From: Acholoe squamosa
Lineage: Eukaryota; Annelida; Polychaeta; Phyllodocida; Polynoidae
Reading direction: 5' to 3'
NCBI GenBank assembly: GCA_949317995.1
Contig: OX439035.1
Coordinates: 3,958,181-4,022,180, forward strand
DNA: 64,000 nucleotides
Below the pieces are notes generated by a model. That model had not been told where the DNA came from. It did not search any database and saw nothing but the letters and a program-made list of their open reading frames with translations. Positions 1 to 64,000 of this stretch are shown here, one piece after another (position 1 is the stretch's first letter; the number at the start of each line of letters is the position of its first letter). The translations under genes were made by a program, and so were the position numbers.

Positions 1-1002
1 ACACAGAGCACCTAGCGCTGCTGCCAGTCCCCTCCACCAGCCTCTTGGCAGTGGTGTGCAGCGCTCACACAATATGGTGTTAGTTCTCTGTGTCTGCTCA
101 TACTTCTCAGGATGCATGAACGCAGCCCTCACTCACTATGGTGTAAGTACTGTGAGTCTGCTCGTAAATCATCATGAGTGACACAATCTGCGAAAAGGGC
201 CCTTAGTGCAGGGTGCATTAGGGTCCCTAGTCCCATGTCACATTGATATATGAATGCAACCCTCACTCACTATGGTGTTAGTACTGTGTCTATGTTGTCA
301 TGATACATGAATGTAGCACTCACTCAATATGGTGAAGGTACATGTTCCCATGTCATCATGATGCATGAATGCAGCGTTTACTCAATATACTGTTAATACT
401 GTGTGTATGCTGCCATGTCGTCATGAAGTATTAATGCAGCCCTAGCTCAATATGGTGTTAGTACAGTGTATATTGCTCCCAATGTCATCATGATGCATGA
501 ACACAGCCCTCACTCAATATGGTGTTAGTATAGTATCCATGTTCCTGTGTTAATCTATGAACGCATCGCTCACTCAGTGTGTTGTTAGTACATATACTGT
601 GAATATGCTTTCAGACAAAAAAAAAGATTCTCCGGAAATGCACCACAGACACCCAAGCTAACCTTTTATAACTTTGAATACCAATTGGTGATAGAAGTGA
701 TAATGATACTAGGCCTACCAGTCAAAATTTCACCAAAAAATGAAATATAGTGTATATGCTGCATTGCTCCCATGTCACCATGATGCATGAACGCAGCCCT
801 CACTCAATGTGGTGTTAGTACTGTGTCTATGCTCCTATGTCATCAATATACAGGATTGCAGCATTGGCGGGTAATTCGCTACCAAGAAGCAAGTTGATGA
901 CTAGTGCACAAAAGCATACACTTTGTTGTCTTTTTATTGAACAAAAGCAGAACTTTGTACCCCAGAGGTTCGTCTCTTTGCCATCCAGCAGACAATACAT
1001 TG

Positions 1003-1230
1003 CATGTCCATATGTGGCAGTGCAGAGAGAGCAAAAGGCGTGGTATAAACATACACAGCCAAATAACACATTTCATGCCCATATATGGCAATGCAGAGGG
1101 AGCTGTTGGTCAGCCAAATAACACATTACATGTCCAAATATGGTCATGCAATATGAGCTAACAGTCTGACACATGTGGCCATAGCACATAACATGCCCAT
1201 ATATGGCAATGCAGTGGTAGCTGCTGCAAT
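1003..1230. repeat. Four copies of a short CCCATATATGGCAATG module
   Basis: Four imperfect ~50-bp copies begin near 1003, 1071, 1128 and 1188. Each has an ACAT(T/A)(G/T/A)CATG(T/C)CC start, a CATATATGGCAATGCAG-like centre and a variable tail. They sit between blocks of the 5' tandem array. Function unknown. Confidence 0.6.
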
Positions 1231-1765
1231 GCAGATAAATATCCACCAATGAGAACACAGCCATGTGATGTGTGGGGAGGGAGGCACCTGGGTGCAGGAA
1301 TGTTGAAAACAGACAGGGAGGTGAGCACACACAGAGCACTAGCGCTGCTGCCAGTCCCCTCCACCAGCCTCTTGGCAGTGATGTGCAACCCTCACTCGAT
1401 GTGGTGTTAGTTCTCTGTGTCTGCTCATACTTCATCATGATGTATGATCACAGCCCTCACTCAATATGGGGTTAGTCCTGTGTGTCTGCTCATAAATCGT
1501 CATGATATATGAATGCAACCCTCATTCACTATGGTGTTAGTTACCCCTCTTATCTATGAAACCTCCCCCGCCTCCGACGGCAGTGGACCTAGAGTCTGTC
1601 TGTTCGTCTGCTGTTTTCACGCACTGACGTGACTGCTTTTATCAAGAAATCTCTATAATTATTCACTTTCAATCCACCCATTCTTCTTTTCTCTCGACCC
1701 TGCATTTATTTCCATCTGAATTTGTCATCTATTTAAGAGGAAAGAAATAATAAGTTTTCCCGATC

Positions 1766-1878
1766 GGTACGTTGACCGAGCAGCGGAAAACTTTGCCGCT
1801 GGTTTCGGCGAGTCTCTCTGTTAAGACGGAGACAAGCACGAGGCCGGTACGTTGACCGAGCGGCGGAAAACTTTGCCG
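1766..1878. repeat. 33-bp direct repeat pair inside an array interruption
   Basis: GGTACGTTGACCGAGC followed by (A/G)GCGGAAAACTTTGCCG is present at 1766-1798 and 1846-1878, one base different and 80 bp apart. The surrounding 1541-1944 stretch has no array units and no convincing ORF. It is probably an insertion into the array, of unknown type. Confidence 0.65.
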
Positions 1879-2035
1879 AGTAGAAGTTGCAATACTTTTG
1901 GCACGTGGTGGCGCCACTTCTTTTCGTGCGAGCAGCGCTGCAGGCGCTGGTACTGTGTCTATGCTCCTATATCATCATGATACATGAATGTAGCACTCAC
2001 TCAATATGGTGCAAGTACATGCTGCCATGTTGTCA

Positions 2036-2079
2036 CATGAGGCCCTACGGATCTTAGGACGTTAAACAAATCATTCAAT
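2036..2079 (+). mobile_element. 44-bp 5'-truncated retroposon tail
   Basis: The insert carries the CCTTAG...GTTAAAC 3' core found elsewhere in the window and ends in an ATTCAAT tail. It is flanked by CATGTTGTCA (2026-2035) and CATGTCGTCA (2080-2089), a 10-bp TSD with one mismatch. Removing the insert restores a normal unit of the surrounding tandem array, so this is an insertion and not a variant unit. Confidence 0.7.
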
Positions 2080-2620
2080 CATGTCGTCATGATGCATTAA
2101 TGCAGCCCTCGCTCAATATGGTGTTAGTACAGTGTATATGCTCCCAATGTCATGATGTATGAATGCAGCGCTCACTCACTATAGTGTTAGTACACTGTTG
2201 ATACTCCAATGTCATCACGATACATGAACGCAGTGCTCACTCAATGTGGTTTAAGTACAGTGTACACGGTCCTATTTCGTCATGATACATGAACACAGCG
2301 TTCACTCAATATGGTGTTAGTACAGTGTATATTGCTCCCAATGTCATCATGATGCATGAAAACAGCCCTCGCTCAATATGGTGTTAGTACAGTGTATATT
2401 GCTCCCAATGTCATCATGACGCATGAACACAGCACTCACTCAATATGGTGTTAGTACTGTGTCTATGCTCAAGTATCGTGTCGATGCTCTCACGTCATCA
2501 TGATGCATGAACGCAGCCCTCACTCAATATGGTGTTAGTATGTGTAGTGTTCTACCCCTCGAGGTTAATCGAATCCTTCGATAAACAACAAAGAACAACT
2601 ATTCAGGTTCCAGTTAAAAC

Positions 2621-2626
2621 TTTATT
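2621..2626 (-). terminator. LTR polyadenylation signal
   Basis: AATAAA on the minus strand (plus-strand TTTATT) in the R/U5 half of the solo LTR, 78 bp from its 3' end. Confidence 0.5.
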
Positions 2627-2870
2627 GTCAATAACGCATAGGCATCAGCTGTCTCGATAACAGTTACAGGTGGTAGAGTTTGAACTCTAAAGCACACTCG
2701 ACACTAGACGACTAGCACAGCCTTCTAGTGTCTGCAGTTATTAACCCACATTTACCTTCTCTGTGCAACAGCACAGAGAAGTATCACAATATGGTAGTTG
2801 GGCAGCCGCCAACCATCGCTCACGATGGTCCGTCGCGACTGGACTGACCCTGAGGAAGGCCTTACAACGG

Positions 2871-2879
2871 CCTTATATA
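2871..2879 (-). promoter_or_regulatory. LTR TATA box
   Basis: TATATAAGG on the minus strand inside the solo LTR, with the LTR AATAAA about 250 bp downstream. Confidence 0.55.
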
Positions 2880-3039
2880 CACCAGAGTCGAGGGCCACGT
2901 GACCATGTGGTGACGTGACCATGTGGTGACGTGGCGCTGGACTCCAGCACCCCCAGGCGTCAGGTAAGAGAGGTGCTCTCGACGTCGCCCACGAGGACCA
3001 CGAAGGTACCTCGAGGATGTCTCGGGACCACCACATATG

Positions 3040-3489
3040 GTATTGATGTATATAATGTCATCATGAGCGCTGGTGTGCTATAGTCAGTATGGTACACCAA
3101 TACAGCACTTGTGAGTTATTCACCAGAGCTGCTTTGGTGCATCATGACGACAGATGGAACAAACACTTAATAGTGTCACACATACAGATACAACCAGTAT
3201 GCAATTCAATATGTGTACTAGGTGAGGGTGTGTGCTGTTGCCATGCAGAAGAATAGACGAAGGGAGAAGCCCGGGGGGGGAGAAGTCCCTTTTCACATTG
3301 CTTCACTGGAACAGTGCCATCCAGCAGACTGCAGTGTTTATAGATATCCACCAATCACCTTGAAGGAGTGGTGTAGGGGTGGGAGAGGATCCTTGCACCC
3401 TGTTGTCTCCATGCAGAGAAGGCTCATTTTCATACCCAAATGTATGCGGTAACCATGCAGTGGTGTCTGCTGCAATGCGGTTAACATTT
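3040..3489. other. No gene; short degenerate repeats
   Basis: The stretch holds GCAGTGG/GCTGCAATGC-type motifs next to (A/T)TCCACCAAT at 3340-3357 and 3470-3500, similar to 1215-1258. No ORF shows protein-like composition. Confidence 0.4.
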
Positions 3490-3640
3490 CCACCAATGAG
3501 AACAGCCACATTGAGCCACGTGACCCTCCTGTCACCCCAATCAGAGCAATCACCAACTGCTCAGTCTAAAAATAGACTTAAGGGATTAACCAATCAGAGC
3601 CCAGCTGTGGTATGACGTCACAGTTGGTATATATACTGGG
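3490..3640 (+). promoter_or_regulatory. Promoter-like cluster: CCAAT boxes, E-box, CRE, TATA
   Basis: Within 150 bp there are three CCAAT boxes (3493-3497, 3537-3541, 3590-3594), a CACGTG E-box (3517-3522), a perfect palindromic CRE TGACGTCA (3613-3620) and TATATATA (3628-3635), in the usual order and spacing for a Pol II promoter. A GC-rich segment follows, then AATAAA at 3846-3851. This could be a host gene promoter. The TATA to poly(A) spacing of about 210 bp also fits the U3-R part of an LTR, but I could not define LTR ends. Confidence 0.45.
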
Positions 3641-3960
3641 TGGGGGTGAGAGGTGGGCACAGTAACAGGCCAGCCGTGGAGGGGAACGCTACGCCAACGC
3701 TGTCCCCGATCCCATCGCCGACCACCGCCGGCAGCACTGGGCCGGGAGGCCGCCCTGAACATCGCCCCAACAGGCGCAGTCCACCTGGGGAGCTCCCAGC
3801 GCCCACACGTCACGCTGCCGCCTCTATTCACCACAGCTGTTTTATAATAAACTGGAGACGTCCACAGTATCGTGATAATAACGCTGGTGGCTGGCTCCAT
3901 GCACAGCGCTCATCCATTCTACCTCTTCCACTGTACCACTGACTGTGACCGGTCTACTCA
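3641..3960 (+). other. GC-rich putative transcribed segment with poly(A) signal
   Basis: This lies directly downstream of the CRE/TATA cluster. It is unusually GC-rich at about 3680-3800 and has AATAAA at 3846-3851. Open frames run both ways, but none has recognisable domain content, so I do not call a CDS. It is either a non-coding first exon or an LTR R-U5 region. Confidence 0.3.
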
Positions 3961-5056
3961 CTGCAGGCACGTCGATACTCCCCACCGGTGACGGCGCACA
4001 CAGGGCAGCACCCCACACACACCCTGGAGGAACTGTAATAGGTAGGTATCGGAGATACCATGATATGGAGTAATGTACCACTGGCAGTATATAGACATGG
4101 CTGACTTGATAACATTGCACCACTTTGGGATCATACTTTGCATGCAGAGGCATGCATACACACACATAGCCATAACCATAGCATACAACCACTAGTTGGT
4201 GCTGGGTTGACAGGAATCCCCCTCCCTTTGCAGATTGAAAGTGAGAACCATTATTCATTATCAAGAGAGAAATGAGAGAAGGTTTCAATGATTACAGGAG
4301 ATGCACTGGAGCGTGGAAGTTATCTTAAACAGTGGGTGGCATGAGTGGAGTGATGATAAAGCCATTAAACAGATGATAAAGCCAAATAAAGGCTATATAT
4401 TCAGCAGATAAGTAGCTGTCATAGCAGCTTGACAGGAATATTCCCTTGGAGTTGGAGTGGGCTTGGACTATAACAGTTATGGAGTTCCCATACCCCTACA
4501 CGCTAGTAGTGTAGTACAAATAATGCAGACAAAATAATAAATACCTTTGTTGGGTTTCTGGATGTATACACAATGGGTGGAGAGCCTTTCATGAATAAAT
4601 AAGTGTTGGTGATTTTATTAAGATTTTTCAGTTCAATCTGATTTATATTATCTTATTCCCAAAGGAGATAAATCCAGAGGGAGGGATTTATAACAGTCAG
4701 AAACACTGAACTAGTGAAAGAGTCAAACCAGATGTTTCTTCACACCTGCTCAGGGACACAGGCCATAAGCCCCAGGTAGCAAGGATACATTGTGCCAATG
4801 TCGGCTTATATTGGGCCAATGTCGGCTATATTTGGACAAGCATGCCCCTTTTTTGGATGGGGGGGAGGGAGATCTGGAGTCAAAAACGAAGGAAATTAAC
4901 AGACCAAAGGGAGGGGACTCCCCCCGCCCCCTCCCCACTTGTCTGGATGGGTTCTGAATCCACCACTCTGGTGGAGAGCTCACTCAGGTACCCCATCACA
5001 CACCAGTGGGTAGCTGGGAGGGGCTGCATTGTGGAGATACTCAATCAATGTTAATC
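3961..5056. other. No recognised feature
   Basis: AT-rich to mixed sequence. The longest reading frame (4288 to 3842, minus) is low-complexity and matches no family I know. No splice-supported exon was found. Confidence 0.4.
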
Positions 5057-5322
5057 CAGGGGCCTGTTTTTCCCTATCTTACGGACAGATAAGGACGTCC
5101 GTATGTCACATATGGACCCCCATATGTTGGAAAATCAAATACGGCTAGGGGGGGGTACCAGGTCGTATCCTAAAAGTGACATATGGATGTCCGTATGTAA
5201 CATACGGACATCCGTATGTGATATACGGACGTCACATATGGAGGTCCGTATGTAGTGTCCATATCTGATATTATTTTGTATCATTTTTAATACATTTTAA
5301 CATAAGGAAAAACAGGGCCCTG
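5057..5322. mobile_element. Foldback MITE, CAGGG(G/C)CCTG ends
   Basis: 17-bp terminal inverted repeats at 5057-5073 and 5306-5322 (CAGGGGCCTGTTTTTCC against CAGGGCCCTGTTTTTCC) differ at one base. The interior is a cluster of short palindromes built on CCGTATGT and ACATACGG (about 5090-5265), so the single strand can fold many ways. CAGGG ends resemble hAT-type MITEs, but no clear TSD is visible. It truncates the left end of the GCATCATG element that follows. Confidence 0.75.
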
Positions 5323-5330
5323 CTAATGGA

Positions 5331-5545
5331 TTTCTGATGCATCAGCATGAGTGCATCATGCCCATTGGTCGTCATGATGCACCAATGAAGTGCTGATGAT
5401 TATGCTAGCAACATAGAGAAGTGCATCAACCCTGAAGGATCATCATAATGCATGCGTGGATGCATGGCTATTTACTTACCAGGGCCGCATTCATGCATCA
5501 TGATGACCAAATGTCCATAATGCATTGGTGGCACCTAGCAGGTAG
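5331..5545. mobile_element. GCATCATG/TTAA element, partial copy
   Basis: It contains the family modules GTGCATCATGCCCATTGGTC, CATGATGCACCAATGAAGTG and GCATTCATGCATCATGATGA in order. The left end is cut by the foldback MITE and the right end lacks the TTAAAGGGTTAA terminus. Confidence 0.65.
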
Positions 5546-5865
5546 ACCTGCCAACGGGTCCCTAGGCATATGATGTTAGGGACCGGCTCCTCTGTATTAT
5601 GAGACCTTTCAACTACTGGTGCTGCATCCTGCCCATGCACAATTTGGCCTGGGTTAATAAATTTCAATTTCTTCCTATCTTAAAATAATCGTAGGATCCC
5701 CAAACTTTCAGCGAGGCTAAAGGAGGCTTGGATGTATGTATACCTAAATTTTTAGAAGGATTGATTAAGGATTGAATGCATGAGAGGTGCGCGGAAAGTC
5801 CTCCGGCAGGGCCGAAACATTTGCTTTTATAACTATCGCACACCGTACAGAGCTCTCTGAGCGGC

Positions 5866-5920
5866 CAGTCCCATGAGGCCTACGGCCTTAGGATGTTAAA
5901 CAAATCAATCAATCAATCAA
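5866..5920 (+). mobile_element. 55-bp retroposon tail with 12-bp TSD
   Basis: The insert contains GGCCTTAGGATGTTAAAC followed by (AATC)n. TCTCTGAGCGGC flanks it exactly at 5854-5865 and 5921-5932. A perfect 12-bp TSD around a 55-bp, 3'-end-only insert is the signature of extreme 5' truncation during target-primed reverse transcription. It shares its 3' core with the insert at 2036-2079. Confidence 0.85.
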
Positions 5921-6150
5921 TCTCTGAGCGGCAAACGCTGTGGAAAGCCCCACACCACTAGCAGGTTAATCTTCTAATGGCAGCATAGCGTTATGGTGAC
6001 CTCAAACCAATGCTCTGCTGGTGAGTAGACTTGCCAGCACTTCATTAATGCAGCATAACATCAACCAAGGAACATTGTCCAGGCTGTATCAACTGTAAGG
6101 GGATGAACACTGGTACCCTCTAGGTATTGAGGGCATATTGACTGGAAGCG

Positions 6151-6345
6151 GGCCTGGAGCTGGTTCTGGCGACATGCACTGATAAGCACTGATAAGATGG
6201 GACAAGCATGTCCCTGGAAGTGGGTGTTACCCAGGGACAAAGTACCCACCATGGTATGTTTTATCAGTGGGGTTTAAACCAGCAAAATTCAAAATGGAGG
6301 ACTCACAGGACGTCCATACTAAGCCCTATACCCACAGGCCATGCC
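6151..6345 (+). repeat. Dispersed ~200-bp repeat, copy 1 of 3
   Basis: Runs from GCCTGGAGCTGGTTCTGG through CACTGATAAG, GGGACAAGCATGTCCCTGGA, CCACCATGGTATG and AAATTCAAAATGG to CCATACTAAG(C)CCTATAC. The same order is seen at 30880-31075 (plus) and 53568-53757 (minus). No coding content; probably an old non-autonomous mobile element. Confidence 0.75.
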
Positions 6346-6350
6346 TGATG

Positions 6351-6725
6351 ACATTTTCCCCCAGGTTCTGGGGAGTTTACTCAAACTCCACACGATGGGG
6401 TTTTTAGACCTCAAACACAGTTTTCAAACATCTGTATAGAAGAGAAAGCCATTGGGGTGATAGGGTGGTGCCCCCTTGTGAGTGAGAGTGAAAATGGGAT
6501 GATTGACTGGTAACTTCTTAGACATGGCCTGCCTGTATATATGTCCCCAACACACAGGCAGGTTGCCGGCCAAGGGGATGATCCCTTAGTGCATTCCTCG
6601 ATGTGAACAGCGACCACAGGAAAGGCTGTAGATATCTGCACGCCTCTCATTCAATGCATTAACTCTCACAGGTTTAACCTAGCAGGTGATCTCCTATGGG
6701 AACCTTTTGTATACCTGAGAGTTCT
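6351..6725. other. No recognised feature
   Basis: Mixed sequence with no convincing ORF, RNA gene or bounded repeat. Confidence 0.35.
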
Positions 6726-6730
6726 CTCCC

Positions 6731-7025
6731 TGTGAAGTGGGGACCTTCATGATGAAGGCATGAAGGAGCAGAATAACTTCATCGGGAGTCCACAAAGGAG
6801 AAATCTCCAATATCAACAATGGGTATACCAGATTTGTAAAAGGCAACAAACTTGGGTTTTTTGTGGCTTGGGATGAGCATGTGGGCAGCTGGTGTCCATA
6901 TGGATGGGCGCATGCCTACATGCTTGTCTTTTGTCATGGGATTTCCCCTCAGTGAACCATGTCTGAGTGGTCAAAGGCCTTGGTTTGTCTGGCCTTGTCT
7001 ATAGAACCAGGCAAATAAAAGAACA
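6731..7025 (+). repeat. ~290-bp dispersed repeat, partner of 9548-9843
   Basis: Shares, in order, GTGGGGACCTTCATG, GCAGAATAACTTCAT, GGGCATACCAGATT-type, GAGCATGTGGGCAGCTGGTG, CTACATGCTTGTC, CAGTGAACCA and CCAGGCAAATAAAAGAACA with the later copy, at about 80% identity by eye. The later copy lies inside a retroposon with a 13-bp TSD, so this is probably an older copy from the same source. Confidence 0.75.
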
Positions 7026-7452
7026 TACATCCCATTAACTTACAAGTTTGTCCCAGCAGGTGATCAGGAACTTTTTGTACATTTCCAGGTTATTAAAAAG
7101 AGGACTCTTAATGAAACGCAAATTCACAGACAAGAGGCAGACTGAATGGGAATCTAGTCCCATCAGCAATGTTTGCGGCAAAAGCGGACGAATATTCAGA
7201 TGTCCTGACTGCATGAGTCTGAAGAGTCTAAGCAAATCAAAGTTGTTGGATATTGGCAGACTGTCTGCAGGTGCTCCTTCACTTGAATTCATTCACTAAT
7301 AAAGGCTTACACTCAGGTCTGAAATGTGTGAAAATGAGAGGCAGTAGCAGATCCAACACTTTGAAACTGCTGGCAAAAAGGTGGAGGACGCACACCAACA
7401 TATACATCCGCCAGTGATAGACTGGTGACCAAATGGGAAATTCTACCACCTA

Positions 7453-7690
7453 GGGGCATTTTGGGGTACAAGTCGGTAAAAGCCTGATTCTGGGTAATTC
7501 GGGTGTTCTGAATCCAAAAACCCTGTTACCAAGCTGAAAAATGGCTGCTTATGGGTCAAAATGGTAAAAACAAAACAAAATGGCTGAAATTCAAAAAAGT
7601 ACTCAATATCCATCATTGGTGGGCTTGTAATGCCTCAAAATGAAAGGAAAAGTAAGGTCAGTCCATTTTAAACACATAATAAGCTAGTAG
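7453..7690 (+). repeat. Dispersed repeat, inverted partner of 10397-10630
   Basis: GGTACAAGTCGGTAAAAGCC, GAATCCAAAAACCCTGTTAC, AAGCTGAAAAATGG, GCCTCAAAATGAA and AGTCCATTT occur here. They occur in reverse order and complement at 10397-10630. Confidence 0.7.
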
Positions 7691-8040
7691 ATTGAATAGA
7701 ACTGTCAAAAATCCTAAAAATAAACAAGATGGCTGCCTTTCGATTTTGAGAAAATACAGGAATCACACAATTCTTAACACCACCCATCATGTTGTACCTC
7801 AAATTGAAGGGAATACTGATACCAGTCCATCTCAAGGCACTTACTAAGCTAATAGATTTAATTGAACTGTCAAAAATCCTAAAAGAAAACTAAGATGGCT
7901 GCCTTTCGATTTTGAGAAAATACAATATTCATACCATTTCATCTCAGGCACTTACTAGCTAATGGATTGAATTGAACAGTCAAGAATCATAAAAAGAAAT
8001 TTAAAAATGAAATTGAGAAAATTAGACAATGTTCAACATT
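7600..8040. repeat. Degenerate ~165-bp tandem repeat, about 3 units
   Basis: Units begin near 7600, 7760 and 7920. Each carries GAACTGTCAAAAATCCTAAAA, then AAGATGGCTGCCTTTCGATTTTGAGAAAATA (split here into its 5' and 3' halves in two of the three units), preceded by ACTAGCTAATGGATTGAATT-like text. The third unit is more diverged. Confidence 0.7.
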
Positions 8041-9528
8041 GATCACTCATTATTTTATGGCACAAAATAGAGATTCAAGAGTCGAGACCAGTTTTTGTCA
8101 TTATCAAGGCAAAAAGCCATTTGGTCATCACACATGAGTGTAAACACAAATTGACAAGTTGCTGCCAGTTGGCTTTTGAGGTTAATGAAACCCCCATAAA
8201 ACCCACAAAATCTGATATTATTGCTCTTGCTATAGCTCAAAAAGAAGAGAACAGTGTGATAAGTCCATTTCATGCACCTACCAAGTTCAAATGTTACCAT
8301 TGATTTCTCAAATAAGGGGTACCAGATCTAAGGGCCTGTGCTAAGAAGTTGCCTCAGAGGAAAACATTTTTGTATATAATTTGAGAATATATAAACTATA
8401 CACTTATTGATCATAGTTGATGCTTCTTCTAAATTTATACCATTCTATCACAAGCCCTTGTGAACCGAGGGTGCTTTTGGACATCATCATGGCATTAGTT
8501 CAAAGGTCATGAACCACATAGTCCATCATTCTCATTCTCAGGTTACACCTCAAAATGACAAAAAAAAAATGCATTTGGCAAATATGACAAAGGTGGCTGG
8601 CATTCATTTTTGGAAAAATCCAGAAACTATGAATTGTTCCTGAGGAGCCATGATATTATAATGCAAAATGAATAGATCACCAGAAGAGCCTTGGTCACCA
8701 TTGGTAATGACCAGCCATTGAGGGATGTCAGGTAGCTTAAAGAAAAAGAAAAGAGAAATTCATTGTCATTCACTTTTCTTTAATCAAACATGACAGTTTT
8801 CAAAAGATAAAAGAAATCCTTGTAGCCTATGCCAGTAATAGACAAAAAATTGAAAAAGATGACAGTTTTCATCACCTGAAGTCATATCAGACTTCTAAAA
8901 GAAGGGATTTCTTAATGTTCTTATGTAGATAATTTGTTGAGGCCTTTGGTAGGCCTTTGACATTTGAGAATTACTATTGCTTGTGACTTGTGTAATTCAC
9001 AAAATGAGCTTGGTAGGATGAATGCCTCTGTGAAAAGACGGGAGAATGTTACTAATCAACAATCTACTGTAAGCCATGGCAACAATGCCAGGGAAGTCAG
9101 AATCTGCCTACATGCTGCACATATATGCATTTTATCCTGGTGACCTGGTTAGACACACAGAGGCGGTATTTGTTGCAGCCAGGAGTAGCCTTCTAATATC
9201 TGTGTGATTTTGTAGTATGAAGGATAACTTTTAAAGTGCATTTGAGGAGAGATGATTAACACAAAGGTGTGATGTTTGGCCTGGGTGCTTGCGTAAGGCA
9301 AATTGAAGTCAATGCACTGCTGTAGGAATGATTCAGTCCTACTGTGTCACTGGGTTAGTCAGATATATGCCACCACTATAGTTGAAAAGATTTGTCAAGG
9401 ACAGAGGTATCAGGGATTTCTCATAATCTCAGATTTGGTTGGCATATTACTTTTGGCAACATTCAGGCTTATATGGCCTAGAACTCATAGATCTTTGAAT
9501 TCATGGTTATGAAACAAGGACATTATGT
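8041..9528. other. No gene recognised; old repeat debris
   Basis: AT-rich sequence. Traces of the preceding ~165-bp unit may persist near 8500-8620 (CCTCAAAATGACA, GGCTGGCATTCATTTTT). Short frames only, with no domain signature. Confidence 0.35.
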
Positions 9529-9541
9529 CTTTGGGTCTGGG

Positions 9542-10086
9542 TGACCTGTGGAGTGGGGACCTTCATGTGAGGAGCAGAATAACTTCATTGGGAGTCCATG
9601 AAGGAGGAATTCTCCTTCCATTCTAACAGTGGGCATACCAGATTCGTAAAAGGCGACAAACTCAGGGTTTCTTGTGGCTTGGGGTGAGCATGTGGGCAGC
9701 TGGTGTTCATATGTGCAGGCCTGGGCCTACATGCTTGTCATTTGCCATGAGATTCCCCCTCAGTGAACCACGTCTGAGTGATCAAAGGCCGTGGTTTGTT
9801 TGGCCCTGCCTATGGGACCAGGCAAATAAAAGAACACTTGCTATCCCTCGAAAAGAGTAGGGGAATGAAGCCCCGGTAGCGGTTTTCCCTCTCAACCCTC
9901 CTCATAGATTCGGTCACTGCTGTGTCGGGCAAGCCGCGTATAAATACCTGTCTAACTGTTTGGACAAGCAGCTTTTAAAGACCTGTCCAAAAAGAAAAGA
10001 AAGGACTTGATGTCTGCGAACCACAGAAATGTCTGCTAACCTTTAAGTACTATTAGTGGACGTAAAATCAACCAAACCAAACCAAA
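9542..10086 (+). mobile_element. 545-bp retroposon with 13-bp TSD and (CAAAC)n tail
   Basis: CTTTGGGTCTGGG is present exactly at 9529-9541 and 10087-10099. The insert ends in repeated CCAAA(A)C (10067-10086), so its orientation is plus. The first 300 bp match the dispersed repeat at 6731-7025. The remainder includes GTATAAATACC and a CTGTTTGGACAAGCAGC...AAAGACCTGTCC segment. No reverse transcriptase or tRNA head is visible, so it is a non-autonomous or 5'-truncated retroposon of unknown parent. Confidence 0.8.
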
Positions 10087-10396
10087 CTTTGGGTCTGGGA
10101 CATTATGACCGTGACAATGGAAGATTTTTAGTAGTCAATGGAACATTCTGACACTTTCTAACAGCATTGTATTTTGACTGCTAAAGTAGCAAAGTTTGAG
10201 GAAACATGGGGATGCTGTAAATGTTTGCCTTTTCTCAGATATGTTCTTTTTAGATTAGCATGTCATTGGTTCTTATAAGAGAAAGAGATACACGTTATAT
10301 CTGCAAAATGTACCTATGTAAAGCATATTTTCTCCTTTAAAGGTCATCTTTACAATAGCCAGAAGGAGCCTACATTTTTCAAATCCCTTCATTTTG

Positions 10397-10630
10397 AGGT
10401 ACTATCTTAGTATGTGTTTGAAATGGACTGGCCTTACTATTTCCTTCATTTTGAGGCATAACAAGCCCAGGAATTTCCTCAAAGCTGATTGGCAGCCATT
10501 TTGTTTTTGCCATTTTGACTCACAAGCGGCCATTTTTCAGCTTGGTAAGAGGGTTTTTTGGATTCAGCACACCCAAATTACCCAGATTCAGGCTGTTACC
10601 GACTTGTACCCCAAAACGCCCCTAGGATGT
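10397..10630 (-). repeat. Dispersed repeat, inverted partner of 7453-7690
   Basis: Complementary and in reverse order to 7453-7690, including CAGCTTGGTAAGAGGGTTTT, GGCTGTTACCGACTTGTACC and CCAAAACGCCCC. Confidence 0.7.
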
Positions 10631-10639
10631 TTTAGAGCC

Positions 10640-11177
10640 ACATATTTAGGAAATTTGCCTAGTCTATGAGTGAGGGATAGTGGGGGGTACAGATTTTTCA
10701 CAGATGCCCCAGAGTCTGGTCTGTACTGTTTGTGGCAGGGTTTAAGGCGGCCGAAAACAGTACAGATTGGACTGAGACCCAATGCAGACAGGATTTAGGG
10801 GGTATCTGTGAGGAATCTCACCCCCCCCCCCCCGTCTGATTTTCACCCCTTTCAGATTTGGGGGAGATTCTTGGCTGTTATCAGTCAACATTTGCACAGA
10901 CTGTAGAAAATCTGCCAATATCCAACATGTTAGATATGCTCAGACTTCCCTAACACTCAGACTGGACTTCTAGTCTCCGTCTGTTTTTGCCGCAAACATC
11001 TCAGATGGGACATGACATCTACCAGCATGTCCACAGAAAGTCTGCCAGAGTTAGAAGACAGGATGTAGCAGTCTTATTGGCCCAGGGTATCCCCTGGGCT
11101 ATTGGAGCCGGGTTTTCAGCCAGATCCACAAATTTGTAATCACCAACTTTAGGGTGTAATCATTCAGTGATATACTG
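10640..11177. other. No gene; a C run and short dispersed repeats
   Basis: A 14-base C run lies near 10820. A segment at 10890-11000 (ATCTGCCAATATCCAACA, TTTTTGCCGCAAAC) is complementary to 7170-7270. No ORF is supported. Confidence 0.35.
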
Positions 11178-11524
11178 CAGGGGCGTAGGAAAAGGGGGGG
11201 GCCAGGGGGGCCTGGGCCCCCCCAATCATGAAGGAGGTGGGGCCTGAGTATGTCTGGGCCCCCCCAATATTTTCCAAGAACTCATAAACACAATGGAAAA
11301 GAAGCTAAAACTTTACATCTAAAATTAGATTATTATGGTGATGTCATAGGGAGAATGAGGGTCTGAGCGTAAAGTCAGATCCAAAATTTACCAAAAATCA
11401 CTTTTCTATATGAATTCTAAATATGCATATATAGACGCCAAAACGCATCAGGCGACAATTCAAGGTGGTCGCAATGGTGCCCTCACCGGGCCCCCCCAAT
11501 GAAGATTTGCTTCCTACGCCTCTG
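11178..11524. mobile_element. MITE, CAGGGGCGTAGGAA family, long form
   Basis: TIRs are CAGGGGCGTAGGAA and TTCCTACGCCTCTG. A 5-bp TSD TACTG lies at 11173-11177 and 11525-11529. Subterminal G- and C-runs and an inner AATTCAAGGTGGTCGCAATGG segment are shared with 27534-27849 and 57868-58200. CAGGG...CCCTG ends suggest the hAT superfamily; a 5-bp TSD is shorter than the usual 8 bp but is known in some hAT subgroups. No transposase. Confidence 0.85.
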
Positions 11525-11529
11525 TACTG

Positions 11530-12588
11530 TTAGTTTACACATTTTTCAAAAGCCAAAGGAAAGTTTCAAATTTCATCTATTAGACAACATTTTGTCCTTT
11601 ATGGTGAGGGATGTCTTTCTCTACGATAAAAGCTGCTGTACTTCTGTCATGTTTTTGGGAGCTATACTGACTACAAGTCCTTTAACCATTGGGTCTATGG
11701 GTCAGATAGATTTTGGCAATGAAATTAGCACATGGAGTCCTATGGGTAATCACCAAGTGAGACACTTTTTTCAGCAGGCAATGTTTACAGTGTCCAAGCT
11801 ATACACATAACACATTGGGGACTGAGCGATAAACTAAGTATGCTAAGGATGAAGTTTTCTGTACAACACCTATACCCTGGCCTCAGACAAGCTGGTAGGG
11901 GTTAAGCACAGAATAAAACACAGAAAGGCGGCAAAACATGAAACACTGCACAGTGGCCCTGACACTTGTCTACCCACTGCCCTTAGCTGTTTTTATGCCT
12001 TTTTTACTGCAACCAGATCGTGTTTAGGCCTTGCGTTGATGCCGTGTCCGGCAACTGGCTGCCTACAGCTGCGGAAGGTGTAAACGGAGTTGCAATGTGT
12101 GTGTTCAGTCCAAGTACTGGCATTACCTGCATGTTTAACTTGACAATCTCTATCTTTGTTAATACTAGATGTACAAGACAATGTAGTATATCATTTTGAC
12201 ACAGCTTGTGATGGAGATTAAGAGAAGAGAATCATATTTCAGCTTTGAGTAAGATTAAAAAAAATCACTGTACAAATAGACTGAAAAAGGGCTTATATAG
12301 CAGATTCTCACCTTGGTTCTTTATGATAATGGCCTTACTATGCTAAATATTAATTGCATAGATATTAGTTTTGACTTATCAGTGTGGGTAGCTCAACTGA
12401 GATACTGAGTGACATATTTCTACTTATACATTGTACTCACAGGTTGTAGATAGCAAAATCAATTCATTGCATGAAGCCCTGGGCCATATGTGATCTATAT
12501 CACAAGTTCAATCTTTTTTACTGGCGTGACGGCCGGGACAAAGACAGGACTAGAACTATCTAGTCTGGTTTGACTGTTTACTTTGGCC
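11530..12588. other. No recognised feature
   Basis: The frame at 11499-11810 starts inside the MITE end and has no recognisable domain. I see no splice-supported exon, RNA gene or bounded repeat. Confidence 0.35.
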
Positions 12589-12589
12589 T

Positions 12590-13085
12590 ACCAGCACTGC
12601 ATTGGTGCATCATGATACCTATCATTACTGCATTGATGCATCATGTTGACCTCTTCAATCACTGCATTGGTGCATCATGCTGATCTTGTAGCAGCACTGC
12701 ATTGGTGCATCATGCTGACCTCTTCAATCACTGCATTGGTGCATCATGCTGATCTTGTAGCAGCACTGCATTGGAGCATCATGCTGACCTTCAATCACTG
12801 CATTGGTGCATGCTGATCTTGTAGCAGCACTGCATTGGAGCATCATGCTGACCTTCAATCACTGCATTGATGCATCATGCTGACCATGTGCCAGCACTTC
12901 ATTGATGCATCATGCTGACCATGTGCCAGCACTTCATTGATGCATCATGCTGACCATGTGCCAGCACTTCATTGGTGCATCATGCTGACCATGTGTCAGC
13001 ACTGAATTGGTGCATCCTGCGGACACTGCATTGGTGCATCCAGCTCGTATGTACTAGCACTTTATTGGTGCATCATGCTGACATT
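12590..13085 (+). repeat. GCATCATG tandem array, block A1
   Basis: About 17 irregular units of CAGCACTGCATTGGTGCATC plus ATGCTGACC, with alternating linkers (TCTTCAATCA or TTGTAG/CATGTGC). The unit is the same ~30-bp core as the arms of the dispersed hairpin element. The block ends at a tRNA-like segment. Confidence 0.9.
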
Positions 13086-13115
13086 ACCAGTGTAGAGGTC
13101 GGCGGAAAACGTCTT

Positions 13116-13186
13116 GGAGAAACCGGGAATCGAACCCGGGACCCTCCAACCTGCAGGCGGAAGCTCTACCGCTGAGCTACTTCCCC
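13116..13186 (-). tRNA. tRNA-Cys(GCA)-like gene
   Basis: The minus strand folds as a full cloverleaf. The acceptor is GGGGAAG with UUUCUCC (two G-U pairs). The D arm is GCUC/GAGC with loop AGCGGUA, the anticodon loop is CUGCAGG (anticodon GCA), the variable region has 5 nt, and the T arm CCGGG/CCCGG is perfect with UUCGAUU. A box TAGCTCAGCGG and B box GGTTCGATTCC match the Pol III consensus, and TTTT follows after a 6-nt trailer (13106-13109). Doubts: the anticodon stem has a C-U mismatch at 31-39, and the discriminator would be A, whereas eukaryotic tRNA-Cys normally has U. It may be a real gene or a tRNA-derived repeat head. A second, broken copy lies at 13857-13920. Confidence 0.6.
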
Positions 13187-13826
13187 GTCTGACATTCTCT
13201 ACCTTCCACCTACATCTGGATCGGTATAATACACAAGGGGGGCAGCTTATACCAGCTGACCAGCCCCTGAGGGCTGGTGCAACCGGAATGGGGCAGATGG
13301 CCTACCGCCATGGACTTACAGCCAGAGCTGGCCCCTACACTCCTCCCAACCAGCTTCAATCATGGCCAACCAGCACCAAGCATTCCTCCCAACCAGATCG
13401 ATTGGGCTTTATCAAGCAGTGTGAGGCACTCCTGACTTCCCAGTTGACCTACCAGTACACAGTACTGCCAGGGTCGAAGCGTATCTGTATTATACCGTTC
13501 CAGGCACCTACACCTGGATTGGTATGACACACACGTAGGGGGGAGCTACCACCGGATGCCAGCCCCTGGGGGCTGGGATCTCCAGAAACGGGGCTGCTGG
13601 CCTTACGGCAGAGCTGGCCCCTACACTTCTCCCTACCAGATTCAATATAGGGTTCAGTACCCTATAGGTACCAGATACCAGGGACTAGTACTGAGTCGCA
13701 TACCGGCCACCTCTTTCCAAGTCTCCCCAGTACTAGCAAATTGAATGGTCATTCATGTCATACCAGCCCAGGTACCGAGTTCTCGTAGTCCCCCCTCACA
13801 CGGGTCAGGACCAACTCGGTTTCTTC
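13187..13826. other. Unit linking the two tRNA-like copies
   Basis: The phrase AGAGCTGGCCCCTACAC occurs at about 13326, 13610 and 13935, and two similar TATCTGTATTATACCG/GGATCGGTATAATACAC segments occur at about 13220 and 13480. The segment is therefore internally repetitive. Apparent ORFs are readthrough of repeats and antisense tRNA. Confidence 0.4.
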
Positions 13827-13950
13827 ACCAGTGTAGAGGTCGGCGGAAAACGTCTTGGAGAAACCGGGAATCGAACCCGGGACCCTCCAACCTGCAGGCG
13901 GAAGCTCTACCGCTGAGCTATGGACTTACAGCCAGAGCTGGCCCCTACAC
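13827..13950 (-). pseudogene. Truncated duplicate of the tRNA-Cys-like segment
   Basis: 13827-13920 is identical over 94 bp to 13086-13179. It then jumps to text matching 13312-13341 (TGGACTTACAGCCAGAGCTG). The duplicate therefore lacks 132 bp and the 5' acceptor strand of the tRNA (GGGGAAG), although both internal promoter boxes remain. Identity this high implies a recent duplication. Confidence 0.75.
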
Positions 13951-14069
13951 CAGCACTGCATCAGTGATGCCCAAAACTTTATCGATGCAGGCCAAAGTAG
14001 CCTGCGTCATGGCATGTAACGCAGCCCATTTCCCTCTCACACAGGCCATATGTACCCATATAAACGGGC

Positions 14070-17000
14070 ATCATTGCTGCATTGGTGCATCATGCCGACA
14101 TTACCAGCACACATTGGTGCATCAAGCTGACCTGCATTGGTGCATCAAGCAGACATGATACTTACTAGCACTGCATTGGTGCATCATGCTGTATCAGTGC
14201 ATCATGCTGACATGATGCTTACCAGCACTGTATTAGTGCATCATGCTGACATCTAGCAGCACTGCAACGGTGCATCATGCCTATATGTACCAGCACTGCA
14301 TTAGTGCATCATGCCTTTATATGTACCAGCACTGCATTAGTGCATCATGCCTTTATATGTACCAGCACTGCATTAGTGCATCATGCCTTTATATGTACCA
14401 GCACTGCATTAGTGCATTATGCCTATATATGTACCAGCACTGCATTAGTGCATCATGCCTTTATGTACCAGCACTGCATTAGTGCATCATGCCTATATAT
14501 GTACCAGCACTGCATTAGTGCATCATGCCTATATATATACCAGCACTGCATTAGTACATCATGCCTATATATGTACCAGCACTGCATTAGTGCATCATGC
14601 CTTTATATGTACCAGCACTGCATTAGTGCATCATGCCTTTATATGTACCAGCACTGCATTAGTGCATCATGCCTATATATGTACCAGCACTGCATTAGTG
14701 CATCATGCCTTTATGTACCAGCACTGCATTAGTGCATCATGCCTTCATGTACCAGCACTGCATTAGTACATCATGCCTTTTTATGTACCAGCACTGCATT
14801 AGTGCATCATGCCTATATATGTACCAGCACTGCATTAGTGCATCATGCCTTTATGTACCAGCACTGCATTAGTGCATCATGCCTTTATATGTACCAGCAC
14901 TGCATTAGTGCATCATGCCTATATGTACCAGCACTGCATTAGTGCATCATGCCTTTATGTACCAGCACTGCATTAGTGCATCATGCCTTTATGTACCAGC
15001 ACTGCATTAGTGCATCATGCCTTTATATGTACCAGCACTGCATTAGTGCATCATGCCTATATATGTACCAGCACTGCATTAGTGCATCATGCCTTTATAT
15101 GTACCAGCACTGCATTAGTGCATCATGCCTTTATATGTACCAGCACTGCATTAGTGCATCATGCCTTCATGTACCAGCACTGCATTAGTGCATCATGCCT
15201 ATATATGTACCAGCACTGCATTAGTACATCATGCCTTTATGTACCAGCACTGCATTAGTGCATCATGCCTTTATATGTACCAGCACTGCATTAGTGCATC
15301 ATGCCTTTATGTACCAGCACTGCATTAGTGCATCATGCCTATATATGTACCAGCACTGCATTAGTGCATCATGCCTTTATGTACCAGCACTGCATTAGTG
15401 CATCATGCCTATATATGTACCAGCACTGCATTAGTGCATCGTGCCTTTATATGTACCAGCACTGCATTAGTGCATCATGCCTATATATGTACCAGCACTG
15501 CATTAGTGCATCATGCCTTTATATGTACCAGCACTGCATTAGTGCATCATGCCTTTATATGTACCAGCACTGCATTAGTACATCATGCCTATATATGTAC
15601 CAGCACTGCATTAGTGCATCATGCCTTTATGTACCAGCACTGCATTAGTGCATCATGCCTATATATGTACCAGCACTGCATTAGTGCATCATGCCTATAT
15701 ATATACCAGCACTGCATTAGTACATCATGCCTATATATGTACCAGCACTGCATTAGTGCATCATGCCTTTATATGTACCAGCACTGCATTAGTGCATCAT
15801 GCCTTTATATGTACCAGCACTGCATTAGTGCATCATGCCTATATATGTACCAGCACTGCATTAGTGCATCATGCCTTTATGTACCAGCACTGCATTAGTG
15901 CATCATGCCTTTATGTACCAGCACTGCATTAGTGCATCATGCCTATATGTACCAGCACTGCATTAGTGCATCATGCCTTTATGTACCAGCACTGCATTAG
16001 TGCATCATGCCTTTATATGTACCAGCACTGCATTAGTGCATCATGCCTTTATATGTACCAGCACTGCATTAGTGCATCATGCCTTTATGTACCAGCACTG
16101 CATTAGTGCATCATGCCTTTATGTACCAGCACTGCATTAGTGCATCATGCCTATATGTACCAGCACTGCATTAGTACATCATGCCTTTATATGTACCAGC
16201 ACTGCATTAGTGCATCATGCCTATATATGTACCAGCACTGCATTAGTGCATCATGCCTTTATGTACCAGCACTGCATTAGTGCATCATGCCTTTATGTAC
16301 CAGCACTGCATTAGTGCATCATGCCTATATGTACCAGCACTGCATTAGTGCATCATGCCTTTATGTACCAGCACTGCATTAGTGCATCATGCCTTTATAT
16401 GTACCAGCACTGCATTAGTGCATCATGCCTATATGTACCAGCACTGCATTAGTGCATCATGCCTTTATGTACCAGCACTGCATTAGTGCATCATGCCTTT
16501 ATGTACCAGCACTGCATTAGTGCATCATGCCTTTATATGTACCAGCACTGCATTAGTGCATCATGCCTATATATGTACCAGCACTGCATTAGTGCATCAT
16601 GCCTATATGTACCAGCACTGCATTAGTGCATCATGCCTTTATATGTACCAGCACTGCATTAGTGCATCATGCCTTTATATGTACCAGCACTGCATTAGTG
16701 CATCATGCCTTTATGTACCAGCACTGCATTAGTGCATCATGCCTATATATGTACCAGCACTGCATTAGTACATCATGCCTTTATGTACCAGCACTGCATT
16801 AGTGCATCATGCCTTTATATGTACCAGCACTGCATTAGTGCATCATGCCTTTATGTACCAGCACTGCATTAGTGCATCATGCCTATATATGTACCAGCAC
16901 TGCATTAGTGCATCATGCCTTTATGTACCAGCACTGCATTAGTGCATCATGCCTATATATGTACCAGCACTGCATTAGTGCATCGTGCCTTTATATGTAC

Positions 17001-17465
17001 CAGCACTGCATTAGTGCATCATGCCTATATATGTACCAGCACTGCATTAGTGCATCATGCCTTTATATGTACCAGCACTGCATTAGTGCATCATGCCTTT
17101 ATATGTACCAGCACTGCATTAGTACATCATGCCTATATATGTACCAGCACTGCATTAGTGCATCATGGTGACACTGCATTAGTGCATCATGGTGACACTG
17201 CATTAGTGCATCATGGTGACACTGCATTAGTGCATCATGGTGACACTGCATTAGTGCATCATGGTGACACTGCATTAGTGCATCATGGTGACACTGCATT
17301 AGTGCATCATGCCTTTATATGTACCAGCACTGCATTAGTGCATCATGCCTTTATGTACCAGCACTGCATTAGTGCATCATGCCTTTATATGTACCAGCAC
17401 TGCATTAGTGCATCATGGCGACACTGCATTAGTGCATCATGTCTATAATATATGTACCAACACCG
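14070..17465 (+). repeat. 34/36-bp GCATCATG array, block A2, about 90 units
   Basis: Unit: ACCAGCACTGCATTAGTGCA then TCATGCCTTTATATGT (36 bp), or the same without one AT (34 bp). CCTATAT and CCTTTAT variants alternate. Blocks are duplicated within the array: the rare CATCGTGCC variant recurs 1,544 bp apart (15441, 16985), and the CTATATATATACC variant recurs 1,166 bp apart. Because 36 is divisible by 3 and 34 is not, long open frames appear and shift; they are not genes. The first few units (14070-14270) are more diverged. Confidence 0.95.
17160..17300 (+). repeat. 24-bp sub-array within block A2
   Basis: Six near-identical 24-bp units (ATGGTGACACTGCATTAGTG plus CATC) replace the 34/36-bp units, then the long form resumes. 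The short unit is the long one minus the CCTTTATATGTACCAGC linker, as expected from a deletion that was then amplified. One more short unit appears at about 17417. Confidence 0.9.
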
Positions 17466-18290
17466 ACTGCATTGGTGCATCACGCTGATGAAGAGTTGAG
17501 TCAGACGAACAAGCAAACTTCCTTCCCACATCTGTGGTTAAGACCTTAGTTTTAACAGTTCCATGGCTTTCCCTGCTACATACCTCCACAACAATAGCAC
17601 GTACATCTATACTGGGTAGAGCTGCTCTGGGTGATGGCGTGTGTGTGTGTGTGGGGGGGGGGTGAGGTGTCTAACATTAGCAGTTGCCTTGTCGTAAATC
17701 TACAAAAGTAGGACTATTTAGTGTGAAGGTCTCCCTCCTCACACCACCAAGTAAAGGGTCAGGTAAAGGGTCCAAAACTATGGTACACACTGATACATAA
17801 GTATTTGTTATACCATAATGACTGCCCATATAAAGGACTGTGGATCAAGTTATACACGTATACATACGAAATTTAACTCTTACCCCTTCTCAAAGAAGAA
17901 GACAAGCAAAGAAAAACAGGTGGTGGGGAAGAGGGGATCAAGCCGAAAGAGTACAAAAATGACTGACACCTGCTGTGTCTTTCTTTTCAACCACTCTATC
18001 TGTCCTTAGTGCACTCGCTGCAATCTTAAGGCCCTACTCATAAGGCCCTACTTAAACGACACCCTGACGTGCGAACATCATGCCCTACTGAGGGTAGACT
18101 TGCTCAAGTCTCTCTATTTTAATAAAGGATAATTGCAATAAAAATTGAAATGGATTGAAGTTTTATTAAAGTTTTCAACAGAAAGATTAAGAAAACCTCC
18201 AGTGAATTGAGATTCAGCCAGCGACCTGACTCACTGGAGGAGGAGTAGGGGGCGTTGTGAGGCAGCTGAGTAGAACCTGCAGTAGATTCT
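17466..18290. other. No gene recognised
   Basis: A (GT)n/G tract lies at 17638-17660. Two AATAAA signals lie near 18121 and 18139, with TTTATTAAAG on the opposite sense at 18163. No acceptable ORF leads to the poly(A) signals. Confidence 0.35.
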
Positions 18291-18304
18291 AAGGACTAGC
18301 GCTA

Positions 18305-18390
18305 GTCTATTCCGAGTTATCAGTTTGTCCCCACGGGCGCCGCCATTACTGAAGCTTGTTATCAGCGAGTTCTACTGATAACACAATAGA
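18305..18390 (-). repeat. Dispersed repeat, inverted partner of 42808-42875
   Basis: TTATCAGTAGAACT(C/T)GCTGA, TAACAAGCT(T/C)CAG and AATGGCGGCGCCC are shared with 42808-42875 in opposite orientation, at about 90% over ~65 bp. Confidence 0.7.
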
Positions 18391-18494
18391 TCCTAGTGAT
18401 TAGCAGCTGACTGTGGGAATTCCCCCATCTCTATCCTGGTATCACTCACTGTATATGTGTGTGTGTTCAGGGGGGGGGGGGTATGCACCAAACA

Positions 18495-18752
18495 TAGAAG
18501 CAACACTGGCGAGTTACTCACCAGGCTTCTGTCATGCATCATAACGGTGAATCCAAAAAACATCCGCTGATGTAGGTGTGCATCATGCCCATTGGTCGTC
18601 ATGATGCTCCAATGAAGTGCTGGCGAGACTGCTCGCCAGCACTTCATTGGAGCATCATGACGACCCTCCGGGAGTGTATCAATCCCAGTCCTCATGATGC
18701 ATGAACGTATCCCTGGTGAGTAACTCGCGAGGGCTACATTAATGCATCATGT
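18495..18752. mobile_element. GCATCATG/TTAA element copy with a perfect hairpin
   Basis: The copy carries the full set of internal modules, including GTGCATCATGCCCATTGGTC, the CTCCGGGAGTGTATCAATCCC module and CATGATGCATGAACG. At 18594-18627 and 18632-18665 there is a perfect 34-bp inverted repeat around the loop ACTG. The right terminus is missing and a GGCC-ended MITE follows 18 bp later. Confidence 0.8.
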
Positions 18753-18769
18753 GAGTATAACTTTGATGG

Positions 18770-19047
18770 GGCCAAAAAAAAAAGGCATGTTTCCGGTAAC
18801 ATGGTCAGAAAAGTTGAGGTAGGTAGGTCGGTTTTCTTTTTTTTTTTTTTTTTTTTTTAGTATCCAAGGCCTCATATAGTCATACTTTGCTAGGTTTGCA
18901 CTCGTTATTTTAAGAAATGATGGGTATCTGCAAAGGATTCGAGAAAATGTGTGTATCGAATTCAAATATAGATTTTGAGATGAAAACTTGGAAAAAAAAT
19001 TGAAGAAATCTTCAAAAAATGCTGGAACCTTTTTTTTTTTTGGGGCC
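18770..19047. mobile_element. GGCC-ended MITE (TTTCCGGTAACATG family), TSD TGG
   Basis: Ends are GGCCAAAAAAAAAA...and ...TTTTTTTTTTTTGGGGCC, with subterminal GTTTCCGGTAACATGG on the left and TGCTGGAACC on the right. TGG lies outside both ends (18767-18769, 19048-19050). The left subterminal sequence is shared with 25751-26131 and 47717-48631. Confidence 0.7.
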
Positions 19048-19272
19048 TGGGCCTATACGGCACATGGCTACTGTATTATTGACCAATGGGAAGCATCCCT
19101 GGCATTTACTGCGGAGACGGGGGCTGAAGGTGTTAGTCATAGTGCAGTCGGGGTCTAATGGCGGCCTCCATAGCCTAATGTGCTAATGCCCTATCCATCG
19201 CTGACGCTGGTACTTTGAGATAAATCACTGATATTAACACTCACAGTGGTACTTTAGGGAGTGATCATTCTT

Positions 19273-19511
19273 AGGGGGAGCTGGTGGGTTTGAGGGGGGG
19301 GTCAGAATTTTTTAGACCTCTTGACCAGGGGGGTCAAAATAATTTCACCTGTTTTCATCGAAAAAGCCCGCGTGTTACTATAGGTTAAAAGGGCACGTTT
19401 GCACATGATTTTCAGCCCCTGAGGGGCGAGTAAAAAAATTTTGACCCATTGAGAAGGGGGGGCTGGAATTTTTTCCGCGCATTGCACGAAAACCCACCAG
19501 CCCCCCCCCCA
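19273..19511. mobile_element. Inverted-repeat element, GGGGGAGCTGGTGGGTTT ends
   Basis: The left end GGGGGAGCTGGTGGGTTT is complementary to AAACCCACCAGCCCCCCC at the right end. A related end with GGGGTGGTGGGTTTTCGCG occurs near 48690. TSD not determined. Confidence 0.5.
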
Positions 19512-19892
19512 ATATTGTTAAAAAATTATCAATTCCTTAGGTACCAGTTCCGCCCCGGGGTTCCACCTACGAATACAGCAACTAACAGTGGGAATAACTT
19601 CATCAGTCCAAATCTCTCCCAACTAAACCCATGCTCTCTGCTACTGACTGCCCGTGATAGAGGTCATGTGACACAATCCTAAAACGATAAAGTAATCTGA
19701 CCCCCCCCCCCCAAGAAATGTTTCCATCACAGAACTGGTTACTTGGTTTCCATGGTGACCGTGTTAGTAGAGAGGTACTCTAAGGTCACCATGACCCCTA
19801 CAGGCCCCTACAGGGGAAACCTGTGAACACAGTACTACATTTATACCCACTTGTTGGATAGACGTGTTTATTATCTCAATTCTAGCCTTTTA
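19512..19892. other. No recognised feature
   Basis: Unique sequence with a C run near 19700, leading directly into the 53/55-bp array. Confidence 0.35.
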
Positions 19893-22800
19893 AGGGGGCA
19901 GTCATACATCGTGCTGAACCTACAGGGTTGATATTGTCCCCTGTAAGGGCCGCAGTCATACATCGTGCCGAACCTACAGGGTTGATATTGTCCCCTGTAA
20001 GGGGGCAGTCATACATCATGCTGAACCTACAGTGTTGATATTGCCCTCCCTGTAAGGAGGCAGTCATACATCATGCTGAACCTACAGGGTTGATATTGTC
20101 CCCTGTAAGGGCGGCAGTCATACATTGTGCTGAACCTACAGGGTTGATATTGTCCCCTGTAAGGGGGCAGTCATACATCGTGCTGAACCTACAAGGTTGA
20201 TATTGTCCCCTGTAAGGGGGCAGTCATACATCGTGCTGAACCTACAGTGTTGATATTGTCCCCCCTGTAAGGGGGCAGTCATACATCGTGCTGAACCTAC
20301 AGGGTTGATATTGTCCCCTGTAAGGGGGCAGTCATACATCATGCTGAACCTACAGGGTTGATATTGTCCCCCCCTGTAAGGGGGCAGTCATACATCATGC
20401 TGAACCTACAGGGTTGATATTGTCCCCTGTAAGGGGGCAGTCATACATCATCCTGAACCTACAGGGTTGATATTGTCCCCTGTAAGGGGGCAGTCATACA
20501 TCGTGCTGAACCTACAGGGTTGATATTGTCCCCCCTGTAAGGGGGCAGTCATACATCATGCTGAACCTACAGGGTTGATATTGTCCCCTGTAAGGGGGCA
20601 GTCATACATCGTGCTGAACCTACAGGGTTGATATTGTCCCCCCTGTAAGGGGGCAGTCATACATCATGCTGAATCTACAGGGTTGATATTGTCCCCTGTA
20701 AGGGGGCAGTCATACATCATGCTGAACCTACAGGGTTGATATTGTCCCCCCTGTAAGGGGGCAGTCATACATCATGCTGAACCTACAGGGTTGATATTGT
20801 CCCCCCTGTAAGGGGGCAGTCATACATCATGCTGAACCTACAGGGTTGATATTGTCCCCTGTAAGGCGGCAGTCATACATCATGCTGAACCTACAGGGTT
20901 GATATTGTCCCCTGTAAGGGGGCAGTCATACATCATGCTGAACCTACAGGGTTGATATTGTCCCCTGTAAGGGGGCAGTCATACATCGTGCTGAACCTAC
21001 AGGGTTGATATTGTCCCCTGTAAGGGGGCAGTCATACATCATGCTGAACCTACAGGGTTGATATTGTCCACTGTAAGGGGGCAGTCATACATCGTGCTGA
21101 ACCTACAGGGTTGATATTGTCCCCTGTAAGGCGGCAGTCATACATCGTGCTGAATCTACAGGGTTGATATCGTCCCCTGTAAGGGGGCAGTCATACATCG
21201 TGCTGAACCTACAGGGTTGATATTGTCCCCTGTAAGGGGGCAGTCATACATCGTGCTGAACCTACAGTGTTGATATTGTCCCCTGTAAGGGGGCAGTCAT
21301 ACATCGTGCTGAACCTACAGGGTTGATATCGTCCCCTGTAAGGGGGCAGTCATACATCGTGCTGAACCTACAGGGTTGATATTGTCCCCTGTAAGGGGGC
21401 AGTCATACATCATGCTGAACCTACAGGGTTGATATTGTCCCCCCTGTAAGGGGGCAGTCATACATCATGCTGAACCTACAGGGTTGATATTGTCCCCCCT
21501 GTAAGGGGGCAGTCATACATCATGCTAAACCTACAGGGTTGATATTGTCCCCTGTAAGGGGGCAGTCATACATCGTGCTGAACCTACAGGGTTGATATTG
21601 TCCCCTGTAAGGGGGCAGTCATACATCGTGCTGAACCTACAGGGTTGATATTGTCCCCTGTAAGGGGGCAGTCATACATCATGCTGAACCTACAGGGTTG
21701 ATATTGTCCTCCCTGTAAGGGGGCAGTCATACATCGTGCTGAACCTACAGGGTTGATATTGTCCCCTGTAAGGTGGCAGTCATACATCATGCTGAACCTA
21801 CAGGGTTGATATTGTCCTCCCTGTAAGGGGGCAGTCATACATCGTGCTGAACCTACAGGGTTCATATTGTCCCTTGTAAGGTGTCAGTCATACATCGTGC
21901 TGAACCTACAGGGTTGATATTGTCCCCTGTAAGGAGGCAGTCATACATCGTGCTGAACCTACAGGGTTGATATTGTCCCCCCTGTAAGGGGGCAGTCATA
22001 CATCGTGCTGAACCTACAGGGTTGATATTGTCCCCTGTAAGGGGGCAGTCATACATCGTGCTGAACCTACAGGGTTCATATTGTCCCTTGTAAGGTGTCA
22101 GTCATACATCGTGCTGAACCTACAGGGTTGATATTGTCCCCTGTAAGGGGGCAGTCATACATCGTGCTGAACCTACAGGGTTGATATTGTCCTCTGTAAG
22201 GGGGCAGTCATACATCGTGCTGAACCTACAGGGTTGATATTGTCCCCCCTGTAAGGCGGCAGTCATACATCATGCTGAACCTACAGGGTTGATATTGTCC
22301 CCTGTAAGGGGGCAGTCATACATCGTGCCGAACCTACAGGGTTGATATTGTCCCCCCTGTAAGTGGGCAGTCATACATCATGCTGAACCTACAGGGTTGA
22401 TATTGTCCCCTGTAAGGGGGCAGTCATACATCATGCTGAACCTACAGGGTTGATATTGTCCCCCCTGTAAGGGGGCAGTCATACATCATGCTGAACCTAC
22501 AGGGTTGATATTGTCCCCCCTGTAAGGGGGCAGTCATACATCGTGCTGAACCTACAGGGTTGATATTGTCCACTGTAAGGGGGCAGTCATACATCATGCT
22601 GAACCTACAGGGTTGATATTGTCCCCTGTAAGGGGGCAGTCATACATCGTGCTGAACCTACAGGGTTGATATTGTCCCCCCTGTAAGGGGGCAGTCATAC
22701 ATCATGCTGAACCTACAGGGTTGATATTGTCTCCTGTAAGGGGGCAGTCATACATCGTGCTGAACCTACAGGGTTGATATTGTCCCCCCTGTAAGGGGGC

Positions 22801-24405
22801 AGTCATACATCATGCTAAACCTACAGGGTTGATATTGTCCCCTGTAAGGGGGCAGTCATACATCGTGCTGAACCTACAGGGTTGATATTGTCCCCTGTAA
22901 GGGGGCAGTCATACATCGTGCTGAACCTACAGGGTTGATATTGTCCCCTGTAAGGGGGCAGTCATACATCATGCTGAACCTACAGGGTTGATATTGTCCT
23001 CCCTGTAAGGGGGCAGTCATACATCGTGCTGAACCTACAGGGTTGATATTGTCCCCTGTAAGGTGGCAGTCATACATCATGCTGAACCTACAGGGTTGAT
23101 ATTGTCCTCCCTGTAAGGGGGCAGTCATACATCGTGCTGAACCTACAGGGTTCATATTGTCCCTTGTAACGTGTCAGTCATACATCGTGCTGAACCTACA
23201 GGGTTGATATTGTCCCCTGTAAGGAGGCAGTCATACATCGTGCTGAACCTACAGGGTTGATATTGTCCCCCCTGTAAGGGGGCAGTCATACATCGTGCTG
23301 AACCTACAGGGTTGATATTGTCCCCTGTAAGGGGGCAGTCATACATCGTGCTGAACCTACAGGGTTCATATTGTCCCTTGTAAGGTGTCAGTCATACATC
23401 GTGCTGAACCTACAGGGTTGATATTGTCCCCTGTAAGGGGGCAGTCATACATCGTGCTGAACCTACAGGGTTGATATTGTCCTCTGTAAGGGGGCAGTCA
23501 TACATCGTGCTGAACCTACAGGGTTGATATTGTCCCCCCTGTAAGGCGGCAGTCATACATCATGCTGAACCTACAGGGTTGATATTGTCCCCTGTAAGGG
23601 GGCAGTCATACATCGTGCCGAACCTACAGGGTTGATATTGTCCCCCCTGTAAGGGGGCAGTCATACATCATGCTGAACCTACAGGGTTGATATTGTCCCC
23701 TGTAAGGGGGCAGTCATACATCATGCTGAACCTACAGGGTTGATATTGTCCCCCCTGTAAGGGGGCAGTCATACATCATGCTGAACCTACAGGGTTGATA
23801 TTGTCCCCCCTGTAAGGGGGCAGTCATACATCGTGCTGAACCTACAGGGTTGATATTGTCCACTGTAAGGGGGCAGTCATACATCATGCTGAACCTACAG
23901 GGTTGATATTGTCCCCTGTAAGGGGGCAGTCATACATCGTGCTGAACCTACAGGGTTGATATTGTCCCCCCTGTAAGGGGGCAGTCATACATCATGCTGA
24001 ACCTACAGGGTTGATATTGTCTCCTGTAAGGGGGCAGTCATACATCGTGCTGAACCTACAGGGTTGATATTGTCCCCCCTGTAAGGGGGCAGTCATACAT
24101 CATGCTGAACCTACAGGGTTGATATTGTCCCCCCTGTAAGGGGGCAGTCATACATCATGCTGAACCTACAGGGTTGATATTGTCTCCTGTAAGGGGGCAG
24201 TCATACATCGTGCTGAACCTACAGGGTTGATATTGTCCCCCCTGTAAGGGGGCAGTCATACATCATGCTGAACCTACAGGGTTGATATTGTCCCCCCTGT
24301 AAGGGGGCAGTCATACATCATGCTTAACCTACAGGGTTGATATTGTCCCCCCTGTATGGGGGCAGTCATACATCATGCTGAACCTACAGGGTTGATATTG
24401 TCCCC
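19893..24405. repeat. 53/55-bp minisatellite, about 84 units
   Basis: Unit: GGGGGCAGTCATACATC(A/G)T, GCTGAACCTACAGGGTTGAT, ATTGTCCCCTGTAA. Two extra C residues in some units make 55 bp. The CATCATGCTGAACCTACAGGG part resembles the CATCATGCCGACCCTCCGGG module of the GCATCATG/TTAA element, and the array stops against a copy of that element at 24413. Minus-strand frames that stay open are repeat artefacts. Confidence 0.95.
21510..24095. repeat. 1,290-bp higher-order tandem duplication
   Basis: Private variants recur exactly 1,290 bp apart: CATGCTAAACC (21521, 22811), TTCATATTGTCCCTTGTAA (about 21862, 23152), GTCCACTGTAAGG (22568, 23858) and GTCTCCTGTAAG (22729, 24019). I saw only two differences between the copies (GGTGTC/CGTGTC near 21889/23169 and AAGTGGG/AAGGGGG near 22361/23651), so the block of about 24 units duplicated very recently. 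Confidence 0.9.
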
Positions 24406-24412
24406 AAGGGCT

Positions 24413-24563
24413 GGCATGATGCGAGCAGTTTCGCTTTTACTTCATTGGCGCATCATGACGCTCTTAAAGGGTTAAATGCCGCTATTGAATTGATGCGGCA
24501 TGATGCATGAATGCAGCACTGGCGAGTAACTCATTGATGTATTAACGGCCCTTAAAGGGTTAA
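24413..24563. mobile_element. GCATCATG/TTAA element, right end plus a mini copy
   Basis: Two successive termini read CTCTTAAAGGGTTAA (TTAA at 24472-24475) and GGCCCTTAAAGGGTTAA (TTAA at 24560-24563). Between them lies the GCATGATGCATGAATGCAGC module. The second terminus runs without a gap into the 64-bp array. Confidence 0.75.
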
Positions 24564-25260
24564 AGGATCCAGAGAGAATTGTTAGATTCTTCCTAACTTA
24601 TTACATGTGGCGATCATCAAGGGTTAAAGGATCCAGAGAGAATTGTTAGATTCTTCCTAACTTATTACATGTGGCGATCATCAAGGGTTAAAGGATCCAG
24701 AGAGGAATGTTAGATTCTTCCTTACACATTACATGTGGCGATCATCAAGGGTTAAAGGATCCAGAGAGGAATGTTAGATTCTTCCTAACACATTACATGT
24801 GGCGATCATCAAGGGTTAAAGGATCCAGAGAGGAATGTTAGATTCTTCCTAACACATTACATGTGGTGATCATCAAGGGTTAAAGGATCCAGAGAGGAAT
24901 GTTAGATTCTTCCTAACACATTACATGTGGCGATCATCAAGGGTTAAAGGATCCAGAGAGGAATGTTAGATTCTTCCTAACACATTACATGTGGCGATCA
25001 TCAAGGGTTAAAGGATCCAGAGAGGAATGTTAGATTCTTCCTAACACATTACATGTGGCGATCATCAAGGGTTAAAGGATCCAGAGAGGAATGTTAGATT
25101 CTTCCTAACACATTACGTGTGGCGATCATCAAGGGTTAAAGGATCCAGAGAGGAATGTTAGATTCTTCCTAACACATTACGTGTGGCGATCATCAAGGGT
25201 TAAAGGATCCAGAGAGGAATGTTAGATTCTTCCTAACACATTACATGTGGCGATCATCAT
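24557..25260. repeat. 64-bp x 11 tandem array starting at an element terminus
   Basis: The unit starts GGGTTAAAGGATCCAGAGAG, then GAATGTTAGATTCTTCCTAA, then CACATTACATGTGGCGATCA, TCAA. Starts are spaced exactly 64 bp from 24557 to 25197. The first two units share AGAATTG and CTTATT variants; later units have AGGAATG and CACATT. The first GGGTTAA is at once the terminal inverted repeat and TTAA flank of the adjacent GCATCATG element. Confidence 0.95.
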
Positions 25261-25403
25261 CGTTCCAAGTCCGCCTTCTCTGCAGGCCGAGACTCGGTTG
25301 TTGTTTGTTTGGATCTGGCTTGGTTTACTACTGCTACCGTCAGTGTGCTGTGAAGAGGACGAGGGTCTGTTTACCTTAACACTGCACCACTCTGTTTTCT
25401 CGG

Positions 25404-25634
25404 CTAATAAAAGATAACCAAAGTGTTTAATAGATCCATTGAATCGCACCAAACAGTCATCCTCCGCCCTCCACACACACACCGACCTTCCAAAATGTCA
25501 ATCTGTTCTCTTTCATGGCTATAGGAAATAAAGTTTCCCATTTCAGTGGTAAATAGAGATCCAGGATGGGTTAATCGAACTTCCTCTATAAGAGAGACAG
25601 TGTTATTAGTGCTATTAAAAAGAGTCAACACCAC
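25404..25634 (-). other. Doubtful coding remnant
   Basis: A minus-strand frame of 76 codons has balanced amino-acid composition (EEVRLTHPGSLFTTEMGNF and so on) and CTCTCTTATAG before it as a possible splice acceptor near 25590. It matches no family I can name, and no partner exon is recognisable. It could be a single exon of an unseen gene or chance; I do not call a CDS. Confidence 0.2.
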
Positions 25635-25750
25635 ATGTTTCCGTCAGATTCTTGTCCAGCCTCGCCCAGCGGCTATTGATACCAGTTCAATAGAAGAGTT
25701 GGGGCAGCCCGGGGATTGGGGCCTATCGCAGTGGGTCAGTCTTATTCTTA

Positions 25751-26131
25751 GGCCAAAAAAAAAGTTTGTTTCCAGTCACCCGACCGACCTCAGCTAAAGG
25801 GGGCCGACCTCAGATATTTTTTTCATTTTTTTTTTCAAATTATTCCCGATTGTTTAATGATATTTTTTCAAGATTTTTTGAAGATTTTTTTCATTTTTTT
25901 GTCAATTTTTCAAAGACTCTTTTCCGAAATTGTTATTTGACATATATGCACATGTATTTTCCCGTCACTTTTCCATATCCCATACAGGAAAACAACGTTT
26001 CTAACAACCACCAGTGAAAACCCAGCAATATATATAACTCTATGAGGCCTTGGGTAAAAAAAAATCCGAACTACCGACCTTAACTTTTTCTTTTTATCAT
26101 GTTACCGGAAACAGGGCTTTTTTTAAAGGCC
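25751..26131. mobile_element. GGCC-ended MITE, TSD TTA
   Basis: Ends are GGCCAAAAAAAAAGTTTGTT...and ...CTTTTTTTAAAGGCC, with TTA at 25748-25750 and 26132-26134. Subterminal TTTCCAGTCACCCGACC on the left and CATGTTACCGGAAAC on the right match the family at 47717-48631. A central CCAGCAATATATATAACTCT then ATGAGGCCTTGGGTAAA is shared, inverted, with 47812-47860. The 3-bp TWA TSD points to PIF/Harbinger-type transposition. Confidence 0.8.
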
Positions 26132-26134
26132 TTA

Positions 26135-27533
26135 TCTGCATCAAAAGGGGGTAATAAGAAGTAATTAAAGCCTGGGGGCACTTGCCCTTGAGTTGCATAT
26201 CGACTGCAGCCCAACTCTCGAGAGTGGTGGCGGTGAATTCCCACTGATCCCAAAAAGGGGGGGGGGGCACAATGGATTCCCCTCAGAGCCTTATGTAGCA
26301 GGGCGGTGGATTTCCATCAGATCCCCAAAATAGTGTATTGCTTATAAACCATACATATTAGGGCAGAAAATATGATTAAAAATAGGGCTGGATAATGAAA
26401 ATTTCTGATTCATATAAATGCATGAGGACCATAGACAGCTTGGTGAAGGTTGGAGGCCTGGAAGTGGGGGGCCGTCTAGGCACTATTTGGGAATGTGGAA
26501 AAAAGGGGGGCGGTCAATGTCCAGCTTATGTATGTGCCTAGGGCGGGCAGATTTCAAGATAACTGATAGATGGTGTAAGAGAAATCTCTAATGGATAATA
26601 ATGTGTGGTCAGCAGTGTCGACAGTGATAAGATGTGTAAATGATTTAATAGAGATGCGAAGAAAAAGGTAGTAAGGCAAGACAGAGTAATGGATGTTTAT
26701 TGATAAAGAAATGGATTGGCTGGAGAGATCAGCGGCATAAGCTGTGGGGTCTGAGTCCATAAAGAGATTGGGGTAGCTTGGGGGATAAATAGAAGCGACT
26801 CCATCTGAAAATGAAAGAGATAATTGATTTAGGACCAGCAGAATCAGAGGGACTAATGATGAATAATAGGAAGAAGAATATTAGATAAAGAGATAACTAC
26901 TTTACAAAGTTGAGCAATAAATGGGAAATGAATAAGAGCTAGTGACGTCATGAGACAACTACATGTCTCGGAGCAGGCGCGTTGAGATAACAATGCTCCT
27001 CGAATAATATATTTGTGGAATTCTGAGTCTGAAAATTGGAGAGTCCGTTCAGAGGGAGCATGGAGACAGCATTGAAAGTTAGGCACACATATCTGAGCTA
27101 GCAGTTAATAGCCAGATACCATCAGACAAAAGTAGTGAACAGCCTATACACATTAGGAACAACAACATTCTATAAGAGGAGATTTGACCGCTTGGGAATT
27201 GCATGCACATTCAAAAATAACCCACTCACCCTTCACTGCTGAGGAGATTTAGAGAATATATTAGGCACAACTGTTGGTAGCTCTGAGGAGCACTCACTGG
27301 GAATGACTTGCTTTCAGCTAAGGAACTTCATATAAGATGAAGGTAGGAATTAAAAGCAACTATTAGTACAATCGGACTCCAGGCCTGGGGAAGGCCTTTC
27401 CCTCTCGATGCAGGGAACATCCCTGTGTGGACTTAGGGTCCACCATAAGGTGGACATCCTATAATAACTATTCAAACTCTCCATGTAAATGCACTACACT
27501 GCCTAATTAGAAGCTAGGATTGGACTAAGCTTG
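26135..27533. other. No gene recognised
   Basis: Several short frames on the minus strand (26554-27086) have no known domain. A G run is at 26258-26267. A CCAGGCCTGGGGAAGGCC hairpin-like piece is at about 27381. Confidence 0.35.
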
Positions 27534-27849
27534 CAGAGGCGTAGGAAGCAAATCGTCATTGGGGGGGCCCAGTGGGGGCCCCACCTTGACCGCCTTGAAT
27601 TGTCGGCTCAAACACAACAGCGCCTTTACATACCTACATAAAATTTGTATAGAAAAGTAAATTTTGATGAATGTTAGATCTGATTTGAGGCCCATGCCCC
27701 AATTTTCCCTATCCCATTACTTAAGTTTTAGGTTCTTGTTATGAATTCTTGGCAAATTTTGGGGGGGGCCCAGACATACTCAGGCCCCACCTCCTTTATG
27801 ATTGGGGGGGGCCGGGCCCCCCTGGCCCCCCCCTTTTCCTACGCCCCTG
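27534..27849. mobile_element. MITE, CAGGGGCGTAGGAA family, long form
   Basis: TIRs are CAGAGGCGTAGGAA and TTCCTACGCCCCTG, with 5-bp TSD GCTTG at 27529-27533 and 27850-27854. The interior is homologous to 11178-11524 in reverse orientation. Confidence 0.88.
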
Positions 27850-27854
27850 GCTTG

Positions 27855-28600
27855 CCTTCTGCCTTGCCTACTGTACAACATCAGGTGAACTTAGGAATTG
27901 GGAGTTGTAACCGGAACAGGGAACCTTTAATATGAAAAGGGAATTAGAAGAGAACAAGGAAGACATTATCTAAGGAGATAGAGATTGCCATGATAAGACT
28001 CTGTTATTAATATGACCTGATCAAGTGTTGTTCATCTGAGAGACGCTGGGGTGTTTGCCCAACCTTTGTACTCTTTTGATGCTTGACGTGTTAGTAGCCG
28101 AGGAGAGGAATCAATAAAGCCTTCAGTCAATAAGGTATCTCTCACTGGTTTTATTTGAGTAGGACCGCTGCCCAGCTTAATAGGTGTACTGGGCTGAGGT
28201 AGTGGCATACTCTACCCGTTATAGGAAGCTAGCTCAAACCCCAAAATACACTCTGTTACATCTATAGACAACAACCAGAAAGTAAGACTAAAACAACTTC
28301 AAATTAATGGAGTAAACACACAGTACAATAGGGCGGTAGGGTGGCAGTGGAGAGTGACCATCAAAGAGTCAGTGCCTCCCCCCCTTTAGGAATTAAAGGA
28401 ATACATGAAATACAGCACAAGTACTCTTACTGGTGGGGACTGCGGCACGTGTTCTTAGCACACCAAACTCTACAATCCTGGATTAGACGTAACATGGTAC
28501 GATTAGCCCCAGTACACCATATGGTGGTGTGATTGGTGTAAATCCTGTTTTCTGATGCCCTGTGTATGTAATCCACAGACTTTCTAGCATTTCAATAAAC
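27855..28600. other. No gene; an isolated poly(A)-like signal
   Basis: GAATCAATAAAGCC at about 28109 looks like a poly(A) signal, possibly of an old LTR, but neither LTR ends nor an ORF can be defined. Confidence 0.3.
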
Positions 28601-28689
28601 CCTTTTAAGTGTTACATGATGCATCGTGCTTATTGGTTGTCATGGTACATGGCTGCAGGCCTTTGGACGACCAGTGCACTCTATGACCC

Positions 28690-28956
28690 TTAACCCTGTA
28701 AAGGCCCCTGATGCAGGAGTGCATCATGCCCATTGATCAGCATGATGCACCAATGAAGTGCTGGTGAGACTGATCGCCGGCACTTCATTGATAAATCATG
28801 CTGACCCTAGGAGCAGTCTCGCCAGCACTTCATTGGTGCATCATGCCCATTGGTCATCATGATGCACCAATGACGTGATCGCCGACATTTCATTGGTGTA
28901 TCATGACGACCAATGGGCATGAAGCATTAGTGCATCAGCGGCCGTTAAAGGGTTAA
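28690..28956. mobile_element. GCATCATG/TTAA element, complete copy
   Basis: This is the best defined copy. TTAA lies at 28690-28693 and 28953-28956. The termini TTAACCCTGTAAAGGCCCC and, complemented from the right, TTAACCCTTTAACGGCCGC continue as an imperfect ~55-bp TIR through GCTGATGCA and CATCATGCCCATTG. The interior has two successive hairpin modules, CATGATGCACCAATGAAGTG with CAGCACTTCATTGGTGCATC. TTAA flanks and CCC-starting TIRs are what piggyBac-superfamily elements show. It encodes no protein. Confidence 0.85.
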
Positions 28957-30090
28957 AGGCGTGGTGTTTCATACCTGAATACAGTGCAGTAGTGAGCAGT
29001 TTAAGCTGATAGGAATACAACATCCGTGGCCACTTAGTCACACCTGTTCTACCCACTACAAACATCCAGGTGTCGTTCTACATGGGCTATAATGCATTAG
29101 CAAGGGTCTTGGTCTTAACTATTCTGGGTATAAATTGTAGCAAGGTCCAGCTGCTCCAACCTGTGGAGGACGTTACATAATAGCAAGGTCATCTTTTAAT
29201 CACAAGTCGTCATTCAATGTGCACCACTGGCATTCATAAGCAACCCTGTGCCGTCACTGGGATATCTGGAAGTCACGCAGTCGGCAAATTTATTATATGG
29301 CTAATATCGATGACACTATAGATTAGTACTACTTACTCCGTATTCAATGGGGGGGTGGAATACGATCCTCACATATTCGGCAGCGCCATTTTGAAATTTA
29401 TACAGAGCTAACTAGTTTCGTATTTAGGTATGGTTATTAGAAGTTTTACGGTAAAACAATGATTGAACTAGTTAAATAATATGTTATGAATTGTTTAAGG
29501 TATATCTATGTATTAGCGTCATGTTAAAAAAAAAGATATTGTCCTGCGCAAGGAACATTTATATTGAAACTAAAAGCAGCGGCTAGCTCCATATCATGTG
29601 ACCTACTTCGTCGAGCAAGGTGTCATGGCAGATCAAAACAAACCGGGACGAGTCTATGCCTTCAAAACCAGTAAATATTGTTGAAATCCTTTATTTAAAA
29701 GCAATTTAAACCTGTGGGCCATATAATAAATGCAAATGTCCACTCCCGTGAATTATTCACGGGTCGTGGACATTTGCTTATGTATGCATGCACCCGCACG
29801 TTAGCATCAGCAAAAAATAGCCGCGCCAGCGTGTAAAAGGCACACGTATTGGTTCCACTAAACCTAACAAAAGGCCAACTGGACATTCAGGGTGATTGAA
29901 TAGAGAATAATTGATAGCAGTTCTCTAGATGTCTAATATTCAACCCATATGTGCACAATGAAAGCTTCTATGTTCTCAATACCCTGCACTACCTAACAAA
30001 AGGGGACGTCACCTGCGTTCAAAAATGCCGATATTAAGGCACAAAAGAAGAAGAAGCTGTGTTTCCGGTTGAGGGCGGTACTTCAGATAA
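28957..30090. other. No gene recognised
   Basis: Mostly unique AT-rich sequence. A hairpin lies at 29732-29777. No credible exon. Confidence 0.35.
29732..29777. repeat. Short near-perfect hairpin
   Basis: GCAAATGTCCAC (29732-29743) and GTGGACATTTGC (29766-29777) pair, and inside them CCCGTGAAT and ATTCACGGG pair, giving about 21 bp of stem with a 2-3 base offset. Confidence 0.75.
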
Positions 30091-30104
30091 TGGCTCTAGA
30101 CCCC

Positions 30105-30345
30105 TAAAAATCGACATGGCGACATGAGCATTTTTTGGCCTAGTGACATGTGACATGGCCAATTCCTTAAAATCGACACAGTGACATGGCAATTTCTTAA
30201 AATCGACAAGGTGACATGGCAATTTCTTAAAATCAACATGGCACATGGGGACCCCCCACCCCCTATCAAGGGCCCCCAGATTTGTAGACGATGTGGTCAA
30301 AGTTGGGGACGATGTGGCCAAACTGGGTGGACGATGTGACGACAC
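30105..30345. repeat. Degenerate tandem repeat, AAAATCGACA...GTGACATGGC
   Basis: About five ~30-bp units of AAAATCGACA(A/T)GGTGACATGG plus CAATTTCTT. A GACGATGTGG(C/T)CAAA trio follows at 30288-30340. A related piece in opposite sense lies at 50460-50500 (CCATGTCAC...GTCGATTTTAAGAAA). Confidence 0.65.
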
Positions 30346-30554
30346 ACTGTTTTGTAAGGCAATCTACCATGTAGGAATATGGGTTCCCCCACGGGTTCTG
30401 TAACGAACCCACCTACCTACCGGAACATGATTTTACCCTGGGACATATGCATGCATTTTTCGCTTTATTCTACCCAAATCTAACCCGCCATGGTGTATCA
30501 ATGCCTGTGGACGATGGACGATGGGGCCGTGTGGGATTTTATTGTAAATCTACT

Positions 30555-30660
30555 TCTAAAATGGCCACATCGTCCATTTCCCTGATTGTCCACATGGTCC
30601 ACTTTTGGCCACAATGTCCTTGGTTTGGCCACATGGTCCATTGGCCTAATCGTCCATCCA
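30555..30660. repeat. Degenerate GGCCACATGGTCCA repeat
   Basis: Five ~20-bp units of the type (T)GGCCACAT(G/C)GTCCA(T/C)T run from 30559 to 30650. No coding role is visible. Confidence 0.6.
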
Positions 30661-30698
30661 CCGTTGGGATTGTCGGTAGACATAAACTTATATGTGTA

Positions 30699-30858
30699 CA
30701 CAGCTAAAAATAATTTTCTTGGAATCTTAAATAATCTTACCTGATTGACAAAACTACCAGGTTTAAGATTTTTAATTTTCTTAAAATTGGTAGTTTTGTC
30801 CGCCACGTAAGATAATTTATCTTATTTTCTTAAATCAAGAAAAATATTTTTAGCTGTG
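30699..30858. mobile_element. 160-bp TA-flanked MITE
   Basis: CACAGCTAAAAATA at the left and TATTTTTAGCTGTG at the right are perfect inverted ends, each bounded by TA (30697-30698, 30859-30860), with further imperfect pairing inward (TTTTCTTG). The interior has a second inverted pair, GACAAAACTACCA with TGGTAGTTTTGTC. The TA TSD suggests a Tc1/mariner-type transposase in trans. Confidence 0.8.
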
Positions 30859-30879
30859 TACATATACCTGTATTGGCCA

Positions 30880-31075
30880 GTACCTGGTCTGGAGCTGGTT
30901 CTGGCGACACACTGATAAGAACTGATAGGATGGGACCAGCATGTCACTGGAAGTGGTTGCTAACCAGGGACAAGGTACCCATCATGGTATGTGTTATCAC
31001 CTCAACCATCGAAATTCAAAATGGCGGCTCCACTAGGCCTCCATACTGAGTCCTATACATGTGCATGTAACACAT
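30880..31075 (+). repeat. Dispersed ~200-bp repeat, copy 2 of 3
   Basis: Homologous to 6151-6345 and, inverted, to 53568-53757. Shared landmarks: GGTCTGGAGCTGGTTC(T/C)GG, GGGACCAGCATGTC, AACCAGGGACAA, ATGGCGGCTCCACTAGGCCT. Confidence 0.78.
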
Positions 31076-31396
31076 GGGCCTTTTGGCTTCAAATAAAAGG
31101 GGAAAATAGGCACCCTCTGTCCTCAATGTCGATGATTAGGTCATTTTGAAAAATGAGAATGCAGATGACGTCCCCCTTTTGATGCAGAGTGCAGAGGCCT
31201 GGATGGCGTCTTACCTCTAATGTTATTTAGATGAATGTCGAGGTACTTTGATATATGTAATGAGGTATTAAGTGCTCAGCTTAAAACGATTACATTGTCG
31301 TTATTCGCCTGTTATTTTAATCCGATGGTTTCAAGGCTAGATAATACATCGTGGGTGTAACCGCTATTATCAGTACCCTGGAAGTTTACGAAAGTA

Positions 31397-31565
31397 GGGC
31401 CATTCACAAATGACGTCGTACTGGAGGAAGGAGCGATATTTTGACCCTGAATGAATAATATTATTCCATATGCCTTCATCGTTGCAAAATTGGCACAAAA
31501 AAAATATGACGAAGGAGGGAGGGGGAGGTCAATTTTTTAGCATAACGACATTTATGGATGGCCCC
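31397..31565. mobile_element. MITE, GGGGCTGTGTACAAATGACG family, diverged copy
   Basis: Ends GGGCCATTCACAAATGACGT and GACATTTATGGATGGCCCC with an interior CATATGCCTTCATCGTTGCA, AAATTGGCA match the copies at 42955 and 53769. TSD not visible; the oldest of the three. Confidence 0.65.
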
Positions 31566-31577
31566 TCAATGTAAATA

Positions 31578-31807
31578 TTTTACTTTGCCCTTTGAATGCC
31601 GCCGATGCAGGAGTGCATCACGCCCTTGGACTCGCCAGCACTTCGTTGGTGCATCATGCGGACCCACTGGAAGTGCATCAATCCCATAGGATTAGGATGT
31701 TGCATGAATGCAGCCCTGGTGAGTCGGCCCAGGGCTGCATTGATGCATCATGACAACCAATGGGCATGGCGCATTAATACATCAGCGGCCTGGTCTCTAA
31801 AGGGTTA
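31578..31807. mobile_element. GCATCATG/TTAA element copy
   Basis: The right terminus CTAAAGGGTTAA (TTAA 31804-31807) is clear. The left terminus TTTACTTTGCCCTTTGAA is diverged. The interior carries GATGCAGGAGTGCATCACGC, GCCAGCACTTCGTTGGTGCA, the TGAATGCAGCCCTGGTGAGT hairpin and CCAATGGGCATGGCGCATTA. Confidence 0.75.
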
Positions 31808-31830
31808 AAGGCGGGGATAAAGGGTTGTAG

Positions 31831-31914
31831 ATAGGTCCAAGCAGATGTCCCTCGGTGACATTTCCTATTCTCAAATGGAAGTGTCACGGAGGGACAAAAT
31901 GGACCTATCTGCTT
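31831..31914. repeat. Hairpin
   Basis: Paired blocks: ATAGGTCC (31831-31838) with GGACCTAT (31901-31908), GTCCCTCGGTGACA (31848-31861) with TGTCACGGAGGGAC (31882-31895, one mismatch), with a loop of about 20 bases. AAGCAGA/TCTGCTT pairs are also available. Confidence 0.65.
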
Positions 31915-31922
31915 GGACCTGC

Positions 31923-32300
31923 CCAGTTGTATCTTGTTTACCTTAGCCCCCAGGGCCTCAGTCCCTGGGTGGGAACCAGGTGTTACAGTGGTAATAACGG
32001 GGTAATGACGGCCTATCTCACCTCTGTGTGGAACTGTAAAGCACCCATTTAACTATTGTCACTTTAATGTGACAACTACTATTTAAACCAGGCGCTATCA
32101 GATAGAGTGCCCAGACGGTGACCAGCTGGTTCCTTATCGGCAGATAGCTAAATAGTTAGCCCCAAGAAAATGACCATAACTGTAAGGTTTGCTGATGCGA
32201 GCAGTGCGGAGGGTAGGGGGTAGACCTCACACAAAGTGAGGAACTTATAAGGATGCCAGTAAGGCAAACATGATATTTAAAGAGGGCGACACACACACAG
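31923..32300. other. No recognised feature
   Basis: Unique sequence without a convincing ORF or repeat. The last 35 bp form the left half of a direct repeat that flanks the foldback element at 32311. Confidence 0.35.
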
Positions 32301-32310
32301 ATAGCGAGAG

Positions 32311-32609
32311 CACTGAAAACATGGAAGATCCGAAACTAGTCAGCGGTGACCACTTTAGGTCCTCAAGTTGACATACCTAAAACTACAGCTTTAGGTAGTC
32401 AAAATGATGACTTTAGGTGATCATCCTGACGACCTGAGTCATAAGGATGACAATACTGTACAGAGTCGTCATATTGATGACTCAGGTCATCAGGATGACG
32501 ACTTAAAGTCGTCATTTTGACTACCTAAAGCTGTAGTTTTAGGTATCGTCAACTTGAGGACCTAAAGTGGTCACCGCTGACTAGTTTCAGAACTTCTAGG
32601 TTTTCAGTG
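32311..32609. mobile_element. 299-bp long-arm foldback element, CACTGAAAAC ends
   Basis: The sequence is a near-complete palindrome: CACTGAAAAC (32311-32320) pairs with GTTTTCAGTG (32600-32609), and from GAAACTAGTCAGCGGTGACC onward about 120 bp of each arm pair with few mismatches. The interior reiterates (A/T)CCTAAA, CGTCAT and GATGACT. AGAG lies on both sides as a possible 4-bp TSD. A ~43-bp direct repeat (ACATGA(T/C)ATTTAAAGAGGG plus CACACACAGATAGCGAGA) flanks it at about 32269-32308 and 32627-32668. Confidence 0.8.
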
Positions 32610-32689
32610 AGAGACAGACAGACAGACATGACATTTAAAGAGGGAGACACACACAGATAGCGAGACAGACAGACAGACAGACAGAGAGT

Positions 32690-32760
32690 ATCAACCCGAT
32701 AGGGTCGGCACCCGGGGGTCGGCATGATGCATTAATGCATCGGCAGTCCTGAAAGGGTAA
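32690..32760. mobile_element. GCATCATG/TTAA element, right-end fragment
   Basis: GGTCGGCATGATGCATTAAT, GCATCGGCAGTCCTGAAAGG and GTAAAAGGG form a diverged right terminus that passes directly into the 36/37-bp array. Confidence 0.65.
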
Positions 32761-33620
32761 AAGGGTAAGGGGATCTACCATGCTATATGAAGGGTAAAAG
32801 GGTAAGGGGATCTACCATGCTATATAAAGGGTAAAGGGTAAGGGGATCTACCATGCTATATGAAGGGTAAAGGGTAAGGGGATCTACCATGCTATATAAA
32901 GGGTAAAAGGGTAAGGGGATCTACCATGCTATGTAAAGGGTAAAGGGTAAGGGGATCTACCATGCTATATAAAGGGTAAGGGGATCTACCATGCTATATG
33001 AAGGGTAAAGGGTAAGGGGATCTACCATGCTATATAAAGGGTAAAAGGGTAAGGGGATCTACCATGCTATATAAAGGGTAAAAGGGTAAGGGGATCTACC
33101 ATGCTATATAAAGGGTAAAGGGTAAGGGGATCTACCATGCTATATAAAGGGTAAAAGGGTAAGGGGATCTACCATGCTATATGAAGGGTAAAAGGGTAAG
33201 GGGATCTACCATGCTATATGAAGGGTAAAGGGTAAGGGGATCTACCATGCTATATGAAGGGTAAAAGGGTAAGGGGATCTACCATGCTATATGAAGGGTA
33301 AAGGGTAAGGGGATCTACCATGCTATATAAAGGGTAAAGGGTAAGGGGATCTACCATGCTATATAAAGGGTAAAAGGGTAAGGGGATCTACCATGCTATA
33401 TAAAGGGTAAAAGGGTAAGGGGATCTACCATGCTATATGAAGGGTAAAAGGGTAAGGGGATCTACCATGCTATATGAAGGGTAAAGGGTAAGGGGATCTA
33501 CCATGCTATATGAAGGGTAAAAGGGTAAGGGGATCTACCATGCTATATGAAGGGTAAAGGGTAAGGGGATCTACCATGCTATATAAAGGGTAAAAGGGTA
33601 AGGGGATCTACCATGCTATA
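32750..33620. repeat. 36/37-bp minisatellite, about 24 units
   Basis: Unit: AGGGTAAAAGGGTAAGGGGA then TCTACCATGCTATAT(A/G)A. Length varies by one A (AAA or AAAA), and one unit near 32970 has lost one AGGGTAA. The first unit grows out of the AAAGGGTAAA terminus of the adjacent GCATCATG element. The last unit abuts a truncated CAGGGGCG-family MITE at TATATAAAAAATATAGCGG. Confidence 0.95.
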
Positions 33621-33629
33621 TAAAAAATA

Positions 33630-33694
33630 TAGCGGCCCCCCCCCCCCCAACCAAGACCCCTGCCTCCCCCCCCCCAATAAAAATTTGCTTCCTA
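33630..33694. mobile_element. CAGGGGCG-family MITE, right end only
   Basis: ATATAGCGGCCCCC, ACCAAGACCCCTGCC, CAATAAAAATTTGCTTCC and TACGCCCCTG match the right half of the short-form copies (52992-53150). The left half is missing at the junction with the minisatellite. Confidence 0.75.
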
Positions 33695-35150
33695 CGCCCC
33701 TGGTCATGCATACATGGACCAGGCCATAGACACCGTGGTGTTGGTATTCATAAAGCCAACACCAGTCTTACCCTCTGCACTGGAGAAGTTAACAGGTGCT
33801 AGACACAGGACAGTGCCAGACACTGGGACAGACAAATTAATACAAATTAGTACCTCACTAAGGTCAGCAGGTGGGTGGGCGGGGGCAGGTAGGGAGGGAG
33901 CCCGGGGACTGAGGCGGAAATATGATAGACACAGATCTCAACATGCAGTGAGCCAGAATAATCATACAGTATGCTGGAACCTATAAATGAATAGGATACA
34001 ACTATCTGTAGTTGCTGTAGGCCAAGGCCATGGTAGCTGCCACATGCAGCTAGATATAATCTGACCTGTCTGGGCCTCACGGGAGGTGAGCACAGTGACT
34101 TAATTCAACCACCTACATGTCTGTGCATGAACCATGAGTTTCAGTACCGTAAATACTAGCGTAAAGACATATAAAAAGGTTATACACCAGAATTACCATC
34201 ATCTGTGTCCAGCAGCATTCAGCCCAACTTATGCAGCGTCCTATATGCGCAGATTTTACACTACATGTATATAGACAAAGGTGCACGGGTATTGGGAACC
34301 ACTGAGGGTTTGAACACGAGGCAAAGCCTCCCAATACAAGTGCACCTTTTTATTTATTTCATGTTATACCGGGGGTTGGTATGGTGCTCTTGTCTGGTCA
34401 TAGAGTCCAGATACATTTATCAGATTGTATGAATAGAAATGTTTGTTGGTAGAAGGTGTTATATTTACTTAAATCTGTCAATTAGAATATCACTTGAAAT
34501 GACACGAACGGTATGCTTGCTTGATGTTTGGCACCTGACCCCATGGTATTGAGACTGAGGGTAGCAGCTGGTATAAAAGTTATGGCTTAATGGCATCGTA
34601 TCAGCATCTGCACTAAATGGACAAACATCGTGAAAATGGGACGTGGTTGTACCCTTGACATGCACAGTCAGTGAATGTCAAGGACATTCTGGAAGTCATT
34701 CGCCTGTACTAAGGGGATTTTTCATTCAGTCCATTCATGTCAGTACAGACCACACCCAAGGTGAAGGTTGTTTCACATCCAAGGGGAAGGTTGTCTGAAT
34801 CTCGCCTTCAGACTAGTAGAGAACATAGAGTCTGATATAAAAACAAACCATGTAACAGATTGTTGGTTGTCTATTGCTGTTTGGATGTTGTACTGCGTGC
34901 TGTTCATTGGAATAAAGGACTTCATTTACAATATCCCTTGGACTTATCTGTGTGTCCTAGGAACTGGGTGGACCTTGGACTTATCTGGGTGTCCTAGGAA
35001 CTGGGTGGATATTTAGTATTTGCTGAGTGGTTCTACAACACATGAGTGATTATTAGGTATTTTGGATTTACAACAGCAGTTTGGACTTCTGGGATTAATA
35101 CATTATACACATAAGCTTCTAGTTTACCTAAAACACAGACCAGTTCCCCA
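33695..35150. other. No gene recognised
   Basis: A 39-bp direct duplication (CTTGGACTTATCTG(T/G)GTGTC then CTAGGAACTGGGTGGA) lies at about 34937-35010. Upstream exon(s) of the zinc-finger transcript may lie here or further away, but I cannot identify them. Confidence 0.35.
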
Positions 35151-35154
35151 GTTG

Positions 35155-35255
35155 ACTCCAATGAAGTGTAGGTGAACATTTGGCACTTCATTGATGCATC
35201 ATGACGACCAGTAGGTATGATGCACTCCTGTCCCAGCGGCCTTAAAGTGTTGCGT
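35155..35255. mobile_element. GCATCATG/TTAA element, right half
   Basis: CTCCAATGAAGTGTAGGTGA, GGCACTTCATTGATGCATCA and AGCGGCCTTAAAGTGTTG. The terminus is diverged and lacks TTAA. It lies about 125 bp upstream of the 5' non-coding exon. Confidence 0.65.
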
Positions 35256-35381
35256 GGTCCTGATGATGAAGGGGAATCATACTGTTCTGCACCACTTGTT
35301 TATAGCTAAATATGACCATGTTACACACTCTCTAGATACACACAGGTTTCTGATGTCTGCAAATCATTTCTATATTTTCAG

Positions 35382-35779
35382 ACCAACAATTGAGTGAGGC
35401 CACAGACAGCTAACAACATCAGCCAAGCTGAAGGCAGCACACAGCAGCCAAGCCGAGGGCAGTTAGCGGCCAGGCCGAGGGCAGCACACAGCAGCCAAGC
35501 CGAGGGCAGTTAGCAGCCAGGCCGAGGGCAGTTAGCAGCCAGGCCGAGGGCAGTTGGCAGCCAGGCCGAGGGCAGTTAGCAGCCAGGCCGAGGGCAGCAC
35601 ACAGCAGCCAAGCCGAGGGCAGTTAGCAGCCAGGCCGAGGGCAGTTAGCAGCCAGGCCGAGGGCAGTTAGCAGCCAGGCCGAGGGCAGTTAGCAGCCAGG
35701 CCGAGGGCAGCACACAGAACAGCATCACAACCCACCACCACAACGGTAGCACCACCAGGCCTTGGTCAATCTAATTGGG
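35382..35779 (+). other. 5' non-coding exon of the zinc-finger gene, made of a 22-bp repeat
   Basis: A pyrimidine-rich acceptor TTCTATATTTTCAG ends at 35381 and a strong donor GTAAGT starts at 35780, bounding a 398-bp exon. Most of it (35400-35720) is a GC-rich tandem repeat, GCAGTTAGCAGCCAGGCCGA plus GG (22 bp), mixed with 25-bp units containing GCACACAGCAGCC. Because 22 is not a multiple of 3 the repeat is not coding. In the frame leading into the next exon, TAG occurs 27-29 bases before the exon end, so the exon is 5' UTR if spliced to 38272. At least one further upstream exon must exist because this exon begins with an acceptor. No transcript evidence is available. Confidence 0.6.
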
Positions 35780-35807
35780 GTAAGTCTATTGTTTGTATCA
35801 TAAATTT

Positions 35808-36345
35808 GGTGCATTGCCCATTTAATGAATGCATTATGCCCATTTAGTGAATGCATTATGCCCATTTAGTGAATGCATTATGCCCATTTAGTGAATGCAT
35901 TATGCCCATTTAATGAATGCATTATGTCCATTTAATGAATGCATTATGCCCATTTAATTAATGCATTATGCCCATTTAGTGAATGCATTATGCCCATTTA
36001 ATGAATGCATTATGCCCATTTAGTGAATGCATTATGCCCATTTAATGAATGCACTATGCCCATTTAATGAATGCATTATGCCCATTTAGTGAATGCATTA
36101 TGCCCATTTAGTGAATGCATTATGCCCATTTAATGAATGCACTATGCCCATTTAATGAATGCATTATGCCCATTTAGTGAATGCATTATGCCCATTTAGT
36201 GAATGCATTATGCCCATTTAGTGAATGCATTATGCCCATTTAGTGAATGTATTATGCCCATTTAGTGAATGCATTATGCCCATTTAATGAATGCATTTTG
36301 CCCATTTAATGAATGCATTTTGCCCATTTAGTGAATGCATTATGC
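35808..36345 (+). repeat. 22-bp minisatellite, about 24 units
   Basis: Unit: GCCCATTTA(G/A)TGAATGCATT plus AT. It lies just inside the intron after the non-coding exon. The last unit reads GAATGCATTATGCCCATTGG and continues directly into a GCATCATG element, whose left module is GCATCATGCCCATTGGTC. The array therefore looks like an expansion of that module. Confidence 0.95.
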
Positions 36346-36567
36346 CCATTGGTCATCATGATGCACCAATGAAGTGTTGGTGAGACTGTTCACCAGCACT
36401 TCATTGATACATCATGCCGACCCTCCGGGAGTTTGTGTATCAATCCCATAGGCTCAACATGATGCATGAATGCAGCCTTGGCGAGTTACTCGCCAGGGCT
36501 GCATTCATGCATCTTGACGACCAATGAGCATGGTGCATTAATGCATCAGCGGCAGTTTAAGGGTTAA
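36335..36567. mobile_element. GCATCATG/TTAA element copy
   Basis: It carries hairpin module 1 (CATGATGCACCAATGAAGTG with CAGCACTTCATTGATACATC), the CTCCGGGAGT...GTATCAATCCC module, hairpin module 2 (CATGATGCATGAATGCAGCC with GGGCTGCATTCATGCATCTT) and the terminus CAGTTTAAGGGTTAA (TTAA 36564-36567). Confidence 0.85.
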
Positions 36568-36598
36568 ACCCACATTTATAACACTGCTGGGCAAAGTC

Positions 36599-36673
36599 AG
36601 AGTGCATTATCCTGAATGCTGCTTTCTGATTGGCTGATTGACCATGCATTATCTAGATGGATAATGCACTCCC
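36599..36673. repeat. Small inverted repeat
   Basis: GAGTGCATTATCC and GGATAATGCACTC are inverted about 45 bp apart, with ATTGGCTGATTG between them. It is a candidate very short MITE or chance. It lies inside the intron. Confidence 0.45.
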
Positions 36674-37110
36674 AGCACAGGAGGTCAACTTCATCTCACA
36701 TTTAGACTTCACAATTGATATTCATATGTTGTCATGTGGCTGATAGGTGATTTTTCTGTGTTATAACGGAAATATTGCACTTGGCCATGGCTGCCGTCGT
36801 ACTCTAGACTGTATTCATACACTCCCACAGCCATGCCGCGTGCATTATTCCCTAAATAATACACCGAAGGCCATAATAGAGTATATACATACTCATAATC
36901 ATTAAAAAAAATTTTTTTTAATGTAATAACAGTTAAAGAGAGTAAATTGCATATACATGTATGTAATTGGAATGTGTAACATAGCCGAGGGCAGTGCCAG
37001 CGATACTGAGTTTTAGTACTTAGTAAGTCTTTATTTGGAAACAGTTGTTCGGAATCGATGATAAAATGTACAATACAGTACTCATCCGGGGTGCTCTCGT
37101 ACATGTCAGA
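36674..37110. other. Intronic sequence, no recognised gene
   Basis: A minus-strand frame of 131 codons (37104 to 36709) is rich in Y, I and L and has no domain signature. I treat it as chance. One stray GCCGAGGGCAG at 36984-36994 echoes the exon repeat unit. Confidence 0.35.
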
Positions 37111-37129
37111 TGCTAATGGCAGGCTACCT

Positions 37130-37288
37130 TTGTAGACTCACCAGCACTTCATTGGTGCATCATGTCGATCCCCATTTGTGCATCTACCTCTTAGGTGCAT
37201 CATGCCGACCGATCGGCATGATGCACCAATGTACAAGTGGCCCTGTGAGAATCAAGGACTATAGCCCTGTTTTCTATTATAGGGTTAA
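37130..37288. mobile_element. GCATCATG/TTAA element copy
   Basis: CACCAGCACTTCATTGGTGC, CGATCGGCATGATGCACCAA and terminus TATAGGGTTAA (TTAA 37285-37288). The left terminus is not preserved. Intronic. Confidence 0.65.
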
Positions 37289-37504
37289 AGTCTAAACCTC
37301 TCCATAACGTGAAGAGGACGTTACACGTTATCATACACTGTGTGGGCTGTGTACCAGTAAACCTTCATAGACAGCATATTGACCCAAAGTCAAAATATGT
37401 CATATGCGATGAATTTCATTATATCATATATGCGATGAATGTAGCTAGCGAGTATCTCCCTGAATCTATAAACGGTCAGATATAATATTGGTGGATTAAT
37501 AGTA

Positions 37505-37915
37505 GCTGGACATCGGACCTATAGGGTCGCTGTGATGCTTGAATGTAGTATTTGCGAGTTACCCGCTCGGCCAGTTCACCAGGCCCAGTCACCAGGGCTG
37601 TATACATACATCAGTAGCCCTACTTTAATCTAACCCTATCAGGGCTAAATGATGCCTCCAGGTTCAGGCTTATTGGACGGCATGATGCATACCAACCAAT
37701 GACTCATGACGCATGCATCCCAAGCGAACAATTCTCTAGGAGTGTATTGATGCATCATGCTGGCGCTACACTTTAGAAACACTCCCGGAGGGTCGGCATG
37801 ATGTTGCAATGAAGTACTGGCGAGCAGTCTTGCTAACACTTCATTGGTGCATCATGACAACCAATGGGCGTGATGCACCAATCAGCGGGTCAGGCTCTTA
37901 TAAAGTGTGTGGGAG
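37505..37915. mobile_element. GCATCATG/TTAA element copies, rearranged
   Basis: At least two partial copies. One left terminus is TAATCTAACCCTATCAGGGC at about 37626. Internal modules are CACTCCCGGAGGGTCGGCAT, GCAATGAAGTACTGGCGAGC and CACTTCATTGGTGCATCATG. A diverged right end is GTCAGGCTCTTATAAAGTG. Confidence 0.65.
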
Positions 37916-38269
37916 GTGAAGTGTTTGCGATGTGGTTCACATGTCCTTATCGAATTCAAATGGATACACTGATTATGATGTCACGCCCCAATAGGAAAAG
38001 GGAGAGAGAATATGCAAAGTTTCCACAGGTCAGGGAAAGTTGGGTAAAATGAAGTGGTCAAGGGAAACATTCTTAAGTAGAATTGTATTGTGACTCAAAA
38101 TTTAAATATAAAAATCTGCTTCAATACAGCAACTAGCATTTCTGTGGTAGATAAGACGAAAGTGGAAAAAAATACTAGGGGGGCTCACTGTTATCTTTTG
38201 AAATGACATGTTGTAGGGGAAAATTTTAAGTGAAACTGCTCCATAACTTGTATCAATGTTATATTTTTC

Positions 38270-38271
38270 AG
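38270..38271 (+). promoter_or_regulatory. 3' splice site before the zinc-finger CDS
   Basis: The tract GTTATATTTTTCAG precedes ACTACCATGG. The site decides the start: frames opening upstream of it at 38230 would begin in the intron. Confidence 0.7.
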
Positions 38272-38277
38272 ACTACC

Positions 38278-38730
38278 ATGGACCAACTTGTGCCCGAGTG
38301 GAAGGAACCACCTGCCACCACCCCGGTATGGTACGAACATGTTGACACTTTTAAAATGCTCCCAGAGGACTTATTTGATGATGATCCATCTGAGGAGGAA
38401 GAGGGTCCACCAGAAAACCAGAATGAAACAAGAGGCGTGAACGAAGAGGAGGCAAGTGAAATCCAACCGGACCTGACCCACTGGGGGAATGAGACGGAGA
38501 CTATTTACATCTGCCGGCCGGAGGAGACCGGCCGGTCACTCCTTCCCCGAAAGCATAAGACCAAGAGGTTCATATGTGATATGTGTGAGAAAACATTTTC
38601 TCACTGCTCGGGCTTGTCCCGACATAAGACCACACACTACGGGCACAAGCACAAATGTGCAAAATGCCCAAGCGTTTTCACGCGGTCAGACTCGTTGTCT
38701 GATCATGTGAAGCGTGTTCATTTTATATGA
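38278..38730 (+). CDS. Small two-finger C2H2 zinc-finger protein
   Basis: A 150-aa protein complete in one exon. The start is the ATG in ACTACCATGG, a strong Kozak context 6 bases after a 3' splice site; an in-frame ATG at 38230 lies in the intron. The N-terminal 75 residues are acidic, with D34-D36 and E39-E42 the densest patch, and have no recognised domain. A basic stretch RKHKTKR (91-97) may be a nuclear localisation signal. Finger 1 uses C100, C103, H116 and H120 (CX2CX12HX3H); helix positions -1, 2, 3, 6 read H, S, G, R. Finger 2 uses C127, C130, H143 and H148 (CX2CX12HX4H); helix positions read R, D, S, D. The linker YGHKHK is not the canonical TGEKP. By family knowledge it is a nuclear nucleic-acid-binding protein; two fingers with a non-standard linker could equally bind protein or RNA. 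I do not recognise a named orthologue. It has an intact frame, unlike everything else in the window. Confidence 0.85.
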   Translation: MDQLVPEWKEPPATTPVWYEHVDTFKMLPEDLFDDDPSEEEEGPPENQNETRGVNEEEASEIQPDLTHWGNETETIYICRPEETGRSLLPRKHKTKRFICDMCEKTFSHCSGLSRHKTTHYGHKHKCAKCPSVFTRSDSLSDHVKRVHFI

Positions 38731-39700
38731 GCCCTGTATTTGGGCTGTGGTGTCAATGAGCCGGCCAGCGGATGGTGAAGGTGTAACTGTTCAAACTACC
38801 CCCTCCCCAACCAGGCTTCCCTACCCCATCTTAAAAGGGTCTATATCTTATCTTTTTTGTCCACTCTTTTCCTCCTTCGTTTTTCTTAAAGTTGGGAACT
38901 GTTACGTTTATCTTGCACTTTTTTGTGGCATTATTTAGATTTTGAATTTGTTATTTTTTCTTCTTGAATTCTTACTTGAAATATTGCATTTACATTCAAC
39001 CCCTTGCCCCCTCAATGCATACCTGAGTGAATGAAAGATGAGTTGATTGTGTAAAATAGATGTGGTATAAATCTGTGAGTGAAAGCCCTGGTCAGACACC
39101 GGATCCGTGTCGATTTGAAAAATCTGTAATGATTTATATAAATCCATGTTGATTTGGAAACCAGGAGGGAGAAGTGTGTATGAATGTTGGGAGTGAATGT
39201 GTAATTCCACCATCTCGCTGAGCCGTGCTGGGTTTGTTGGTTCTCCTGTGAGGGAATTCTTTGATTATCTTTCGAGTAAGAGTTTACAACATCCAAACAT
39301 TATACACGACAGATAAATATTATAACATGAAATAAGTCTAGAGGCATGGGATTTTCCTGTTTTTTTTATTTGGTTTACACAAATTTAAAACCCAGGGCCA
39401 TGCCTCATTGACTGCCGTATAAAAGGTATGAACAAGAGAAGAATGGTCTCAACCAAAGATTGGGTGAACTTAAAGGCATATGATATGTATGGCATATGTA
39501 GGCTTCATGATGAATAAGGGAAGCTCTTAAGTAGACAGACATCACCAGGTTTAAAGAGAAACCTTGGTGGACACAAATATCAGGTGTGATATGGCTCAGG
39601 GTGGGCATCTTGTATCTGTACATGTATGTCACACAAGAACTTGTTGACATGATTTAAAAAGAGAAGAGTCGATCGACATAGTGAAGAGATTGAGTATCGG
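38731..39700 (+). other. 3' UTR / downstream region of the zinc-finger gene
   Basis: No AATAAA lies within the first kilobase, so the transcript end is not defined. At about 38800-38870, CCCCTCCCCAACCAGG, CCCCATCTTAAAAGGGTCTA and TATCTTATCTTTT resemble the 5' part of the retroposon at 44981-45260. A degenerate copy of that retroposon may thus form part of the 3' UTR. Confidence 0.4.
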
Positions 39701-40095
39701 CATACCTGTTATGAGACGATTGTAATGCTGTACCGGTCGTTACACAGAAGTGTATCATGCCCATTGATCAGCCTTCTCTGCCTTTATTAGTGTTGATCCA
39801 AAACGTCAGTAATATCTGTCTGTTTGTGGCTTAATGAATTATGTAAAATCTCAGACAGAAATTTGTGATGTTTTGGGTTTGTTATACCTGGTATCACTGC
39901 CAGGCTATACTCTTGTACTAGATAGTGACAAGTGACTGAAAATGTTGGTGCTTGACACAACCTGTTAAAACAACAACAGCATGTAGGTATTCATTTCTGC
40001 AGTCTAAATAATCACTTATTCCACATGGTATTAGCATATTTGGGAATTGGTCTGTCAAAAACAACAAGTACTACTGCGTAGTGACGGTAGTTACT
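39701..40095. other. No recognised feature
   Basis: A small GCATCATG element scrap (GTGTATCATGCCCATTGATC) lies at about 39750. Otherwise unique sequence. Confidence 0.35.
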
Positions 40096-40325
40096 GTAAA
40101 ACCCCGTGTATAAGCCGCGGCTTTTAGACCATTTCAAGCACAGGGGGAGCGAAAGATATAATGGGGGGGTAGGTAGCTGTATCACCCTCCCATACCTTTC
40201 CTCAAGTTTTTAACTGTTATAGGAGGGTAGGGGTAGAGGGTAGGGGTCCATTGATTAGAAAAAAGTTATGAATCTTTTTAACATTTTACAAACTCAGGGT
40301 GCGGCTTATATGCGGGGTCTTATGC
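40096..40325. mobile_element. MITE with ACCCCG...TATAAGCCGC ends
   Basis: AAAACCCCGTGTATAAGCCG on the left and CGGCTTATATGCGGGGTCTT on the right form an imperfect TIR of about 25 bp around a ~180-bp interior. The same end motif (ACCCT...TATAAGCCAC) bounds the element at 54272-54702. Confidence 0.7.
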
Positions 40326-40599
40326 TAGTACTGTTGCGCATATCGTTGCCTCAGTGTAACAAGGTTGCAACTGCTTATGGGTCAACAAGAAAAATTTCTG
40401 CATTTTAAATGACCCTACACATATGTAATGCTTGTAAAATACCCCTGTCATTTCTCATGCTAAGTCTATAGGTGTCCATTTTACCAGGTATAATAAACTA
40501 TCAGTATCCCTCCGCGTGTCTCGGGAGAAAGTCCTCCGGCTGTTCGGCCATGTTGTTTGTTGTAGTAGTGTTCTCGGTGTGCCTGGTTATGGTCAGCGT

Positions 40600-40900
40600 T
40601 TTGAACCTTGCTGATGCATTCCTGCATCATGTCAACCCTTCAGGGAAAGTAAAGCCCCTGACAGTTGTCATGATTCACTGATGAAGTGAGCAGGCTCGCC
40701 AGCACTTCATGGCTGCATCATCTATGACCATGATACTGACTTTTTCGGGAGACGCTCAACTATGTACAGATGCATGATGCACAAACGCAGCCCTGGTTAG
40801 TTACTGGCCAGGGCTGGGTTTGTGCATCATGACAGAGGAGCATCAAAGTGAAAAGTACACCGCTGGCCCGCCAGTGCATCGAGAGCCTACTTATGTTTCT
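40600..40900. mobile_element. GCATCATG/TTAA element copy, no clear termini
   Basis: CTGATGCATTCCTGCATCAT, CGCCAGCACTTCATGGCTGC and the hairpin CAGCCCTGGTTAGTTACTGG with CCAGGGCTGGGTTTGTGCAT. Diverged throughout. Confidence 0.6.
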
Positions 40901-41007
40901 ATTATACGGCCAGCATGCCTACAATGAAAGGAGCATCAATGTCTATTTCTGTACTTTAACTTCTTTATTTCTGGTCCAATTTTGAGGGAAATGTCAGCTC
41001 TATAAAG

Positions 41008-41127
41008 TTATAACCCCCTAGTACCTGCATGTGCATTAATGCATCATGCTCATTGGTCGTCATGATGCATGAATGCAGCCCTGGTGAGTTACTCGCCAGG
41101 GCTGCATTCACGCATCGTGCCAACCCT
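41008..41127. mobile_element. GCATCATG element, compact 120-bp form
   Basis: ATAACCCCCTAG and CTAGGGGGTCAT are inverted ends. The interior is module 2 alone, CATGATGCATGAATGCAGCC / GGGCTGCATTCACGCATCGT around CTGGTGAGTTACTCGCCAG. It is the shortest form that keeps both ends. Confidence 0.7.
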
Positions 41128-41483
41128 AGGGGGTCATCATTTCTTTTCTATACAACTGCCAACCAGTACAAATTCATACCGCATATTTCTTTTTCAAGAT
41201 CACCCATTCCTTATGACCCAAGATAAGATTTATTTTACTTAACCAGAAAGCGGAGTTAGCTCTTGCGAGAAAAAGTATTAAAAAAGAAAAAAAGCACCTT
41301 CCTTGATACATCGAAAATAATATTACAAATTTAATGAGGATGTATATATGATGACTACAGAATATATCAAAACAGGTTTTAAATGTATGAATTTTGAATG
41401 TTGACAGTTCTGTATATCTAAATTTAACAGATGTCTAGAAAGTTAGTTACTGAAATATAAAAGTGTTAGAATAAAGGAAAGGG

Positions 41484-41535
41484 AAACCCCCTCACGAGCA
41501 CTCTCGCGGAGTCCCCGCTAGACCACCTGGCCTAA
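41484..41535 (-). repeat. tRNA-like head relic (A box only)
   Basis: The minus strand reads GGCCAGGTGGTCTAGCGGGG. TGGTCTAGCGG fits a Pol III A box, but no B box (GGTTCGANTCC) follows. Possible remnant of a tRNA-derived SINE or tRNA pseudogene. Confidence 0.3.
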
Positions 41536-41939
41536 AGCACCCAAAATATTGTGTTAGAATAATTTGATAAAAAGATTAAGTAGAAAATCCTGTTAATATG
41601 GTTCCCATCTCAATGAATAAATTTCTATTTTTCTGAAAAATTTATTTGTAAAGAATAAGTACACTTTGTATCTGAATTTTACAGAAATTAATTAAAACCT
41701 GTAAAACCATTCAAAATCTTCCGAGAGTTCTTTTGGCTGTATTGGTATGGGGACCATATTTATTAGGGCCAAAAACAAATAAACAAAAAAAAAGTAACAT
41801 CTAGCTCTTCTTCAGATTTTTTACATCTGTTTCGCATACCATCAGTTTTGACACCATCATGATTTAAGATTTAAATGTCGGGGTATCTGATTATTTGCTA
41901 ACATTTTACCATGGACCAGACCTTTTTTTTGTTTTTGTT

Positions 41940-42137
41940 TATTTATTACTTATTTTATTCGTCATGAGCGAGAATTGATTACAAATTAACGTCATCACAA
42001 CAAGTTGTTTTGTTAATTAGTGCACATATGCACGGACACTGACACATTCCTCGGTGAAATTGTGTAACGTAGTTCTCACCATGAGTATGACCTTAGCTGT
42101 CGAAATGGTGTTAAACATCTATTACTCACCCACTATT
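41940..42137 (+). mobile_element. Retroposon 3' end, (ACTC)n-tail family
   Basis: TATGCACGGACACTGACACA, CCATGAGTATGACCTTAGCT, GTCGAAATGGTGTTAAACAT and TACTCACCCAC match the 3' half of 45055-45260. The 5' limit and TSD are not clear. Confidence 0.6.
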
Positions 42138-42149
42138 ATTCATCAATCT

Positions 42150-42322
42150 AAAGGCCGCATAATGCATCATGCCCATTGGTCAGCATGATGCATGAATGCA
42201 GCCCTGGTGAGTCTACTCACCAAAGCTGCATTCATGCATCATGCCCATTGGTCAGCATGATGCATGAATGCAGCCCTGATGAGTTTACTCACCAGGCATG
42301 CATTCATGCATCATGCTGACCC
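42150..42322. mobile_element. GCATCATG element, module 2 in tandem
   Basis: Two successive copies of GCATCATGCCCATTGGTCAG, CATGATGCATGAATGCAGCC, TGGTGAGTCTACTCACCA, GCTGCATTCATGCATCATGC. This is a two-unit start of exactly the kind of array seen at 1-2542. Confidence 0.75.
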
Positions 42323-42410
42323 TACTGTGTGATACATGTCCAGTAGGCCAGAATGTGTGTGTACATAGAACCTCATGTCATAGGGTGTTGAGAGTTTACC
42401 GCTGTATCAA

Positions 42411-42440
42411 ATACTTTATTCATTCTAATAAGCGCACGTA
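42411..42440 (+). mobile_element. One-ended fragment of the TTCTAATAAGCGCAC MITE
   Basis: ACTTTATTCATTCTAATAAG plus CGCACGTATG matches the terminal repeats of the element at 57121-57363. Confidence 0.55.
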
Positions 42441-42495
42441 TGTAATGGGGAAAAAAAATCATACTCAAAGGCTGAAACATACATTACATTTAATA

Positions 42496-42696
42496 TTGTA
42501 AATGTAGACATTTTCGTGCAGCTTAATTTTCGCGCAGGTGCCATAGAAAATCCTTTTCGCGCAATCATATTTTCGCGCAGGCACAGGTTGAGTGGTCCAG
42601 TGATCTTATGTGTCAAATTTTTGCGCACATCTTATTTTCGCGCACTAGATAGGTGCGCGAAAATATGTACTGCGCGAAAATTAATACTTTTACAGT
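42496..42696. mobile_element. TTCGCGCA-rich MITE, TA-flanked
   Basis: The left end TTGTAAATGTAGACATTTTC and right end GAAAATTAATACTTTTACAG are imperfect inverted repeats bordered by TA. The interior has eight TTCGCGCA or TGCGCGAA motifs in both orientations. Confidence 0.7.
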
Positions 42697-42807
42697 AAGC
42701 TATTAATGTACTCCATAAACTCTAGATTGTGTACACCATGGAATCATCATATAACTACACTAGTACATTGTAAGTACTGTTGTATATGTCCAGATTGTAC
42801 CCATATG

Positions 42808-42875
42808 ATAGGTCTTATCAGTAGAACTTGCTGATAACAAGCTCCAGCAATGGCGGCGCCCATGGGACAACCTGC
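42808..42875 (+). repeat. Dispersed repeat, partner of 18305-18390
   Basis: TTATCAGTAGAACTTGCTGA, TAACAAGCTCCAGCAATGGC, GGCGCCCATGGGACAA. Inverted relative to the earlier copy. Confidence 0.7.
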
Positions 42876-42954
42876 CACCTCGGAATAAGTCTGATACTTA
42901 TTAAGGAGTATTGGAGACCAGATTTTGGTGATTCTAGTACAAATCCTCAGATAT

Positions 42955-43102
42955 GGGGCTGTGTACAAATGACGTCATGCTTTTTTGGACCTCCCTTGTC
43001 ATGTTTTTTGTCAATTTTGCAATGCTGAAGGTATATGGAAAATTAATTCCGTCATGCCGGGCCTAACCCCCCTCCTGCATGACGTCATTTGTACACAGCC
43101 CC
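42955..43102. mobile_element. MITE, GGGGCTGTGTACAAATGACG family
   Basis: A perfect 26-bp TIR starts GGGGCTGTGTACAAATGACG and continues TCATGC. TAT lies on both sides (42952-42954, 43103-43105). The interior CCTTGTCATGTTTTTTGTCA and GGTATATGGAAAATTAATTC is shared, inverted, with 53769-53946. GG-starting TIRs with 3-bp TSDs suggest PIF/Harbinger. Confidence 0.88.
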
Positions 43103-43105
43103 TAT

Positions 43106-43765
43106 AAGGGGCATCTTTATCAACTTGGCCAATTCTATAACGCACACTAAGTTTCCATTCTCGTGCATAAGTCGTGCCTTATTACATATACGCATGGTAT
43201 ATCTGCTCTTATAGGATGTACAAGTTGAATTAAACCCCGGAATTGAACATTTGATGATGAAAGCCATGGGAGGTGTAAAGAATATTGTACAATAATAGTT
43301 TGGTGATGATATAGATGAAATAGACACTTCATGGACAATATGGGGCATACATTATAGTTCAAAAAGATATGTTTGTATGATTAATACAAAGGACTGTCAG
43401 AACCAAACCTCTGCTCTGAGATGGTGTGCACTCTCCAAACGTAATAAAGTTGTTATATTGTAATTCTACAGAGTTGTGTTTTTGGTATTCCATCTATTTC
43501 ATTACTTTGGTATATATTTATGGTCATGATAATGATGTTTCATCCTGCTTTGCTCAGTAATTTAAACATGTAGGTAACACGTTTTCATAAAGAGAAAAAA
43601 TAAAAATGACAGTTAGTGCTTCAACATTTAAAAAAGCTGTTTAACATGATATAGGAAAAGCCCTTTAAAAACGTCTTTTTGCCATTTTGTGTGGGTTCAT
43701 AAAAAAACAAGTTCCTATCATGAAAGAGTGTAGAGAGCCTATGTAGAAAGGGGTCGGGCTGGAAG
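43106..43765. other. No gene recognised
   Basis: AT-rich sequence. AATAAA lies at about 43444 (ACGTAATAAAGTTG) but no ORF leads to it convincingly. Confidence 0.35.
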
Positions 43766-44277
43766 ATAACCCTTGAAAGGCCGCTGGTGCACGTCTTGCT
43801 CAGGCCACCCTTAAAAATATGTTCGTTTCCTGTCCAGAGGCCTGGTGGATTTTTTTGTAAGAATGGGAAAAGAATTTTTTTTGTCCATCAGCACAAGAAT
43901 CTAGGTTTTCAAGCACAAAATCTTAAAAGTTATGACAAATTCCCCACTTATGATGTTCATGAGAAATAAAAATATTTTCTTAAAAAAGTTTTTTTCCCTC
44001 CCTCCCTCATGGGCTTGAAAGGTCCCACCCTATGGACAGGAAACGGACATATTTTTAAGGGTGGCCTCATTGATCGTCCTGACACACCAATGAAGTGCTG
44101 GCGAGACTGCTCGCCAGCACTTCATTGGAGCATCATGCCGACCCTTCGGGAGTTAATATATTGACCCCGGAGAGTCCAATAAAGTGTTGGTGCGCAGTCT
44201 CGCCAGCACTTCGATGGAGCATCATGACGACCAATAATCTTGACGCATTAATGCCCCAGTGGCCCTTAAGGGGTTAA
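43766..44277. mobile_element. GCATCATG/TTAA element interrupted by another MITE
   Basis: Left end ATAACCCTTGAAAGGCCGCT, right end GGCCCTTAAGGGGTTAA (TTAA 44274-44277; the left TTAA has become ATAA). After removal of the insert at 43803-44066 the text reads on in register with the family (GTGCACGTCTTGC joined to TCATTGATCGTCCTGACACA). The rest is hairpin module 1 twice. Confidence 0.85.
43803..44066. mobile_element. Nested GGCC-ended MITE with 34-bp TIR, TSD TCA
   Basis: GGCCACCCTTAAAAATATGT and then TCGTTTCCTGTCCA on the left match the right end inverted at 33 of 34 positions. TCA lies at 43800-43802 and 44067-44069. It is inserted inside the GCATCATG element and therefore younger. GGCC ends, a GTTTCC subterminal motif and a 3-bp TSD are shared with the elements at 18770, 25751 and 47717. 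Confidence 0.88.
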
Positions 44278-44280
44278 CCG

Positions 44281-44967
44281 GGGGGGGGGGGGGCAGCCGA
44301 GCAATAAGAGACACACAAGATAACCCAAATATAGCAACTCACCTGTGAATTTTTTTTACAAGAGGCAAATGTAGGGTCCTCCCCCCCCCATATCTCTCAT
44401 GTTGGGAATTTTAATAGTTCAAGTGCCCTTTATCAATCAAAGAAAACGTGTTGTGAGATTTATTTTCAAAATCATTTGTTACCACGATTTGAAAGTAGAA
44501 CAAAATTCGGATAGGCTGCAGCCCCCTAGAGTATATCTCTAGCTCTGCTCCCTCCCCTCTACCCATCCAGTTCGAGATCCCGGCGCTTGATTGATTCTTT
44601 AACTCTTTTTTTCCCCCTCCTGAATAACCGTGGCGCACCCAAAGTTTGCTATGTGAAATATCTAAAAATGATATTCAATTCAATAATAATGTTTGTATGA
44701 CCTTTGATAAACGACATAGATTTTTAAAATTCAAAATGTATGTGTATTCCAGGGCCCGCACCCCTGATAACACTCTAACGGAGGAGGGGGGGGGGGGTAA
44801 TTAGATTATTCCTGATGGGGTCGCCCGACCCCCTTGAAAATACCTCTATGGGGGGGGGGGGGGGGGGGGGCTTTTACTTCCCACCTATGAGTATAGGCCT
44901 ACAAGGCGCGCCATGCAGGGTGGGGTGGTGGCTTTATTATTACCTTAAAATTAATAGACATGAAAGT
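44281..44967. other. No gene; long G runs
   Basis: G runs of 12 or more lie at 44280-44293 and 44850-44871. No supported ORF. Confidence 0.4.
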
Positions 44968-44980
44968 CTAAACAAAACTC

Positions 44981-45260
44981 GGGCCTCCCCAGCCCCAGGC
45001 CATCTTTAAAAGGGGTCTATGTCTTGCTTTTCTATCCTCTCTGAGTGTGGGTGGTGTCCATATGCGCGGGCACTGGCACATATTCGTTCCTTGAATCTCC
45101 TCTTTCCTGTCCCCTCTTTCTTACATATGTCTGGTGTCCATATGCAGGGGCACAGGCACATGTATTCCTTTGTGACGTGATGTCTAATGTACTTTTTTCC
45201 CGCCATGAATATGACCTTAGCTGTCGGCTTGGCGTTAAACAACCATTACTCACTCACTCA
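44981..45260 (+). mobile_element. 280-bp retroposon, 13-bp TSD, (ACTC)n tail
   Basis: CTAAACAAAACTC lies exactly at 44968-44980 and 45261-45273. The insert ends with TGACCTTAGCTGTCGGCTTG, GCGTTAAACAACC, ATTACTCACTCACTCA. Inside, a ~75-bp module (GGTGTCCATATGC(G/A)(C/G)GGGCAC(T/A)GG) is present twice, at 45053 and 45132. The 3' core is shared with 41940-42137. No Pol III boxes are obvious, so it may be a truncated LINE rather than a SINE. Confidence 0.85.
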
Positions 45261-45273
45261 CTAAACAAAACTC

Positions 45274-46061
45274 ACACTGGCACCATCTCGTAGTCTCACG
45301 ATTACGTTTGCCCACTAAACTAGGTTGCCGGAGAAGTTGAACAAAACGCGGTGGTTCCCCTTGTTGTTCGTCATGTCACAATGTATAGGTATAGTAGTGT
45401 TCCGTTACGCCATAAACTTGTCATTAGAGGCGCCGCGCGTGGAACGCTGAACCAGCGTCTAATGGTGTCTGGTTACAAATTCCCGCCGTTCACCTATAAA
45501 CAACCTAAATAATGACGTGTTGACGTACACAATCCATCTGTCCACAACTTCCGCACCACGTCAGTGTGAGTTTCCGGTCATGGTAGTTCTATAATGTAAC
45601 TGTTAGTTGCTACGGGTCTATCGTCGGTCACAAAAAAAAGGGAAAGGAAGACAACAGCAAAAGAAACTCAAATGAAATCAAATTGCCAAAAAAAATCCAT
45701 CCTTTTATAATAAATCAATAGAATTAGTGATGGATTTAGGCAGGGGTGGCCAGGGACACACTTACGTCCTTTTCAGCTGTAGTTAATTGAAGATCCAAGT
45801 TTAGTTCAGGCAGTAACGCTAAGCCTAAATAGGGCGGAGGGAGGAGCCCCCGGGGAGGAGCCCTGCCAGTCTGGCGCACCCTCGAACGTCCGATGCAGTC
45901 CTTATCTCTGGCGGTGGGGAAGATTCTTGACAAGCAATCCGCCCTCTGATATCATCATATTACCCACTCCAAAGTTGTATCATAGATTTTAAAAGTAGGT
46001 GAAAATAATAGATTTATAAGAGATATTCCAAACAATGTAGTCCCAGGGACTCACACTGGTG
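45274..46061. other. No gene recognised
   Basis: Unique sequence, with no protein-like frame and no bounded repeat. Confidence 0.35.
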
Positions 46062-46202
46062 CAGGGGCGTAGGAAAAGGGGGGGGGGGCATGGGGGCCTG
46101 CCCCCCCCCCAATAATTAGGAGGTTCCCTATATAAGCCTTTATAAGAATATAGCAGCCCCCCCCCAACCGAGACCCCTGGCCCCCAATAAAAATTTGCTT
46201 GG
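46062..46202. mobile_element. CAGGGGCG-family MITE, short form, right TIR lost
   Basis: The copy begins CAGGGGCGTAGGAAAAGG and carries AGGAGGTTCCCTATATAAGC and AATAAAAATTTGCTT. Then the sequence switches to GGAGCCGTGCAGC instead of CCTACGCCCCTG. Confidence 0.75.
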
Positions 46203-46644
46203 AGCCGTGCAGCAGTTGGTAGCACTCACTATCTCTGTCAGCACCACCAGGGTCACAGGTCACATACCAGGCAGGATCAGATACTCAGGCTGGAATTGTG
46301 AACCAAAACAAAGAACTGTCATCTCCTATATACCAATTATGCACCAATGACACATTTTATGATTTACACTATTCATTTTATGTTGGTACACCTATTTAGT
46401 TGTGTGAATATGACACATTAACTGTTCTTTATTAAAGAATAAATAACTTATCTCTAAACTGCTATGCCAAGTCTCAGACATCTTCATGGTATGGTTGATG
46501 TCTGGTATATTGTACACAGACATCTGTAACTAACCAATCAGGGAACACTACCCTGGGTTTGCCTGTCATTCAACTGTACAAACGGTTTTCTCTGTAGTAA
46601 TATTTGAATTTAAATTTGATTTTCCTGCAATATGACATGATAAT

Positions 46645-46794
46645 CAGGGGCGTAGGAAGCAAATTTCTATTGGGGGGGCCCAGGGGTCTCGGTTGGGGGG
46701 GGGCTGCTTTATTTTTATATAGGCTTCTATAGGGAACCTCTTCATTATTAGGGGGGCCCAGGCCCCCTTGGTCCCCGCCTTTCCTACGCCCCTG
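46645..46794. mobile_element. CAGGGGCG-family MITE, short form
   Basis: 150 bp, CAGGGGCGTAGGAA ... TTCCTACGCCCCTG, with 5-bp TSD ATAAT at 46640-46644 and 46795-46799. Confidence 0.9.
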
Positions 46795-46799
46795 ATAAT

Positions 46800-47171
46800 T
46801 GGTCTTTGGTTCATTCATAAATGTGTGCTTTTAAAAAGGAGGGGGTTTGGAAATTTCATAGCAATCCTTGGATACATTGCTGACCTGTGTACATCAGCTG
46901 GCAGAGAGGGCATTTAAAAGGGGGGTGTGGCATGCTGTTCACATAGGGCAGGTTGGTGTTTAAGAGTCTATTTATCTGTGTATATTCATCTTTGAATAAT
47001 ACAACGAAACGATATCTAGGGAGCGCACCTTTCTGTTTTCTACCCTCTATACATATTTTTTGGGGATACTCCCAGTCGCCGTAGATGAGTTTTTCTTTTT
47101 CATCTTTTTATTTTCTATCGGCCTTCATTGATGATCTATGTATGAGAGTTGTCACCCCTACGTCTACCCGC
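46800..47171. other. No recognised feature
   Basis: Unique sequence without supported ORF. Confidence 0.3.
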
Positions 47172-47174
47172 CTT

Positions 47175-47436
47175 GTGAACCCATTAATGTGGGACCAAGA
47201 CGTTATGAGTACCTATTAGAGCCTATTAGGGCCGCGCTCCACCAACACTACCAACCCATTTAAAAACAAATAGCTTCGAGTGCGGGTGCCCACCAGGATT
47301 GGGTGGGGAGCAGATCTGAGCGGTTCCTCAATGGCTTCTATTTGTTTTTAAATGGGTTGGTAGTGTTGGTGGTGCGCGGCCCTAATAGGCTCTAATAGGT
47401 ACTCATAACGTCTTGGTCCCACATTAATGGGTTCAC
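47175..47436. mobile_element. 99-bp-arm foldback element
   Basis: Arms at 47175-47273 and 47338-47436 are inverted copies with one mismatch (CGCTCCACC against CGCACCACC), separated by a 64-bp loop. Ends are GTGAACCCATTAATGTGGGA. CTT lies just outside both ends (47172-47174, 47437-47439) as a 3-bp TSD. No coding capacity; transcription through it would give a long hairpin RNA. Confidence 0.85.
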
Positions 47437-47716
47437 CTTCAGCGTTATGGGTTAAATTTCAGATTAGCCCCCTCCCTATTCTTGTTAATCCCATCATTTA
47501 GTTTTGGCTGTTTAATGAATTATCTATTAATCATCTGAATATATAATTGAAAATGCGTTCACTTGGAAACACACGTGGATTTCCTTCCTCTTACTTAGGA
47601 AAATCAAAACTTAACTTCACCTTACAAGGTAAACCCATACAATTTTATAGATTATATTGCAAATTCTGGGATCCAGTTATTATCAGCTAAGACAGTACAT
47701 GTACCATGAAGCCTAA

Positions 47717-47993
47717 GCCCCCCCCCCCAAAAAAAAAAAAAGAAAAAAAAGATGTGTTTCCAGTAACATGGTCAAAAAAAGATGTGGTCGGTAGCTCTTT
47801 TTTTTTTTTTTTACCCAAGGCCTCATAGAGTTATATATATATTGCTGGGTTTTCACTGGTGGTTGTTAGAAACGTTGATTTCCTGCATGGAATATGGAAA
47901 AAAACGATGGTAAAATGTGTGCATATTATGTCAAATAACAATTTTGAAAGAGAATCTTTGGTCGGATGACCGGAAACAAACTATTTTTTGGCC
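47717..47993. mobile_element. GGCC-family MITE A, TSD TAA
   Basis: Left end GCCCCCCCCCC(A)n then GATGTGTTTCCAGTAACATG; right end ACCGGAAACAAACTATTTTT plus TGGCC. TAA at 47714-47716 and 47994-47996. The interior is the inverted homologue of 25751-26131. Confidence 0.8.
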
Positions 47994-47996
47994 TAA

Positions 47997-48631
47997 GGTC
48001 AAGAAAAAAAAGTTTGTTTCCAGTAACCCGACCGACCCTAGCTAAACAGAGCCGATTTTTTTTTTTTTTTTTTTGCCAAAACTGTGACTGACTGAAACGA
48101 ACTATGCCTTATGTTTAAGGCTCTAAATTCTTTTTTAGATGTCCGATTTCTAAGCGGTAAAATCCTAAATGTACCCCAGGTCAGGGCCCCAAGGTTGCAT
48201 CCAGGCATTTTGTCTGGCAAGTATTTGTATTGACTGTACATCGATACAATTTATCATTAACAGGTAAAAAGATTTTTGGATGGTCCTATGGATAGAGACA
48301 TAATCACTAATTAAAGAAACGAGTCATTTATTGACAGGTGTTGGGGGGGGGGCTTGTTAGATACAGTGGGGGGGGGGCATCTTGATAAAGAATGCCTTGG
48401 TTGGGGGTGGTTAAAACAAACAAACAAAACTTGACAATGAGAGGGGGGGTGTCAAAACTAAATATGAAATTTTCCATGAAATTACCTTTCTGTGATATAT
48501 AACATGCCTATATTGGACAGGAGGAAGACTCCTCCGAGGTAAGGGAAATGCAAAATTTGAAAAAAAAATCCGACCTACCCACTCTAGCATTTCAGATCAT
48601 GTTGCTGGAAACACCTTTTTTTATCTTGGCC
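47997..48631. mobile_element. GGCC-family MITE B, TSD TAA, adjacent to MITE A
   Basis: Left end GGTCAAGAAAAAAAAGTTTG, right end ACCTTTTTTTATCTTGGCC, both with GTTTCCAG(T/C)AAC-type subterminal text. TAA at 47994-47996 (shared with MITE A) and 48632-48634. At 635 bp it is longer than the other copies, with a G-rich unrelated interior (48340-48440), so it may hold an insertion. Confidence 0.75.
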
Positions 48632-48634
48632 TAA

Positions 48635-49394
48635 GCAGCCTACTGCTTTAGGATTTGATAAAGGGAGTGAGCATTTTTTATCAAGAGGGGTGGTGGGTTT
48701 TCGCGCCCTGTTGGCTTTTTTTTTTTTTGCTTAAAAGATACTAAATTTTTCATGCCCCCCCTTAAGAGGTTTCAAAAGTTTTTACATCCCTCTCAGACCC
48801 CCCCCCCCCCCCGTTGATAGATAATCCGGTAGATAATGCATGCCGTTTTGGGACGGTCGCGTTGGTCTACGGTGACAGGGACTTTTATGATCATAGATGT
48901 CAGTCTTTGATCTCGGGTGTTTCATTACCACTATGGCATTTCTCTTAGGACTCTTGCAGGTTTTAGAATCAACTCAGGGTCTCTTGACCTCTTGTACATA
49001 AGTCTCAGGAGTTGGCTCTGCTTGCCTCATATGCTGTTCCCCGGCATCAAGCATACTGACGGGGAACCAGCCAACTTGCCTCACTGAGTGTGACGGAGCT
49101 GCGCACGGGTGACTTTCGGAAGATTTGGTTTCAGCGTTTTGTCATCCTAGAAGGTGCGGGGTCTACTTACGGCCACCCTTTTTTTCAAAAGACGCGAGTT
49201 TTATAAACTCTTTGAGAAAAAAAAACCAACATAAACCCATTCACTTCCTAGTGTATTCTCAACTTAAAAGGTTAGGAATACCCCAATTACATTTCTCAAA
49301 CACTTTTTGAAATAAAATACCCTTTTTTCAAGATTTTGAGTACATTCCTAATATACACGTGCAGAAAACTACCCTATATCTGCGTTTTTCATAA
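48635..49394. other. No gene; homopolymer tracts
   Basis: GGGTGGTGGGTTTTCGCGCC near 48690 resembles an end of the element at 19273-19511. A T run lies at 48717 and a C run at 48798. No supported exon. Confidence 0.35.
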
Positions 49395-49531
49395 CGATGA
49401 TGGTGTCAGATTTGTACTAGAGTGCAGGGACCGGGGTTGTGTTCACAAAGATGACAGGGTTTTTATTGCCGTCATTTGTAACCCTTGATGTCCCCCGGCC
49501 CTGCACCTTCTATGCAGAATGACACCATCTG
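49395..49531. repeat. Inverted-repeat element, GATGGTGTCA ends
   Basis: GATGGTGTCA ... GTGCAGGGACCGGGG on the left and CCCCCGGCCCTGCACC ... TGACACCATC on the right pair imperfectly around about 60 bp. Probably a small MITE. Confidence 0.6.
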
Positions 49532-50788
49532 CGTTACTATAGATTTCAAATATACGCCCCAATCCATGTTTTTTTTTTTTTTTTTCAGGCAGAACAGCCC
49601 TATATTTTGAGTATGATCATGGATTTTTGAGGCCTAAGGGGTAGCCCTACTTTAAGAAAAATAAATGGAAATTAACACAGACCTATGGATAATCTGTTGT
49701 GAGTATTTATATGAAACGTCCGACTCAAAGCTAAAAGAAACATCCATTTCAAAATTTGCTGAATCCTTCATGGAGAAATGCACCCCTCTTTATATTTGTC
49801 TCTCAAAAAGAGCCAGACATGTAGGGTTTGAGGAAAAGTACCCCTATTTTCCCGATTTCGGTCCCAAAACGTTGAAACAACTTTGAAATGAAATTGATCT
49901 AACATTATATCAACGTTGAAATAACATTGGTTTTTGTTGGTCAACATTGCGATAGTACTTCGGAATTTCACAGCCGTAAAATAAAATATATAGATTAATT
50001 TCATACCATAGAAATTGTAGTAGTCATCAAAAAGCCCTGATCCTAGATTCTAATTGACATGTTTCGACAGCTCTGCGTTAATTGTTATAACCGAAATCGG
50101 TATATTATTATATATAACCTAAGCAAGGATGAGGGGGGCTCACCTAGGGGTATTAGTCCCAAACGGATTTAGATCAGGTTTAAGGGGTTGAAGGCCTCAG
50201 GAAAAAAAGTTTGGAATTTCTGCTTCTTATTCTAAATTAATGTGTTCTTGAAGGATATGAATTTTGAGCATGTGTTTAAGAATAATTTGTAATTTTACCT
50301 AGATATTTGCATGTTTTAGGGTATTTTGAGACTAGACTTTCTTTTCTTTGAATTATTCTAATTAAATGATTCTTTCCCAAAGGAAAGCAAAACATACTCT
50401 GAACATAGTCGGTGGGGGATGTCCCCTGATCCCTGAAGGGGGTCTAGATAGGGGGTCCCCATGTCACATGTCGATTTTAAGAAACGGCCATGTCACACTG
50501 TCAATTTCAAGTGTCCAGACCCACTCTTAATGCCTCCGCCCCCCCCACCCCCACCCCGGTCAGAAATGTTCATGAGGGGGTATATTTCAGCCAAAATCGG
50601 AGAAAAAGAAATTTTTAGGAACAAATGAATGAGGATGGTGCCTACTTTACATATGGAGTGCAAGGCCTGTTTTTATGGCCTGTACCTGGTATAGCTAGTA
50701 CATGTATCTGGTATATCTGGCAGACACACCATTGAGACCCTGGAGGTGATAAACCTAACACATTTTAACCGTTTTTATGATACCCCTA
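49532..50788. other. No gene recognised
   Basis: Short AT-rich frames without domains. At 50455-50510 a CCATGTCAC...TCGATTTTAAGAAA piece is related, in opposite sense, to the repeats at 30105-30250. Confidence 0.35.
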
Positions 50789-52038
50789 CACTGTAAATAG
50801 TAAATACTGTACATCTACAGCAAAAGTTGCTGGCAGCAATTGTTCCAGTAGATTTTGCTGTAGGTCTACAGCAACTGACTTGCTGTAAAGGTACAGCAAC
50901 ATCTCCTGTTGAACTACAGTAACTTCTACTGTAAATTATACTACTGTTGTTGAACAGCAAAAGTTGCTGGCAGCAATTGTTCCAGTAGATTTTGCTGTAG
51001 GTCTACAGCAACTGACTTGCTGTAAAGGTACAGCAACATCTCCTGTTGAACTACAGTAACTTCTACTGTAAATTATACTACTGTTGTTGAACAGCAAAAG
51101 TTGCTGGCAGCAATTGTTCCAGTAGATTTTGCTGTAGGTCTACAGCAACTGACTTGCTGTAAAGGTACAGCAACATCTCCTGTTGAACTACAGTAACTTC
51201 TACTGTAAATTATACTACTGTTGTTGAACAGCAAAAGTTGCTGGCAGCAATTGTTCCAGTAGAATTTGCTGTAAATACACAGTAGATTTGTAATTTGCTG
51301 TAAATGTACAGAAGATTGTAATGTTTTGGTCATTGCATATTGGTTGGCCTGACCAAGTAGAGATAAGTAGTTGGGCCATCATGATAGCCAGCTATGTAGC
51401 ATCATTTATGACTAAATCGGTGTAAAACTAGCCATTGAGTATCACACCCAAGTCACAACAGGCAAGTTTGGTGTATTACACCATCTTTGCAACAGGCAAT
51501 TTAGCTGATACACTAGGAACCTTGGTGTCCATACTCATATTTACTTCCAAGCCACAGAAAAGGTGTGTGTGACAGAATGTAGAAGTTTCTGCTTTAGTTT
51601 ACATAGTTTAATGAAGAGTTCCACATGTTATTAAACTAGAATACAATATGTTCACCCTTGCACATTATTCAATTATGTGACACATTTGACTTCCTTTTCA
51701 TAGATGAAAATAGATTCAGCTTTGAGTAAAAGTTATCTGCCAAAGAGATACTAAGGCCACCTGGTGCCAAAGCACAGAACCACAATGTCTACAGCAGTAC
51801 TTGCTGTAATCCTGCATCTACAGCAAAACACTTAGTAACTGAACAGTGGGTGTTGCTGTATTTGGGGCTACAGCAAATATATGAGAGTATATCTACAGGA
51901 ACACTTGCTGTAATGTTGTATTTACAGCAACAAAGTTGATACTTGTACAGCAAAACTTGCTGCATTTTAGATTACAGCAACTTCTACTGTATGATCACAG
52001 CAAATTCTGCTGTATGTATACATTAACTTTTTACAGTG
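50789..52038. mobile_element. 1.25-kb CACTG-ended non-autonomous element with TACAGCAA sub-repeats
   Basis: The left end CACTGTAAATAGTAAATAC and right end TTAACTTTTTACAGTG are inverted. Dense TACAGCAA / TTGCTGTA motifs in both orientations fill both subterminal zones (50815-51320 and 51785-52030) and are absent from the middle, as in CACTA (EnSpm)-type elements whose transposase binds subterminal repeats. No TSD is visible (CTA left, AGG right) and there is no transposase frame. Confidence 0.65.
50818..51262. repeat. 137-bp tandem triplication within the CACTG element
   Basis: CAGCAAAAGTTGCTGGCAGC starts at 50818, 50955, 51092 and 51229. The three 137-bp units look identical, a very recent amplification of the left subterminal region. 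Confidence 0.92.
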
Positions 52039-52661
52039 AGGAGTAATTTGGGTAACGAATTCCTGGCTAATTCAAATTAAAAACCTATTTTCTTCATATG
52101 TTTTGGCCTCCCCTAAAAAAAGAAGAAAAACAAAAAAAAAACACATGAAAACAGTCGTCTAAATTGATGGGATATATTCTATGCCTATTTATGAATAACG
52201 ACATATTTCTTGTATTATAATTTTATCACATTTCTGGATAGCTACAACCCCCAGTGAGTGAGACCAGAGTGAGACACAGGGAGACGCAAGAGTCTACTTA
52301 GTATGAGCACCACGTGTTCCGTGTCAGTCGTCAGGATATCTGGCCGGTACCTGGGGCTTGTCGGCACCCGGCTAATCACTTAGCGGCGTGGAGGGCTTAT
52401 CAGTACCAGTAGAGATATAATAAATAGCCCCGGGAAATCAGAACCCTGTTCTACACGCCTCATTGGCATTACCCACAGCCCTCTCTATGGGACTGCTGCC
52501 GGCTTTTTTTTCAGTCTCACGACACTTTGGGACATTCATCCCTTTTGGGACAGAAGTGATTTAGTCAGCTCTTTAATAAATAACACACCTTATTTTGTCG
52601 AGTAAATGATTTCTAGTTTTAACGGTAAAGTATTCAAGCATTCTCATTATCGTGCTGGAAA
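52039..52661. other. No recognised feature
   Basis: Unique sequence. ATATAATAAATAGCCC at about 52415 is TATA-like but without context. Confidence 0.3.
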
Positions 52662-52804
52662 CAGTGGCGCCCCCCCCCCCTTTTCCCCAGTACTTAAGAG
52701 TTTAACTACATATTTCGGACCCCAAAATTTGTCCAAAAATAGGGGGTGCGCCCCCTCCTTTTGGGCCGCGCCCCCTCCTTTTCCAAATCCTGGATCCGTC
52801 ACTG
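52662..52804. mobile_element. MITE, CAGTGGCG / CCGTCACTG ends
   Basis: The left end CAGTGGCGCCCCCC and right end CCAAATCCTGGATCCGTCAC plus TG are a short TIR (CAGTG). C- and G-rich subterminal runs are typical of the CAGTGRCG hAT-like MITEs. No clean TSD. Confidence 0.5.
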
Positions 52805-52861
52805 GGGAAGTGATACGATACCCCTATTTCATCCACATGAATTACTCCCCAATTATACTAT

Positions 52862-53267
52862 AATATGTCCATCTGGCATCATAATGCAGGAATGTGAGTA
52901 ATTCTCACATCATCATGCCAAACCGTCAGATACAGTCCCAGAGAGTCGTCATGATACACCAGTGAGGTTATGTAGAAGACTAGTCTATATACAGGGGCGT
53001 AGGAAAAGGGGGGGGGGGGCAGGGGGGCCTAGGCCCCCCCCCCAATAATGAGGAGGTTCCCTATATAAACCTATATAAAGATATAGCAGGCCCTCCCCAA
53101 CCGAGACCCCTTCCCCCCCCCCCAATAAAAAATTGCTTCCTACGCCCCTGATATAACCTGATACACCAATGAAGTGCTGGTGAGCAGTCTCGCCAGCACT
53201 TCATTTGTGCATCATGACGACCAATGGGCATGATGCACTCCTGCACCAGAGGCCCCTAGAGGGTTAA
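52862..53267. mobile_element. GCATCATG/TTAA element interrupted by a CAGGGGCG MITE
   Basis: Left part GGCATCATAATGCAGGAATG and GAGTCGTCATGATACACCAG; right part ACCAATGAAGTGCTGGTGAG, CAGCACTTCATTTGTGCATC and terminus GGCCCCTAGAGGGTTAA (TTAA 53264-53267). The insert 52992-53150 splits it. Confidence 0.75.
52992..53150. mobile_element. CAGGGGCG-family MITE, short form, nested
   Basis: 159 bp, CAGGGGCGTAGGAA ... CTTCCTACGCCCCTG, TSD ATATA at 52987-52991 and 53151-53155. Inserted in a GCATCATG element. Confidence 0.9.
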
Positions 53268-53567
53268 AATCCCATACAGTGAGGGCTATCCTTTTACACG
53301 TTATATCATTTATTGTTGCGTGTCAATGGAGCATTTTCCATTCCTATGACATTTTTTTCCTTTTCATTCCACTTTCTACATTTTCACCTGGCAGGTGTGA
53401 CTGCAAACTGAAGGCGGTAATTATTGCTGGAGCTGCAGTAGGGCCTACATAATAAGCTTTCACTGTCACAGGATACTCTCCATACTTAGTTATGCACCCT
53501 GAATAAGACATGAATTTTTGAAAGCGGCAATTTATTTAAATTTACTATCCCATGTGCCTCTCAGCTA

Positions 53568-53757
53568 TAGGACTCAGTATGGAGGCCTAGTGGAGCCGCC
53601 ATTTTGAATTTCGCTGGTTGAGGTAAAACACACTGATAACACCTACCATGATGGGTACATTGTCCCTGGTTAACACCCACTTCCAGGGACATGCTGGTTC
53701 CATCTTATCAGTGTGTGTTGCCGGAACCAGCTCCAGACCAGATAGTGGCCAATAGAA
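53568..53757 (-). repeat. Dispersed ~200-bp repeat, copy 3 of 3
   Basis: Reverse complement of 30880-31075: AGGACTCAGTATGGAGGCCT, CCATTTTGAATTTCGCTGGT, CCAGGGACATGCTGGTTCCA, GGAACCAGCTCCAGACCAGA. Confidence 0.78.
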
Positions 53758-53768
53758 GGGTCTTAATA

Positions 53769-53946
53769 GGGGCTGTGTACAAATGACGTCATGCAGGAGG
53801 GGGGAGGGGGGGTCAGGCCCGGCATGACGGAATTAATTTTCCATATACCTTCAGCATTGCAAAATTGGCAAAAAACATGACAAGGGAGGGAGGGGGGGGG
53901 CTCAAAAATGGTCCAAAAAAGCATGACGTCATTTGTACACAGCCCC
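53769..53946. mobile_element. MITE, GGGGCTGTGTACAAATGACG family
   Basis: A perfect 26-bp TIR identical to that at 42955. TSD ATA at 53766-53768 and 53947-53949. The interior is inverted relative to the earlier copy, with extra G-rich tracts. Confidence 0.9.
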
Positions 53947-54271
53947 ATAAGCGCCGGTCTGGAATAAGTTATGCTGTTCCCCGGCATCAAACGGTGTTCT
54001 GCCCAAGCATACAGAGGGGAACCAGCCAAGGAATAAGTGTGACTGTATAGGGATTTCAAAACACACTTTGATTTAAGTCGGTCTGGTGCATGGATGCAGC
54101 CATGGTGAGTAACTCCATACCCTATACCAACTATTCCGCTGCACCTCTATCAGCCCCATAGTCCGTATGGTGGCAGACTGGTGCATGAATGGGGCACTGA
54201 CAAGTAGGCCTATCATTTTAAAAAAAAAACACGCTAAGTTTGGGGTAGTTCTATAAGCCGTTCAACCGGTA

Positions 54272-54702
54272 AGACCCTACTTGTATATAAGCCACACACT
54301 GACTTCAGGGTGACCCATGGGCATGTACTAGTTACCAAGTTGAGTCTGTATAGTTGTTATCTATATATACTAAGGAGAGGGTGTGACACTCTAGGACTGA
54401 TGCTGCCCTCTGGCAGCTCTATTCCTATGTATAGCCATTGGTGACAGAGGTGAGGGGGGACTTTGCCAAAGTCCCCCCTCACCTCTGTCACCAATGGCTA
54501 TATGTATAGGAAATAGTTGAAAGGATATCTGCCAGAGGGCAGCAAATGTCCTTGAGTGGCGAACCCTCTCTTAGTATATGGATAACCCATACACAGACTC
54601 AACTTGGTATTAAACTAGTACACGCCCATGGGGTGACCCTATATCAAAGCCACACGAGTGTCTCAATTGGTCTATAAGTCGTGGCTTATATGCAGGGTTT
54701 TA
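54272..54702. mobile_element. ~430-bp foldback element with long palindrome
   Basis: Outer ends AGACCCTACTTGTATATAAG and GGCTTATATGCAGGGTTT form a TIR like that at 40096-40325. The interior is an almost complete palindrome (about 54312-54640), including GGTGACCCATGGGCATGTAC paired with GTACACGCCCATGGGGTGAC. Its core is a perfect 35-bp inverted repeat, 54431-54465 and 54467-54501, around a single C. Confidence 0.82.
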
Positions 54703-54716
54703 AGTTATGACAAAAG

Positions 54717-55465
54717 TTAACCTTTAAAGGGCCAAAGGTGCATTAATGTATCATATGGTACCAACTGTGAAACTACAGCCCCCGCCCTCTTTTTGACCAT
54801 TTCACAGCCCCTTAAAATACAGTTCAATCTTTATAGGCTCCCTCTTTTTGAAGAAGTCTGATAACAGTCCCCCCTTATCAGGGTCTCTTCCATGTAAATC
54901 AAGGTTCTTTGACAATATCATTAAGGAATGTCACAGTCCTTTCCAAGTGACAGCCCCCTTTTTTTCTCTTACCAACGCAGCGACAGCCACCACTCCATGG
55001 AACCAGTACTGCAATTGGTACCTAAACAGCTGGAGGGTATCTCAAAAAGATTTGGAATTGATCCTGTCAGAGGTGATAATTCCAAAATTGAACCCACTGA
55101 CCTTCTGGAGTGGATTCCCTCTTGTATTGTAAAGAGGGAGTCAGTTATAGGAGTGGTATAGGAGGGGTCCAGTCTCTTATTTTGCAACTCAACCTATTTC
55201 CGTGCAGTTTACTTGTAGCAGAAGTCAAGCAGGGAAGTCTGTTCTTAGGGTGAGAAATGTAGGAGAACTGCAGGATCAAATAGATACAGTGAGAACTGGT
55301 TTCCCAATCTTTTTGAGATACCCTCCAGAGCGCAACTGCCCCCTCCCACCGGAGCATAATGCACCAACATTTTTTGCCGCGCAGACTCGCTGGTACATCT
55401 TTGATGCATCATGCTGACTCAAAGTCAATGATGCATTCCTGCATCAGCTGCCCTTAAAGGGTTAA
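54717..55465. mobile_element. GCATCATG/TTAA element, long form
   Basis: Both ends are intact: TTAACCTTTAAAGGGCC on the left (TTAA 54717-54720) and GCCCTTAAAGGGTTAA on the right (TTAA 55462-55465). Terminal modules GGTGCATTAATGTATCAT and ATGATGCATTCCTGCATCAG follow. The ~600-bp interior is unrelated to the usual hairpins and holds its own perfect 21-bp inverted pair (55032-55052, 55306-55326, GGAGGGTATCTCAAAAAGAT). It could be an internal insertion or an ancestral longer form. No transposase frame was found. Confidence 0.75.
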
Positions 55466-56247
55466 TTGGCATGCAATTGTTAGCCCCAGATTCACCTTTA
55501 GCCGCCATCTTGGGTTATGTAATGTTACATCATGTTACGTCATATTGAGTCTTAATTATTAATTACAAGGTCATAATTCATATTGATATGATTATTAATG
55601 TTGCTTGAAAATAATATTATATCATTTCTCACATTGCCAAGTGAACCTCCATTTGTGACATACTTCATAGTTCACAGAACACACACCAGGTGGTAGCACT
55701 GTGCATTATACCATTGATAATGCAACCATGGCCTATTGGCCCCCATAATAACCAATCACTGTACAGATATGCTAATTACCTAAAGCATGTGGGTGGTCCA
55801 GCACGTGCAAGAGCATGATATAACATGTAACAAGCTGCGCTGACCACACACTTAGACTCCAGACGTACTACTGTTATTAAATGCCATCTTCACCCAACTG
55901 GACATCACAAGACTCACTTATTCATTCAAAGTAGCCATTAAGAGCCTAAAAAATGCTTCAGTGCCTTATGCCTATATACAGGGATGTAATCCATAGCCAG
56001 TATTGGACAAGCATGACGAATACTTGCCATATGCCTCGAGAGCCATATGGCAAATACGAGTCATGTGAGTTCAATACAATATTTATTACACAATCAGAAG
56101 GCATAATTCTATTCTTTCTACCAAATTATAATCTTGTATTGGCCATTTTGATGTTTAATTAGCGATATTTTCATGTTAGATCAGCAAAATTGTTATTGTT
56201 TACGTCGCCATTGTCCTATGACGTGATCAGCTTCATACTGCGCTCTG
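55466..56247. other. No gene; weak LTR-like or promoter-like stretch
   Basis: ATGATATAACATG at about 55813 and TGTTATTAAATG at about 55873 could be a TATA box and poly(A) signal of an LTR, but ends and TSD cannot be fixed. AATAACCAATCAC at about 55746 is a CCAAT box. Confidence 0.3.
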
Positions 56248-56310
56248 ATTGGTCAATGCAAATGAGGGGGGCGTGGCCTAGTTGAAATGCTTGTTTCTGA
56301 TTGGTTTAGA
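56248..56310 (+). promoter_or_regulatory. Octamer plus inverted CCAAT cluster
   Basis: A perfect octamer ATGCAAAT (56256-56263) lies next to TGATTGG (inverted CCAAT) at about 56246 and again at about 56299. No transcript can be assigned, so function is inferred only from the motifs. Confidence 0.35.
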
Positions 56311-57120
56311 GCTAGAAATAGCATACCACAGGATCCTTTGGTATGTTTTTACATACCACATGACCAGGCAAATACTCCTAGGTCTCTTTGTTCAAAGATA
56401 GAGACAAAGCCCCAGAATATGGCTGGATGAGTCATGGTTGAGGTAGAATGGTCATGCGGTTCACCCATTTCTCTGGTGGGTGGTTATAGCATAATGGAAA
56501 TTACCCAGGAAGTAACCACATATCTTGACTAACAGACAAGAGTAGAGGAGGTGGGAGGGAATGGGTGCAACTGTCAGTGTGAGTTGATAGTGATAGGGGG
56601 TCTGGCAGCTTGGTGGAAAATTTCCACAACACCTGGGTTACACAAAGAGGAAGGTTGAGGTAGGGAGGTGGTGGAGGGTGGCATTAGACCAAGGAATTTT
56701 CCTGCAGCCATGCACAGTGGGGAGGGTGGGAGGGTCAGGGGGGGGGGGGCATCTGGGTGAGTCATGGTGAGAGCGTGATGGAATTTTCCACAACTCCGAT
56801 GGAGTTGTGTACAGTACTTGTTGTTCCACCCTAGGTACATGTGTACTCTAAGTCATAGCTGTGGTACAATGGAAATTTCCACTAATAGTCTACACTTACA
56901 GAGCTGAAGGAATAATTAATTTTAATTTTGACAAAGTTTGACCATGTTGTCCACTGTACCAGTCAATAGTGATCTTTATTGTTCACCTAACAATGCTAAT
57001 CATACCAACAAACAGTATATTTAGAATGTCTTGTAGTAGAATCAACCTTTATCCATTCCACACTTACCACTACATTGGTACATCACGCAGCTTTTAAAAG
57101 TTAACCTTATAAAGACTATA

Positions 57121-57363
57121 CCTTATTAATTCTAATAAGGGCACATGCTCTAATAAGCACACATCCCTCTTTTTGGGCCATGAGCGCACCCCCCCCCCAT
57201 GTCAATTTACACAAAATATGTGTAAAAATAAAGACTTTTTAGGGCAAAAACAACAATTTTATGGCCTCAGGGGGTGCGCTTATGAGAATTATTTTTTGAT
57301 TAAAGGGGTTGAGCATCTAACAATTAATTTTCCGCACATGTGCGCTTATTAGAATGAATACGG
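57121..57363. mobile_element. TA-flanked MITE, TTCTAATAAGCGCAC ends
   Basis: Left CCTTATTAATTCTAATAAGG and right inverted CCGTATTCATTCTAATAAGC pair over about 28 bp. TA lies at 57119-57120 and 57364-57365. AATAAGCRCAC is repeated subterminally on the left. Confidence 0.82.
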
Positions 57364-57369
57364 TAATTG

Positions 57370-57530
57370 TAACAGTGCATCATGCCCATTGCTTGATATA
57401 GGATATGCACTAATGAAGTCCTTGCAAGCCTGCTCACCAACACTTCGTTGGTGCATCATGCCAACCCCGGAAAGCATAAACACTGTAGGTTAGCATGATG
57501 CATGAGTGTAGCTCCGGAAATTTCCACAGT
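57370..57530. mobile_element. GCATCATG/TTAA element, partial
   Basis: GTGCATCATGCCCATTGCTT, CACTAATGAAGTCC, CACTTCGTTGGTGCATCATG and GCATGATGCATGAGTGTAGC. The termini are lost. Confidence 0.65.
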
Positions 57531-57867
57531 TCCTAGCCTTAAACACATGGGGTAGGGCAAGGTGTAGTTGGAGGCATGTGATGATGGAAATTTCCACTGT
57601 TGTTAAGAACATGTGTTTGACCTGCTTTCTGTCTGCTGGCTCTACTGGCTGCTTGTAGCATGATGGAAATTTCCACTACTCTGACATGCAGTCAGAAACA
57701 AAGGGGAGGGAGGTATAAAATACACTGCACCTATAAGCTGTATCCTGAGTTGAGGAAGATTGTTAGTCATATTTTTGCCACTTTTCTACTGTTCCATAGC
57801 TTAAAATCTTTGCCTATACTAACAATGTGATCTCTTAACTTTTAAGCCTCACTTTGTAAAAATGATG

Positions 57868-58200
57868 CAGAGGCATAGGAAGCAAATCTTCATTGGGGGG
57901 GCGACCACAACCATATTGAATCATCGGCTCAAGCACAATAGCGCCTATACATACCTAAACAAAATTTGTGTAGAAAAGTAAATTTTTATGGATTTTAGAT
58001 CTGATTTGATGCCCAGGCCCCCATTTTCTTTATCTCCTTACTATATCAATCTAATTTGAGATGAAAAGTTTTAGCTTCTTGCTCAATTTATTATGAACTC
58101 TTGGCAAATATTTGGGGGGGCCCAGACATACTCAGGCCCCACCTCCTTTCTGGTTGGGGGGCCCAGCCCCCCCTGGCCCCCCCCTTTTCCTACGCCCCTG
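57868..58200. mobile_element. CAGGGGCG-family MITE, long form
   Basis: Ends CAGAGGCATAGGA and TTTTCCTACGCCCCTG. Flanks TGATG (57863-57867) and AGATG (58201-58205) give a 5-bp TSD with one mismatch. The interior is close to 27534-27849. Confidence 0.82.
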
Positions 58201-58247
58201 AGATGTGATTTGGAGATGATGTATAATAGACTTACTTTACTCATCTA

Positions 58248-58810
58248 ACCAGCACTGTATTGATGCATCATGCTGACATGTACCAGCACTGTATTGATGC
58301 ATCATGCCAACCACCAGCACTGTATTGATGCATCAAGCTGACATGTACCAGCACTGTATTGGTGTATCATGCTGCCCACCAGCACTGTATTGGTGCATCA
58401 TGCCAACCACCAGCACTGTATTGGTGCATCATGCTGACCACCAGCACTGTATTGGTGCATCATGCTGACCACCAGCACTATATTGGTGCATCATGCTGAC
58501 CACCAGCACTGTATTGGTGCATCATGCTGACCACCAGCACTGTATTGGTGCATCATGCTGACCACCAGCACTGTATTGATGCATCATGCCAACCACCAAC
58601 ACTGTATTGGTGCATCATGCTGATCACCAGCACTGTATTGGTGCATCATGCTGACCACCAGCACTGTTTTGGTGCATCATGCTGACCACAAACACTATAT
58701 TGGTGCATCATGCTGACCACCAGCACTGTATTGGTGCATCATGCTGCCCACAAGCACTGTATTGGTGCATCATGCCAACCACCAGCACTATATTGGTGCA
58801 TCGTGCTGAC
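58248..58810 (+). repeat. 31-bp GCATCATG array, block B1
   Basis: About 18 units of CCACCAGCACTGTATTGGTG plus CATCATGCTGA. The first three alternate with a CATGTACC linker as in block A2, which links the two arrays. Confidence 0.92.
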
Positions 58811-59112
58811 CGGCATCACTGCATTCATGCACCCTGAACAAACATTTTAAGTATAATGGAAATATCCACAATTCCTGGCAGGGGTATGGCTGCATGTGGT
58901 TCCCGTTCAGTAGGGTCATAGTGGGGGTACACAATGAAGCTCTCTACTGCCACTGCTAACATGACCATCTGGTTGTCCTACTACAGTGTTCAGGTTGGCC
59001 CAGTTTTATAGTTTGGTTGTTTACATGTACTTGGAATCTCTACCATAAGACTGCTGTGTTGTGTTCTGAGAATCAGTGTCTGAAATACTCCAGAAAAACT
59101 TCACCAATAGCA
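58811..59112. repeat. Array spacer S1
   Basis: Begins CTGACCGGCATCACTGCATT, then AAGTATAATGGAAATATCCA. Ends GAATCAGTGTCTGAAATACT ... AGCATTACATTGGTGCATCA. Shorter and more diverged than S2 and S4. Confidence 0.85.
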
Positions 59113-60560
59113 TTACATTGGTGCATCATGCTGTACACCAGTTCTGCATTGGTGCATCATACCATTCACAGGCACTGTATCGGTGCATCATGCTGACCAT
59201 CAGCACTGTATTGGTGCATCATGCTGACCACCAGCACTGTATTGGTGCATCATGCCAACCACCAGCACTGTATTGGTGCATCATGCTGTACACCAGCACT
59301 GTATTGGTGCATCATGCTGACCACCAACACTGCATTGGTGCATCATGCCAACCACCAGCACTGCATTGGTGCATCATGCCAACCACCAGCACTGCATTGG
59401 TGCATCATGCTGACCACCAGCACTGTATTCTTGCATCATGCCAACCACAAGCACTGTATTGGTGCATCATGCCGACCACCAGCACTGTATTGGTGCATCA
59501 TGCTGACCACCAGCACTGTATTGGTGCATCATGCTGACCACCAGCACTGCATTGGTGCATCATGCCAACCACAAGCACTGTATTGGTGCATCATGCTGAC
59601 CACCAGCACTGCATTGGTGCATCATGCCAACCACCAGCACTGTATTGGTGCATCATGCTGACCACAAACACTTTATTGGTGCATCATGCTGACCACCAGC
59701 ACTGTATTGGTGCATAATGCTGCCCACAAGCACTGTATTGGTGCATCATGCTGTACACCAGTTCTGCATTGGTGCATCATGCCAACCACCAGCACTGTAT
59801 TGGTGCATCATGCTGACCACCAGCACTGTATTGGTGCATCATGCTGTCCACCAGCACTGTATTGGTGCATCATGCCAACCACCAGCACTGTATTGGTGCA
59901 TCATGCTGTCCACCAGCACTGTATTGGTGCATCATGCTGACCACCAGCACTGTATTGGTGCATCATGCCAACCACCAGCACTGTATTGGTGCATCATGCT
60001 GTCCACCAGCACTGTATTGGTGCATCATGCTCACCACCAGCACTGTATTGGTGCATCATGCTCACCACCAGCACTGTATTGGTGCATCATGCTGTACACC
60101 AGCACTGTATTGGTGCATCATGCTGACCACCAGCACTGTACTGGTGCATCATGCTGACCACCAGCACTGTATTGGTGCATCATGCTCACCACCAGCACTG
60201 TATTGGTGCATCATGCTGTCCACCTGCACTGTATTGGTGCATCATGCTGACCACCAACACTGCATTGGTGCATCATGCCAACCACCAGCACTGCATTGGT
60301 GCATCATGCTCACCACCAGCACTGTATTGGTGCATCATGCTCACCACCAGCATTGTATTGGTGCATCATGCTGACCAACAGCACTATATTGGTGCATCAT
60401 GCTGACCACCAGCACTATATTGGTGCATCATGCTCACCACCAGCACTGTATTGGTGCATCATGCTCACCACCAGCACTGTATTGGTGCATCATGCTCACC
60501 ACCAGCACTGTATTGGTGCATCATGCTGACCACCAGCACTACATTGGTGTATCATGCTGA
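59113..60560 (+). repeat. 31-bp GCATCATG array, block B2, about 47 units
   Basis: Units vary mainly in the last 6-8 bases (CTGACCACC, CCAACCACC, CTGTACACC, CTCACCACC). Long open frames are repeat artefacts: three 31-bp units make 93 bp, divisible by 3. Confidence 0.95.
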
Positions 60561-60945
60561 CCGGCATCACTGCATTGATGCACCTTGAACCAACATTTCA
60601 AGTATAATGGAAATATCCACAATTCCTGGCAGGGGTAAGGCTGCAGGTGGTTCCTGTTCAGTAGGGTCATGGTGGGGGCACACAATGGAGCTCTCTTCTG
60701 CCATTGCTGACATGACCATCTGGTTGACCTACTTCTCTGCCTGCTGGTTCAACTGGTTGTAGGATGTTGCTGCCTTGAAGAGTCTTGGGTGTGACATGGA
60801 GGATATTTCCACCAGTGTTCAGGTTGGCCCAGTTTTATAGTTAGGGTGTTTACATGTACATACTTGGATGTACCATAAAATTGCTGTGTTGTGTTCTGAG
60901 AATCAGTGTCTGAAATACTGCACAAAAACTTCACCTATAGCATTA
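60561..60945. repeat. Array spacer S2
   Basis: Nearly identical to S4 (62836-63222). Landmarks: CTTGAACCAACATTTCAAGT, ATTCCTGGCAGGGGTAAGGC, TGTAGGATGTTGCTGCCTTG, GTTGTGTTCTGAGAATCAGT. Confidence 0.9.
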
Positions 60946-61403
60946 CATTGGTGCATCATGCTGTACACCAGCACTGTATTGGTGCATCATGCTGTACACA
61001 GTTCTGCATTGGTGCATCATGCCATTCACCAGCACTGTATTGGTGCATCATGCCAACCACCAGCACTGCATTGGTGCATCATGCCGACCACCAGCACTGC
61101 ATTGGTGCATCATGCCAACCACCAGCACTGTATTGGTGCATCATGCTCACCACCAGCACTATATTGGTGCATCATGCTAACCACCAGCACTGTATTGGTG
61201 CATCATGCCAAACACCAGCACTGTATTGGTGCATCATGCTCACCACCAGCACTGTATTGGTGCATCATGCTCACCACCAGCACTGTATTGGTGCATCATG
61301 CTGACCCCAAGTACTGTATTGGTGCATCATGCTGACCCCAAGCACTGTATTGGTGCATTATGCTGCCCACCAGCACTGCATTGGTGCATCATGCCAACCA
61401 CCA
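60946..61403 (+). repeat. 31-bp array, block B3 (plus orientation)
   Basis: About 14 units, ending abruptly in CCAACCACCAC at an inversion junction. Confidence 0.93.
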
Positions 61404-62445
61404 CCTGTTGGTCAGCATGATGCACCAATACAATGCTGGTGGTGAGCATGATGCACCAATACAGTGCTGGTGGTGAGCATGATGCACCAATGCAGTGCTG
61501 GTGGTTGGCATGATGCACCAATGCAGTGTTGGTGGTCAGCATGATGCACCAATACAGTGCAGGTGGACAGCATGATGCACCAATACAGTGCTGGTGGTGA
61601 GCATGATGCACCAATACAGTGCTGGTGGTGAGCATGATGCACCAATATAGTGCTGGTGGACAGCATGATGCACCAATACAGTGCTGGTGATCAGCATGAT
61701 GCACCAATACAGTGCTGGTGGTTGGCATGATGCACCAATACAGTGCTAGTGGTTGGCATGATGCACCAATGCAGTGCTGGTGGGCAGCATAATGCACCAA
61801 TACAGTGATGCAACATCCTACAACCAGTTGAACCAGCAGGCAGAGAAGTAGGTCAACCAGATGGTCATGTCAGCAATGGCAGTAGAGAGCTCCATTGTGT
61901 GCCCCCACCATGACCCTACTGAACAGGAACCACCTGCAGCCTTACCCCTGCCAGGAATTGTGGATATTTCCATTATACTTGAAATGTTGGTTCAAGGTGC
62001 ATCAATGCAGTGATGCCGGTCAGCATGATACACCAATGTAGTGCTGGTGGTGAGCATGATGCACCAATACAGTGCTGGTGGTCAGCATGATGCACCAATA
62101 CAGTGCTGGTGGTCAGCATGATGCACCAATATAGTGCTGTTGGTCAGCATGATGCACCAATACAGTGCTGGTGGTGAGCATGATGCACCAATATAGTGCT
62201 GGTGGACAGCATGATGCACCAATACAGTGCTGGTGATCAGCATGATGCACCAATACAGTGCTGGTGGTTGGCATGATGCACCAATACAGTGCTAGTGGTT
62301 GGCATGATGCACCAATGCAGTGCTGGTGGGCAGCATAATGCACCAATACAGTGCTTGGGGTCAGCATGATGCACCAATACAGTACTTGGGGTCAGCATGA
62401 TGCACCAATACAGTGCTGGTGGTGAGCATGATGCACCAATACAGC
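61404..62445 (-). repeat. Inverted array segment with truncated spacer S3
   Basis: 61404-61804 and 62016-62445 are minus-orientation 31-bp units (GGTGGT(C/G)AGCATGATGCACC). Between them, 61805-62015 is the reverse complement of the first half of spacer S2, cut at GGATGTTGC. The whole is bounded by head-to-head and tail-to-tail junctions at about 61403 and 62445. Confidence 0.93.
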
Positions 62446-62835
62446 ACTGTATTGGTGCATCATGCTGACCCCAAGTACTGTATTGGTGCATCATGCTGAC
62501 CCCAAGCACTGTATTGGTGCATTATGCTGCCCACCAGCACTGCATTGGTGCATCATGCCAACCACTAGCACTGTATTGGTGCATCATGCCAACCACCAGC
62601 ACTGTATTGGTGCATCATGCTGATCACCAGCACTGTATTGGTGCATCATGCTGTCCACCAGCACTATATTGGTGCATCATGCTCACCACCAGCACTGTAT
62701 TGGTGCATCATGCTGACCAACAGCACTTTATTGGTGCATCATGCTGACCACCAGCACTGTATTGGTGCATCATGCTGACCACCAGCACTGTATTGGTGCA
62801 TCATGCTCACCACCAGCACTACATTGGTGTATCAT
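62446..62835 (+). repeat. 31-bp array, block B4
   Basis: The first 12 units repeat, inverted and in the same order, the units to the left of 62415. I saw one difference (ACTTTATTGG against ACTATATTGG). Confidence 0.93.
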
Positions 62836-63222
62836 GCTGACCGGCATCACTGCATTGATGCACCTTGAACCAACATTTCAAGTATAATGGAAATATCCAC
62901 AATTCCTGGCAGGGGTAAGGCTGCAGGTGGTTCCTGTTCAGTAGGGTCATGGTGGGGGCACACAATGGAGCTCTCTACTGCCATTGCTGACATGACCATC
63001 TGGTTGACCTACTTCTCTGCCTGCTGGTTCAACTGGTTGTAGGATGTTGCTGCCTTGAAGAGTCTTGGGTGTGACATGGAGGATATTTCCACCAGTGTTC
63101 AGGTTGGCCCAGTTTTATAGTTAGGGTGTTTACATGTACTTGGATGTACCATAAGACTGCTGTGTTGTGTTCTGAGAATCAGTGTCTGAAATACTCCACA
63201 AAAACTTCACCTATAGCATTAC
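62836..63222. repeat. Array spacer S4
   Basis: Near-identical to S2. Differences noted: CTCTCTACTGCC for CTCTCTTCTGCC, loss of ATAC in ATGTACATACTTGG, and AAGACTGC for AAAATTGC. Confidence 0.9.
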
Positions 63223-64000
63223 ATTGGTGCATCATGCTGTACACCAATTCTGCATTGGTGCATCATGCCATTCACCAGCACTGTATTGGTGCATCATGCC
63301 ATTCACCTGCACTGTATTGGTGCATCATGCCATTCACCTGCACTGTATTGGTGCATCATGCCGACCACCAGCACTGTATTGGTGCATCATGCTGACTGCC
63401 AGCACTGTATTGGTGCATCATGCCGACCACCAACACTGCATTGGTGCATCATGCTGACCACCAACACTGCATTGGTGCATCATGCCAACCACCAGCACTG
63501 TATTGATGCATCATGCTGACCACCAACACTGCATTGGTGCATCATGCCAACGACCAGCACTGTATTGATGCATCATGCTGTACACCAGCACTGTATTGGT
63601 GCATCATGCTGACCACCAACACTGCATTGGTGCATCATGCCAACCACCAGCACTGCATTGGTGCATCATGCCAACCACCAGCACTGCATTGGTGCATCAT
63701 GCTGACCACCAGCACTGTATTGTTGCATCATGCCAACCACAAGCACTGCATTGGTGCATCATGCCAACCACAAGCACTGTATTGGTGCATCATGCTGACC
63801 ACCAGCACTGTATTGGTGCATCATGCTGACCACCAGCACTGTATTGGTGCATCATGCTGACCACCAGCACTGTATTGGTGCATCATGCTGACCACCAACA
63901 CTGCATTGGTGCATCATGCCAACCACCAGCACTGCATTGGTGCATCATGCCAACCACCAGCACTGCATTGGTGCATCATGCTGACCACCAGCACTGTATT
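63223..64000 (+). repeat. 31-bp array, block B5, runs off the window
   Basis: About 25 units from the S4 edge to the end of the window. Early units carry CATTCACCTGC linkers; later ones CTGACCACC and CCAACCACC. Confidence 0.95.

Follow-up and report, generated by a model that had tools for sequence, protein, structure and literature searches.

Different parts of one short TTAA-flanked element recur as minisatellite units in the annelid Acholoe squamosa

Can one short transposable element supply the units of many minisatellites that look unrelated to each other? The question is raised by a stretch of 64,000 nucleotides from Acholoe squamosa (assembly GCA_949317995.1, contig OX439035.1, positions 3,958,181 to 4,022,180 of the forward strand), hereafter the window, which is itself located near a chromosome end. 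A sequence-only reading of the window had proposed that most of its large minisatellites were seeded by different modules of the same element.

The element was rebuilt from its copies, excluding element matches that lay wholly inside seven array ranges. The consensus (TTAACCCTTT...AAAGGGTTAA) is 257 bp long, which is under the MITE size of about 500 bp, and contains two long internal hairpins, A and B. The consensus has TTAA at either end, and the terminal inverted repeat, TTAA-CCCTTTAA...TTAAAGGG-TTAA, has its first 12 bases identical at both ends. The termini carry the CC[C/T]T start motif of piggyBac-type MITEs, as given in PMC2872659, and the Kolobok/T2-MITE terminal motif (AGGRR or RR by TTAA, from PMC6004289) is absent from the ends, which read CCCTTT. 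By its ends, the element would be a short, non-autonomous, TTAA-flanked DNA element of the piggyBac MITE type. The folding energy of the consensus was -139.3 kcal/mol compared to -42.1 kcal/mol (SD 3.3) in 200 shuffles (z = -29), and it can fold end to end as a cloverleaf of long hairpins. Long inverted repeats fold the entire consensus back on itself, as in foldback elements of the Tetris type, but the tandem subrepeats that regularly form part of the inverted repeats in that type were not found, in adjacent form, in the consensus; the element behaves like a foldback element, yet is not classed as one. Direct-repeat analysis of the consensus found its modules to be internally repetitive.

Copies of the element on the plus strand of the window include one that is near full length with TTAA at both ends (28690-28956, consensus 1-257, 76%), a 5'-truncated copy with an intact 3' terminus (31631-31808, consensus 83-257, 85%), a copy with the 3' terminus and, by eye, two A-like hairpins (44068-44277, consensus 41-257, 75%) and the best copy in the window (36334-36567, consensus 28-257, 91% identity).

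Each array unit was compared with the consensus alongside 300 dinucleotide shuffles of that unit. Eight of the 24 arrays in the window, representing 15,180 of 18,280 array bp, matched the element, and all eight did better than every one of their 300 shuffles; the earlier proposal was to be abandoned had units aligned no better than shuffled sequences. When the consensus was reversed but not complemented, none of the 24 arrays matched this decoy at score 28. Among the 13 arrays with a TRF score of at least 200, eight matched by content and ten when two arrays that start at the element tip are included. To that extent most large minisatellites do trace to one element, but 35443-35717 and 50817-51273 are unrelated to it (299/300 and 132/300 shuffles as good, respectively).

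The right arm of hairpin A was found in three arrays on the plus strand: a 35-bp array at 12589-13024 (consensus 87-116, 28/30 bp), a 36-bp array at 14220-17417 (consensus 87-112, 24/26 bp), inside which TRF identified a 24-bp sub-array at 17148-17311, and a 31-bp array at 58248-64000 (27/30 bp), each with 0/300 shuffles as good. The first two had been taken for one hairpin-arm repeat at 12590-17465; both parts match, but they are separate arrays about 1.2 kb apart. Two tRNA-family matches lie between them. The third was correctly assigned to a hairpin arm, but is broken by non-array inserts and inverted segments. It is arranged in inverted blocks, shows as assembled a 609-bp perfect inverted repeat and extends past the window to at least C1:4028811.

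Other modules were found in the remaining arrays. The central spacer region (consensus 128-163, 29/36 bp, 0/300 shuffles) makes up a 53/54-bp array on the minus strand at 19891-24405, which on its right borders a weak element copy (24362-24460, 69%), as had been said of this "53/55-bp" array. A subterminal module (16/17 bp, 0/300 shuffles) makes up a 22-bp array on the minus strand at 35815-36350, which passes narrowly (score 29 versus 28 for the best shuffle). This array occupies the place of the missing 5' end of the copy at 36334 and runs straight into it, which agrees with the description of 35808-36345. The spacer and left arm of hairpin B (CATGATGCATGAATGCAGCC) recur on the plus strand in 57-67 bp units over 338-2470 (TRF). 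Here the module repeat described for 1-2542 was recovered at 338-534 (32/33 bp) and at 2081-2470 (28/33 bp, with the best match on the minus strand, to the mirror arm), with 0/300 shuffles as good in both; the arrays are degenerate and interrupted, and 1386-1541 was marginal (10/300 shuffles). The complete hairpin B is present as a 72-bp two-copy duplication on the plus strand at 42162-42316 (94/106 bp, 0/300 shuffles). It is an intermediate form, as had been recognized at 42150-42322.

Two arrays share only the tip with the element. The 64-bp array at 24555-25259 (plus strand, TRF) begins at an element end, and its unit consists of the tip (AAGGGTTAA) and 55 bp with no element match. On its left it is adjoined, and its start overlapped, by rearranged element pieces that end in ...GGCCCTTAAAGGGTTAA (24406-24563, no strand assigned; BLAST copies 24362-24460 and 24496-24532, and reading of the sequence). 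The 37-bp array at 32752-33624 (plus strand, TRF) starts from a mutated terminus (AAAGGGTAAA), and an element end fragment (32721-32761, minus strand, consensus 1-40, 88%) marks its left edge. Here too the remainder of the unit has no element match. The claim that arrays at 24557-25260 and 32750-33620 start at an element terminus was right for the left edges, but the unit matches are weak: 9/9 bp for the first, the tip alone (35/300 shuffles as good), and 10/11 bp for the second (21/300). As the match covers 9-11 bp only, the interpretation of these units as amplified element interiors was rejected.

Tandem pairs of element words were then counted genome-wide. The tip AAAGGGTTAA occurred at 76,205 places, compared to 7,201 for the reversed control, with 18,883 pairs in direct orientation at a spacing of 30-60 bp (reversed control, 4). 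Tandem pairs of the hairpin B arm and the hairpin A arm numbered 1,453 and 1,771, respectively, with none for either reversed control. With reversed patterns giving 4, 0 and 0, chance was rejected as the source of the tandem excess. Both arms showed different units at different loci. That different modules feed different arrays is supported in the window and, for the tip, the A arm and the B arm, across the genome; the exception is the pair of window arrays that share the tip only.

The 100 B-arm pairs listed, out of 1,453, fall at 26 loci on C1 and have, on reading, 14 different periods, 71 bp being the longest period that the pattern can detect. The A arm has 10 different periods on one chromosome. 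Units were read at 19 of the B-arm loci (the other 7 of the 26 are mostly repeats of structures already sampled), and 14 of the 19 were covered by the element to at least 0.95, while coverage of shuffled units was near 0. Allowing 5/20 mismatches, the hairpin apex was present in 9 units and absent from 10. We therefore rejected a general rule by which the unit is one hairpin arm ending at the apex, and a simple model in which the fork stops at the apex fails. Most periods have no match to the internal direct repeats of the element. Two-copy forms were found at L041 and L042 in addition to 42162-42316.

Sequence comparison supports the derivation of the window arrays from different modules, and an origin of the arrays from the element is very probable. 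Derivation in sequence, recurrence with differing units, two-copy forms and tip arrays beside element copies were observed directly. The account that we favor, and consider probable as a whole, is that element copies repeatedly undergo small tandem duplications, some of which would expand into minisatellites. The duplicated piece would be a whole hairpin, an arm with spacer, a subterminal piece, the tip with subterminal sequence, or the tip with non-element DNA, which we take to be flank. Because breakpoints would vary from copy to copy, one element could yield many repeats that look unrelated. How the first duplication arises is a more tentative matter, to which we give slightly less than an even chance: template switching may be responsible, or else unequal exchange, with the hairpins and the internal direct repeats of the element assisting. 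The strongest pair of these repeats has a spacing of 71 bp, which is also the period most often found for the B arm. Later growth would be by unequal exchange.

An alternative source of the first duplication is the transposase. A candidate piggyBac-type enzyme would cut the TTAA ends, and error-prone repair would copy the tip with neighboring DNA, leaving the hairpins irrelevant. The genome contains 90 matches to the piggyBac transposase domain (PF13843), some in open frames (best match 1.0e-88, with a 486-aa open frame); two piggyBac copies lie at C3:84102671 and C8:52428409, and the element terminus reads TTAACCCTTTAAGG. Tip arrays do start at element ends, and both in the window abut element body, as do 3 of 5 read at their edges elsewhere in the genome, which counts for the favored account as well; the edges read of the other two (L037 and L046/L047) showed no element body, which counts against that account. 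One locus listed as a tip pair (821k, L035) held no array on reading. Of the three words, the tip also yielded the largest number of tandem pairs, although it is the shortest. But breakage at the ends leaves the inner hairpin-arm and spacer arrays unexplained, and in the tip units, on reading, element sequence extends about 5-22 bp past the cut site. We consider this alternative unlikely.

Alternatively, a few arrays might have been amplified once and then spread ready-made in mobile copies or by segmental duplication, so that recurrence would reflect descent. Some unit structures are indeed common to several loci, including 38-bp tip arrays at three places on C1 and B-arm periods of 71, 43 and 48 bp, seen at 7, 4 and 2 of the 26 listed loci, respectively, and loci of equal period may share descent. 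Against this stand the 14 B-arm periods, the 10 A-arm periods and 7 tip unit types on one chromosome, as well as units that contain non-element DNA. Descent of this kind is rather improbable as the general explanation.

The association might also be a product of chance and abundance, with arrays catching pieces of a very common element in a distal region rich in arrays and recombination. Exact-match element copies, presumably recent, are concentrated near chromosome ends, as are the B-arm arrays among those listed, and most sampled arrays lack the element: in a grid sample of 260 kb, mostly from chromosome interiors, 1 of 85 arrays was element-derived and 84 were unrelated (eight loci of 3 kb each, with one A-arm array, lay outside this sample). 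However, the end of one other dispersed repeat, also mildly distal on C1, gave 3 tandem pairs among 7,761 places, compared to 18,883 pairs among 76,205 tips. In the proposed genome-wide check, the association greatly exceeded that of the single other repeat family examined, but 84 of 85 sampled arrays were unrelated; judged against this one control family, a lack of enriched adjacency, which would have counted against the earlier reading, is not seen. Within the window, element pieces entering an array were clipped at the array edge and 42162-42316 was excluded; the distance to an element copy was then 5 bp or less for 3 of 12 arrays, where the null mean was 0.07, and 30 bp or less for 4 of 12, where it was 0.38; none of 5000 random placements equalled either count. 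At 100 bp the count was again 4 of 12, which was reached in 130 of 5000 placements. Chance and abundance are accordingly quite improbable as an explanation. Assembly of the element out of pre-existing satellites, which its internally repetitive modules might suggest, is highly improbable, as near-complete copies in dispersed places have defined ends and keep their modules in one order (28690-28956, L009 and L038) and the arrays sample many different stretches of that order.

Repeated duplication of element copies has relatives among known systems. Satellite birth from parts of transposons is already described (PMC9659126, PMC4079207, PMC2872659), including satellites from TTAA-type MITEs and from foldback elements (PMC2872659, PMC4079207). 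CMITE of Acropora corals (PMC2872659) is likewise short, with TTAA ends, the CC[C/T]T motif and tandem arrays, which were put down to replication slippage; there, full-sized MITEs with intervening sequence are repeated, whereas in Acholoe it is mostly single modules, or the tip with other DNA, in many unit types. The Tetris foldback element of Drosophila virilis, with its TIR-220 satellite (PMC4079207), is also modular and rich in inverted repeats, and parts of it became arrays, but one tandem module pre-existed in its terminal inverted repeats; in Acholoe several modules are involved, none of them constantly present in tandem within the element. The Xenopus Xmix/T2-MITE with Xstir repeats (PMC6004289) is likewise a MITE flanked by TTAA in which an internal segment has been amplified, but a single one, and has the AGGRR motif (Kolobok type) in place of CCCTTT. 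In molluscs (PMC5139131), where satellites with palindromes and pearl-family MITEs occur, short tandem arrays are again linked to MITEs; the families differ and the tandem repeats are described there as internal modules of the element. Junctions of one mollusc satellite fall in palindromes, reportedly 13 of 16 in the longer one (PMC5139131). Among the papers listed by our literature searches, most of them judged by title and abstract opening, we noticed none that described arrays combining a transposon tip with other DNA, or a single MITE as the source of many types of unit. What is unusual here is the use of many modules of one element together with arrays of tip and non-element DNA. The suggestion that six or seven satellites from one element would be an unusual model is therefore best restated: the Acholoe case is unusually rich and replicated, but not an unprecedented model.

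A more far-reaching version of the favored account, which we regard as doubtful, makes the element a general nucleator of new satellites whose hairpin, spanning its whole length, would stall or break replication at the ends and loops, so that adjoining host DNA, as well as the element's modules, is multiplied with the tip as a tag. If this were true, a large share of the distal minisatellites of this genome, with their unrelated units, would go back to a single small transposon, and each array would carry the tip as a sign of where it was born.

How the first tandem duplication in the history of a satellite came about can seldom be seen, because each satellite is born only once. In Acholoe one element seems to have given rise to arrays at a large number of loci; their breakpoints differ, two-copy stages are among them and some carry non-element DNA, and they are natural replicates for how new satellite DNA may begin. 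The question left open by the authors of the Tetris study (PMC4079207), of whether a foldback-like structure predisposes an element to seed satellites, becomes directly testable here. Our results also suggest that satellites of unrelated units can have a common origin, visible only by a 10-bp tag.

The element was rebuilt as a majority-call consensus from copies in the window and in 200 kb of genome, aligned to a draft typed by eye, with matches lying wholly inside arrays excluded; depth was 4-27 copies at the positions listed and was lowest at the 5' end. The consensus is 257 bp long (TTAACCCTTTAAGG...TTAAAGGGTTAA) and its ends are identical inverted repeats over 12 bases. Internally it has two long hairpins, A (centre ~80) and B (centre ~177), and a weaker third hairpin at ~129. 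Folded whole as single-stranded DNA, it reached -139.3 kcal/mol, compared with a shuffle mean of -42.1 (sd 3.3, n = 200). Its strongest internal direct repeat pairs 147-164 with 218-235, a spacing of 71 bp. In the window, 28690-28956 is an almost complete copy bounded on each side by TTAA, and 36334-36567 is the copy nearest to the consensus.

The window spans C1:3958181-4022180, and its 41 TRF rows, merged at a period of at least 12, gave 24 arrays. Together with 59 arrays from the first 200 kb of a genome sample (83 in all), their units were doubled and aligned on both strands to the consensus, with 300 dinucleotide shuffles each. Eight window arrays beat all 300 shuffles: 338-534, 2081-2470, 12589-13024, 14220-17417, 19891-24405, 35815-36350 (narrowly, with a score of 29 versus 28 for the best shuffle), 42162-42316 and 58248-64000. 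The same eight of 24 matched the element at a fixed score of 28, as compared to none of the 24 with the reversed (not complemented) consensus, and these eight account for 15,180 of the window's 18,280 array bases. The amplified modules were of five kinds: the left arm of hairpin B with spacer, the right arm of hairpin A, the spacer, a subterminal piece and the whole of hairpin B. The sequence-only reading had proposed that most large minisatellites of the window were seeded by different modules of one element. The different modules withstood the shuffle control. "Most large" stood in part, as eight of the 13 arrays with a TRF score of at least 200 match the element at score 28, but two arrays that start at the element's tip (its terminal word) fail the shuffle test. 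These are 24555-25259 (9/9 bases matching, equalled by 35/300 shuffles) and 32752-33624 (10/11 bases, equalled by 21/300).

Several other features of the window were recorded. A 137-bp array of ACAGCAA/TTGCTGT inverted motifs at 50817-51273 is unrelated to the element and is perhaps another palindromic element in tandem. An open frame at 38230-38727 encodes C2H2 zinc fingers (PF00096, 1.1e-07). Two minus-strand tRNA-family matches within a repeated block (13115-13186 and 13863-13921) are possibly a tRNA-derived SINE or a duplicated tRNA piece. The 31-bp array of 58248-64000 extends beyond the window, matches continuing over at least 6.6 kb (C1:4022203-4028811), and this array type contains repeated inserts that are not built from array units. 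Within it, at 61810-63050, is a 609-nt inverted repeat, 100% complementary with arms 23 nt apart, which points either to an assembly error or to a very recent inverted duplication.

When the sequence was read, the left starts of 24555-25259 and 32752-33624 both proved to lie at the end of an element piece, as had been proposed. Adjacency was assessed with 12 arrays, 26 of the 27 window copies (the copy inside 42162-42316 was omitted) and 5000 random placements. At a limit of 5 bp three of the 12 arrays adjoined a copy, and at 30 bp four did, neither equalled by any placement. Pieces overlapping array edges had been trimmed at the edge, a step that biases those pieces towards close contact. At a limit of 100 bp the observed adjacency was equalled by 130/5000. 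Of eight tip units aligned after masking of the tip itself, three (the C1 loci 198k, 484k and 3796k) still matched the subterminal part of the element, and five (834k, 3808k, a short piece designated L037, 24555 and 32752) matched no part of it. Unmasked, the element match covers 0.57 of the 834k unit and 0.77 of the 3808k unit. The tip-array units read were 30, 31, 38, 40 and 73 bp long, and the window's own are 64 and 37 bp.

Thirteen short pieces were read at junctions. In L038 a 40-bp array extends outward from the CCCTTAAAGGGTTAA end of a complete element (80% identity), in L036 a 30-bp array sits immediately outside the 5' end of an element, and in L040 a 31-bp array enters the 5' end, its units including up to ~23 bp of that end. 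No element body was present at the edges read in L037 (73-bp units) or L046/L047 (38-bp units). Two-copy forms occur in L041 and L042, half of hairpin B is in array in L043/L044, and spacer plus B arm is in array in L045.

The search was extended to the genome (1,481,437,319 bases, 63 contigs). The tip word AAAGGGTTAA occurs at 76,205 places, versus 7,201 for the reversed word, and forms 18,883 same-direction pairs with 20-50 bases between, versus 4; these pair counts are array members rather than arrays. The listed tip pairs represent seven places on C1, one of which (L035) was rejected because it was not an array when read. Tandem pairs of the hairpin B arm numbered 1,453 and of the A arm 1,771, and the arm word CAGCACTGCATTGGTGCATC had 65,356 matches at up to 2 mismatches; the reversed patterns gave 0 in each case. 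The single control family, CAGGGGCGTAGG, was chosen from the commonest words of the sample and is taken for another transposon's end because many listed copies face each other at ~110-170 bp. Its 7,761 places gave only 3 same-direction pairs at 20-50 bases between, and the tandem association of the tip thus holds genome-wide against this one family. Nine CAGGGGCGTAGG copies lie in the 64-kb window (C1:3969358 to 4016369), versus ~0.3 expected from 5.2 per Mb, and are a local cluster. A three-site AAAGGGTTAA pattern (offsets 102 and 26 bp) recurs at C1:1417461, 1456121 and 1506840, 39-51 kb apart, and a larger unit therefore seems duplicated.

Different loci beyond the window also carry different units. 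By our reading, the 100 listed B-arm pairs represent 26 C1 loci with 14 periods between 31 and 71 bp, two of which appear as doubled units; the pattern is blind to periods above 71 bp and several loci rest on one listed pair. Nineteen of the 26 units were read against the element, which covers at least 0.95 of 14 and 0.66-0.80 of five, the remainder being other DNA; cover of shuffled units was ~0. The listed A-arm pairs represent 11 C1 loci, two of them in the window, with ten periods (24, 27, 30, 31, 35, 38, 42, 47, 48 and 51). Unit structures of 71, 43, 48 and 38 bp are common to several loci, which means that some arrays may not have arisen independently.

The sample comprised 26 stretches, each of 10 kb, at round-number coordinates fixed before looking; for 20 of them the nearest chromosome end was over 16 Mb away. 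Element sequence makes up 1,876 of the sample's 260,000 bases, and one of 85 arrays (208 of 15,816 array bases) is element-derived: L025:8768-8975, which matches the element over 38/38 bp and has three units that combine half of hairpin B with other sequence. The window is therefore atypical of the sampled genome. It lies 4 Mb from the chromosome end, inside an element-rich zone. An exact 42-base word from the element's 3' part occurs at 301 places (reversed, 0). Among the first 100 listed, which include all places on C1-C5, 86 of the 93 on C1-C5 are within 16 Mb of an end, versus 31% expected; this limit was set after inspection of C1, and on C2-C5 alone the count is 56/63. Among matches listed, 25 of 26 B-arm array loci (at least 26 on C1, the list stopping before its end) and 10 of 11 A-arm loci (their list likewise stopping short) are within the same distance, and on C1 the listed B-arm loci have a median distance of 4.3 Mb versus 7.5 Mb for element copies (p 2e-4). 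The control CAGGGGCGTAGG is mildly distal: the first 14.2 Mb of C1 contain 100 copies, a density of 7.0 per Mb versus 5.2 for the genome. Of 100 exact A-arm words listed on C1, 55 are interior, at over 16 Mb from either end (32 of them at 100-111 Mb), and 45 are distal. These interior words, together with diverged copies in interior sample stretches, speak against a strict distal rule.

A structure-driven origin of the first duplication fits the strong fold and the 71-bp spacing of the strongest direct repeat. That spacing, found in a search made after the B-arm periods were known, is the period of seven of the 26 listed B-arm loci and nearly equals the 72-bp unit at 42162-42316. Exchange or slippage between the repeats would duplicate one hairpin B, and a fork that entered the base stem, halted and slipped back could yield arrays that combine the tip with other DNA. 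The latter arrays are also compatible with repair after transposase cutting at TTAA, and piggyBac transposase domains are present in the genome. A single simple rule for breakpoints, the hairpin apex, fails, the apex being in nine of 19 B-arm units and absent from 10. We therefore claim the derivation of the arrays from the element with confidence, and regard the structure-driven mechanism as no more than the most probable among several.

In the portions of the literature searched, we found no report of a single small element that feeds numerous unit types within one genome, or of arrays whose unit is a transposon tip plus other DNA. Earlier reports describe TTAA-type MITEs in tandem arrays in corals (PMC2872659), an amplified MITE segment in Xenopus (PMC6004289) and a satellite derived from a foldback element in Drosophila virilis (PMC4079207), and a review states that array units may come from any part of a transposon (PMC9659126). 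The element and its arrays in Acholoe squamosa belong with the coral, Xenopus and D. virilis cases as one of the same kind.
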